Source: Xestospongia bergquistia
Lineage: Eukaryota > Porifera > Demospongiae > Haplosclerida > Petrosiidae
DNA: 64,000 nt
Assembly (NCBI GenBank): GCA_963965975.1
Contig: OZ014412.1
Coordinates: forward strand, 6,698,501-6,762,500
Reading direction: 5' to 3'
A program made the position numbers and the translations under genes. Below are positions 1 to 64,000 of this stretch, one piece after another; position 1 is the first letter of the stretch; each line of letters begins with the position of its first letter. Below the pieces are notes generated by a model. The model did no database searches and was not told where the DNA came from. It saw only the letters and a program-made list of their open reading frames with translations.

Positions 1-21
1 CTTTCACTCTACCTCTAATAG

Positions 22-1761
22 AGTTGTCAAACTTTCCAGTCCTAACTTGAATTATCTCATAATTGTAGGGGCTGCCATTATGTACACATGTGTCTATTTC
101 TATGTGCACACCTCAACAGTAATGGATGTACAGACTGCTTTCTGTAATGTAAGATTATCACATAATGATCATACTCCTACTTCCAGATTTGTTCTATAAT
201 AAATTATTGTATTGCTTTATCTTTTAATCAATGATCCATTCTTAATTTCCACATAGATCAGATTCTGGTTGTTCTTTTTAGGATACTCTGTCTGTTTTGC
301 TGTCATTCTTTCCAAAACATGGAGAGTCTATTATATTTTTTATAATCCAAAGCCTAATAAGAAGGTTAATCACTAAGTTATAAAATGGTATCTTAGTAAT
401 CTCTCCTTCTTCCTCTCTCACACACACACAGGCACTAAAAGATTGGGTTTTATTTGTTCAAGTATTAGTTATAGTATCTATTGATTTGATTATTATTGCC
501 ATTGGATCTGCCATTCCTCAGTCACGACTGATAGCTACCAGAATAAGAGATACTCAACATCCAGAAGATATAACGGTATACTAAATTTTATCTATCTTCA
601 CAAAATGTTAATAATGATTGTGTCTGTCATGTAACAGAAAAGTTTTTCAATACAAGAGTCTTTCAAAATAATATAACAGATTTATTGGATAAGCTGACAA
701 ATTTACTTATATTATTACTAGATAATCAGTCAATTAGCACATTAATTTGTTTAACTTTTAAAATTGAGCAAATACTGAAATATAGCAGATAATAGTAACA
801 CACATTTGAGCATGAGTCATAATTTTTCTTATAATTAGAACATATGCATGCATGTATTTTGGCAACTTAATTTTTGGCCTCTAATTAAGAGGATCCTTAC
901 CAATTATTTTCCATTTGATAAGTAACTATTATACTAAATATGTTAATACTATTTCTTTTTCTATACATTATCTAGGATGAAGGTATTTTTGAAAAAAACT
1001 TCATCTATGTGTGTGCTCAAAGTGGATCACAAATTTGGCTAGCAGTCTCCTTTACATACAAAGCATTGTTACAACTAGTAGCAATATTTATGGCATTTCA
1101 TATTCGTCGTGTTAAAGTTAAAGCTCTGAATGACTCAAAGGAAATAGCTGTCATTATCTACATCAACAGTATTATACTTGCAGTGTTAGCAGTGACACAG
1201 TTTGCTCTTGAAAATTATCATGATGCATATGCTGCCATGTTTGGACTAGCTCTACTGGTAGATGCAACTCTGTTCTTAGGACTCATGTTCATTCCAAAAG
1301 TAAGAGTCATTTCCATTAAGTTTATGTTACTTTTAAAGCAAGATTTTAATTAATGATTTCATTTCTCAAACCTCTTATTTATTTTATTTTATGCTGACTC
1401 AACAGCTTCTCTTCTTATAAAGACTATATAACCCAAGCCATAATTCAATTGTTTTAATTATATCTTGACAGATGGTTAGTTTATATAATGATCCAACTGG
1501 AGAGAAAGTCCTCACTAGTCATTCCTTACCTTCTTCCTATCCAACAAATAATACTACTAGTGAGTCACCTGAGGAGACTATCAGTGGTCTACGAGCTAGA
1601 ATAAAAGAACTGGAGTCTATGCTCTCCACTAAAGTGGTAAGTATATGTGAAACTATTCATGTCATATACTAAGAGCTGTTTATTTGTACATATATAAATA
1701 CTATGTATTATACTATAATGATATTATCATCTCAAATATATAGCTGGAGTCTACAACTTAA
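22..1761 (+). CDS. GABA-B-like receptor copy A, 3' part (TM2 to C terminus)
   Basis: Only the last six exons lie in the window: 22-148, 257-364, 432-575, 976-1299, 1472-1636, 1744-1761. They encode TM2 (from VVKLSSPNLNYL), TM3 (KTWRVYYIF), TM4, then TM5-TM7 in one 324-nt exon (IWLAVSF, KALNDSKEIA, FIPK), and a tail with the helical stretch ETISGLRARIKELESML before the stop TAA at 1759. Introns follow GT-AG and lengths equal those of copy B. KALNDSK and KTWRV resemble the GABA-B2 subunit more than GABA-B1 (recalled family motifs). Exon 11 starts with one base completing a codon split by the intron, so its donor exon is upstream of the window. No stop interrupts the visible exons. The ligand domain is outside, so ligand use cannot be judged. 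Confidence 0.9.
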
Positions 1762-2264
1762 TTTGATAAGAAGTTTGAAATGAGAATGAAAGACTGATGT
1801 AATACTTATTTGCTATATATATTTCTTCCTCATATAATATGTAAATCAGTTATGTATTTAGTAATTTTGTAATTATTATGTAACATGTGACTTTATTAAT
1901 TAAACAAGCAATTCAATTCATGAACATAAATAAAGTCATTTTGTTTTATTTTTGTTAAAATACACTATATGTAGTTATTTGTTTATCAAACATCTATTAG
2001 TCTATTAATAAAATCAAAATAGATGCATTAATTAATACACTATAATGAAACATTAACCAGCTGCTACAATATCATTATCACAATTTCTACAAAAAAGTAA
2101 AGAAATTTATTATGTACCATTTAATACAAATTTTAGAAGGAAAACACTTACTACTATAACTATTCCAATTTTTCAGACACAACCTACCTTATATATTATT
2201 AATATGTCATTACTTAATTCCATGCATTGTCAGCAAATTATTAAACCAATTGGATACCAGCACT

Positions 2265-2507
2265 AACTAAAATCAATTGTTTGATTTAACTAATACATGG
2301 TTATACTGGTTGTATATGTAAAAAGTTAAGATAGCATTATTTTGCCTATTAATGTATTATGAATTGAGTGTTTATGTAGTTACATAATCAGTAATCATTA
2401 GTAATCAAAACAGTATTATGTTTACTTTTGATCATAATAAGTTGTAGCATGTAATTTGTATTACCATATATTAGTAAAATCAACTAATCATTTTGTTACA
2501 GTGATAT
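2265..2507. repeat. Foldback (MITE-like) element, 5' of copy B
   Basis: The left side (near 2270, TCAATTGTTTGATTTAAC) is a diverged inverted copy of the right side (near 2465, CATATATTAGTAAAATCAAC, then TTTTGTTACAG). The same arms, better preserved, flank the elements at 21716 and 29615. The middle contains a run that also occurs in copy B intron 6 at about 6163 (AATCAAAACA then TATTATGTTTACTTTT). No coding capacity. Ends are approximate. Confidence 0.5.
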
Positions 2508-3072
2508 ATTGTACATTAAAATATCAACTAGCTGGTAGTGATTATATTTGCCTATCAGTTTTAACACAAAAGCATCTTCAATGACTTCACTCTTTTGCTG
2601 TGAAATGAAGAGTATTATTTGCTATGGTAATTGACAAACCTTAGGAGGTTCAAGTTAAGACCTGTAAATGATTAATTATAAACAAGAAACAAAAAGAATG
2701 CTGTTTAGAGATGAATGTCAATGATACTATGTTTGTATTTCTGTCCTATCTAGTAAATTAGATATAGAATCACTAGACTCAATCTGACTTCTGATTAAGT
2801 TGACATAATACACTATAAAAACTAATCAGTTATTTTAACAATCAATTGAAAACAATTAATATTATTATACTATTAGAAAACAATGAATTATATAGTGAAT
2901 AATTCACATAAATTTGGATTATTTTGGTTTAGTACCATTTTGCCTATTCCCATTTTGTCTACTTTTTGAGAATTTGTGGCAACTTTCATTACTTTCAATT
3001 ATCACTCTCTCCATATCTCTGTCTTAATTCTTTATTGTTTCCAGAAGAACTAACATTAATTTTTAGAAGTCT

Positions 3073-3082
3073 AGGGAGAATC
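3073..3082 (+). promoter_or_regulatory. Diverged copy of the shared AGGGGTAATC motif, upstream of B
   Basis: AGGGAGAATC, 152 bp before the chosen ATG, preceded by AGAAGTCT as in C and D. It matches the C/D/G/H motif at 8 of 10 positions. It could be promoter DNA or part of a 5' untranslated exon, because TTTTTAG precedes it as a possible acceptor. Confidence 0.3.
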
Positions 3083-3224
3083 GCTTTTAAATTTGCAGAG
3101 AGGCATAAAAAGAAGGAACATCCCATTATCATCCACGACTTGTGTGAGCCACACCTTAAACAAAACTACCAAAAGTATACGGATTTACGGAAAGAGGAGT
3201 GTGATGTATACAGCTACTGTGACA

Positions 3225-3504
3225 ATGTTATCGTATCTTGTTATTGGCCTGCTTTGCTCTCTCCTCCATCTCTCTGTTGGTACTCACAGCAGTAATGAAG
3301 ACAAAATTCCTCTCCACTTTGCATATATTACCTCAAAAACTGGAGGTTTCGTTGCTAATGGAAGCATACCAATTGTTGATTGGTTATTGGAGATGATCAA
3401 TGAACGAGACGACATTTTGCAAAATTATACACTAAACCATACGGATGTATTGGATTCAAAAGTGAATATAAATAAGAATACTTTTTTTAACAATTTCTGT
3501 ATGC

Positions 3505-3593
<89 letters not shown>

Positions 3594-6500
3594 CATGTAT
3601 GTGTGTGTGTGCACATTAAGCCATTCACTTTAGAATGCAATCTCTTCTTACAGTGTGATCATACTACATCTTTAGATGCTTTCTTTCAACTATTTTGGCA
3701 AAGTAACACAACTTATGTGACATTACTAGGATGTGGTTGCTCACCAGCAACTATCCCTGTAGCAGAAACCAGCCATTACTGGAATATACCACAGGTATAG
3801 AATCCTATACTAATGAAAATAATGGCTTCTTTCTTTCTCCCCCTCAGATTTCTTTTACATCAGCTGCTAAAATTCTAAATGATCGTGACCGATTCAAAAG
3901 TTTTTTTAGAGTACTTCCTTCTTTTTATTATATTCCAGCATCAATATCCCAATTACTGAGACAATTTGGATGGAGAAAGATGGCTGTCATCACTCAGGAG
4001 GAGGATGTATTTCAAGCAGTGAGTCAAGTATTGGCTAAATTATCTGATACGTTTATTTTATAGTTACCATTTTGTCTACAATACTGATTTAAAATGTGTC
4101 AGAATGTTGAACCATATCCCATTAATTTTACAGTATTCTCTCTCTTTCTCTCTCCATCTTAGATTACCAGTGGTCTCAAATTCATTTTTGATTCACAGAA
4201 TCAGCTACTAGATTCATCTGTTACTTTTAAAACAAAAGTAAATCCATTTCCACATGATACAATATTTGAAAAAGTAAGTAATTATTTATTGGAAGTACAT
4301 ACAATTAATTAAGCAAGTTCATATATTTTGTTAATCATGTATCATTATTTTCCCTAGATAATTACAGGAAAGTATAGGATTATTTATATCAATACATATG
4401 AAGCATATGCTGCCAACATTTTGTGTGAAGTGAGTAACAAAAGATATCATAATATCATCACAACAATTAATGATAGAGCCTACTAAGTATTAGGTAGTAA
4501 ACAATAAAGGCAATTCCAATATATATATATACATAGTAGATGGATGGATGGATGGATAATGAAATTAAGATACTGTGGAAACTCTTGACTATAGAAATGG
4601 AACAATTTTTGTCTTAGTCATCATCATCACTATAATCCTTGCACAATAAACGTATGTATTATTACAATAATTACTCATTGCATGGCCAGTTTGCCAGGGC
4701 CTACTCAAAACATTACAAACTCAACTACATACAAATATAAGCATTTTCTTATTTGTTACTATAGGCTTACCACAGAAACATGTATGCTCCTACCTATGTC
4801 TGGATGTTACCAATGTGGTTTAATGATGGCTGGTGGAATAATACAGTTTACTCATCCTGTACAACAGAGAACATGATGGCAGTTGTTAATGGCACTTTAG
4901 GTACTGTACCTCATGGATTCTTCGTTATGGATAACAAAACAAGAAAAGCTATCTCTGGCCTGGTAAGAAATATTTAGTTATATGATTAGAGTTAGTATTA
5001 GTTTCTTATTAAAGCACTATATTCTGAGTTGGGATTTAGATGATGCCTTGTAAAAGAACATGAACTATGAGAACAACTATAGCATTTTCACTAATGTTGT
5101 TATTTGAGGAATGATGATATTGGAATAGGTGTTCTCATGTTGTTCTTTGTAATAAAGATAAAAATTGGTAACAATTACAATTTTGAGAGAATATTTATAT
5201 GATAACTCATACAGATAGCAACTCAAATGGAAACTGTACCATGTAGAATTGTCATATTTGATAGGCAATGCATGTATGTATTTAAAAGTAAAAAATTGAA
5301 CTCCCAGAGTTCTGGTGAAAGAGGTGACAGATTATTTTTGTCATTAGTAAAGCATTTGCTTGACTCATAAACTCTGATTTTCATGTTATAATATTATAAG
5401 TCCAGCTAGATCTTAATAGTATTAACTAATTACCATTTCTTCACCATTACTATATAGTTGTGTCATTGTGTTATGGCTGTCACTACATACATGCCTATTT
5501 AGAGAAGCCATACTGTTGAAGTATACCTACTATGTAGTGATATAGTACTTAGTAGTCAAAACATCATACGATGTGTATAACAACTGTAACTTCCTCTTCA
5601 CCAACTCATTACTCCAATCTTTCTCCACCATCATCACTCTACTCCAACCTTCCACCATTGGCTTCCTCTCTTGACCTCTTCACTTCAAATCTTATCCTAA
5701 TACATACAGCATTCTTCCTAAATTAGATAATATCTCTGCTATTTCTTTGTTCTATTCATTGTCTGATCCTATCTGGATTGTGTAATCTTTTGACATTTCA
5801 AGTCATGATGTATTACTTAAAAACTAGTTTTTTTCAGCTTGACTGTAACTATAATGTTGGTAATATCATTGTCTATGTAAAATTATTATTTTAATTGCCT
5901 TGAAGTATACATTTCTTTTAAAATCGTGACTTCTTTCTGTTAAGCTTAGACACTGTTTATAAAAAGTTCATTCATAATTGGCAGGTTAATGCCTGTCTTT
6001 ATCTCATGACAAACTGAATCATCTTATACACACATACGTACATACATATGTACATACATACGTACATACATACATGCATACATATATGCATATAATAAGT
6101 AACGGTTAAGACCAATATATAATGATTTTGTATAGATGAATAATCCACAGTATATTAATAATCAAAACATTATTATGTTTACTTTTTGTCCCAAATATAC
6201 AACCTTTATAACAACTATATATTGGCTAAATCAACCTATCAATTTTTACAGTATAAAGACACTGTTCACTCACATTTAGCACTTACTATTGCCTCCCTTC
6301 ATCTTGTGACAACATTCTTATCTCATAATCCATCCATTTTATTAAACCTTGTGATTTCAATGTCAATTACTTCCATATACTTCATCCTTGAAACTAAAGG
6401 TGATACTTTGCTTGATTTTAAAGGAATTATTAAAGACCCCACTTATTTTTCTCACTCTGGTATTTCATTCACTATTGATCTTGTTTCCTCCCATCCAACA

Positions 6501-9500
6501 TAGTTCCATTCTCATGTAATAGATCATAAATTCAATTATCACAGCAAATTTGTTTAAGCTATAATGCAATGAATCATTGCTTACCTCCCAATTCTCAAAT
6601 CCAAATTCTTGAAACTAATATAATTAGTAATCCAAAATAGCATGTGTTAATGTTGTTAATACTTTCATTTTACATGCAATGTAATTGACTATGAATTGGC
6701 AGTGATATAGGTCTGGCTTGATAGTATATTAGGCAATATCTCTTAATATTCTATTATAAAAGAGGACGCCCCTTTAACTAATAGAACTAATAATAAATAT
6801 CTCCTATTATGTTTTATATGAAAAGTATACTACTATAACTAATAGAACTCATTGTGTCCACTAAGAAACGGGTTATTTTCAGTAATACATGTATGTTTGG
6901 TACTCATGAGTATAATTATTTCTTAGAGAACTTCATGCACTTGATAAATGACAGAGAACCAGGCACTGTACTTTTAATCAACTTCACTTTTCTGTTCCAT
7001 CATTCTCACCACAAGTAACATTACTGTCTGTTTTCCCTAATAGACACCACAGGAGTTTTTAGACAACTATACTGCTCTGTTTGAACAGCCACGATACAAA
7101 TCTCAAAACCTAACCAAGAACGACGCTGTAGGACTGGTCCATGAGGGAATATGGTCATTAGCTATTGGACTTAACAATGCAGTGAAACGAATAGCATTGG
7201 GAAATGACAGTGGATGTGAGAATTTAACAGGAGAATTGGTACCTTTAGAGGATTTTGATTATACTAATGAAAGAGTGGGTTGTATTCTGAGACAAGGTTT
7301 TGCTGAAGTAAATTTTCTTGGAGTTACTGTGAGTTGTCCTGTTTTCTCTTGTATATAAATCAAGGAGTAGATTATCAAAGTATATATGTATTATACAAAC
7401 ATTCCTAGTTTGTTGTAATAATTATAGTTTTAAGAGTTTATATGTCATGTTTTGTGATTACATTTGATACTACAACACATATTATTTTAATATTAGGGTC
7501 CTGTTTATTTTACTGCAAATGGAGGTCGTCCTGACAATATTCATGATGTCAAACAGTATAGAATATCTGGTGGTAAGTCTATAACAAGAACTAGTTAAAT
7601 GTTGAATTCATTCTCCTGTAGATACAGTCAATCTTGATACAATAGCCTCTGTAACCATTGGGAGTAATTTCACTTTCAAAATGGGTGAATCTAACGCACG
7701 GATTTGGAAAGGTACAAATTAATATCATAATAACATTGATGGATGGTGATATGGCAGCATAAAAGATGTAAGAAGTATCCTAAGACAATGACTACAAATA
7801 ACATTATATTACATAAAGCACTTATTATGAAATATATTTGATTATGACTTGGTAAATGTATATGTAGCTCAAAGCTTGCACATAAGAAAGAATAACAAAA
7901 TTAAACATGTTCATATACATTTTAAATATTCATAAATTTTATTTAAATAATTAAAATTCAATAATGAGTCTTTTAATAACACAACAATGCCAAATGTATA
8001 GAACAAGGTATGGAATATGGACAATGACATAATTTGTTTAAATTAACCAGCAAAACACAAACATAATAACTTTAAAGCAATAAATATAATACATAATATT
8101 GTAGAAATAATAATAGTAATGCAGAAGTTATGTTTTGCTGTCATCGTAACCTGAATATTTGGGATTCCTACATCACATTTCAATTTTTTAAAAGGTATTT
8201 GTTACAAGCAAATGATTATAGGAAATTGAGATGTAGTCAAGAGAATATAGATATGACTTCATAAAATAGATATATAGTTTGTCATGTTGGTTTAATAGAC
8301 TGAGATCCCATCATTAATTTCTTCATTTATATGTATTGTAATATACACTATAAACCAGATACCAATTAGTCAAGATCCTTCAAAAACATATCAATATATA
8401 AGAACAGTTTATAGACACATCTAACATACTATACTATATAACTTACATATTATTACTATTATTATGTCACTAGATGGTACTCCTCCTTATGATGGTTTTG
8501 AAGTGGACACTATACACCAGAATCATCTAGCATTGATTATAATTTATGATATTGGAGCATTTGTTGGTCTCATCTTTGTAGCAGTATGTCTTGTATTTAA
8601 TATTGTCTTTAGAAATAAAAAGTCAGTAACTGGATATTGTACATCATCACTTGATTTTCCCTCCCTCTCTCCCTTCCACCCTCCATCTAATAGAGTTGTC
8701 AAACTTTCTAGTCCTAACTTGAATTATCTCATAATTGTTGGGGCTGCTCTCATGTACATATGTGTCTATTTCTATGTACACTCCTCAGCAGTAATGAATG
8801 TACAGACTGCTTTCTGTAATGTAAGATTATCACATAATGATCATTAATCCTCACTTCTATGATTTGTTCTATAATAAATTATTGTATTGCTTTACCTTTA
8901 AATTAATGATCCATTCTTAATTTTCACATAGATCCGATTCTGGTTGTTCTTTTTAGGATACTCTGTCTGTTTTGCTGTCATTCTTTCCAAAACATGGAGA
9001 GTCTATTATATCTTTTCCAATCCCACACCTAAGAAGAAGGTTAATTACTCAGTTACAAAATGGTATCTGATCAGTTAACTCTCTCTCTCTCTCACACACA
9101 CACACACAGGCACTAAAAGATTGGGTTTTATTTGTTCAAGTGTTAGTTATAGTATCTATTGATTTGATTATTATTGCCATTGGATCTGCCATTCCTCAGT
9201 CACGACTGATAGCTACCAAAATAAGAGATACTCAACATCCAGAAGCTACAACAGTAAACTAAATATTTTATTTGTCCTCACAAAATACTAATAGTTGTGT
9301 CTATCATGTAATAGAAACGTTTTTCTACAAAAGAGTCTCTTAAAATTTTATTTATTAGATAAGCAGATAAATTTTCTTATATTCTTACTAAATAGTCAGT
9401 CAATTAGCACATTAATTAAACAAATACAGAGTTATAGCTGGTTATAGTAGGAAGCATTTGAGCATGAGTCTTAACTTTCTTATTTATAGAACATTTGCAT

Positions 9501-10442
9501 GTATATAGCAGTCATGGTAGTGTGTTTTGGCAACTTTAATTTTGGCCTCTAATTAAACGAATCCTTATCAATTATTTTCCATTTGATAAGTAACTGTTAT
9601 ACTAAATATGTTAATATTATTTTCTTTTCTATACATTATCTAGGATGAAGGTATTTTTGAAAAAAACTTCATCTATGTGTGTGCTCAGAGTGGATCACAA
9701 ATTTGGCTAGCAGTCTCTTTTGCATACAAAGCATTGTTACAACTAGTAGCAATATTTATGGCATTTCATATTCGTCGTGTTAAAGTTAAAGCTCTCAATG
9801 ATTCCAAGGAAATAGCTGTCATTATCTACATCAACAGTATTATACTTGCAGTGTTAGCAGTGACACAGTTTGCTCTTGAAAATTATCATGATGCATATGC
9901 TGCCATGTTTGGACTAGCTCTACTGGTAGATGCAACTATGTTCTTAGGACTCATGTTCATTCCAAAAGTAAGAGTCATTTCCATTAAGTTAGTGTCACTT
10001 TTAAAGTGAATTTTTAATTAAAGATTACATTACTCAAACCTCTTATTAATTAGATTATTAAGCAAACTTAACAATTTCTCTTTTTTGAGACAATATAAAC
10101 TTTATTAACCAAGCCATACTTCAATTTTTTCTGATTATATCTTGACAGATGGTTAGTTTGTATAATGATCCAACTGGAGAGAAAGTCCTCACTAGTCATT
10201 CCATACCTTCTTCATATCCAACAAATACCACTACTAGTGAGTCACCTGAGGAGACTATCAGTGGTCTACGAGCTAGAATAAAAGAACTGGAGTCTATGCT
10301 CTCCACTAAAGAGGTAAATTTATGAAAAATCATTCCAATATATCATACACTAAGAGCTGTTTATTTGTACATATATAAATACTATGTATTATACTATAAT
10401 GATCTTATCATCTCAAATATATAGCTGGAATCTACAACTTAA
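3225..10442 (+). CDS. GABA-B-like class C receptor copy B (complete, 804 aa)
   Basis: Exons: 3225-3461, 3654-3794, 3848-4018, 4163-4273, 4358-4429, 4765-4962, 7044-7328, 7497-7572, 7622-7711, 8474-8621, 8694-8820, 8932-9039, 9110-9253, 9644-9967, 10149-10313, 10425-10442. Residues 1-22 are a signal peptide (MLSYLVIGLLCSLLHLSVG). Residues 23-460 form a Venus-flytrap domain with GCGCSPATIPVAE, RFKSFFRVLPS, NMYAPTYVW and HEGIWSLA, plus several N-glycosylation sites. TM1 is in exon 10, TM2 in 11, TM3 in 12, TM4 in 13 and TM5-TM7 in exon 14 (residues 637-744). Cysteines before TM3 (TAFC) and before TM5 (YVCAQ) can form the usual class C disulfide. The tail is only about 60 residues and contains ETISGLRARIKELESML, a short coiled coil. 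All introns are GT-AG and all exons are open. The start matches the initiators of C and D; ATG at 3204 is an alternative. Family known to couple to G proteins as dimers; ligand and partner here are inferred only. Confidence 0.92.
3505..3591. repeat. (TA)n microsatellite in intron 1 of B
   Basis: About 43 TA units between exons 1 and 2, followed by a short GT run. Reading frames with repeated I-Y residues across it are artefacts. Confidence 0.95.
5440..5570. repeat. Single copy of the 160-bp intron-6 module, copy B
   Basis: Resembles the unit repeated 3.8 times at 18301-18906 in copy C: ATAGTTGTGTCATTGTG, then AGAGAAGCCATA, then AGTAGTCAAAACA. It directly precedes the LINE relic, as in C and D. 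Confidence 0.6.
5585..6540 (+). mobile_element. LINE endonuclease-domain relic in intron 6 of B
   Basis: Homologous to the better preserved relic in C. Near 6360 it keeps the bases for DFNVNY, and near 6440-6490 a stretch reading KDPTYFSHSG then FTIDLV, typical of the C-terminal half of an apurinic-type (APE) LINE endonuclease. It is broken by frameshifts, by CATA-type simple repeats at 6030-6090, and by a foldback insertion flanked by a repeated piece of the LINE. No reverse transcriptase was seen. Confidence 0.6.
6100..6252. repeat. Foldback element fragment inside the LINE relic of B
   Basis: The right end (ATATATTGGCTAAATCAAC, then ATTTTTACAG) matches the right arms at 29823 and 21908. 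The left arm is weak (GGTTAAGACCAATATATAATG). LINE-like sequence resembling ATCTCATGACAA lies on both sides, suggesting insertion into the LINE with some duplication. Confidence 0.4.
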
Positions 10443-11055
10443 TTTGATAAAGAAGTTTCAAATGAGAATAGAAGACTGTTGTAATATTTATTTGCTATAT
10501 ATATTTTTCTTCCTCATATAATATGTATATTAGTTATGTATTTAGTAATTTTGTAATTATTATGTAACATGTGAATTCATAAATTGAACAAACAACTTGA
10601 TTATGTGAACATATTAAAATCATTTTGTTTCATTATTTTTAAACATGCTACATGAATTTATTTTAAGAAGTACTCTAATATCAAAATGTCATTAGTCCAT
10701 TAATAAAATCAAAGTAGATGCATTAATAAAATATCACACAATAAAACATTAACCACCTACAGTCTCATTATTATTGATTATTGACAGCAAATTAAAGCTA
10801 CACTTTTAATTAAGTACTCATGTTATATTATTTACTGATCAACTATATTGAATATTGACATTTAAATACTATTATATAATCCTCCTATATAGACATTAAG
10901 TGATTACTACCTCTCTAACTAATCCTATTAACAATTAGATAGTGTCTCTAAAACAAAAATAGGGTCTAGTCTATTAATTAAAAATTTGGTGGGTCAATCA
11001 GCCAGCATATTTGGTTATGTTAAATTAGATTTTCTTAAGAGCACCATCAAAAGAT

Positions 11056-11056
11056 G

Positions 11057-11093
<37 letters not shown>
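11056..11093. repeat. (ATA)n microsatellite
   Basis: A run of about twelve trinucleotide units 5' of pseudogene Bpsi; a shorter run of the same unit sits at about 11188-11208. Confidence 0.9.
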
Positions 11094-11096
<3 letters not shown>

Positions 11097-11360
11097 CAAC
11101 AATAGTTTTGTCAATGTAATCCTTATTTCACTTTGTTTTCTTTATTTTCTTGTTTTTGTTTATGATTGTTGCTGGTGTTCTTGTTGTTATAATAATAATA
11201 ATAATAATGATATCATCCTCCATGCATTCATAGCTACAAAGATTGGAGACATAATTAATAGCATGTCAATGGCTGAATTGAGACATATCAATCATTGATA
11301 TAACACTGCAGATATGATCTCATTTGACATGCTAGAATCAAGAGTATCCATGATGTAAAG

Positions 11361-12655
11361 TTGCCCTTTTTCCCTTGTATATAAAACAACGAGTAGATTT
11401 TCTAAGTATATATTTTTATTGTAAAATCATTCCTAGTTTGTTATAATAATTATAGTCTTAAGAGTTTATATGTCATGTTCTGTGATTACATTTGATACTA
11501 TAACACTTATTAATCTTTAATTGTAAAAGGTCATGTTTATTTTAATACAAATGGTAGTCGTCCTGACAATATTCATGATGTCAAATGACAAATTTGCTTA
11601 TATTATTACTAGATGTCAGTCAATTAGCACATTAATTTGTTTAATTTTTAGTTGTATAAAGTTGATCTAATACTGAAATATAACAGGTAATAGTAGGAGC
11701 ATTTGCACATGAGTCTTAATTTTTTTTATATAGAACATATGCAAGCATATAGCAGTCATAGTAATGTATTTTGGCAACTTCAATTTTGGTCTCTAATTAA
11801 GTGGACCAATTATTTCTCCTTTTATAAGTAACAATTAGACTACTTATGTTAATATTATTTCTTCTAGGATAGAGGCACTTTTGAATAAAGCTTCATCTAT
11901 GTGTGTGCTCAGAGTGGATCACAAATTTGGCTAGCAGTCTCCTTTTCATACAAAGCATTGTTACAACTAGTAGCAATATTTATGGCATTTCATATTCGTC
12001 GTGTTAAAGTTAAAGCTCTCAATGACTCAAAGGAAATAGCTGCCATTATCTATATCAACAGTATTATACTTGCAGTGTTAGCAGTGACACAGTTTGCTCT
12101 TGAAACTTATCATGATGCATATGCTGCTATGTTTGGACTAGCTCTACTGGTAGATGCAACTCTGTTCTTAGGACTCATGTTCATTCCAAAGGTAAGACTA
12201 ATTTCCATTAAGTTAGTACCACTCTTAAAGCAAGATTTTAATTAAGGATTTCAAACTTTTTATTAATTTTATATTAAGCTGACTTCACAGCTCTCTTATA
12301 GAGTCTATAGAGACTATATATAAACAAGCCATAATTCAATTTTTTCTGATTATATCTTGACAGATGGTTAGTTTATATCATGATCCAACTGGAGAGAAAG
12401 TCCTCACTAGTCAAACTTACCTTCTTCCTATCCAACCAATAATACCACTATTAGTGAGTCACCTGAGGAGACTATCAGTGGTCTACAAGCTAGAATAAAA
12501 GAACTGGAGTCTATGCTCTCCACTAAAGTTGTTAGTATATGAAAAACTATTCATGTCATATACTAAGAGCTGTTTATTTGTATATATATAAATGCTGTGT
12601 ATTATACTATAATGATCTTATCATCTCAAATATATAGCTTGAGTCTGCACCTTAA
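11361..12655 (+). pseudogene. Deletion-derived receptor pseudogene Bpsi (exons 8, 14, 15, 16)
   Basis: It begins in sequence matching the 3' half of intron 7, runs into an exon 8 copy (11529-11586) and, at TGATGTCAAA, jumps straight into intron 13 sequence, so exons 9-13 are missing. Exon 14 (11868-12191) keeps its full 324 nt and splice sites but has an in-frame TAA at 11886, seven codons in, where intact copies have a lysine codon. Exon 15 (12364-12530) has lost one base near 12410 (AGTCAAACTTA against AGTCATAACTTA), shifting the frame. Exon 16 is 12638-12655. The last two exons match C and D (LESAP ending), so it derives from clade 1. No upstream exons were found. Confidence 0.88.
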
Positions 12656-14304
12656 TTTTAAGAATAAAACTAATAATTAACTTTGTAGCATTATATTTTC
12701 AATTTTTGTTACAAACATTGTCAAAACATATGAGATATTTATTTATGATCATTGTTTAATTTATATATATATACATTGTCATCAAGCTTTGCTAAAAAAA
12801 TATCTACCAAAAAGTGAAAAAACGTTATTGCTGTGTCATTTTTGCACATTTTGAAAAAACAATTTATTGCCAAAACTACACTGTAAGATTCTCTGAGATG
12901 ATGCCACAACCTACCAGATATATAGTTAATGACCATTCCTTATTAATTATGCATTATTAACAAGCTTCACTAAATGATATTATTCAACCATCATGATAGA
13001 ACATTATTATTTTCAGACGACGTCAATAGTCACTTTTACAATTGGCAGTATCAGTTATACTATGACTAGTGTAGCTTGATTTAGAAAATAAACTCATACA
13101 CACAATAATTATATTAAATTAATATTGTCATAAGATATAATGAGCAGTAGACTATATGCTATCTTATCTCGATAGTAAGTTTCTAATTATAAAACTGGTT
13201 CTATTAAGCACCTGTAATAGTAAAACTGATTATATAGTAATTTTAAAAAGGGATATTTTTTGATAGGTGTTATAAAGTACATGTTAACATAAGAAAGCTT
13301 TGATTTTCACTTCAACATGTTCGTACAGTCACTATACACAATACATATTGGACCAGTACTTGTGTTGCCATACACCTGGCCTGGAAACCATTTATGATTG
13401 AGAAAACAAACACAAGGATACAATAAGAACAATATAATGTTTGTATTTTGGTGTCACTGTCTGTAATTTCCAACTAAAAGAGCCAATAAGTGCTTTCAAT
13501 ACCTTTACACTTTAAATGAGAATATTAGTTGCTATGGTAACTGAAAAAGTTCACAGATATTAGAACTGTAAATGATTAATGATGAGAAAGCAAACATAAT
13601 ATTGTTTAGAAATAAGTGAGACAATGTTTAGAAAATAATATAATGTTTGTATTTCTTTTCTATACAACAACTTAATATAGAGAATATTATTCTCCTCTCT
13701 TTGATCTGATCACATGACTATAATCTCATAGCATGGTCTGAGAATGAGATTACTGAACTCATTAGCCTCTTGATTAATATAACATTGACATAAGTCTTCA
13801 TAAAATCAAAAAGATAATCACTTTTGACAACACCATGACAAGTCACATGACATCAATATCTTACTATAAAGAGATCGTCACATGACCACATACAGAATAC
13901 CTAGAGATTAAAAGGGATATTCTTACTACCAGTTAGTCCATCTATCTGTTTGTCCATTTGTTTATTCATCCATCCATTTACACTGTAATTAATTTGACAA
14001 TATAGTTCTTAATTATCAAGTTAGCTTGAATTTTAATTAACTTTAACATAAGCTCTAAACTAGTTATTGTGTTGTTAAGTAAGCCAGAAAGATAAACAGA
14101 CTTTTACATTAGAAGATACATCAGTGGACTCTACAAGGTGCATGAAACAGACCCTATGGGGAGAGAAAAAGAAAGGTCATGTACATTATGAAGAATACTT
14201 AGGCTAACTCAATTAATACCAATTATCCAATACCATTATCCCAAACCAGAAACCAGAGAAATGTGTTGGATAATAACTGTCTACAAAGATGGCATTCCTG
14301 TCAC

Positions 14305-14436
14305 ATTATGCACAATATATGGTCATATTATGCACAATATAAGGTCTTATTATGTACAATATAAGGTCTTATTATGTACAATATAAGGTCTTATTATGTA
14401 CAATATAAGGTCTTATTATGTACAATATATGGTGAT
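14305..14436. repeat. 22-bp minisatellite, six units
   Basis: Six consecutive units of ATTATGTACAATATAAGGTC plus TT. The inner copies are identical; the outer ones carry substitutions (TATGG for TAAGG; GCAC for GTAC). There are no spacers, so it is not a CRISPR array. Confidence 0.95.
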
Positions 14437-15118
14437 ATTAAATTAGTATATTAATAAACTGGGAAGCCATTGTCATAACTTAATTGAATTTATTCATTGT
14501 AAGATACAAATTAACAAACTTAATTTAAATTAATTTTTAATGTAAATAAACAATAAACATGTATATATATGTAAAATTCTCATGGCAGCCATAAAACAAA
14601 CAAGAGATAAATTTAATGTAAAAGCAGTTTTTAACAGATATGACAAAATGACTTTTGTTTAGCTTAAGTTAATGTTAGTTCTAACATTTGCCTTTTTGTC
14701 TCAAAAGTAATTTACAAAAAATATCATAATCTTCTATTCTCATATCATATATATATCACTGGCTATATAAAATAATCTCAATTAAGACAATCAATATGTA
14801 TGTGGGATAATATAATTATTATTCTAAACATCTCATTAACAACTATGTGTGTCATGCAAATTTATAGAAGCTACTTAACTAGAATGCCTGCATAAATATA
14901 AAACATGAGAGAGTCAAAGTGGTTTTTCAAGAACATAGTCTCAAATTACAAAAGATGCATAATAATAACTATTACTTTAAACATATTTAGTAGATATTGT
15001 CTTCTATTTACTAGTTTCTCCATTACTGGACAGGTCAATAATACACAATGATCGCATTTATTATAATAATAGTAATGCATACAAAAGCAATATTATAATG
15101 TTGTATTCAGTGGAATAT

Positions 15119-15551
15119 TATGGGCCGCAGTTTGTGTCAAAGTTGAAAAATTTTCATGATATAATAAATAAGTCGTTATTTATCAAATTATTGTTGATTA
15201 CTTCTTATTTATGAAGCGCTGTTTGTGTCAAAATTAAATACATTCAATGGTACATTTAACATGTTATGATTTACTTTTTATTGTTACTTAATAAAATGCA
15301 GAGCACAAGTACAAGCCATCTCTTAGAATCGAGCGTCAGTGAGATGTTTCCAGTTAGGTTGGGTGCCTGACTTTGGTTGTATATTGTAGGTCTATCATTT
15401 AGGGGAGTCAAGGACGGTCATTAAAACTCCGTATAACCCCGTTATATTGAAATTGGAATGTCTGTCTGAGGCTTCTGTATATTTTAATAAATAATAAATT
15501 ATTTATTATATCATGAAAATTTTTCAATTTTAACACAAACAGTGCCCCATA
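15119..15551. mobile_element. 433-bp inverted-repeat (MITE-like) insertion
   Basis: The first ~53 bp (TATGGGCCGCAGTTTGTGTC...) are an imperfect inverted repeat of the last ~53 bp, whose reverse complement starts TATGGGGCACTGTTTGTGTT. GAATAT precedes it and GAATAC follows, a probable 6-bp target duplication with one change. The matching place 5' of D (about 25125-25145, GTGGAATATAACTG) lacks it: an empty site. An internal GCGCTGTTTGTGTCAAAATT repeats the terminus. No open frame, so it is non-autonomous. Confidence 0.85.
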
Positions 15552-15967
15552 GAATACAACTGACATACATTAGTCAATGTTTATTCATTATGAAGCTGGG
15601 TAAGATCTAACATTACTCACTATTTATACCTTGGATACTTAGGTCAGTCTCATCATCCTGAAATTATCTCAAAAGGCTCCATAAATATTACATAAAGCAA
15701 TAATGGAAGTTTAGTATTAGTAAAGTACCACTTACAGAAACTCCACCCAGTGGGAGGAGCTACCTTAGTAGTACTCCCTGTAGTTATAAAACAAGAGATA
15801 AAAATTATAATTAACAATTACCTTATTCTAAGTGGGTATTAAAGGAATTTATTAGTCATTTTTTTCTGAGTGTGCCCAGTTTGGTATATAGCTTAATTTA
15901 AATGGTAGATGTTATCTGATCAGTCTATCGATTAACAAAAGAACTGACATCAATTTTTCAGAAGTCT

Positions 15968-15977
15968 AGGGGTAATC
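15968..15977 (+). promoter_or_regulatory. Shared AGGGGTAATC motif, 186 bp before ATG of C
   Basis: AGGGGTAATC preceded by AGAAGTCT. The same motif lies 186 bp before the D start, 168 bp before G and 201 bp before H. It contains TAATC, which resembles the core of K50 homeodomain sites, but that is only a suggestion. CAATTTTTCAG just upstream could instead be an acceptor for a 5' untranslated exon. Confidence 0.45.
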
Positions 15978-16153
15978 GTCTAGGGACAATGCCACAAGAA
16001 GTCAGAATATCTTGACAGAGATACAAAGAACGAAGAAAAACAGGAAAGATATCTTCATATTGTCTACGTAGTGTATAAGCCACACCTTCGACGAAATTCC
16101 GACTATATGAATAAAGTGTGATGACATCATTGTTCAGTCAGTAGTCAGTGACA

Positions 16154-17072
16154 ATGCTATCGTATCTTGTTATTTGCTCCCTGTTACGTCTCTCTGTTGG
16201 TACTAACAGCAGTAATGAAGACAAAATTCCTCTCTACTTTGCATATATTACCACAAAGACTGGAGACTTCCTTGCTAGTGGAGGTATACCAATTGTTGAT
16301 TGGTCATTGGAGATGATCAATGAACGAGACGACATTTTGCAGAATTATACACTAAGTTATACACCTGATATACTGGATTCAAAAGTAAGTACAAAATAAG
16401 ATTCTAAGATAATAATTCTGTTATAGAATAATTTGTGTGTGTGTGTGTGCGTGCGCTCATTACTTTCTTACCTTATTTATTTCCTTTTTTGGCAATAATT
16501 GCTGTTTTCTTTCATTATACATTGCTAACTCAATTATATGTGCAATGCTATCTCTTTCTTACAGTGTGATCATACTGCATCTTTAGATGCTTTCTTTGAA
16601 CTATTTTGGAACAGTAACACAACTTATGTGACATTACTAGGATGTGGTTGCTCACAAGCAACTATCCCTGTGGCAGAAACCAGCCATTACTGGAATATAC
16701 CACAAGTAAAATCTGACTCCATGTGTATACTCAATAATATATATATATATATATCTCTTAGATTGCTTTTGCAGCAGCTGCAAGCATTTTGAATGATCGT
16801 CAACGATTCAAAAGCTTTTTTCGAGTACTACCCTCTTTTTATTATATTCCAGCATCTATGGCTCAGTTAATGAGACAATTTAATTGGAAAAAGATGACTG
16901 TTATCACCCAAGAAGAAACCCTGTTTCAAGCAGTGAGTACTATAATGATTTCATGCCAGTTCTTACTAATTTGTAATTAAAGACTAGTATATTAAATTTT
17001 TGTCAAAGTGCGTAAGAATATTGAACTTTCATATATAAATTTTTCATAATTAGGTTGCCTCCCTTCACTCTC

Positions 17073-17144
<72 letters not shown>

Positions 17145-17149
17145 TCCCT

Positions 17150-17186
<37 letters not shown>

Positions 17187-20100
17187 TTCCATCTTAGATT
17201 TCCAATGGTCTCAAAATCATTTTTCAGTCAGAGAATTGGTTACTAGATACATCTGTGACTTTTAAAACAAGAGTTGATCCCTTTCCATATGATGCCATAT
17301 TTGACAATGTAAGTCATTATTTAATTGGTATTACATACTGTTAATTAAACAACTTCATATGTTTATGATTATCTTCTTGCCTTAGATAAATATAGGAAAG
17401 TATAGGATTATTTACATCAACACATATGATATATATGCTGCCAACATTCTGTGTGAAGTGAGTAACATACTACACAGTATGAGGAATGACTACAGTAATG
17501 AGAACAATTTTTAATCATCATTAATGCATAGTTGACTACTCAAGTGGATGACTCAATATATAGCATTAACATTATTACTCAATTAGAAATATATCTAAAC
17601 ACATTTGCTTTTGCTACTACAGGCTTACCACAGAAATATGTATGCTCCTACCTATGTCTGGATATTACCAATGTGGTTTAATGTAGGCTGGTGGAATAAT
17701 ACAGTTCACTCATCCTGTACAACAGAGAACATGATGACAGTTGTTAATGGTACTTTAGGTACTGTACCCAATGGGTTCTTTCTTATGGATAACAAAACAA
17801 GAAAAGCAATCTCTGGGCTGGTAAGAAATATTTAGTTATATGGTTACAGTTAGTATTAGTTGCTTATTAAAGCAGAGTTGGGACTTTAGATGAAGCCTTA
17901 TAAAAACATGAACAGTAAGAACAGCTATAGCATTCTTACTAATGTTCTTATTTTGAGGGATGATGATATTGCCATATAAGGTGCTCTCTTGTTGGTGTTC
18001 TTTGTAATATATATATATAAATTAGTAATTTTTAATAGCATATTTATGTGACTACTTATATAGACTGTAGCACATGCCACAAGTGCAAAGTGAATTACTT
18101 TTTTTGATATATAGGCAATTCATGCTTATATTAATATTTAAGATTAGATATTTCATCACCCAGCATTCTGGTACAACAAGTGACAGTTAATTAATTTTGG
18201 CTATAGATAAAGCCTTTTCTTGACTTATAATCTCTGATTTGCATGATATAATAATTTTATGTCCAGTTAGATCTTATTGGTATTGATTGATTACCATTTC
18301 CTTATAATTACTACATAGTTGTGTCATTATGTCATGACTTTCATACATACGTGCTTTTTTAGAGAAGTCATATTGTTTAAGTGTAACTATTATGTAGTTT
18401 CATAGTGATTAGTAATCAAAATAGCATATTTTTATGCTACATTCCAACACACTACATTTTCTTACAATTACTACATAGTTGTGTCATTATGTCATGAGTG
18501 TCATACATAGATGCCCTTTTAGAGAAGTCATATTGTTTAAGTATAACTATTATGTAGTTTCATAGTGATTAGTAATCAAAATAGCATATTTTTATGCTAC
18601 ATTCCAACACACTACATTTTCTTATAATTACTGCATAGTTATGTCATTATGTCATGGGTGTCATACATAGATGCCCTTTTAGAGAAGTCATATTGTTTAA
18701 GTATAACTATTATGTAGTTTCATAGTGATTAGTAATCAAAATAGCATATTTTTATGCTACATTCCAACACACTACATTTTCTTACAATTACTACATAGTT
18801 GTGTCATTATGTCATGAGTGTCATACATAGATGCCCTTTTAGAGAAGTCATATTGTTTAAGTATAACTATTATGTAGTTTCATAGTGATTAGTAATCAAA
18901 ATAGCATAACTACATTCTAACTTCTATAACTTCTCCACCAACTCATTACTCCAATCTTCCTCTACTTCCTACTCCATCATCTCTCTGCTACAATCTTCCA
19001 ACGCTGGCATTGGCTCCCTACCTTGATCTCTTTACTCCAATCCTCATCCTAATGTATACAGCACTTTTCCCAAATTAGATAATCTCTCTGGTAACTCTTT
19101 GTTTATTCATTGTCCTGATCTTATTTGCATTTTTCAATCTTGGTCATCTTTCAAATTTTGATTAGTACTCAAAAATTAGTTTTATTTCAACATGATTGTA
19201 AACATCATGGTGGTGGTATCATTGTCTACATTAAATCACATTTAATCACTTCTGAAGTATACGTTTCTTCTGAAATTGTGACTTCTTCTCTCTGTTAAGT
19301 TTATATATTGTTCACTCACAATTGGTCCTTATTATTTCCTGCCTTCATCTCGTGACAACCTGAATCATCTGGTAGACACACTCTCATCTCTTAATCCCTC
19401 TATCCTATTAAACATTATACTCTTAGGTGACTTTAACATCAATTACTTTCATACCTCATCCTTGCTTGAAACTAAAAGTGAATACTTTATCTGACTCTTT
19501 TAATCTTAAGCAAATCATTAAAGACACCACTCATTTTTCTCACTGTGGTACTTCATCCACTACTGATCCTGTTTTCCTCCCTTCTAACATAGTTTCACTC
19601 TCATCTGATATCCTCTCTCCTGCCTCTTCCTCAGATCATGAATTCTATTAACCCAGCAAATTTGTTTACCCATCAACCAACACTTCTCCCTCTGGATTAA
19701 CTACTCTTATAATGCATTGAAACCTTGCTTACCTCACAACTCACAAATCAAAATTGTTTTTCACCTTATCCACTTCTCCTTTTTCTTCATCATTATGGTA
19801 TGCTTTGCACCTATTTCCCCTCCCAACCATGCCAACTATCCAGTTCCATATTAATCAGTGATCAAAAAATAGCATAGTTGTTAATACTTACATTACTTTG
19901 GTAGCTTACTAGCTCTGCTGTGTCATTGTGTGATAGGCTGTCACAACATACATACATTTTTAGAGAAATTGCTTGTTTATAGATACACCAACTATACAGT
20001 TCCAAAGTAATTAGTAATCAAAATTAGCATAGTTGTCAATACTTTCATTTTTAATATACTTTAGGGGATGGATGCAACCTAATTGACTATGAATTAGCAG

Positions 20101-22751
20101 TGATGTATGCTTGATAAGGCTCTAGTATATATCAGCCAATATCAACTACAGTATACTACATTATTATCTAAAAAAAATTCATTGTGTCCACTGAGATATG
20201 AGATATTTCAGTAATACATGTATTTTTTGTACTAATAAGTATAGATTATTTCTGTATGTTAGGCACTGTACCCTTATTGAAAGGAAATTTCTTTGATTGA
20301 TTTCTCATTTCTCTTTGGTCATCTCTATTAACATTAGTAATATTACTGTTAACAATATCTCTTTTCCTGTAGACACCACAGCAGTTTTTAGACAACTATA
20401 CTGCTCTACTTGAAGAGCCAAGATACAAATCTCAAAATTTAACTAGGGTCAATGCTATAGGATTAGTTCATGAGGGAATATGGTCATTAGCTATTGGACT
20501 TGACAATGCAGTGAAACGGATAGCTATGGGAAATGACAGTGGATGTGAGGGGTTACCAGGAGAGTTGGTACCTTTAGAGGAGTTTGATTATACTAATGAA
20601 AAAGTGGGCTGTATTCTGAGACAAGGTTTTGCTGAAGTTAATTTTCTTGGAATTACTGTGAGTTGCCCAGTTTTCCCTTGTATATTAAATAAGTAGTAGA
20701 TTGTCAAAGTATGCATTTATTGCATGTAAAATCATTCCTACATTGTTATAATAATTATAGTGTTAAGACTTTATATGTTGTGTTCTGTGATTACATTTGA
20801 TACTGTAATTTTTAATATTAGGGTCCTGTTTACTTTAATGCAAATGGAGGTCGTCCTGACAATATTCATGATGTCAAACAGTACAGAATATCTGGTGGTA
20901 AGCATATAACAAGAATTAATAAAATTTTGAATTCATTTTTCTGTAGACACAGTCAGTCTTGATACAATAGCTTCTGTAACCATTGGTACTAAAAAGAGTG
21001 TTTTCACTTTCAAAATGGGTGAATCTAATGCACGTGTTTGGAAAGGTAATATCATAATGTTATTGGTGCCAGGTTGATGATGTGATACTTGATACTTTAT
21101 GTCTGAATTTCTGGTAACGAGAACTAGCTTTGATGACCTCAGTGTGGTATTGCAACATAAAAGATTTAAAAATTATTTTGGGACATTAACAGACTATTAC
21201 ATAGCACTCATGATGACACTAATGTGCGTTATTTGTGGTAAATATATATGTAGTTCAAAGCTTGCATACGAGATAAGAACAACTAACAGACAAACCTACT
21301 CATATATTATACTCATATACATATACATATGTCTAAAGCTAACTGACATGTAACAAATTTTAAGAATTGAAAAAAAGTAGTGATGACAATGCCAAAAGTA
21401 CAGTAACAAGATAGGGATGATAACATGACACTTTGATCAAACACAATAACAATAATATTAAATAATGTATATATACATAATACACAATATAGTAGAATTG
21501 ATCTCTAGTGTGTTTGCTATTTATGTGTTGCGATTTTCAAAATTTTGCTATCATCCCAATCTTGTTTTTGTACTTTAGGCATTGTTGTCTCTACATTGAT
21601 TTCAATTATTAAAATGTTTTTATTACAAATGGCAATAATCACTGTGATCACAATAAGATGACAAACAAGGATGCAGTCAAGAGAGTATAGAGATGATTTT
21701 GTAAAATGGTATATCTGTAAAAGTTAATTGGTTGATTTAACCCAATATATGTTTATACATATTGCATGTATGTAGCAAATTATTTGATACAAACTGATAG
21801 TAGACATTATCTGTTTTCATTCCTATCTGATAGTATGTTAGAAATGAAAACAGTATAATATTCACTTTCAGTTTGCATCAAATAATTTGCTACATACATG
21901 CATCCTGTATAAACATATATTGTATAAATCAATGAATTAATTTTTACAGTTATATAGATATAAATATTGGAGATAATAAAATTAATTTTTATAGAATTAT
22001 ATATAGGATGTTTTTCTAATCATTGTCTTTATGTCCATATCTAAAAATGTATTGTAATAGCACATGAACACTATGACATCTCCACTATTACCTTGCTTTA
22101 ATACACACATCAAATGTATTATATAACTTACATCTTATTACTATTATTATGTCACTAGATGGTACTCCTCCTTATGATGGCTATGAAGTGGACACTATAC
22201 ACCAGAATCATCTAGCATTGATTATAATTTATGATATTGTAGCATTTGTTGGTCTCATCTTTGTAGCAGTATGTCTTGTATTTAATATTGTCTTTAGAAA
22301 TAAAAAGTCAGTAACTGGATATTGTACATCTTAGTTTGATTCTCCCTTCCTTCCTCCCTCCCTTTAATAGAGTTGTCAAACTTTCCAGTCCTAATTTGAA
22401 TTATCTCATAACTATAGGGGCTGCTCTCATGTACATATGTGTCTATTTCTATGTACACTCCTCAGCAGTAATGGATGTACAGACTGCTTTCTGTAATGTA
22501 AGATTATCACATAATGATCATTAATCCTCACTTCTAGATTTGTTCTATAATAAATTATTGTATTGCTTTACCTTCAAATTAATGATCCGTTCTTAATTTT
22601 CACATAGATCCGATTCTGGTTGTTCTTTTTAGGATACTCTGTCTGTTTTGCTGTCATTCTTTCCAAAACATGGAGAGTCTATTATATCTTTTCTAATCCA
22701 ACACCTAAGAAGAAGGTTAATTACTTAGTTACAAAATGGTATCTCAGTCAA

Positions 22752-22793
<42 letters not shown>

Positions 22794-24134
22794 GGCACTA
22801 AAAGATTGGGTTTTATTTGTTCAAGTATTAGTTATAGTATCTATTGATTTGATTATTATTGTCATTGGATCTGCCATTCCTCAGTCACGACTGATAGCTA
22901 CCAGAATAAGAGATACTCAACATCCAGAAGCTACAACGGTAAACAAAATTTTATTTGTCCTCAAAATGTTAATTTTCATGTCTGTCATGTAATTGAAAAG
23001 CTTTTCTATATACAAGAGTCTCTAAAATTATATAACAGATATATTTAGTTAAGCTGACAAATGTGCTTATATTATTACTAGATAGTCAGATAATTAACAT
23101 ATTAATTTGTTTAACTTTTAGTTGTATAAAATTAAGCAAAATTAATATCCTTATTACATCAGGAAATAGTACCATGCAAGGATTAGTGCATATTTCGTAT
23201 TTACATAATGTGCATGTCAATTGCAATCCTGGTTCTTATTTTGGCAACTTAAATGTTCAGAAGAATCATTGCTAATATTTCCCATTTGATAAGTTTTTAG
23301 GTTTATGCTATTTCTTTTTCAATACTATATCTAGGATGAAGGTATTTTTGAAAAAAACTTCATCTATGTGTGTGCTCAGAGTGGATCACAAATTTGGCTA
23401 GCAGTCTCCTTTTCATATAAAGCATTGTTACAACTAGTAGCAATATTTATGGCATTTCATATTCGTCGTGTTAAAGTTAAAGCTCTCAATGATTCAAAGG
23501 AAATAGCTGTCATTATCTACATCAATAGTATTATACTTGCATTGTTAGCAGTGACACAGTTTGCTCTTGAAAATTATCATGATGTGTATGCTGCATTGTT
23601 TGGTCTTGCTCTACTAGTAGATGCAACTATGTTCCTAGGACTCATTTTCATTCCAAAAGTAAGACTCATTTCCATTCTAATTTCAATTTGGTGCATTTTA
23701 AAAACAAGATTTTAATTAAATATTTCATTTTCAAATATCTTATTAATTTTATTTTAAGCTGACTCAACGGCTTTATTTCTTATAGAGTCTATAGAGACTA
23801 TATAAACCAGCCATAATTTTGTTTTTCTGATTATATCTTGACAGATGGTTAGTTTATATCATGATCCAACTGGAGAGAAAGTCCTCACTAGTCATAACTT
23901 ACGTTCTTCCTATCCAACCAATAATACCACTATTAGTGAGTCACCTGAGGAGACTATCAGTGGTCTACAAGCTAGAATAAAAGAACTGGAGTCTATGCTC
24001 TCCACTAAAGAGGTAAATATATGAAAAACTATTCATATGTCATAAGAGCTGTTTATTTGTACATATATAAATGCTGTGTATTATACTAGAACAATCTTAT
24101 CATCTCAAATATATAGCTGGAGTCTGCACCTTAA
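16154..24134 (+). CDS. GABA-B-like class C receptor copy C (complete, 806 aa)
   Basis: Exons: 16154-16384, 16565-16705, 16762-16932, 17198-17308, 17386-17457, 17623-17820, 20373-20657, 20822-20897, 20947-21045, 22159-22306, 22371-22497, 22608-22715, 22795-22938, 23335-23658, 23845-24012, 24117-24134. Start: first ATG of the exon (MLSYLVICSLLRLSVG), giving a signal peptide. The ligand domain has GCSQATIPVAE, LNDRQRFKSFFRVLPS, NMYAPTYVWILPMWF and HEGIWSLAIGLDNA. Exon 9 is 99 nt against 90 in B, adding three residues. Tail helix is ETISGLQARIKELESML and the last exon reads LESAP. Very close to D in exons and introns. Intron 6 (2.55 kb) is swollen by 160-bp tandem repeats and a LINE relic; intron 9 contains a foldback element. 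No lesion was seen, so a functional receptor is likely. Dimer partner and ligand cannot be read from sequence. Confidence 0.92.
17066..17189. repeat. (CT)n microsatellite before the intron 3 acceptor of C
   Basis: About 120 bp of CT with a few CCCT interruptions, ending 8 bp before the exon 4 acceptor ATCTTAG, so it doubles as the polypyrimidine tract. Frames across it (L-S repeats, or R-E repeats on the other strand) are not genes. Confidence 0.95.
18301..18906. repeat. 160-bp tandem repeat, 3.8 units, intron 6 of C
   Basis: Units start at 18301, 18461, 18621 and 18781 with CTTAYAATTACTRCATAGTT and are nearly identical; the last stops after about 126 bp at AATCAAAATAGCATAAC. B (5440-5570) and D (27756-27897) each have one copy at the same place, so amplification happened only in C. 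Confidence 0.95.
18907..19660 (+). mobile_element. LINE endonuclease-domain relic in intron 6 of C
   Basis: Translated piecewise, it gives HHGGGIIVYIKSHL (from about 19204), RDNLNHLVDTLSSLNPS, then LLGDFNINY (about 19424-19450), and near 19520-19645 DTTHFSHCGTSSTTDPVF and SSDH. The order GGG..YIK, GDFN, TH..S.S..D..F, SDH is the hallmark of APE-type endonuclease of non-LTR retrotransposons. Frameshifts and stops break it, and no reverse transcriptase follows, so it is dead. Same strand as the host gene. Confidence 0.75.
19913..20040. repeat. Diverged second copy of the intron-6 module, 3' of the LINE relic
   Basis: Order of matches to the 160-bp unit: TGTGTCATTGTG, then AGAGAAATTGCTTG, then AGTAATTAGTAATCAAAA and AGCATAGTTG. 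Thus related modules sit on both sides of the LINE relic. D has a remnant at about 28228-28310. Confidence 0.55.
21716..21948. repeat. Foldback (MITE-like) element in intron 9 of C
   Basis: Two arms of about 75-95 bp in inverted orientation: left GCATGTATGTAGCAAATTAT, right ATAATTTGCTACATACATGC; the outer edges are TGTAAAAGTTAATT and AATTAATTTTTACA. The arms could form a long hairpin. No coding capacity. D has the same element at the same intron position, so insertion predates the C/D split. Confidence 0.85.
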
Positions 24135-25731
24135 TTTTGATAAAGAAGTTAAAATGAGAATAATAGACTAATGTAATACTTATTTGTTGTATATGTGTCT
24201 TTCTCATATAATATGTATATCAGTTATGTATTTAGTAATTTTGTGATTATTACATAATTTAGTAGTATTTAGTAATTTTGTTACATTATTGTTAAAACAT
24301 ACAGTATGTACTTACTTGTTTATCAAATACATCAATATCCAATTAATAAAATCAAAGCAGATGGATTAATTAAGACACTATAATGAAACGTTAACTAGCT
24401 ACAGTATCATCATCAGAAACTTATGACAAACCCTATCTTTTTAAAATTAATTATTTTTAATTTCCTTATTGACAAGTTTTGCTAAAAAATAATTTTCTGC
24501 TACAAGAAGAAATTTATCACTGTGCTATTTAATACACATTTTAGAATGAAAATCTTTATTGCTATAACTATTCCAAATTTGTCAGAAACCACCTACTTCA
24601 TATTCCAATGCTTAATTTCCATGCATTGGCAGCAAATTTTGAAACCAGAGGACACTTGAAATTCCAAATCTTTTGAACTATGTTATTCATTAAAAAGAGC
24701 AACTACATGTGTCTCACCATAGCAACAAATACTTTAACAACAACGTGTTTGTTATAATATTATCATGGTGAGAATCAACATAATAGTTTTACCATAGCAA
24801 CAACATAAATCATCATAGTATTATTACTTATGATCCTGTGACCATTAGGAAAATTAGTTTGAAGAGTAAAAGTAATAATTATCTCATTAACAACTAAAAT
24901 GTGTCTTATGCATGAATCATAGTAATGGCAAAGGCAAATTTAAGAAGCTACCTAACTACAATGCCCACATAAATGTATATGATGAGAAGGTCAAAGTGGT
25001 TTCCAAGAACATGGTCTCAAATAACAAAACAAGTATATTACTTTAAACATATTTAGTAGATATTGTCTTTTATTTACTGGGGTTCTCCATTACTGTATAC
25101 AAAAATAATATTATAATGTTGTATTCAGTGGAATATAACTGATGTACATTAGTCACTGTCTATTCATTACAAAGCTGAGTATGATCTAACATTAGTCACT
25201 CTTTACACCTCAACTGAAATGTCAGTCTCACCTCCTGAAATTATCTCAAAGGGCTCCATAAACATTACATAAATTATAATGAAAGTTTAGTATTAGTGAA
25301 GTAGCTCTTACTGAAACTCCACATATGGGAGGAGCTACCTTAGTAGTATGTACTCACTGAAGACATGAAATGAAAAATAAAAATTATAATTAACAATTAC
25401 CATAGATAAAAAATCCATTAATTGGAGCACAGTCATTTGTTTTCTGAGCGTGCCTAGTTTGGTATATAGCTGGTAGACATCATGTGACAGTCATTTGATC
25501 AGTCAATCTATTAACAAAAGAACTGACATCAATTTTCAGAAGTCTAGGGGTAATCACGTTTAACAATGACATGACAAATCAGAATATCTTGACAGAGATA
25601 CAAAGAAGGAAGAAAAAACAGGAAAGATATCTTCATATTGCCCATTTGGTGTATAAGCCATACCTTCGACGAAATTTCGAAAAACCTGCGTATAAAGTGT
25701 GATGACATATATAGTTGTTCAGTCAGTGATA
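24135..25731. other. Intergenic region C-D
   Basis: Starts with a 3' flank like those of A and B, then from about 24900 on parallels the 5' flank of C without the 433-bp insertion. The shared motif is at 25546. No exon or relic exon was seen. Confidence 0.55.
25546..25555 (+). promoter_or_regulatory. Shared AGGGGTAATC motif, 186 bp before ATG of D
   Basis: Same motif, context (AGAAGTCT before it) and distance to the ATG as in C. Since C and D flanks are similar overall, the agreement with C is weak evidence by itself; the presence in G and H is stronger. Confidence 0.45.
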
Positions 25732-26567
25732 ATGCTGTCGTATCTTGTTATTTGCTCCCTACTTCATCTCTCTGTTGGTACTAACAGCAGTAATGAAGAT
25801 AAAATTCCTCTCCACTTTGCATATATTACCACAAAGACTGGAGACTTCCTTGCTAGTGGAGGCATACCAATTGTTGATTGGTCATTGGAGATGATCAATG
25901 AACGAGACGACATTTTGCAGAATTATACACTAAATTATACGGATATATTGGATTCAAAAGTAAGTACAGAATAAGAATAGTTTTATGGAATATATAATTT
26001 TAAGTGTCTGCGTATGTGCACATGCACACATTATTTCTCTACCTTGTTTATTTCCTTTTTTGGCAATAATTCCCATATTCTTTCATTATCTTTTTATTAT
26101 ACATTGCTACCTCTACCTCAATGCAATCTCTTTCATACAGTGTGATCATACTGCATCTTTAAATGCTTTCTTTGAACTATTTTGGCAAAGTAACACAACT
26201 TATGTGACATTACTAGGATGTGGTTGCTCACAAGCAACTATCCCTGTAGCAGAAACCAGCCATTACTGGAATATACCACAAGTAAAATCTGACTTCGTGT
26301 GTATACTTAATAATCTCTCTCCCTCTTTTTTTCTCTCAGATTGCTTTTGCAGCAGCTGCAAGCATTTTGAATGATCGTCAACGATTCAGAAGCTTTTTTC
26401 GAGTAGTTCCCTCTTTCTATTATATTCCAGCATCTATGGCTCAGTTAATGAGACAATTTAATTGGAAAAAGTTGACTATTATCACTCAGGAAGAGACCCT
26501 GTTTCAAGCAGTGAGTACTACAATGATTTCATGCTAGTTCTCACTAATTTGTAATTAAAGACTAGTA

Positions 26568-26610
<43 letters not shown>

Positions 26611-29600
26611 TTCCATCTTAGATTACCAATGGTCTCAAAATCATTTTTCAGTCAGAGAATTGGTTACTAGATACATCTGTGACATTTAAAACAAGAGTTG
26701 ATCCCTTTCCATATGATGCTGTATTTAACAATGTAAGTAATTATTTAATTGGTAGTACATACTGTTAATTAAACAACTTCATATGTTTATAATTGTTATT
26801 TAATTTAATAATAATTATCTTCTTGTCTTAGATAATCACAGGAAAGTATAGGATTATTTACATCAATACATATGATATATATGCTGTCAACATTTTGTGC
26901 GAAGTGAGTAACATACTACACAGTGTGGTTGGATGGATGGATAGATGACACAAGCTGACACTCTTGACTATAGTAATGGAAACAATTTTGTCTTAATCAT
27001 CACTAATATAAAGATCAAGTGGATGACTCAATATATTACATTAACATTACTCAATTAGAAATATAAACACATTTTCCTTTGCTACTACAGGCTTACCACA
27101 GAAACATGTATGCTCCTACCTATGTCTGGATATTACCAATGTGGTTTAATGTAGGCTGGTGGAATAATACAGTTTACTCATCCTGTACAACAGAGAATAT
27201 GATGACAGTTGTTAATGGCACTTTAGGTACTGTACCTCATGGACTCTTTCTTATGGATAACAAAACAAGAAAAGCTATCTCTGGGCTGGTAAGAAATATT
27301 TAGTTATATGATTAGAATTAGTATAAGTTTTTTATTAAAACACAGTGTTCTGAGTTGGGATTTTAGATGATGCATTTTAAAATATATGAACAATGAGAAT
27401 AACTATAAGCAATGTTCTTATTTTGAGGGATGATGATATTGCCATATAAAGTGCTCTCTTGTTGGTGTTCTTTGTAATATATATATATATAAATTAGTAA
27501 TTTTTGATAGCATATTTATGTGACTACTTATATAGACTGTAGCACAAGTCACAAGTGCAAACTGAATTACTGTTTTTGATATATGAACAATCCATGACAT
27601 TTAAGATTAGATATTTCAGCACCCAGAATTCTGGCAAAACAAGTGACAGTTAATTTCAGCTATAGATAAAGCCTTTGCTTGACTCATAATCTCTGGTTTA
27701 CATAATACAACATTATAAGTCCAGTTAGATCTTATCGGTATTGATTGATTACCATTTCCTTAAAATTACTACATAGTTGTGTCATTATGTCATGACTGTC
27801 ATACATGCATGCCCTTTTAGAGAAGTCATATTATTTAAGTGTAACTATTATGTAGTTCCATAGTGATATTAGTAATCAAAATAGGATATTTTTATGCTAC
27901 ATTTCAACTTTCTGTAACCACTAACTCATTACTCCAATCTTCCTTTACCTCCTCTTCTGTCATCTCTCCACTCCAATCTTTCAGCATTGGCTCCCTCATT
28001 TATGTCTTTATTCCAATCCTCATCCTAACAAATACAGCACTTTTTCTAAGCTAGATAATGTCTATGATAACTCTTTGTTTGTTCATTGTCCTGATCTTAT
28101 CTGGATTGTGTAATCTTGTTTGTCTCCTGAAATTTCAAATGTTGATTAGTACTCAGAGACTAGTTTAATTTCAACATTATTGTAACCATCATGTTGGTAG
28201 TATCATTATCTAAATTAGATCACATTTAGAGAAATTGTTTGTTTATTGGCCTACCAACTATGAAGTTCCATAGTAATCAGTAGTCAAGAATGGCATAGTT
28301 GTTATACTTTCTTTTTTCATATACTTTGGGAATGCATGCAACCTAATTGACTATGAACTGGCAGTGATGTAGGCCTGGCTTAATAGGTTCCAACATTTAT
28401 TAGTCTATACCTCCTACTATATTATATCTAGAAAGGATATCATTCCTACTAATACAACTCATTATGGGCACTGAGATAGTTATTTATTTCTGTAATACAT
28501 GTATGTTTGATATTCATGAATATGAATTATTTCTGTATGTTAGGCATTATACCCTTAAAGAAGGCAAATTCCTTTAATTGATGTCTAATTTCTCTTTGGT
28601 CATCTCTCACTGTCATTAACATTATTGATAATAATATCTCATTCCCTGCAGACACCACAGCAGTTTTTAGACAATTATACTGCTCTACTTGAAGATGAAC
28701 GATACAAATCTCAAAATTTAACTAGAGTAAATGCTATAGGAATGGTCCATGAGGGAATATGGTCATTAGCTATTGGACTTGACAATGCAGTGAAACGGAT
28801 AGCTATGGGAAATGACAGTGGATGTGAGGTGTTACCAGGAGAGTTGGTACCTTTAGAGGAGTTTGATTATACTAATGAAAAAGTGGGCTGTATTCTGAGA
28901 CAAGGTTTTGCTGAAGTTAATTTTCTTGGAATTACTGTGAGTTGCCCTGTTTTCCCTTGTATGTTAAACAAGGAGTAGATTTTCAAATTATATATTTATT
29001 GTAAAATCATTCATAGCTTGTTATACTAATTATTGTCTTAAGAGTTTATATGTCATGTTCTGTGATTACATTTGATACTATAACACATATTTTCTTTAAT
29101 ATTAGGGACCAGTTTATTTTAATGCAAATGGAGGTCGTCCTGACAATATTCATGATGTCAAACAGTATAGAATATCTGGTGGTAAGTATATAACAAGAAC
29201 TAGTAAAATGTTAAAATGTTAAATTCATTCTTTTGTAGACACAATCAATCCTGATACAATAGCTTATATAACCATTGGTACTGAAAAGAGTATTTTCACT
29301 TTCAAAATGAGTGAATCTAATGCACGGATTTGGAAAGGTAATATCATGATAACATTGGTGGCAGATGATACTTGAATACTTGATATTTCATGTCTGAATT
29401 TCTGGTAATAAGACCAGCTTTGATGACTTCGGTGTGGTATTATAGCATAAAAGATTAAAGTACCTTGGGATATATCGACTACTAATAACTACATTGATTT
29501 CAATTTTTAAAATGTTTTTATAACAAATGTCAATGTTCACATGTGATCTCAATAAGATGACAAACAAGGATGTAGTCAAGAGACTATAGACATAATTTTG

Positions 29601-32093
29601 TAAAATGGTATATCTGTAAAAGTTAATTTGTTTATTAACCAGTATGTGTTTATAGAAGATGCATGTATGTAGCAAATTATTTGATACAATATGAAAGTAA
29701 ATATCATAATGTTTTCATTCCATACTATCAAAGTTACTAAATCTGTTAGTACATTAGAAATAAAAACAATATGTTCACTTACTGTTTGCATCAAATAATT
29801 TGCTACATACATCCATCCTTTATAAACATATATTGGTCAAATCAATAAATTAATTTTTACAGTTATAAATATTGGAGATAACAAACTTAATTTTTTTAGA
29901 ATTATATATAGGATGTTTTTAATAACTACTTTATGTTTATGTCTGAATATGTATTTTAATAGCACATGAACACTATTATCATCTCTGCTATTACACTGCT
30001 TTAATACACATAATTATCAAATGTACTATATAACCCACATAATATTACTATTATGTCACTAGATGGTACTCCTCCTTATGATGGTTATGAAGTGGACACT
30101 ATACACCAGAATCATCTAGCATTAATTATAATTTATGATATTGTAGCATTTGTTGGTCTCATCTTTGTAGCAGTATGTCTTGTGTTTAATATTGTCTTCA
30201 GAAATAAAAAGTCAGTAACTAGATATTGTACATCTTAGTTTGATTCTATCTCCCTTACATCTCCCTCTAATAGAGTTGTCAAACTTTCCAGTCCTAATTT
30301 GAATTATCTCATAATTGTGGGGGCTGCTATCATGTACATATGTGTCTATTTCTATGTACACTCCTCAACAATAATGGATGTACAGACTGCTTTCTGTAAT
30401 GTAAGATTATCACATAATGATCATTAATTGTTACTTCTAGATTTTTTCTATAATAAATTATTGTATTCTTTTACCTTCAAATTACTAATCCATTCTTAAT
30501 TTTCACATAGATCCAATTCTGGTTGTTCTTTTTAGGATACTCTGTCTGTTTTGCTGTCATTCTTTCCAAAACATGGAGAGTCTATTATATCTTTTCCAAT
30601 CCCACACCTAAAAAGAAGGTCAGATATTAAGTTACAAAATGATAATTCATTCTCTCTCTCACAAACACGCACATCCAAAACCTAAGAAGAAGGTTAATCA
30701 CTTAGTTATATAATTGTATCTTAGTCATCTTTCCTTCTTCCTCTCTCACACATACAGGCTCTAAAAGATTGGGTTTTATTTGTTCAAGTGTTAGTTACAG
30801 TATCTATTGATATGATTATTATTATCATTGGATCTGCCATTCCTCAGTCACGACTGATAGCCACCAGAATAAGAGACCTCAACATCCAGAAGCTACAACA
30901 GTAAGCTAATTTTATCTATCCTCGCAAAATGCTAATGATGATTGTGTCTGTCATGTAGCAGAAAAGTTTTTCTATACAAGAGTTTCTCAAAATTATATAA
31001 CAGATTTATAAATTAAGTTGGCAGATTTGCTTACATTATTATTATAGATAGTTGGTCAATCAAGACATTAGTTTGTTTAATTTTCGGTTGTATAAAAAAA
31101 AACAAAGTTAATATCCAGAATATAACATCAGCTAGGAAATAGTAGTACTTACTTCAGAACATGTATACTTCAGAACATGTATGTTATTTGTAATTTGCCA
31201 ACTTAAGTGTTTAGAAGGATCATTGCCAACAATTCCCATTTGATAAGTTTTTATGTTTATGCTATTTATTTTTCAATACCTTATCTAGGATGAAGGTATT
31301 TTTGAAAAAAACTTCATCTATGTGTGTGCTCAGAGTGGATCACAAATTTGGCTAGCAGTCTCCTTTTCATACAAAGCATTGTTACAACTAGTAGCAATAT
31401 TTATGGCATTTCATATTCGTCGTGTTAAAGTTAAAGCTCTCAATGACTCAAAGGAAATAGCTGTCATTATCTACATCAACAGTATTATACTTGCATTGTT
31501 AGCAGTGACACAGTTTGCACTTGAAAATTACCATGATGTGTATGCTGCCATGTTTGGACTAGCTTTACTGGTAGATGCAACTCTGTTCTTAGGACTCACG
31601 TTCATTCCAAAAGTAAGCGTCATTTCCATTCTAATTTCAATTTAGTGCCATTTTCAAAACAAGACTTTAATTAAAAATTTCATTTTCAAATCTATTAATT
31701 TTATTTTAAGCTGACTCAACAGCTTCTCTTCTTACAGAGTCTATAGAGACTATATAAACAAGCCATAATTTCATTTTTCTGATTATATATTGACAGATGG
31801 TTAGTTTATATCAAGACCCAACTGGAGAAAAAGTCCTCACTAGCCATTCTTTCACTTCTTCCTTTCCAACAAAAAATACCACTGCTAGTGAGTCACCTGA
31901 GGAGACTATCAGTGGTCTACAAGCTAGAATAAAAGAACTGGAGTCTATGCTCTCCACTAAAGAGGTATATGTATGAAATCATTACAATATCATACACTAT
32001 AGCTAAGAGCTGCATTTATACATATATAAATGCTGTTTATTATATTATAATAATCTTATCATCTCAAATATATAGCTGGAGTCTGCATCTTAA
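25732..32093 (+). CDS. GABA-B-like receptor copy D, 16 exons, 1-base deletion in exon 13
   Basis: Exons: 25732-25959, 26141-26281, 26340-26510, 26622-26732, 26832-26903, 27091-27288, 28652-28936, 29106-29181, 29239-29337, 30063-30210, 30274-30400, 30511-30618, 30758-30900, 31289-31612, 31797-31964, 32076-32093. Intact through TM4 and nearly the same protein as C (GCSQATIPVAE, HEGIWSLAIGLDNA). Exon 13 is 143 nt against 144 elsewhere: AGAGACCTCAAC replaces AGAGATACTCAAC near 30876. Downstream, the frame meets TAG at 31353, before TM5, so TM5-TM7 and the tail would be lost. The exons after it keep an open correct frame, which fits either a recent inactivation or a sequencing error. Exon 12 begins IQFW, where other copies have IRFW. 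An in-frame ATG at 25702 is an alternative start. Confidence 0.85.
26569..26608. repeat. (CT)n microsatellite before the intron 3 acceptor of D
   Basis: About 20 CT units, ending just before CCTTTCCATCTTAG of exon 4; a shorter version of the tract in C. Confidence 0.95.
27756..27897. repeat. Single copy of the 160-bp intron-6 module, copy D
   Basis: CTTAAAATTACTACATAGTT through TTAGTAATCAAAATAGGATA; one unit only, directly 5' of the LINE remnant. C has 3.8 units here. Confidence 0.75.
27905..28225 (+). mobile_element. LINE relic fragment in intron 6 of D
   Basis: Matches the first ~320 bp of the LINE relic of C (ACTCATTACTCCAATCTTCC, then TTCATTGTCCTGATCTTAT, then ATGTTGGTAGTATCATT) but lacks the downstream part with GDFN and SDH. 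The right break falls in the segment equivalent to the GGG..YIK region. Confidence 0.6.
29615..29861. repeat. Foldback (MITE-like) element in intron 9 of D
   Basis: Arms GCATGTATGTAGCAAATTAT and ATAATTTGCTACATACATCC in inverted orientation, with outer TGTAAAAGTTAATTTG and AATTAATTTTTACA. Orthologous position to the element of C. Frames on the minus strand across it are not genes. Confidence 0.85.
30673..30757. repeat. Extra exon-12 tail and intron 12 segment in copy D
   Basis: After the true end of exon 12 (30618), a second copy of its last codons and donor appears (ATCCAAAACCTAAGAAGAAG then GTTAATCACTTAG), followed by an intron 12 resembling that of A (CTTTCCTTCTTCCTCTCTCA) rather than of B or C. 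It provides a decoy donor at 30693. Confidence 0.75.
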
Positions 32094-33249
32094 ACTGAGA
32101 ATAAAAGACTGATGTAATACTTATTTGTTGTACATATGTCTTTTTCAATAATATGTATATCAGTTATGTATTGAGTAATTATGTAATTATTATGTAACAT
32201 GTGACTTTATAGATTGAACAAAACTCATTTCATGAAAACAACATTAATAATCAATCGTTTTGTTTTATTATTGTTTAAACATACTATATGTAGTTTTGTT
32301 TATCAAACATGTCATTGGTCTATTAATAAAATTAAAATAGATGATATATCACACAATGAAACACTAACCAACTACTGTCTCTATCAATATCACAAGTTTA
32401 CACTTTACTTGAGTACTGGGAACATATAATATATATAATTTAATTATGGTCATTCACTGATTACAAAATCTCTTTTTGCAGCAAAAATCATACAAATTTA
32501 CCTTCTATGTATTATTATCTCAAATAGTTCAATTTAGTTACATTCTTAATGTCTATCGTGTACTCTACTGCAATATTCTACATAAAGCCAGTACTTGAGC
32601 TCAGAATGTAACTAACAGAGGACAAAGTAATTAGTACAGATATACTGTCTCATTATTTACCTGACTACCCCCTTTTTTATTTCATTATTGATACTCACAG
32701 CATTAATAATAACCAGTTTCCTCTCCACTTTGTATATATGACCACAAGTACTGGAGACTTCACTTTGGAGACACTATCATTAGTTATATGAATTGCAATT
32801 TACTTGTGAAGAACCTATTAGTAAAAAAATGGGTAAAAATAGGTTGTCTCAACTATATATTATACAATGACTATATTTATATAGAATATTATACAAGTAG
32901 ATTATCTACTTGTAGATACCATTTACAAGTCACTACAGGTGAACTTAAGAAATTGGTGGAGGGATTGTCAGGATTATTGCTAACTTAGCTTTAAAACTTT
33001 GGAAGTTGGCAAAAACTATGAAACTGCTCAAAGACGTTTTCACACAACAGAATGCATAAGCTTTCCTGCGATCAATTTATTAGTTTTCTTATTTTCTCTA
33101 TTCTAGTAATTTTGTTATTAATTTTATTTATAATATTAAATAGGTTGCAGGGGTTAAAAATTATGCATAGTCATGTGATTCAGGAAGCTTTATCAATTTG
33201 TATAGGAATAACGTAGCTAGACTGCTCATTAGTCTATTAGCAATAAGTC
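32094..33249. other. Intergenic region D-E
   Basis: The 3' flank of D resembles that of A and B up to about 32350. A relic of exon 1 lies at 32689-32763. Near 33149 GCAGGGGTTAAAAATT, and in F near 39870 CGAGGGTTAATAATT, may be diverged forms of the shared motif. Confidence 0.55.
32689..32763 (+). pseudogene. Isolated relic of receptor exon 1
   Basis: ATTGATACTCACAGCATTAA and then CCTCTCCACTTTG and ACTGGAGACTTCA match the exon 1 core (GTHSSN.., PLHFAYITTKTGDF). The reading THSINNNQFPLHFVYMTTST is still open, but the signal peptide sequence before it and the IPIVD region after it are unrecognisable, and no other exon follows before E. Confidence 0.7.
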
Positions 33250-34329
33250 ATGTTGTTATCTTATCTCGTTATTGTCTTGCTCTGCTCCCTGCTCCATCTC
33301 TTAGTCGGTACTCACATAAGTAATGAAGATAAAATTCCTCTCCACTTTGCATACATTACCACAAAGACTGGAGACTTCATTGCTAGTAGAGGTATACCAA
33401 TTGTTGATTTGGCACTGAAAATGATCAATGAAAGAAACGACATTTTGCAGAATTATACTTTAAACTATATGGACGTATTAGATTCTGGAGTAAGTGAATT
33501 AATAATATTAATCCAAGTAACTATTGCATCTACCTGTAGCTGATAAGTCATGATATATGTATATATATATAGTCAAAGCAATGACATTAGATGTTATACA
33601 AAAAGTATACATTCCTATAAAGCACTTTTCTATTTAGTTTCTGTCAGCATTGGAGCAATATAAGTAAAACCAGAATACTCTAGCTCTCTATAATATATGT
33701 TATAAATAACTGCTATTCTTAACTTACACAGTGCAATCAAACAATGTCTTTGGATGTATACTTTAAACTATTTCAAGGTAATATAACTTACGTGACATTG
33801 CTAGGTTGTGGCTGTTCCCTAGCAACTATCCCAGTGGCAGAAATCAGTCATTACTGGAACATACCACAGGTAAAAAGATAGCTAAATGTATATCTTAACA
33901 TTTGACATGCATAACAACACTGTGCGAAAAATTTTGTGATTTAAGTATATTTATGTATGCATGTCACCATTCTTCAAATTAGTCCTATCATAAAGAAAAC
34001 CTATGATATTAATAGTACTATATTTCACATAGCAGTATAATACTTGCTGACTTATATCACAGTCTCCAGATACATAATCATAATGTACTATTAATCAGAC
34101 AATATAAGAAACAGACTAATACAGCTTTAGCAAGAAGTATTAATTTTAAATGAGTATAAGAAGTCAACCTCAAACTCATATCTATGTCGACTTGAGTCAT
34201 TTCACAGAGAATATACATGTGAAAGACAGAAAAGAGTTTAATGATTAATTAAGTTATTTATACATTATAACAGCACTGAAGAAACTCCATCCTATAATAT
34301 GATTTCATTTGGTTTAAACACAGCTTAAT

Positions 34330-34360
<31 letters not shown>

Positions 34361-35941
34361 GGGCTAGATTACTTATGCAGCAGCTTCTACTGATCTAAAT
34401 GATCGTCAACGTTTTAGAAACTTTTTTAGAGTAGTTCCTTCTTTTGATTACATTCCACAATCACTAGTACAGTTAATGAGACAATTTAAGTGGAAAAGGA
34501 TGGCCATTATCACACAAGAGGAGAACGTGTTTGAAGATGTAAGTATTAATTTACAATCAGTTTATTCTGTCCATCATTAGTCCTGATTAATGTTTGTTTT
34601 GTTTAAATAAATGTTTTTTTATTTACTTAGGTAACCTTTACTTTAGAAGATAAGTTTCATTTAGAAAATTGGTCACTAGATTCGACAAGTAGCTTTAAAA
34701 CAAATTTTGATCTCTTTCCATATAATTCAATATTTGACAAAGTGAGAGAATCAATTAATTTTTTATTTACTACTTATTAGCGATAAAAAGCTGTGGACTC
34801 TCTATCTACATTGCTTTCTCATTGTCTGTCTATTTCTTATTATAGGTAAAGTCAGAAGACTATAGGATTATATACGTGAATACATATTCTAAATATGCTT
34901 ACTACATTCTATGTGAAGTGAGTAACATGCATACTAGACTATACAATGGAGGGATAGGTTGAAAGATTTATAAATGGATGGATGGATAAGATGATAAATA
35001 ATTGTATGGATAGATCGATGTATGGAGTAATACAATGTTATATTTACTTATACCACAAATGGCAAGCTAATTAAGACAAAATTCTTTTTAGCTTAAGCTC
35101 ATTTCATGTAGCATGCATTGAACATTGATAATGCATAACTCCTACTACTACAGGCTTACTACAGAAAAATGTATGCACCTACTTACGTCTGGATCTTACC
35201 AATGTGGTATAATGTTAATTGGTGGAATGATGTTAAACCAGCTAACATATCCTGTACAAAGCAAGTTATGGCAACAGTTCTTAACGGTACAATAGGGATT
35301 ATCCCTAGTGGGTACTATGTTGCGCTCAACACATCGAAGGTGTCTTTCTCTGGACTGGTAAGATATGTAATATTGTTTGTATGGAGTGTTATTTTGTATA
35401 AGTGATGTCTGACAAGCAAATGGCATGGGAATCTTGCATATAAGAACGCATTGAAATAATTAATTAAGAGTTCATTAACAAAAAGTTTTACCTTGAAATA
35501 ATAGTAGTCTAATGTAACAAAGTCACTAGATATCATTATTTTAAGATGAATGCCTGTATTGACTTTTAGTTATACTATCATTCCTGTAGACACCACAGCA
35601 GTTTTCAGACAGATATGCTGCTCTACTACTGAAACAACAATATCAAAATTTAACTAAGTCCACTTTTGTAGGAGTTACCTTTGATACAGTATGGTCTATG
35701 GCTATTGGACTTGACAATGCAGTAAAACGGATAGCTACTGGAAATGACAGTGGATGTGAGGAGTTACCAGGAGAATTGGTACCTTTAGAGGAGTTTGATT
35801 ATACTAATGAAAAAGTGGGATGTATTCTGAGACAAGGTTTTGCTGAAGTAAATTTTCTTGGAATTACTGTGAGTTTCCCACCTGCCACACTGTGAATGCC
35901 AGGCAGTCCTACAATTGCTTTTGACCCATGTATGTGTGTAC

Positions 35942-35978
<37 letters not shown>

Positions 35979-38900
35979 TAAATACATATGTAAGTTTGTA
36001 TGTTCATTTCCAGAATAACAATAAAATTGACCTACAAAAAGTAACCAAGATAGCATCCAATCAATATTATTACTGCATTGAAGCTTCTGAATTCCGTTTC
36101 TTGAGAAAATGTCTTATTAAGTAGTTCCATAGCTTCTGCCAAATTTCCAGTCTTCACAGTTAACAATAATCCAATCCTTTATAGCAGCATACCTTCAAAA
36201 TAATCTTAGGACAATATTACAAATATGTAAACATAAAGAATATTATTGTACATGCATTGAACTAGGAGGTCTATAGATACATTACTGAGGTGTGTATATG
36301 TCACTTTAGAAACTAATAAATCACAATTACTTTTAAATGGATAATTGAAAGTATATCAAATTGACATTATTGAGTAGTACTCTTCTTCATTGTATAGGGT
36401 AATATTTTATTTGATGCAACAGGAAGCCGTCCTAGCAATGTTTATCATGTCAAACAATACAGAAAATGTAAAAGTAAGTGTCTATGACATAAATTGCTTA
36501 CTGACCCTATAATATTGACTTCATTCTCATACTTTATAGACAATATTGTATCCCTTTGTCAAGAGACAATAGCTAAAATAACTATTCTTACTAATGGAAC
36601 TAGTACTTTTGATTTTGAAACAGATGAATCTAATTCACGGATTTGGATAGGTACATATTTTATCTTTTCATAGTTATATGTACTTTGAGCACCTTATAAT
36701 GCCATCTTATTAATAAAGATGGTTTGTTCTTAATAAGGTTAAATCCTAATAGAAGACATGCCTTCACATAAAATACCATCTACATATGTATAGTATATGT
36801 ACTGGCAACTTTTTCCCCCTTAGTATCACTATAGTTTATCCCCATAGGTGGTAGTCCTCCTAATGATGGTTCCCCAATAATAATGGAGAATATACGAAAG
36901 AATCATCTAGCTTTGACTGTCATTTATGATATTATATCATTAGTTGGTCTCTTCTTTGTAGCAGTATGTCTTGTATTTAATATTGTCTTTAGAAATAAAA
37001 AGTCAGTGACTGGATCTTGTATATCTGAACTTGATTCTCTCACCCTCCTTCACTTTACAGAGCCATCAAACTTTCCAGTCCTAATCTGAATTATCTCATA
37101 ATTGTAGGGACTGTTCTCATGTACTTATGTATCTATCTATATGTACATCGGTCAACAGTAAAAGATTTAGAGACTGTTTTCTGCAATGTAAGATGCAGTG
37201 ACACTTCAAAACCACCATGTATGTTTCAATTCATAAAAAAAGATAGATGAGCATGTTTCCAAAATCACTTATATTAGTAAAAATTGAATTTATTAAAGGT
37301 AGAAGATAGATGTAAGTAATTAGCCCTTTAACCGTAAATCGCTAGATGCAGTAAGCAAACTTCAGTGTGGGCATAATCATGTTTAGAGAAATTAGCTATG
37401 TACACTTTAGTAGTTGTTTTGTGTACTTATAATTGACCTAGTATCACACACCTACAGATTCGATTTTTTTTGTTCTCTTTGGGATATACTCTTTGTTTTG
37501 CTGTCATTCTTTCTAAAACATGGAGAGTTTATTACATCTTTTATAATCCAACTACTCAAAAGAAGGTTTGTTGCTTAAATTAGTTAAAAGTGCATATAAA
37601 TTCTAAAAAATCATGAAATGTATGGATAACACAGGAATACCAATTCACATAGAAGCCACTCAGTAGAGTCTGACTAAACATGAATAAGGTCTTAGGTTGT
37701 GGCTACCATGTATATGGATTTACCTAATATGGTCTTGTTTCTGAAGAACAATGTGCCATATACCAATATTGGCAGTGATATTGCTTGCCTGATAGTAATA
37801 TAATACTTTACAATCTCTTTCTCTATTTCAGGCATTAAAAGATTGGGTTTTATTTGTTCAAGTGTTAATTATAGTATCTATTGATTTGATTATTATTGTC
37901 ATTGGATCTGCCATTCCTCAGTCACAATTGATAGCTACCAAAATAAAAGATATTCAAAATCCAGATGATATAACGGTAAACTAAATTTTTTGTCCTCAAA
38001 ATGATTGTGTCTGTCATGTAACAGAAAGAATTTCTATGCAAGAGTCTCTTAAAATTACATACCAGATTTTTAGATAAGCTGTCAAATATGTTCATATTAT
38101 TACTAGATAGTCAGTTAATTGGCACATCAATTTTTTAAACACATACGCACATACACAGTCACTGAAAAATTAATTTTGTTTGTCCAGTGTTAGTTATGGT
38201 GGCCATTGAATTTATTATTATCATTGGATTTGCTATTTTTCAGTCATGACTTATAGGTACAAAAAAAAACCAGACATTTACAATCCACAGATTACAACAG
38301 CACGTGCCCTGTTTGTAGTTGTTCAACTAAGATACACTATTAAAAGATGCATTGTTAATAGCCAAACACTTGTCCTAATGAGTGTTGCAATGCTTATAAG
38401 TTCCTCCTTCCTAGTACTGTTTGTCCATCATGTAACATACCTATTATGTATTTTAGATGCCACTTGTATATTTGTTTTTCAATACTTTATCTAGGATGAA
38501 GGTATTTTAAATAAAAACTTCATCTATGTGTGTGCTCAGACTGGATCACAAATTTGGCTAGCAGTCTCCTTTTCATACAAAGCATTGTTACAACTAGTAG
38601 CAATATTTTTGGCATTTCATATTCGTCGTGTTAAAATTAAAGCTCTCAATGACTCAAAGGAAATAGCTGCCATTATTTACATCAACAGTATTATACTTGC
38701 ATTGTTAGTACTAACACAATTCACACTTCAATATTATCAAGATATCTATTCTGCCATGTTTGGACTGGCTTTACTGGTAGATGCAACTATGTTCATAGGA
38801 TTCACATTTATTCCAAAAGTAAGTCAAAATTATTACTAATGCCAGAGTTAATATGTATAAAGAAAGTATATTTCTTTATTTTCTTCTAAATTAATCTCTC

Positions 38901-39283
38901 CACACCTATGCACAAAATAATTGAAATAATTCAACAATAAGTTTGTTATTTTATAGATGATTAGTTTGTATCGTGACCAAACTGTGGAGAAAATCTTCAG
39001 TGATTCCTTATATTCTTCACATGCAATAAATAATACCACAACTAGTGAGTCGCCTGAGAAGATTATTAGCAGTCTACAAGCTAAAATAAAAGAACTAGAG
39101 TCTAAATTGGCTATGAAAGAGGTTAGTATAAATTATAGACAACTTCAGATATCAACTATCCCCAAATTGAATAATGTGAATTTCTTATTAACAGCTAATG
39201 ATATGTATATATATATAATTATATATATCATAATATAGGTGGAGTCTGATCCTTTATTTAAGCCTGATGGTAAAGACGTTTGA
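33250..39283 (+). CDS. GABA-B-like class C receptor copy E (complete, 822 aa)
   Basis: Exons: 33250-33489, 33732-33869, 34368-34538, 34631-34741, 34846-34917, 35154-35357, 35590-35868, 36398-36473, 36540-36650, 36848-37001, 37061-37187, 37458-37565, 37832-37975, 38495-38818, 38957-39121, 39239-39283. Most divergent copy. Signal peptide MLLSYLVIVLLCSLLHLLVG; GCSLATIPVAE; TFDTVWSMA instead of HEGIW; exon 9 (111 nt) and exon 10 (154 nt, starts GGSPPND instead of DGTPPYD) are the longest seen. Exon 14 remains almost the same as in the others. Tail helix KIISSLQAKIKELESKL; the last exon adds VESDPLFKPDGKDV, nine residues more than A-D. First member of clade 2. Intron 13 contains a dead copy of exon 13. 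All 16 exons are open. ATTAAA at 39488 may serve polyadenylation. Confidence 0.92.
35943..35974. repeat. (TA)n microsatellite in intron 7 of E
   Basis: About 16 TA units 75 bp after exon 7. Confidence 0.9.
38159..38299 (+). pseudogene. Dead duplicate of exon 13 inside intron 13 of E
   Basis: After CACATACACAG (acceptor-like), the sequence parallels exon 13: GTGTTAGTTATGGTGGCCAT, ATTATTATCATTGGATTTGC, TTTTTCAGTCATGACTTATA, and an end at ATTACAACA. The CGA of QSRLIA has become TGA (a stop) and the donor is GC instead of GT; a run of A shifts the frame. GTGGCCATTG is closer to copy G (GTGGCTATTG) than to the intact exon 13 of E. Confidence 0.82.
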
Positions 39284-39975
39284 ATTAAAAGCATTATCAG
39301 AACATTCCTTAATGTATATATATCTTCACTGCATTGCCTTTATTTGCTATAAGAACTATGAAAAATAGTCTAGATTTTTGATTGTTTTTTATGTAGAATT
39401 ATTACAAGTTATGTATATATGTGTAATTTATACTTTGTTCACTTAGCATTTGTTTTGTCGGCTGTATATATATGCTTGATTTTTTAAATTAAAGTTTGAA
39501 GAAACAGGATTTTCTACTAAAGATGGGTCTTAAAAATATTTTGTGATGTATATACAGTTTAGTATATATAGTGCAGTACTTATACTGAAATTCCATGCAC
39601 ATAAGTCATATTGTACAGTGTTTTTTTAGTTCATTATAATGATTGGTGAAAAAAGAACAAGTAACCATTGTGTCATATTGAACATGACGCATCGGTTATA
39701 AGCATCTGTTCAAAGACGCATACACCATATTTCTCAAGTAAAAGAAACTTTCCCACAAACAATTTGCTAGTCACTTTTCTATTATGGTAACTTTGTTATA
39801 ATACTAAATAGTTGAAAGTGTCTAAACAGACAAATAAGCCAGACAGAATCATCGCCTACTCAAGGCTTCGAGGGTTAATAATTTATAGTTGAGGAAACCT
39901 TAGAAAGATATGCACGACATGAATAAAAGCATGACGGGTTTGACTGTTTAATTTATAGTATGCTAGCATTAGGCA
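39284..39975. other. Intergenic region E-F
   Basis: Shortest gap in the array, 692 bp. It resembles the 5' flank of E in places (around 39740-39870 against 33040-33150). No exon seen. Confidence 0.5.
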
Positions 39976-42900
39976 ATGTTTTCACCTTATCTTGTTATTT
40001 GGCTGCTCTGCTCTCTGCTTCGTCTCTCTGTTGGTACTCACAGCAGTAATGAAGACAAGTTATCTCTACATTTTGGATATATTACCACAAAGACTGGAGA
40101 CTTCATTGCTAGTGGTGGTATACCAATTGTTGATATGGCACTGAAGATGATCAATGAACGAGACGACATATTGCAGAATTATACTCTAAACTATACAGAT
40201 ATATTGGATTCTGGAGTAAGTGATTAAGCTTAGTAATACATACTGAGCAGTCAACAGATATTCTACTAATTAGGCATTACCATAAATACTATAATTGTGC
40301 AACACTTTCTTTATCACTATTGGGAAGAATACATTTTAATCTAGACTACACTAACTCTACCATCAGTGATGATCACTTTATTAATTTTTGTTATTCTTAA
40401 CTTACACAGTGCAATCGTACTGCCTCTTTGGATTCATACTTTGAATTATTTCAAGGTGATACAACTTATGTGACATTACTAGGTTGTGGCTGTTCCCCAG
40501 CAACTATCCCAGTGGCAGAAATCAGTCATTACTGGAATATACCTCAGGTAGAAAATGGCTACACAAAGTTTGACATACTACAGTTACTGTACAAAGTATT
40601 TTGTGATTTAAATATTTGTAGATATGCATGCCAGCCACTTAAATTAATCCTTTTTTATGAAGAATTAACAATTCATGATTATAACAGTACTGTATTTCAC
40701 ATAGCAGTACTGCTATACTTGAATGACTGTAGATTGTATAATCTTTCTAGTACTACTAATCTGGCTCTATAGAACACAAAACTTGAGCTGGCTTCTATTA
40801 CATGTACAGTTATAGCTAGAGGCATTGAGTAATAATCAGTTATGAGTAGTCTAACCTCAAAGCCATCTGCACTTTAATTTGAGTGATGTCATTTCCTGGA
40901 TAAAACATTTTTCTTCTGTGACAGTCATATTTAATTAGTTAAGTCAATTGTAATATCACTGACCAAACTTCCTGTAGAATATTGATCGACTTTAGTGTGT
41001 CATAGTTTCTCTAATTTGATTGTTAATAGCTAGTTGTACATGTTGACTGTATGTGAATGATTCTTTCTATTTCTCTCTCTCTCTCTCTCTCTTTCTCTCC
41101 TGCATTTTTCTCAGATTGCTTTTGCAGCAGCTGCTACTGTTCTAAAGGATCGACAACGTTTTAGAAACTTTTTTCAAGTACTTCCTTCTTTTGATCACAT
41201 TCCACCATCACTAGTTCAATTAATGAGACAGTTCAACTGGAGACGGATGGCCATTCTCACTCAAGAAGAGAGCCTGTTTGAAGGAGTAAGTATTAATTTT
41301 CTATCAGTGTATTAACTTTATCATCTAATATTTGATTTGATTATATGAACATTTTCTCCTTTGCTTAGGTAGCCAATGGTCTTAAAAATAGTTTTCAGTC
41401 AGAAAATTGGTTACTAGATTCATCAGTGACCTTTAAAACAGGAGTAGATCCCTTTCCATATGATGCTGTATTTGATAGAGTAAGATCAGCAAATAATAAT
41501 TTGTCTGCTAATCTAATTAGAAATGTAGTACAATCAACTAGACACCTGTTGACTGTCTTCTTTACTTCCTCCTTGTCTCTTGTTCTATTGTATAGATTAA
41601 TTCTGAAAGATATAGGATTATACATATCAATTCATATCCTGAATATGCCTACCACATTCTGTGTGAAGTGAGTAACATACTAGATTACACAATGTATGGA
41701 TATATGGATGAATGGAGAACACAAGGTAGTGTCCATGAATAAATGGACAAATTAATTAAGAACAAAATCCATTTTATGTTATGCTCATTTCATGTAGCAT
41801 CCATTGAATGTTAATGATACATAACTCCTACTATTACAGGCTTACTACAGAAATATGTATGCACCTACTTACGTTTGGATCTTACCAATGTGGTATAATG
41901 CTGATTGGTGGGATGATGTTAAACCAGTTAACTTATCCTGTACAAAGCAAGTTATGGCAACTGTTCTTAATGGTACGATAGGGACTGTCCCTGATGGGTA
42001 CTTTGTTATGGAGAACAGATCAAAGGTTTCTTTTTCTGGACTGGTAAGATATGTACTATTGTTTGTATGGAGTATTACTTTATATGAATAATGCTTAGTT
42101 TACTGAGGGGCATGATTACTGTCTACATTAATAATGATTCTTTACTACATACTACCATAATAGTAACAACTTGTGGTAGTTGCCAATGAAGTAGTTAGTC
42201 ATTATGTACTTAATTGAGATATTATATAGACACAGAAACTATTTTGATATGATCCAACATACCAGGTCATTCCATACTGTTTATTTAAGAGATTTTCATA
42301 GTCTCTTATACAAACTTAATTACTTCCTTTGACTGTGTCATCTGCAATAACTTCAAAGAAGTCTCTCATTAAAAAAACACTTTGAGTTGTCTATTTAAGA
42401 GCTAACTATATAACAGAAAATTTTATTTTTATAATCAAATTTTGCTAACATGAAAGTCACTTGAGATCATTACATGAATGATATTACTACCTTAGGTTAT
42501 GATAACATTTCTTTTCCTGTAGACACCACAGCAGTTTTCAGACAACTATGCTACTCTACTGCAGGAACAAAAATATCAAAGTTTAACTGAACTTAGTATT
42601 GGAGCAGTTACCTTTGACACAGTGTGGTCTATGGCTATTGGACTTGACAATGCTATGAAACGGATAGCTGTGGGAAATGACAGTGGATGTGAGGGGTTAC
42701 CAGGAGATTTGGTACCTTTAGAGAAGTTTGATTATACTAATGAAAAAGTGGGCTGTATTCTGAGACAAAGCTTTGCTGAAGTTAATTTTCTTGGAATTAC
42801 TGTGAGTTGCTATTTGAATTGTCCATGTATTGAACTAGCAGGTCTAAAGCTATATTACTGAGGTGTGTACATGTCACAGGAACTAACAATTACATAATTG

Positions 42901-45202
42901 TTTTCATATTAACAATTATATCAAATTGACCAATTAGAGTCATACTCTATTCTTCTTCCTCCTTCATCATTATAGGGTCCTATTGTGTTTGACACAAATG
43001 GTAGTCGTCCTGATAATGTTCATCTTATTAAGCAATATAGAATATCAAACAGTTAGTGGCTTTGACATGATTTGGCTCAGTGATCCTATAATATTGACTT
43101 TATTTTCCTTCTATTGCAGACATTAATATGTCCATTGAACGATATACAATAGCTCATGTTACCACAAGCACTAACAAAACTACTTTCGCTTTCAATCCTG
43201 GTGAATCTAATGAACGAATTTGGAAAGGTAAAAATTGATCTCTAATAGAACCTCTATTTCATAAAGGGTGCCTCATTAAGACAACTTAATAAGGACACTC
43301 TATTCCTAATACTATAGTACTTATTGTGTAGTGGATATTCCCTTTACAAGTGTACAGTTTACCTGGACAATAATTAGTGTATATAGTACAGTTAACATTA
43401 TGAATGTTTGCTGTTGTATTATCCTCTAGATGGTACTCCTCCTTATGATGGTTCTCCAATAAAGACTATACATCAAAATCATCTAGCTTTGATTGTCATT
43501 TATGATATTGTAGCATTTGTTGGTCTCATTCTTGTAGCAGTATGTCTTGTGTTCAATATTGTGTTTAGAAATAAAAAGTTAGTCACTGGATATTGTATAT
43601 CTTAGCTTGATTCTCCCTCCCTCTCTCTCTCCCCTTTATAGAACTGTCAAACTCGCCAGTCCTAATTTGAATTATCTCATAATTGTGGGGGCTGCTCTTA
43701 TGTACATATGTGTCTATTTCTACTTACAATCCTCAACAGTGATGAATATACAGACTGCTTTTTGTAATGTAAGAATAGTGACCAACCATAAACAGTATAT
43801 TATCATATTTTAAGTTAACAATTAGTAATTACTATGCATTGTAAAAATTAATGAATAGTTGGTAAATTGATAGTCCTTATGGAATATATTATGTGTTCAT
43901 TATTTCATGTACTTACAAATAACCTAGTATCACACACCTACAGATTCGATTCTTTTTGTTCTCTTTGGGATATACTCTTTGTTTTGCTGTCATTCTTTCT
44001 AAAACATGGAGAGTTTATTATATCTTTTATAATCCAACTACTCAAAAGAAGGTTTGTTACTTATAATTAGATACAACATGATATGATTCTCTCTCTCTCT
44101 CTCTTAGGCATTAAAAGATTGGGTTTTGTTTATCCTAGTGTTAGTTATAGTATCTATTGATTTAACAATTATAGTGATTGGATCTGTCATACCTCAGTCA
44201 CGACTGATAGCTATAGAAAAAAAAGACACTCAGCGTTCACAGACAACAACAGTAAGTAATTCTCTAGTATGAATATATGCTAGTCAAGTGAGCTCCCAGT
44301 CCAGTTATAATTTATTTGTCTTCCATAAGATATAGCTATTATGCATATTGAATGCTAGTTACCCTGTATTTTTATAAATAGTTTTTTCTATACCATATCT
44401 AGGCTGAAGGTGTCTTTGTAAATAGCTACGTCTTTGTGTGTGCTCAGAGTGGATCACAAATTTGGCTAGCAGTCTCCTTTACATACAAAGCATTGTTACA
44501 ACTAGTAGCAATATTTATGGTATTTCATATTCGTCGTGTTAAAGTAAAAGCTCTCAATGACTCAAAGGAAATAGCTGTTATTATTTACATCAACAGTATT
44601 ATACTTGCATTATTAGCAGTGACACAGTTTGCTCTTGAAACTTATGATGATGTGTATGCTGCCATGTTTGGACTAGCTCTACTGGTAGATGCAACTTTGT
44701 TCTTAGGACTCGTGTTCATTCCAAAAGTAAGACTCATCTTCATTTTCAAGTAGACTTGATCTAATATCTCATTTCTAATTACCTATTACTTAACATTGAC
44801 TCAATATCATTGATTGTGATATCTCTAATGTAAAGCAATGACAGTCCAATCCTAGGCGTGTTCCATAATTAGGATTGGGCTTAAATCCATTCCTAATGTA
44901 AACATACATCAACTTGTTATTTATTACATACATTATATCTTTACAGATGGTTAGTCTATATCTAGATCCAAATGGGGAGAAAATCTTCAGTCATTCCCTG
45001 CCAACTAATCACCCAACAAATAACGCTCATACCATTGATGCCTCACTTGAGGAAACGATTAGTGGTCTACGAGTCAAAATAAAAGAGTTGGAATCTAAGC
45101 TAGCTACACAAGAGGTTGGTATATCATGTCAGTAGTTTTAACAATTTGTATTTTATTTCCAAATTCTAGAATCGTGATCAGGCTGTCACTGAACAGGAGT
45201 AG
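39976..45202 (+). CDS. GABA-B-like class C receptor copy F (complete, 816 aa)
   Basis: Exons: 39976-40215, 40410-40547, 41115-41285, 41369-41479, 41596-41667, 41840-42043, 42523-42801, 42976-43051, 43120-43227, 43430-43577, 43642-43768, 43944-44051, 44108-44251, 44403-44726, 44947-45114, 45170-45202. Most compact complete copy (5.2 kb). Signal peptide MFSPYLVIWLLCSLLRLSVG. Ligand-lobe motifs GCSPATIPVAE, LKDRQRFRNFFQVLPS, TFDTVWSMAIGLDNA. Its exon 10 donor AAAAAGTTAGTCACT has no GTAACT, which fixes the donor as AA|GTYAGT in all copies. Exon 14 starts AEGVFVNSYVFVCA. Tail helix ETISGLRVKIKELESKL; the last exon is NRDQAVTEQE. AATAAA at 45357-45362, 155 bp after the stop, is a probable polyadenylation signal. 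All exons are open. Confidence 0.92.
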
Positions 45203-47569
45203 ATACATTAAAGAAAAGCAGTTGTAAACTGTTGATATCAGATAGTTATAACACTGTAAATATGCATATTGTATATCTCTTTTAAATATGTAAACCCATC
45301 CCTACAACTTTCAGATTGTTTGTGTCAAAAACAATTGTTTTATAAATTGTGTTATCAATAAAAGTTATAATTTCCTTATTTCAAAAATTAATTGTAATAA
45401 AACTAAAAGTGGAATAAGTCATTATAATATATACCACCAATGAGTCAATCTATTTGTTTTGTAATCTTTGCCCTCACTACTTTCTTTCTACAACTGTTTA
45501 TGTATTATATCTTTTTCTATCAACTGCAACTGAAAGTACTCCTCAATAGCTACATAGTAGGTGTACAAATCATGTAATGTTATAATGGAAATAGAATACA
45601 ATGTGTTATAATAGTTTCAAGAGCTTGTTAGAAGTTATACAAAATTCTTCATGTTAGCTATGTAAATTATTATTAAAATAATATGGATATCTCTAATCAC
45701 TTGTCATCTTTTAAATTGATATATTAAAGATAAAAAACAATATGAACATACTACACATATATATACCATATGGTCCAAAACATCTTACTGAATGGTTTGC
45801 ATGAAGCACAGAAAAGAAGATATCCAAGTAGATACGCCAACTTCTAGTGAGACACTTAGAAATCTTAAGTCAGTTATGACGAGGGATGATCCATGCAAAA
45901 ATGACTTAATACTCCTTGTACTACATTCATATTTTTCCTAGATCCCATCCCAAAAATTCTTAAACTCTAAACTGTAATACTAAGATAATAGATACTCTTG
46001 ACAAACAATATCTGTATATTTAGTAGATGGACAATCTGAGCCAAAATAAACAAGATTATAATGATGTTTTTGTAAGACTTGTCCTAATATTATTCTGATA
46101 ATAATGCTGTTGCTGTTGTAAGGGACTGGATTATTACTAACTTTGAACACTAGAAATATATATCTATCTGGTTTTGTGTTCAAACTGTTTATTGATATTC
46201 ATTTCATTGGAAATACAATAATTATGACCTATTATAATAATTATGATAGATAATAACATTTTAATTCTTATTATCTATCTTCTACTAACTCTGCTTGATT
46301 TTAGCACAATCACCTCTCACATTGATTATTGAAAATAATCAATTTTAAAAGATTTTGATCAGTTGTTTTAGTTGTCAATAGACATTCTGACCCATCCCAC
46401 TGAGCCATGTGGTTTATTAATATTATTATAGAACAAACCACGTCATCCTTTAAGTAATCTCCTATTTCAAACACATACATAACACAGACCTGCCACCTGT
46501 TGCTGACTATCACATTGCCATGACAACAATGTACTTTAACCTCAGTGAGTTTTCTAATTGGGTTCATACTGCTCAACTAAATAATGTCAAAGTTCATCCA
46601 AACAAGGTTAATAGGTAACATAGCTAGCCTCAAAGGTAGAAGTTTCTAAAAATTAATAATAATTTATACTATATTTTTATTATATATGTATATACAGTAT
46701 TGCTTACTGATATAATATTATACAACTCATTTGTTCAGCATGAGCATCATCTTCAAACCAAATTGTATTTTGAAGAATGACAGTTATTGCAATAAAACTT
46801 TTTAAACAAATACTTGAACTTATGCACTACCATTTCTGTAAAGTGCATTGTTTACTATCCAAGGAGATTACACTACTTTGTATCAACTTTGATACACAGA
46901 TGCCTGCCTACAATATGGCTATCAAAACAAAGATACAAACATGTGGTATTATTGTATTTACAAATGATGGCTTTGAATTATACATGATATCATACAGGAT
47001 GTTCTTAATGGGAAAAACATAGTTAATCATCTATATAATTAATAAACAGCTGGTGTGAATAAACAGCTGGTGTCTGTCTACACCTAACAATTACAATGTG
47101 TAAATGTTATAGCTACAAATTAGCTATCATAAGACTATTAGTGTCTGTAACAGTAAACAGTAAGAAAGATAATAAATTAACTAATGACCAACAAAGATGA
47201 ATGTAACAGGAGCTGAATTATGACAATGAGTACAATACAGACTGTAATTGATTTTAATGTCATTTCATATTTTAATTCTTTAGTATTTAGCTATTGGTAC
47301 TTGTTGCCAATAATCATGTTTCCTATACTGTTTAAATTAAATGTATGGCATCAATGTCATACCTACAACAATAATAGTGCATTGTTTTGAGGATTAGAGT
47401 GAACAAAGCACAACCAATATCTAAATAAATACAAAAAGTAGCATGCCTATAAACACAAGCTAGTCAATAATTCTGGTACCAGAATTAAGCAATCTTCTCT
47501 TGAGACTAACTTCCTTTTTCAAGAGTTAACATAAAGGAAGTACATTAAACAGCTTGTTAAATGATAACA

Positions 47570-47718
47570 CCAGTTATTAAACTAGTATAGTTATAAAATT
47601 AGTATAGTTATTAAACTAGTATAGTTATTAAACTAGCAGTTATTGAGCTAATATTTATTAAACTTGTATAGTCATAGAACTAGTAGTTATTAAATTACTT
47701 TAACTACAGTTATTGAAC
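47570..47718. repeat. Degenerate 17-bp minisatellite 5' of G
   Basis: Repeats of ACTAGTATAGTTATTAA with substitutions and length changes. An orthologous tract lies at 58263-58446. Confidence 0.8.
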
Positions 47719-48125
47719 ATGTAGTGGTTGAACTGATTTTCAGAGATAGTCTCAATTAGCATGTAGACATATTATATCATAATAGATACCATTAAATGAT
47801 TCAACAAAAAAATATACACTTTACGATACTCAACCAAAACAGTATAAAATGGAGAGTTGTTACTTAGTAATTCTTCCATAAATACCCACTTACATATACA
47901 TACGTACCATATTCTCTACTTGTCTAGCAATTATGAACAATATCTTCTCCATGGCTAATACATTAATAGCATATTGCTCTGTAACATAATAAAAACATAA
48001 AATATATCTACTTTACAGTAAATGACATTTACATATAAAAGTGGCAGTTAGTAAAGTTTGAGGACTCGCCTTTCTACAATGTGAAAGTCAAGCGATCACT
48101 AAAATTGTGACAGAATTGAAAGTCC

Positions 48126-48135
48126 AGGGGTAATC
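48126..48135 (+). promoter_or_regulatory. Shared AGGGGTAATC motif, 168 bp before ATG of G
   Basis: Exact AGGGGTAATC preceded by GTCC (GTCT in C and D). The surrounding flank is otherwise unlike that of C and D, so conservation of the motif across clades is meaningful. Confidence 0.5.
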
Positions 48136-48293
48136 ACTCATGTACATCCATGTGGTGAACTCCTATAATTAACACTGTAGGGGAGCATTAAACACCTCCG
48201 TATACTTGGACAATAAAAATTAATAATCAAGTGGGAAAGATCATATCTATAAAGCTGTCTACGAGTCTTTTAATTTTCCAAATAACAGTAACA

Positions 48294-51200
48294 ATGTATT
48301 ATTGTCTCGTTAATTGCCTGTTCTGCTCCCTGTTCTATCTCTCTGTCGGTACTCACAGCAGAAATGATGGAAAGTTTCCTCTTCATTTTGCATATATTAC
48401 CACAAAGACAGGAGATTTCATTGCTAGTGGAGGTATACCAATTGTTGATTGGTCATTGAAGATAATCAATGAACGAGACGACATTTTGCAGAATTATACT
48501 TTAAATTATACAGATGTATTGGACTCTGGAGTAAGTGTACTCTATAGGAACCAGGGTTGGGGTCAATTACATAAGAGTGATTACAATTACAATTATGATT
48601 ATAGAGAAAAAACATGATTAGATTACAATTATGATTACAAAGCCATGATTACGATTATGATTACAATTACTGATTACAGTCTAGCAGTGACAGTATATAT
48701 AGGCTTTTTACATTCAGCTTCAAATATGCAAGGTGTAATCAGTCTAATCACATGTTCTTTAATGCATCATTTCATAAATTTATACCAGCAGATGCTAACA
48801 CAGGTGACATGTACTTGTTCCATGTCCTACTTGCAAAGGCTATTGTAATTGATGTAATCATTTGTGATTACAGCAATTACTTTGACTGATTATGATTATG
48901 ATTACTGATTATGCTATTTCTGGAAAGTTGATTACCATTACGATTGTGATTACAGCAAAAAATGTAATTGATAGGAACTACACTAATCACATAGTATATT
49001 GCATGCTCAAAATAGCATCATTTATTAGGTATAATATCATATACTCTAAGGAATGTACTTAATCAAACTGTTCATAGTGTTCATTCATTTCTTATCCTAA
49101 TTTTACTATTTACAACTATGACAATGATAGTATATCAAACTGTTCAACAGATATTTTCATTTTTAGCAGTGTGTATGATCAATATCTCCATATACAGTAT
49201 TTGTTTTCTTACACATGCAGTGTAGTCAAACTACCTCTTTGGACTCTTTCTTTAAACTATTTCAAAGTAACATAACTTACGTGACATTAGTAGGATGTGG
49301 TTGCTCCCCAGCAACTATCCCGGTAGCAGAAATCAGCCATTACTGGAATATACCACAGGTAAATAAGAAGCAACAATAAATATTTAAAACAAGAAGCAAC
49401 TTTAAACAATTGTACATTTCTAAGTTAATTTTGAAATTTAAAACTAAACAAAGGAATTAATTTTAAGTAAATCTTTTTAGATTGAGATCTGCATAATTTT
49501 CACTTACATCATGAGAAATAGCTTGATGTGGAGGATTCACTGACTATTAGGGCATAACATTAATGAGTGATCTTAGGGAGAGAGATCAATTCAATAGCAT
49601 CCTAGTCTAGGACTGTCACACTGGGTTTCTGTAGAAAAGGATACATTTTTACTATTTATTGTACTTTCTGCTAAGAAACCAAATCATTTTATTTACATTC
49701 TACAAATTCATTATGGCAACAAATGACCATTCAATGTATTACTCAACAGGATAGTTTATGCCTTAACTTATTGGTACACTAAAACTAAAACTATTTAACT
49801 ATGTAACATATGCGCACACACACACATACTTTCTCTCTCTCTCTACATATTGTAGATAGCTTTTGCAGCAGCTGCTCAAGTTCTCAATGATCGTAAACGT
49901 TTTAGAAACTTCTTTCGGCCACTTCCATCTTTTAATTATATTCCAGAGTCATTGGCTCAGTTGATGAGAAAATTTGAGTGGAGACAGATGGCAATTATCA
50001 CTCAGGAAGAGAGCTTGTTTCAAGGAGTAAGTATTCATTTGCAATATGGGGCTCTTTAATTACAATTTTTTTAAACTTTTCTCTTTCTCTTTTCACTTGA
50101 GGTAACCATTGTTCTCAGTGAAATCTTTAAGTCAGAGAATTTGTTATTAGATTCATCTGTGTCTTTTAAAACAGGAGTATATCCCTTTCCATATGATGCT
50201 GTATTTGACAGAGTAAGATAGTCAATCCATATGTTGTCTATTCATTTAAGTATATTTACATTTACTTTGACCTTTGTTTTTCTAAACAATAACTTGTATT
50301 ATTAATAGACATGTATAATCAATTCATTTGACTGTTCCAAAGTTAGCCATATTTCATATAAACAATGCATTGTCATAAGGATACATATAAATTTGTGTAT
50401 TAAAAACATAATGAGGCCATTAAAGTGGTTTACAAGGTCCACCTTTATGTAAATATACTTTAATAAATTCATTTTAAACAGGTGTCTGTCTATTTACTTC
50501 CTTATAGTCTAATATTTTAATCTAGATGAATGCAGACAAGTATAGAATTATACACATCAATTCATATCCTGAATATGCTTACCGCATTCTATGTGAAGTG
50601 AGTAACATACTAGACTACACAGTGGGTGGTTAGGTGGATGAATGGAGCTATGTATGTATATGTATATATGACCATAGTGATCACGTTTCATGTGTAGTAC
50701 CATAAATGGATTAGTTATTAAGAACAGACAATTACTAGAGTTTATATGTTTACCATTCAATGCTAACTGTATTGCTGAATTCTTATAATACATTACTTAA
50801 ACTACCTAATATTATCTTTTATTACAGGCTTACTACAGAAATATGTATGCACCTACTTACGTTTGGATCTTACCAATGTGGTATAATGCTGATTGGTGGG
50901 ATGATGTTATACCTGTTAACTCATCTTGTACAATTGATGTTACGTTGGCAGTTCTTAATGGTACAATAGGGATTGTCCCAGATGGGTTCTTTGTTATGGA
51001 GAACACATCAAAAGTGTCTTTCTCTGGACTGGTAAGATATAAATTGCTAAATGTCATATCTAAATGTAGAACTACCACACATCATATCTAAATATAGAAC
51101 TACTATGTGTTTATCTAAATATAAAACTACTTATGTCATATAAAACTATATATATAATATCTATATATAGAACTGTTGCATAATAGATCTGCCACAGATT

Positions 51201-54200
51201 AAGGAAATCATCATGACTCTATGATAAGACATGTCTACAGACTATTTTCAATACAATATTATCTTATAACGTAGAGGAACATAATTTGTGTATCAGTTAG
51301 CCTCACATGAGTAGTTTGTTATTAGTTTTGTAATCTAATTTATACAGACGCAAACTGAAGTATTATTTTTACAAGTCTGTTTCTTTAATATGAACTAGTT
51401 TGATAAACACTATTTATTGACAATAACCAAATGTATATGTCCTGAGAATTTCAGTTATGTTTTACTAGTCTCAGATAGATAATAAACACAACCATATTCA
51501 TGAATTAACTACTTTCTCTGATCATCAGATAACAAAGAAACATAATGTAAAGAACATTGTATATTTGTATATATTTGATCTAATGTTAAATTCTATAGTG
51601 AAATATCTATATAGTGGAAACCACCTTTGTTATAAAGGTGTTTCCTCAATAGAGTGATTTACAATGCTGTATGAATATTACTATAATGTATAATGTAATG
51701 ATCAGTCAGCATCTGTAGTTTGACTTTTACATACTTTTAACTTAAAATCTAAAATAAAATAACATAAAATCTGTCACTCAGTAACTGAAATTTTAAATAG
51801 GAGTAGTTGTCATTTTAAGATAATCTCCATCTAATCCTTATCTAATTAACTTCAAGCTACTATCACATCTCTATCTCTGTATGTCTAATTTCTAACTAAT
51901 TATATACCTCAATTATTGTCATATTTCTCTTCCTGTAGACACCACAGCAGTTTTTAGACAACTATACTGCTCTACTACAGGAGCAACGATATCAAAATTT
52001 AAATTTAACTGAGCTTAGTTTTGGAGCAGTTACCTTTGACACAGTATGGTCTATGGCTATTGGACTTGACAATGCAATGAAACGGATAGTTGTGAGAAAT
52101 GACAGTGGTTGTGAGAAGTTTTCAGGAGATTTTGTACCTTTAGAACAATTTGATTATACCAATGATAAAATGGGTTGTCTTTTAAGACAAGGATTTGCTG
52201 AAGTTAATTTTCTTGGAATTACTGTGAGTTGTAGGATAGATTTTAAGTAGTAACTATTTGTCTATTAGGAAATGTAAACTTTGTTATGTGCAATTAGTGT
52301 TTAGTCTGCATATTTTAGGGGGTGTGGATTAGTGGAATATAATGCTTGAAATATGAACTTCCTACTAAGTAATCATTATTTACATAAGTAAAAAATGAAC
52401 AATGACATTATGTACAGTGAATAACATGGTAGAATCCCATAGTAACTGTCATAGTGTTCACTGATACAAAGTGAATGTCACATTTTATTTTTGCTATGTA
52501 TATTCATTAAACTAATAGTTATATGTCCTTTAATATCATAACTGAGAAGTGTACATGTGACAACTTAAAAATATATATGACAACTTAAAAATATTTTTAG
52601 ACGTAACTGCTGAGTGACTGTTATATTTCTGTTTAGAGATATAGTTTGGTAAATCTTTGTATAGTGAATGCTATACATACAAGTACCATTAAATTACTCT
52701 TTTGATTCCTTGTTAATAATAACATTATTATTATCATGTTGTATCTGAAACTATAGTTAGTATTTCTGGTTTGCCAGGAACAGTGAGTAGTATATGAAGT
52801 TCCAAGCAAAGATACAGTGTATTTCCTTTCCCAGTATAATCATTTCTATATGCATGTGTTGTTCTTATTACTTTTTTTAATATAAGATTTTAACAACATA
52901 TATAATAAAAATTTTTGAATATTCTAGCATTGTTACACTATTTCTCATCAATCTTCACTCTTATAATAGGGTTCCATTATGTTTGACAGAAATGGTAGTC
53001 GTTTTGACAATGTTCTTCTTGTCAGACAATACAGAATATCTGATAGTAAGTGTCTATGGCATAACTTGATCTGTAGTATTGACTTCATTTCTTCCTATAA
53101 AGCCAGAAATATGTCCATTTTCCGAGAGACAGTAGCTTATATAACTATTGGTGCAAATGAGACTAGCTTTCAATTCAAACGTGGTGAATCTAATGAACGA
53201 ATTTGGAAAGGTATATATTATAATATCTCATAGTTACATGCACCACAAATGCCTCATCATAATAGTACATTAAAGACATTTTGTTACTAGTATTAATATT
53301 TATCTCTGATAGAGGACACACCTTTAGTTAGGAACCCCACCTAGTTATAACAAATGTGATCTCTCAGCTTAAAATGTATAATATATTCTGCCATATTGCT
53401 TATAGTACAGACAACTTATTCTACTTGTATCACTATACTTTATCCCTTAGATGGTACTCCTCCTTATGACGGTTTTCCGGAGGAGACTATACATCAAAAT
53501 CATGTAGCTTTGATTATCATTTACAATATTGCTGTATTTGTTGGTCTCATCTTCGTAGCAGTATGTCTTGTATTTAATATTGTCTTTAGAAATAAAAAGT
53601 CAGTAATTAGATATTATATATGTTAGTTTGATTCTCTCTTCCTTCCTCCATCCCTCCTTCTTTCTATAGAGCTGTCAAACTTGCCAGTCCTAATTTGAAT
53701 TATCTTATAATTGTAGGGGCTGCTCTCATGTACATATGTGTCGATTTCTTTGTACACTCCTCAACAGTAATGGATGTACAGACTGCTTTCTGTAATGTAA
53801 TATTATAATACATTCATTTTGTCACCCAATTATAAATTACTGGGACTTTTCAAATTGACACGTATATCATATCCTTTTGAAATTGGCATGAACATCACTC
53901 AATCTTTTTAAACATTAAATTCCTAATTCCTAATCAGTAATACTTCATATGATGTCTTTGTCAGGCTTTTAAAGTTGATAGCAGACTGATTAGATTTTTC
54001 AAAGATTATTTCTTGTAATAACCCTAACACTTTGTCACACAGATTCGATTCTGGTTGTTTTCTTTGGGATATACTCTTTGTTTTGCTGTCATTCTTTCTA
54101 AAACATGGAGAGTTTATTACATCTTCTATAATCCAACTACTCAAAAGAAGGTTTGTTGCTTATTAACAAGATAGTGCTCTACAAACTCTTTTTTTCTCAG

Positions 54201-55799
54201 GCATTAAAAGATTGGGTTTTATTTGTTGCTGTGTTAGTTATAGTGGCTATTGATTTGATCATTATTTTAGTTGGATCTGTCATTCCTCAATCACAACTGA
54301 TAGCTACAGAAAAAACAGACACACAGCATCCACAGACAACAACGGTAAGTAATTCCCATATGCTATATGTTATATATTTGTTTGCTATGCAATCAAGCAC
54401 AATAATCTGAAATTTAAAATTAATAGTTACAAAGTCATTGCCAGTCACTTCTTTCTATAGTTCATATAACACTAGAATAAAGCAATATGAGGCCTAGGAC
54501 ATGATCATATATGTTCAAAAAGAAACATAAGTATCTATTTATTAAAAAAATCTGTGGAAGAATGTGACGATGCTCGATTCAACAAGGGGGGCGGGTTCCC
54601 AGGTATGGTTGCCGGGGCGACTGGAATGGAACTGAAGCATGGGACCAATCAAATAAGACTATTTTAATTGCTAAGCAACTGAACAGTATTTAAAACACTG
54701 TTTAACTTTATTTAGTTTACTTCTGTAACCATTGATTTCAATATTATTCATTTCACTCTATATCATTAGTTCATTGAAAGTTAATAGTAATACGTTCATT
54801 ACAAAGAAATGCATAGATGAATTGAGAGAACAATTATGGATGGAAATTATTAAGCTATGTTTTCTTACTGTTAAATTTTTTTTCCTGCATTGTATTTAGA
54901 CTGAAGGTGTCTTTGTAAATAACTTCATCTATGTGTGTGCTCAGAGTGGATCACAAATTTGGCTGGCAGTCTCCTTTTCATACAAGGCATTGTTACAACT
55001 AGTAGCAATATTTATGGCATTTCATACTCGTCGTGTTAAAGTTAAAGCTCTCAATGACTCAAAGGAAATAGCTATCATTATCTACATCAACAGCATTATA
55101 CTTGCATTGTTAGCAGTGACACAGTTTGCTCTTGAAACTTATCATGATGTGTATGCTGCCATGTTTGGACTAGCTCTACTGGTAGATGCAACTATGTTCT
55201 TAGGACTGATGTTCATTCCAAAAGTAAGACTCATTTCCATAAATTATATAAACTTATGTGCACTAAATTTAAAGAACCAATTCTACTCCTATTTTATGAT
55301 CCAATTTTATTTACTAGAATCTGTATTTCATTTTTTATGTATATTTTTCTGAACAGATGGTTAGTCTATATCTTGATCCAAATGGAGAGAATGTTTTTAG
55401 TCATTCTCTGCCAACAAATCATCCAACAAATAATGGAAATACAACTGCTAATGAGTCAGCAGAGGAGACTATTAGCACTCTACGAGCTAGAATAAAAGAA
55501 TTGGAATCAAATAAAGTGACTGCACAAGAGGTAAGTATGACAGAGCACATATCTCAGGACACTAAATGTCTGGATATCCTCCATTAAGACCCTTCTAAAA
55601 CTAAACTTAGTAAGGAGGAACACTTTCCCAGTGTTAACTATAGAAATTGTAATCTGCTTCATCCCCTCTGTATATTTATCAACAATTTTGTTTCACACTA
55701 TTGGAAGTAAACATAGTAAAACATTTCTTTATTTAATTCTAGAACCATACTGAGCAGGGGTCAGTACCTCCATTAAAAATTGATGAAAAAGAAGTGTAG
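48294..55799 (+). CDS. GABA-B-like class C receptor copy G (complete, 827 aa)
   Basis: Exons: 48294-48530, 49221-49358, 49856-50026, 50102-50212, 50526-50597, 50828-51031, 51939-52223, 52970-53045, 53103-53210, 53451-53598, 53670-53796, 54043-54150, 54201-54344, 54900-55223, 55357-55530, 55743-55799. Signal peptide MYYCLVNCLFCSLFYLSVG. Ligand-lobe motifs GCSPATIPVAE, LNDRKRFRNFFRPLPS, TFDTVWSMA. Longest tail: helix ETISTLRARIKELES in a 174-nt exon, then NHTEQGSVPPLKIDEKEV. AACAG just before TAACAATG resembles an acceptor, as in H, so a 5' untranslated exon is possible. Intron 8 is only 57 bp and keeps the reading frame open. Nearly identical to H where both are visible. Intron 1 carries a 420-bp insertion that H lacks. 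Confidence 0.92.
48551..48970. mobile_element. 420-bp insertion with 8-bp target duplication in intron 1 of G (hAT-like)
   Basis: ATAGGAAC occurs at 48543-48550 and again at 48971-48978, on either side of the insert; H has a single ATAGAAAC at the matching place. The insert begins CAGGGTTGGGGTCAATTACA and ends AAAAATGTAATTG, so TCAATTACAT and ATGTAATTGA form short inverted ends. The middle is rich in GATTAC motifs. An 8-bp duplication and a CAGGG start fit a non-autonomous hAT element; the right end seems shortened. Confidence 0.75.
54558..54650. other. GC-rich islet in intron 13 of G
   Basis: About 90 bp (CAACAAGGGGGGCGGGTTCC, GGTTGCCGGGGCGACTGG, GACCAATCAAATAAG) stand out from AT-rich surroundings. 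A CCAAT box is present. Origin unknown: a regulatory element or a fragment of inserted DNA. H cannot be compared because the window ends first; F intron 13 has nothing like it. Confidence 0.4.
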
Positions 55800-58262
55800 T
55801 TTTAATGCAGTTTGTACTAGTTAGTAAATTTATGTATTTTGTGTTTGAATGCACTTATATTTTTATACATGATGTCAGTCATATGTTTTTATCAATGTAC
55901 AATTTCTTGTTAAAATTGAACTTACACTTGAAAAACAACTTTTGAAATTATAATTTAACAGAATGTAGGATCCATTTATTGTTATATTAGTTAAAGAAAC
56001 TACTGAAATAGTACACAAGTCTTGTTGCACAATGAAAAATTAAAAGTTCAAAATTATTCCTGAAATCAATTCATTGATAATAATTGATGAAAAATGGCTG
56101 CACAAGGTAGTCGTTATATCACACCCTCAAGACATATCAATGAGCAACTGAAACAGTACTATTAAACCAATAATAGCTATAAGTCTTAATATAGGTGAAA
56201 GCCATGTCATACATGTCAGTATTCCATCCATCAATAACATATCCATATTGAAACATGCACCAAGTAATTGGAGAGCCAATATCAATGTAAATAACTTGTA
56301 AAAATTGTTTGCTTCAAAAACAATTGTTTTATAAATTGTATTATCATTAAAAGTTATAATTTCTTTATTTCAAAAATTGATTGTAATAAAACTGACAGTT
56401 GAATAAGTTATTATAATATATACCACCAAATTACAAGTCTATCTTATTGGTTTCTGTAATCTTCTTTACTTTCACTATTTTCCTTCTATAAATGTTTGTG
56501 TATTTTATCTTTTCTATCAGCTGAAACTGAAAGTACTCCTCAATAGCTGCATTATCCATTATCTTGTACCACAAACACACATTGAAGTCCTAGTTGAAGT
56601 AAAAATCATGTAATAATACAATGTGTTATAGTAGTCTCAAGAGCCTGTTAGAAGTTATACAAAATTCTTTGTATTAGCTATATTTATTAAAATGATGTTA
56701 ACATGTGTAATCATTTGTAATCTTTAAAGATGATATATCAAAGATAAAATAACGACATCAACATACTACACACACATATATATACCATATGGTCCAAAAC
56801 ATCTTACTAAAGGGTTTGCATGAGGTACAATCCAAGTAGATAAGCCAATTTCTAGTGTGACACTTAGAAATCTAAGTTGGTTATGATGAGGGATGATTCA
56901 TGGAAAAATGAATTAATACTCCTTGTACTACTTTTTTCCTAGATCCCATCCCAAACATTCTCAGTATAGTATAATACTAAGAGTGTCTTCTACCAACTCT
57001 GCTTGATTTTAGAACAATCATCTCTGGCATAGATTATTGAAAATAATTAAATTTAAAAGATTTTGATCAGTTGTTTTAGTTGTCAATAGACATTCTGACC
57101 CATCCCACAGAGCCATGTGGTTAACTTAAATTATTGTTGTAGAACTAACCACATCATCCTTTAAGTAATATCCTATTTCAAACACATACATATAACACAG
57201 ACCTGGCACCTGTTGCTGACTATCACTTTTCCATGACAACAATGTACTTTAGCCTCAGTGTTTTTTTCAATTGGGTTCATTCTGCTCAACTACACAATGT
57301 CAAAGGTCATCCAAACAAGGTTAATAGGTAACGTAGCTAGCCTCAAAAGTACAAAATCCTAAAAATTAAATTTAAGTTATACTACACCTTACTGATATAT
57401 TATGCACATCATTTGTTCATCATGAAGATCATATTCGAACCAAATTATATTTAAAGAATCACATTTAATGTGATAAAACTTTTCAAACAAACACTTGAGC
57501 TTATGAACATGCCTAAGCTACCATTTCTGTAGAGTGTATTGTTTACTATCCAGGGAGACCACTACTTTGTATCAACTTTGATACACAGATGCCCAGCCAC
57601 AATATAGCTATCAAAACACAGATACAAACATGTGGGATTATTGTATTTACAAATGATGACCTTAAAGTTACACATGATTTCATACAGGATGTTTTTAATA
57701 GTCATGGAAGGGAAAAAGTATGGTCAATCATCAACATAATTGTGTTAACAGAATTAATGTGAATAAACAGCTGATATTTGCTAAGTGAAAGTTTGTCTAC
57801 ACCTGGCAAATACAATGTATAAATGTTATAGCTACAAATTAGCTATCATAAGACTATTAGTTATGTAACAGTAAACAGTAAGAATGATAATAAATTAAAT
57901 AATGACCAATAAAGATGAATGTAACAGGAGCTGAATTTAAATGACAATGAGTGCAGTAAAGACTGTAATTGATTTTAATCCTATTTCATATTTTAATTCT
58001 TTAGTATTTAGCTATTGTACTTGTTGCCAACAATCATGTTCCATGGCACAGTGTCATACCTACAACAATAATAGTGCATAGGTTTGAGCATTAGACTGAG
58101 TAAAGCACAACAAATATATAAATAAATACAAAAAGTAGCATGCTTATAAACACAAGCAAAATCTGGTTCCAGAATCAAGCAATCCTTGAGACTAGCTTCC
58201 TTTTTCAGGAGTTAACAAAAAGGAAGTACATTAAACAACTGGTCAAACAATAACACCAGTAC

Positions 58263-58446
58263 TATAATTATAAAACTAGTATAGTTATTAAACTAGTATA
58301 GTTATTAAACTAGCATAGTTATTAAATTAGTATAGTTATTAAAATAGTAGTTATTAAACTAGCAGTTATTGAGCTAGTAGTTATTAAGCTAGTATAGTTA
58401 TTGAACTACTAATTGTTAAATTACTATAATTATAGTTATTGAACTG
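58263..58446. repeat. Degenerate 17-bp minisatellite 5' of H
   Basis: Units of ACTAGTATAGTTATTAA; more units than at the matching tract 5' of G. Confidence 0.8.
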
Positions 58447-58887
58447 TAGCGAGATTTATAGAGAGTAGTGTAAATTAGCCCATAGACATAATATATCATA
58501 ACAGATACCATTTAGATGATTCAACAACAGATTTACACTTTACAATACTCAAACAAAACATAACAAAATGGAGAATAGTTACTTAGTCATTACTTCCATA
58601 GATACCCACTTACATAATACACACATACCATATTCACTACTTATCTAGCAATTATATATGAACAATATCTTCTCCATTGCTAATACATTAATACCATATT
58701 GCTCAGTAACATAATAAAACATGAAACAATCATAAATAAAATATGTACCTTACAGTAAATGGACTTTTAAAAATAAAAGTGGAAGTTACTAAACTTTAAG
58801 ACAATCATTAATTTGGTCTTTCTGATATCTAAATCATGTAACAGTCATGCGATCACGAAAATTGAGATATATAGATATTGAAAATCC

Positions 58888-58897
58888 AGGGGTAATC
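58888..58897 (+). promoter_or_regulatory. Shared AGGGGTAATC motif, 201 bp before ATG of H
   Basis: Exact motif, preceded by ATCC. The flank differs from G by indels on its 3' side, yet the ten bases and the following ACTC are unchanged. Confidence 0.5.
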
Positions 58898-59088
58898 ACT
58901 CGAGCAAAAGGACATGATATCAATGTGGTGAACTTCTTTCATTAACACTGTGGGGGAGAATTAAATAGCTCCGTATACTTGATCATCAACAATGATATAG
59001 TCTCGCTAATAATCAAGTGAGCGAGATCATACCTATTAACCTGAGCAGTTTATCTACGAGTCCTTTCATTTTCCAAGTAACAGTAACA

Positions 59089-59384
59089 ATGTATTCTTAT
59101 CTCATTATTTGTCTGTTCTGTTCCCTGCTCCATCTCTCTGTTGGTACTCACAGCAGTAATGATAACAAGCTTCCTCTCCATTTTGGATATATTACTACAA
59201 AGACTGGAGACTTCATTGCTAGTGGAGGTATACCAATTGTTGATTTGGCACTACAGATAATCAATGAACGAGACGACATTTTGCAGAATTATACTCTAAA
59301 GTATACAGATGTATTGGATTCTGGAGTAAGTGTACTCTATAGAAACTACACTATTACTGCAAAAAATCATATCACTCTGGTTGA

Positions 59385-59426
<42 letters not shown>

Positions 59427-62400
59427 GACTATTTGTAACAGTCTTGATATTTTTCTGGCATACTACTATGTGTGGAATTGTGTCAGCGAGATGTAACAAG
59501 TTTACACTGCCATGTATTCATACCTGCATGTCTGTATATAATAGTATATAAATGTATGTTACCCTTTAGTAGATTAATATATTGCATATTCAAAAATATA
59601 TACACCACTTTATTAGATATATCAACATATATTCTAGTCTATTAAATAGTGTACAGTAATCAAGTTGTTCATAGTGTTCATTTGCTTCTTATCCTAATTT
59701 TACTATTTACAACTATGATAATGATAGTATATCAACCTGTTCAGCAGATATTTTCATTTTTAGCAGTGTGTATGATCAATATCTCCATATTATACAGTAT
59801 TTGTTTTCTTACACACACAGTGTAGTCAAACTACCTCTTTGGACGCTTTCTTTGAGCTATTTCAAAGGAATACAACTTATGTGACATTGGTAGGATGTGG
59901 TTGCTCCACAGCAACAATACCTGTAGCAGAAATCAGCCATTACTGGAATATACCACAGGTAAATAAGAAGCAACAATAAATATATAAAATAAGAAACTTC
60001 AAACAAGTATGCATTCTCAAATTGATTTTGAAATTTAGACCTAAACAAACAAATTCAGTTTTTAAGTAAAATCATAAGTAGATTGACATCAATATAATTA
60101 TCACTTTCATCGTGCCAAAGAGAAATAGTGTGATGCCACTTCCTGGAGTTCAAAGACTTATTAGAGTATAACAATAACTGAGTGGTCTGGAAGGAATTAC
60201 AAACTAATGATCTCAAAGAGTTTACTTTTTCAGTGTTGTATTCAGGTTAAACCTTGGACAGCATACTTTAATGCTTAATGTTTATGGCTTAGGAAGCGAA
60301 ATCATTTTTGCAATATCCAAATCTAAAGCTATGACACTGGGCTTCTGTGGAAAAAGGATACACTTGTACTATTTATTCTACATATTGCTGATCGAATCAG
60401 TTTATTTAAATTCTACTGATTCACCATAGCAACAAATACTCCCTCAGTATGTCACTCAAGACTCAACAGGATAGTTTAATTATACTTGTGATATAGACCT
60501 CTAATTCTATGTTATCACAATAATAAAATTTTGTTGGTACACCAAAAATAATTAACTATACAACACACACACACACATGCACATAAACTTTTTCTCTCTC
60601 ACACTCAATATTGTAGATAGCTTTTGCAGCAGCTGCTCAAGTTCTCAACGATCGTAAACGTTTTAGAAACTTTTTTCGACCACTTCCGTCTTTTAATTAT
60701 ATTCCAGAGTCATTGGCTCAGTTGATGAGAAAATTTGAGTGGAGTCAGATGGCAATTATCACTCAGGAAGAGAGCTTGTTTCAAGGAGTAAGTATTTGGC
60801 ACATCATTTGAAATATGGAGCTCTTTAATTACAATTGTTTAAACTTTGTTCTTTCTTTTCCCTTGAGGTAACAATTGCTCTCAGTAAAATCTTTAAGTCA
60901 GAAAATTGGTTACTAGATTCATCAGTGTCTTTTAAAACAGGAGTAGATCCCTTTCCATATGATGCTGTATTTGATAGAGTAAGATAATTAATCCATAACT
61001 TGTATTTATTTGTGTTTACATTTATTTTGACATTTGTTTTCCTAAACAATAATTTGTATTATTAATATACATATATAATAAATTCATTTGACTGTTCCAA
61101 AGTTAGCCATATCTCGTGTAAACAATGCATTGTCATAAGGATACATATAAATTTGTGTATTATGAACATAATGAGGCCATTAAAGTGGTTTACAAGGTCA
61201 AGCTTTATGGGAATAGACTTTAATAAGTTCATTTTAAACAACTGTATGTCTACTTCATTTCCTTATTGTCTAATATTTTGATTTAGATGAGTGCAGACAA
61301 GTATAGAATTATACACATCAATTCATATCCTGAATATGCTTACCATATTTTGTGTGAAGTGAGTAACATACTAGACTATACAGTGGATGGTTGAATGGAG
61401 CTATGTATGTATATGTATATATGACCATAGTGATCACATTTCATGTGTAGTACCATAAATGTATTATTTATTAAGAACAGACAATTACTTACATGTTTGC
61501 CATTCCATGCTAACTGTATTGCTGAACTCTTACAATACATTACTCAAACTACCTAATATTATCTGCTATTACAGGCTTACTACAGAAATATGTATGCACC
61601 TACTTACGTTTGGATCTTACCAATGTGGTATAATGCTGATTGGTGGGATGATGTCATACCTGTTAACTCATCTTGTACAGTTGATGTTAGGTTGGCAGTT
61701 CTTAATGGTACAATAGGGACTGTCCCTGATGGGTACTTTGTTATGGAGAACAAATCAAGAGTGTCTTTCTCTGGACTGGTAAGATATGTACTATAATATT
61801 GTTTGTATGAAGTGTTAGTCATGTGAGTTTGTTAAACACATTTCTAAATTTAGAACTACATATGTCATATCTAATGATAGAACTACTACATGTTATATCT
61901 AAATATAGAACTTCTGTGTCATATCTAAATATAGAATTGTTGCCCATATGTAAAGCTATCTCCCACAGATTAAGCAAATCATCACAACTCTATATTTGTA
62001 TTTGGTGTGTGATTATATGTGTATATTACAACCAAATTATATTTATGAAAGCTATTGAGTTAACTAACTGTATTATAATAATTTACTATAATAGAATGCT
62101 TATGTCAATTATAGTATGAAGATTAAGCATTAATCATTTGTTAAGTCTAGTCATAACTCTCATATGACTGTTGTCTCTTAGATGTATTGGCAATGTATGA
62201 GATCAGGTGGGCACATTGTTTATGTGTGCATAACTTATATTTCCTTAATTGAGTATAATTTAGCCTCACATGAGTAGTTTCTTATTACTTTTGTAATCTA
62301 ATTTACACAGATGCAAACTGAAATATTATTTTCATAAGTCTGTTTCTTTAATATGAACTAGTTTGATAAACACTATTTATTGACAATAACCAAATGTATA

Positions 62401-64000
62401 TGTCCTGAGAATTTCATAGTTATGTTTTACTAGTCTCAGATAGATAATAAACACAACCATATTCATGAATTAACTACTTTCTCTAATCATCAGATAACAA
62501 AGAAACCTAGTATAAAGAACATTGTAGATTCAGTACATATGTTTGGTCTAATGTTAAATTCTAAAGTGAAATATCTCTATTGTGGACATTTTGGGACCTC
62601 TTAGAAACCACCTTTGCTATATAAGGGTGCCCTCAATAGAGAGATTTACAATGCTGTATGAATATTACTATAATGTATAATGTAAGGATCAGTCAGTATA
62701 TGTAGTTTTACTTACAAAGACTTTCAAATTAAAACCTAAATAAAATAATATAAAATCTGTCACTCATATACTGAAATCTTAAACAGGAGGGAGTGTCATT
62801 TTAAGATAATTCATATCTTATTCTTATCTATATATAATTCCTATCTATTCCTTATAACTTTAAGTTACTATTACATCTCTCACTGTATGTCCAATTCTAA
62901 CCAATTTCCTCAATTATTGTCACATTTCTCTTCATGTAGACACCACAGCAGCTTTTAGACAACTATACTGCTCTACTACAGGAAGAACAATATCAAAATT
63001 TAAATTTAACTGAACTTAGCATTGTAGCAGTTACCTTTGATACAGTATGGTCTATGGCTATTGGACTTGACAATGCAATGAAACGGATAGCTGTGGGAAA
63101 TGACAGTGGATGTGAGAAGTTATCGGGAGATTTGGTACCTTTAGAACAATTTGATTATACTAATGAAAGAGTGGGTTGTCTTTTAAGACAAGGATTTGCT
63201 GAAGTTAATTTTCTTGGAATTACTGTGAGTTGTAGGATAGATTTTAGGTAGTAACTATTTGTCTGTTAGGAAGTTTAAACTTTAGTCTGGATACTTTAGG
63301 GGGTGTGGATTAATACATATTTAATTAGTGATTGAAATATGAACTTCCTACTGAACAATGATTGTTTACATGAATACACTGCAAAAATGAGCAATAATAT
63401 TCACTACATAACATACAGTGAACAATGTGACAGTTGCCATAGTAGTTGCCTTAGTGTTCACTGGTACAAAGAGAATGTCACTTTTTATTTTTTTTGGTAT
63501 ATATATTCATTAAACTAATAAGTTATACAATCCTTTAATATCACAGCTGAGAAGTGTACATGTCATTATATGACAGCTTACAATTATTTTTTAGATATAA
63601 CTGCTGAGTGACATTTACATTTTTCTGTTTAGAGATGTAGTCTGGTAAATCTTCTTGCATAAGAATGATATACACATCATGAAATTGGTGTTTGACTCTT
63701 TGTTAGTAATATTGCTATTATCATGTAGCAGCTAAAACTATAGTTAGTACCGTCGTTAGGTTTGCCAGGAAACAATAAGTAGTATATGGAAGTTCCAAGC
63801 ATTGATACAGTGTATAGCCTTCCCCAATATAATTGTTGCTATATACATGTGTTTATCCTTTAAATTTTTTCACTATAACTTTCAGCATTAAATAATTAAA
63901 GATGAATAAATTTTCAATTTTCTAGTATTGTTATACTCTTTATCCTCCATCTTCACTCTTATTATAGGGTCCCGTTATGTTTGACAGAAATGGTAGTCGT
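59089..64000 (+). CDS. GABA-B-like receptor copy H, 5' part (exons 1-8, cut by window end)
   Basis: Exons: 59089-59325, 59821-59958, 60617-60787, 60868-60978, 61287-61358, 61575-61778, 62940-63224, and exon 8 from 63968 to the window edge. Signal peptide MYSYLIICLFCSLLHLSVG; GCSTATIPVAE (T where most have P or Q); LNDRKRFRNFFRPLPS; ADWWDDVIPVNSSC; TFDTVWSMAIGLDNA. Splice sites and exon lengths equal those of G, and long introns 4, 6 and 7 also match. The membrane domain lies beyond the window. No lesion was seen in the eight exons. The start was chosen as the ATG after CAGTAACA, as in G. Confidence 0.9.
59389..59422. repeat. (TA)n microsatellite in intron 1 of H
   Basis: About 17 TA units, at a place where G has none. 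Confidence 0.9.

What the first reader, a model, noticed from the sequence alone, without database searches (positions are those of the whole stretch)
22..64000. Head-to-tail array of at least eight GABA-B-like receptor genes with near-constant exon structure
Eight copies plus one pseudogene and two relic exons, all on one strand, fill the window, and it ends within copies on both sides, so the array is larger. Exons 3, 4, 5, 12, 13 and 14 have the same length in every intact copy (171, 111, 72, 108, 144, 324 nt). Motifs (KALNDSK, KTWRV, TPQQF, FIPK) look GABA-B2-like. A local expansion of this size in an animal that may lack neurons suggests use in chemosensing or environmental response; that use is inference.
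Basis: partly seen in the sequence, partly recalled or inferred. Interest (0 to 1): 0.75.

Follow-up and report, generated by a model that had tools for sequence, protein, structure and literature searches.

The report
Large tandem array of GABA-B-like receptors
An animal genome, probably a sponge's, carries a long row of near-copy receptor genes related to the brain receptor for GABA, but with several GABA-holding residues changed, which fits a known sponge expansion probably used to sense other chemicals.

Summary
The window is C2:6698501-6762500 of a 146 Mb genome. It touches eight head-to-tail copies (one with a 1-nt frameshift in exon 13), one broken copy and an isolated relic exon. In the 282 kb I read there are 25 exon-14 matches and 17 undamaged gene models; genome-wide, matches of this cluster run from 6.42 to 6.78 Mb. 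The products are class C GPCRs: flytrap plus 7TM, no cysteine-rich-domain match in the two scanned, nearest to GABA-B2/B1 among solved structures. In my tree human GB1 and GB2 are sisters and the array is a separate clade, so 'GABA-B-like' fits better than 'GABA-B2-like'. Several constant exon lengths are an old family trait shared with distant relatives. GB2-type G-protein contacts are largely kept. Of the GABA contacts of GB1, Ser130 and the Tyr250/Trp278 wall are mostly kept; Ser153, His170 and Glu349 are lost in 17 of 17, the Glu349 site being highly variable. GABA is an unlikely ligand. Large sponge GABA-B-like clusters are in print (PMC7385117): a new member of a known kind.

The parts
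1..1633 (+). c15, GABA-B-like receptor gene, 3' part (exons 11-15 at 22-148, 257-364, 432-575, 976-1299, 1472-1633); exons 1-10 lie upstream of the window
   Evidence: spliced alignment without frameshift or stop
3225..10313 (+). c16, complete 15-exon GABA-B-like receptor gene (a short 16th exon likely downstream)
11359..12527 (+). c17, broken copy: a piece of exon 7 next to a region with exons 14-15; frameshifts and stops
   Evidence: blastn blocks; model with 2 frameshifts and 2 stops; unmodelled exon-7 piece
16154..24012 (+). c18, complete 15-exon GABA-B-like receptor gene
25729..31964 (+). c19, 15-exon copy with one base fewer in exon 13 (30758-30900, 143 nt): recent pseudogene or assembly error
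32672..32761 (+). isolated relic of exon 1
   Evidence: tblastn hit outside every model, 50% over 30 aa, E 1e-5
33250..39121 (+). c20, complete 15-exon copy; the most divergent one (65-73% aa identity to the other 16), with mixed clade states
39976..45114 (+). c21, complete 15-exon GABA-B-like receptor gene
48288..55530 (+). c22, complete 15-exon GABA-B-like receptor gene
59089..64000 (+). c23, exons 1-7 and the start of exon 8; the gene continues to window-equivalent 66241 in L021
23335..23658 (+). exon 14 of c18 (324 nt), with the KALNDSK and FIPK-type motifs of the last transmembrane part; lowest between-clade synonymous divergence of the 15 exons
22307..22370 (+). intron 10 of c18 (64 nt): the one intron clearly conserved between the two clades among the 11 of 14 introns compared
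   Evidence: 78% identity against 58% for shuffles; the other 10 lie within 0.08 of their shuffles

Best explanation
[quoted passage not shown] Shown here: each undamaged copy has its own signal-peptide-like first exon, a flytrap domain, 7TM and a short C-terminal heptad segment; the copies arose by duplication, are on average under purifying selection, and keep most of the GABA-B2 G-protein contact residues checked. Also shown: the GABA-holding residues of GABA-B1 are only partly kept (Ser130 and the Tyr250/Trp278 wall), while Ser153, His170 and Glu349 are replaced by small or hydrophobic residues in every undamaged copy, with the Glu349 site highly variable. Inferred: the flytrap closes on small molecules other than GABA, perhaps carboxylates without a charged amine, each copy with its own preference, and the closed dimer activates Gi/o through a common 7TM module; exchange between copies helps to keep that module uniform. 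Inferred: the use is sensing of dissolved metabolites (food, symbionts, own tissue) to control canal contraction, feeding or settlement.
For: Gene structure: 17 of 25 anchored models have 15 exons without frameshift or stop. Domains: ANF_receptor + 7tm_3 and nothing else in the 2 copies scanned. Nearest solved relatives are GABA-B2/B1 (query c20). Mean dN/dS 0.40, 0.28 and 0.36 within clade 1, within clade 2 and between them. Flytrap more variable than 7TM: 62% of 454 against 48% of 283 gap-free columns vary, mean entropy 0.60 against 0.32. Pocket sites in 17 copies: S130 kept 17 of 17; Y250 16 of 17; W278 W in 14 and F in 3; S153 lost 17 of 17 (A/G); H170 lost 17 of 17 (I/L/V); E349 lost 17 of 17 (A/G/F/I/V), entropy at the 96th percentile of the flytrap. 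S153 is still serine in 4 of 4 distant relatives, so that loss is particular to the array among the sequences read. Pocket residues from PMC12499500, roles (Ser130/Ser153 hold the acid, Glu349 the amine) from PMC6429233 (passages). GB2 sites R577, N584, K589, L686, K690 and K513 identical in 17 of 17, K590 in 15 of 17. Published parallel: over 120 mGABA receptors in Ephydatia muelleri, one cluster of over 50, most expressed (PMC7385117, passages).
Against: No expression, ligand or coupling data exist here. Not every GB2 contact is kept: K586 is T in 10 of 17, S515 is A in 5 of 17, and I592 and M514 are L in 17 of 17. Pocket mapping rests on a sequence alignment across distant relatives, without a structure; the Trp65 site is not reliably aligned. 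Mean dN/dS is below 1 in all 15 exons, so there is no direct sign of positive selection for new ligands, and only some pocket sites are unusually variable (S130 invariant, Y250 at the 38th, W278 at the 58th percentile). E349 is also replaced in 4 of 4 distant relatives and H170 in 3 of 4, so those losses are not special to this array. 8 of 25 anchored models are damaged or fragmentary (two of them come from halves of one exon), so part of the array may be neutral turnover. The organism was not identified.
Confidence: 0.72

Rival explanations
1. The copies are true GABA receptors that serve paracrine GABA signalling in a nerveless animal, using a different set of pocket residues.
For: Sponges respond to GABA (Ephydatia, Tethya; reported in PMC10133484 and PMC11883242, passages); S130, Y250 and an aromatic at W278 are mostly kept.
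Against: The amine anchor E349, H170 and the second serine S153 are absent in 17 of 17 copies. The one C8 relative read keeps S130, S153, H170, Y250 and W278 (but has S at E349) and is the better GABA candidate of the sequences read from this genome.
Confidence: 0.12
2. The copies are mainly coupling subunits (GB2 role) that pair with a separate ligand-binding subunit; their flytraps bind nothing.
For: GB2-type residues are kept in 17 of 17 copies where human GB1 differs (R577, K513, L686, K690); a C-terminal heptad segment as in GABA-B dimers; human GB2 also lacks S130 and Y250.
Against: S130 is invariant and Y250 and W278 nearly so, unlike human GB2 (P, D, W), which suggests that a ligand site is maintained; a whole row of empty partners is hard to explain.
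Confidence: 0.12
3. Mostly neutral birth-and-death: the array grows by unequal crossing-over with little functional meaning per copy.
For: Broken copies and relics; no link between distance along the array and divergence within clade 1 (Mantel r -0.002, 2442 of 5000 permutations as high); mixed clade states in c20.
Against: 17 copies keep open frames over 15 exons with mean dN/dS well below 1; further GABA-B-like clusters recur on C9, C8, C7 and C6 and in other demosponges (PMC7385117, passages).
Confidence: 0.15
4. The array is partly an assembly artefact (collapsed or duplicated haplotypes).
For: One place on C13 is doubled letter for letter at an offset of exactly 223,000 (1000 of 1000 bases compared).
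Against: In the array the copies differ: nearest-neighbour nucleotide identity is 82.5-97.0% over the coding exons of 17 copies, 10 of the 11 introns compared have diverged to or near the shuffle level between clades and spacings are irregular.
Confidence: 0.04

Closest known systems
Metabotropic GABA-receptor-like clusters of the freshwater sponge Ephydatia muelleri (PMC7385117, passages)
   Same: Very large clusters of GABA-B-like genes in a demosponge; [quoted passage not shown] over 120 genes, one cluster of over 50
   Different: Another genome, 146 Mb here against 326 Mb; no sequence comparison with the Ephydatia genes was made here; the pocket and exchange analyses were done here
Vertebrate and insect GABA-B receptors (GB1/GB2)
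   Same: Flytrap + 7TM without a cysteine-rich domain, C-terminal heptad segment, most GB2-type G-protein contacts, S130/Y250/W278 of the GB1 pocket
   Different: S153, H170 and E349 lost in 17 of 17 copies; the array lies outside the human GB1/GB2 pair in the tree; many copies instead of two or three genes
GABA-B-like expansion of placozoans (37 in Trichoplax, PMC10133484, passages)
   Same: Lineage-specific expansion of GABA-B-like receptors in a nerveless animal
   Different: Separate clades according to that paper; not compared by sequence here
Amphimedon queenslandica glutamate-family GPCRs (PMC4302439, PMC10133484, passages)
   Same: Sponge class C receptors, most not orthologous to human ones
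   Different: 33 family members, and 21 GABA-B-like receptors, reported there; more exon matches were found in this genome, but exon matches are not gene counts

Membership tests
Class C (glutamate-family) GPCR | 7tm_3 domain with an N-terminal flytrap (ANF_receptor) | tested here: met
   Both proteins scanned (c20, c18; 2 of 17 models) match both families far above cut-off
GABA-B-like receptors | No cysteine-rich domain between flytrap and 7TM | tested here: met
   No NCD3G match in 2 of 2 proteins scanned
GABA-B-like receptors | Sequence nearest to GABA-B among class C receptors of known structure | tested here: met
   GABA-B2 1.2e-88, GABA-B1 6.6e-76, mGlu5 2.4e-25, GPR156 4.3e-19 (query c20 only)
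GABA-B receptor proper (GB1 or GB2 orthologue) | Grouping with GB1 or with GB2 in a tree | tested here: inconclusive
   GB1+GB2 sisters 99/100; array clade 81/65; the forks joining these groups are open; long branches (18 rows, 11 of 17 array models)
GABA-B receptor proper | GABA-contact residues of GB1 (W65, S130, S153, H170, E349, Y250, W278) | tested here: not met
   S153, H170 and E349 lost in 17 of 17; W65 not a tryptophan in 17 of 17 but poorly aligned; S130 17 of 17, Y250 16 of 17, W278 14 of 17 kept
GABA-B receptor proper | G-protein contact residues of GB2 | tested here: met
   Mostly met: R577, N584, K589, L686, K690 and K513 in 17 of 17; K590 15 of 17; exceptions K586 (K in 7 of 17), S515 (S in 12 of 17), I592 and M514 (L in 17 of 17)
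GABA-B receptor proper | C-terminal coiled coil | tested here: inconclusive
   I/L spaced 3-4-3 in all 17 tails by eye; the next heptad position is L in 14 of 17; no coil predictor was run
GABA-B receptor proper | Obligate heterodimer with an ER retention signal in one subunit | not testable with these tools
   needs expression
Sponge mGABA-receptor expansion | Clade with Ephydatia or Amphimedon sequences | not tested

The most novel reading that the evidence does not exclude
The array is a chemoreceptor repertoire in which one class C signalling module (7TM exons 10-11 and 14, kept alike by exchange between copies) is combined with a set of diverging flytraps that keep one acid-holding serine but have replaced the amine anchor of the GABA site. 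That would be an animal chemosensory system built from GABA-B-like receptors without neurons, and it makes testable ligand predictions per copy.
Probability: 0.3. Interest if true: 0.65.

Novelty: new member of a known kind. Interest (0 to 1): 0.36.

Why it matters
What the many GABA-B-like genes of nerveless animals sense is open. This array gives 17 undamaged natural variants of one receptor with a similar 7TM part and a more variable flytrap, so ligand specificity can be mapped by expression in cells. The pocket result argues against reading 'GABA-B' in a sponge annotation as 'GABA receptor'. The size and existence of such arrays are already in print, which limits the surprise.

Tried and rejected
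Rejected: constant exon length as a sign of recent or special origin. Four relatives on C9, C8, C1 and C6 share several of the lengths, so those are old; exons 4 and 5 do differ there (105/111 and 66 nt).

Rejected: 'GABA-B2' as an orthology statement.

Tried: linking divergence to position along the array. Mantel r 0.30 for 17 copies (217 of 5000 permutations as high) and -0.002 for the 12 clade-1 copies (2442 of 5000): no simple neighbour-by-neighbour duplication within clade 1.

Tried: identifying the species. No iGluR domain match was found, but no control genome rang either; a search for papers with Amphimedon primers gave nothing usable in its listing. The demosponge assignment stays an inference.

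Tried: RNA families in the window (0 matches) and NCBIfam for c18 (0 families; that library covers prokaryotes). Pfam on 9 of the 20 largely non-exonic open frames of 75 aa or more found no other gene; the other 11 were not scanned.

Not tried: structure prediction.

Cautions on the exchange evidence: low synonymous divergence in E14 could also come from selection on codons. Intron 10 is conserved beside E10/E11, also in c20 (less so in c24), so a functional intron element is not excluded. In c20 the synonymous measure points to clade 1 in exons 8 and 10 where the fixed sites lean to clade 2. In the leave-one-out control, c21 also carries clade-1 states (38, against 87 clade-2 states, spread over the exons), whereas c18 has no clade-2 state and c23 one clade-1 state; I did not test the evenness for c21.

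Full report
What is there. The window is C2:6698501-6762500 of a 146.46 Mb assembly in 21 contigs. I read one copy by hand and wrote a spliced aligner that requires GT/AG (or GCAA) splice sites, allows split codons, and charges for stops and frameshifts. I ran it over the window and its flanks, 282,000 bases in all (C2:6498501-6780500). tblastn of exon 14 gives 25 matches in this stretch, of which two look like halves of one relic exon. Of the 25 anchored models, 17 have 15 exons without frameshift or stop up to the conserved end of exon 15. The other 8: c19 has one frameshift (143 nt in exon 13), c01 two frameshifts and a stop, c02 four frameshifts; c03, c04, c09, c10 and c17 are wrecks or fragments (exon 13 of c19 shown). 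A genome-wide search with exons 13-15 adds three exon-14 matches on the minus strand at 6.422-6.443 Mb and a partial one at 6.783 Mb, so the cluster spans about 360 kb.

In the window. c15 (3' part), c16, c18, c19, c20, c21, c22 and c23 (5' part) are on the plus strand; c17 is broken; a relic exon 1 lies at 32672-32761. Modelled exons fill 27% of the window. Pfam finds no other gene in 9 of the 20 open frames of 75 aa or more that lie mostly outside the exons. From the end of exon 15 to the next modelled start (c03, c04, c09, c10 and c17 skipped) the distances are 0.7-14 kb, apart from one of 62 kb, c02 to c05, in which only the wrecks c03 and c04 were found. A short 16th exon probably follows exon 15 (read by eye).

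Exon structure. Across the 17 models exons 3, 5, 12, 13 and 14 are 171, 72, 108, 144 and 324 nt in 17 of 17; exon 4 is 111 in 15 of 17; exon 11 is 127 in 16 of 17, with the exon 10/11 boundary of c08 ambiguous. Four distant relatives on other chromosomes were modelled the same way (loci L023-L026). All four have exons of 108 and 324 nt and 144 or 147 nt for exon 13; exon 3 is 171 nt in three (the fourth model starts inside the gene, with 174); exon 11 is 127 nt in three and 139 in the fourth. Against full sharing, exon 5 is 66 nt in 4 of 4, exon 4 is 105 nt in three and 111 in one, and C9 and C1 split exon 7 in two. Their identity to the array in the search is 39-46%. The core of the pattern is therefore an old gene structure of the family, not a product of the local array.

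What the protein is. c20 and c18 match ANF_receptor and 7tm_3 and nothing else in Pfam. Against PDB chain sequences c20 matches GABA-B2 (1.2e-88) and GABA-B1 (6.6e-76) much better than mGlu5 (2.4e-25) or GPR156 (4.3e-19). A tree of the 7TM part (18 rows: 11 of the 17 array copies, 4 distant relatives, human GB1, GB2 and mGlu5) puts human GB1 and GB2 together (99/100), the array in its own clade (81/65), C9 with C1 and C8 with C6, with open forks between these groups and long branches for mGlu5, GB1 and several others. So it is GABA-B-like; assignment to GB2 is not supported.

Pocket and coupling. The GB1 residues that touch GABA are W65, S130, S153, H170 and E349 in lobe 1 and Y250 and W278 in lobe 2 (PMC12499500, passages). 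Ser130 and Ser153 hold the acid and Glu349 the amine (PMC6429233, passages). In the alignment of 17 copies, four relatives, GB1 and GB2 (human sequences checked against or copied from PDB output), S130 is kept in 17 of 17, Y250 in 16, and W278 is W in 14 and F in 3. S153 is A or G, H170 is I, L or V, and E349 is A, G, F, I or V in 17 of 17. The E349 site has higher entropy than 96% of flytrap columns, while S130 is invariant. W65 is not a tryptophan in any copy, but that end aligns poorly. Among the four relatives S153 is serine in 4 of 4, H170 is kept only in C8, and E349 in none; the C8 relative keeps S130, S153, H170, Y250 and W278. Among GB2 residues named for the Gi interface, R577, N584, K589, L686 and K513 are identical in 17 of 17 copies and K590 in 15; K690, named in that paper for the modulator site, is also kept in 17 of 17. 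Against this, K586 is kept in 7, S515 in 12, and I592 and M514 are leucine in all 17 (positions R577, K513 and M514 follow from the paper's fly-to-human offset). The tail has I/L at 3-4-3 spacing in all 17 (by eye).

How the copies evolve. There are two groups: twelve undamaged copies upstream (c00-c18) and four downstream (c21-c24), with c20 between them. Mean dN/dS is 0.40, 0.28 and 0.36 within clade 1, within clade 2 and between them, and below 1 in every exon (highest 0.85, exon 4 in clade 1). Between-clade synonymous difference is 0.168 in exon 14 against 0.367 in the rest; 0 of 5000 random 108-codon sets from the other exons are as low. Exons 11 (0.195) and 10 (0.256) come next. Intron 10 between them is 78% identical against 58% for shuffles, while the other 10 introns compared lie within 0.08 of their shuffles (introns 2, 6 and 9 were skipped as longer than 400 nt, some others rest on part of the 44 pairs, and c08 was left out). 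At sites fixed between the clades c20 has the clade-2 state in 48 and the clade-1 state in 13 over exons 1-12, but 4 and 17 over exons 13-15 (82 sites; 1 of 5000 permutations as uneven by exon). I read this as exchange between copies. Cautions: c21 left out of its own clade also shows 38 clade-1 against 87 clade-2 states (c18 and c23 do not); the per-exon synonymous measure disagrees for exons 8 and 10; the states are not polarised and c20 may be an early branch; selection on codons or on an intron element is not excluded.

Compared with what is known. Large clusters of metabotropic GABA-receptor genes in demosponges are in print: over 120 in Ephydatia muelleri, one cluster of over 50, with the suggestion that such receptors may take 'GABA and/or a range of organic acids' (PMC7385117, passages). 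Expansion in demosponges, calcisponges and placozoans is described in PMC10133484 (passages), and sponge-specific glutamate-family receptors in Amphimedon in PMC4302439 (passages). I saw no published pocket analysis of such an array in the listings, which cover open-licence papers only. The species here is not identified; a demosponge is likely from the receptor repertoire and the lack of iGluR matches (without a working control).

Verdict. A true and larger-than-reported array, a new member of a known kind, with a pocket result that makes GABA an unlikely ligand and a similar 7TM module throughout that fits a chemosensory repertoire. The chemosensory use itself is inference.

Noticed in passing
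own genome C5:6974168-7211837 (L027 = C5:7210701-7214200): A second, different class C array: 34 full-length 7tm_3 matches, mostly in long open frames, 31 of them without a stop inside, so apparently intronless. The one read has ANF_receptor, 7tm_3 and a weak sub-threshold NCD3G match, an mGlu/CaSR-type layout. Smaller sets of the same look lie on C3.
   Followed up: partly
own genome C13:3351601-3357300 and +223,000: Exon matches of this family recur at an offset of exactly 223,000 bases; 1000 of 1000 bases compared are identical, and an inverted partner is identical over 538 of 538 aligned bases. Probably an assembly duplication.
   Followed up: partly
own genome C9:1.17-1.20 Mb, C8:5.90-6.02 Mb, C7:3.06-3.33 Mb, C6, C1, C5:3.4 Mb, C2:11.6 Mb: About 50 further exon-14-like places of more distant GABA-B-like genes, several in rows (truncated list).
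   Followed up: partly
window 33250-39121: c20 has mostly clade-2 states in exons 1-12 and mostly clade-1 states in exons 13-15.
   Followed up: partly
window 22307-22370 and the same place in other copies: Intron 10 is conserved between clades while the other introns compared are not; exchange tract or functional intron element.
   Followed up: partly
window 18295-18908: 160-nt tandem repeat, 3.8 copies at 96%, inside intron 6 of c18; related units elsewhere in the array introns.
   Followed up: no
window 21743-21922: Inverted repeat with 68-nt arms, 88% complementary, in intron 9 of c18; a related inverted repeat near 29609-29867 in c19: possibly a small transposon remnant.
   Followed up: no
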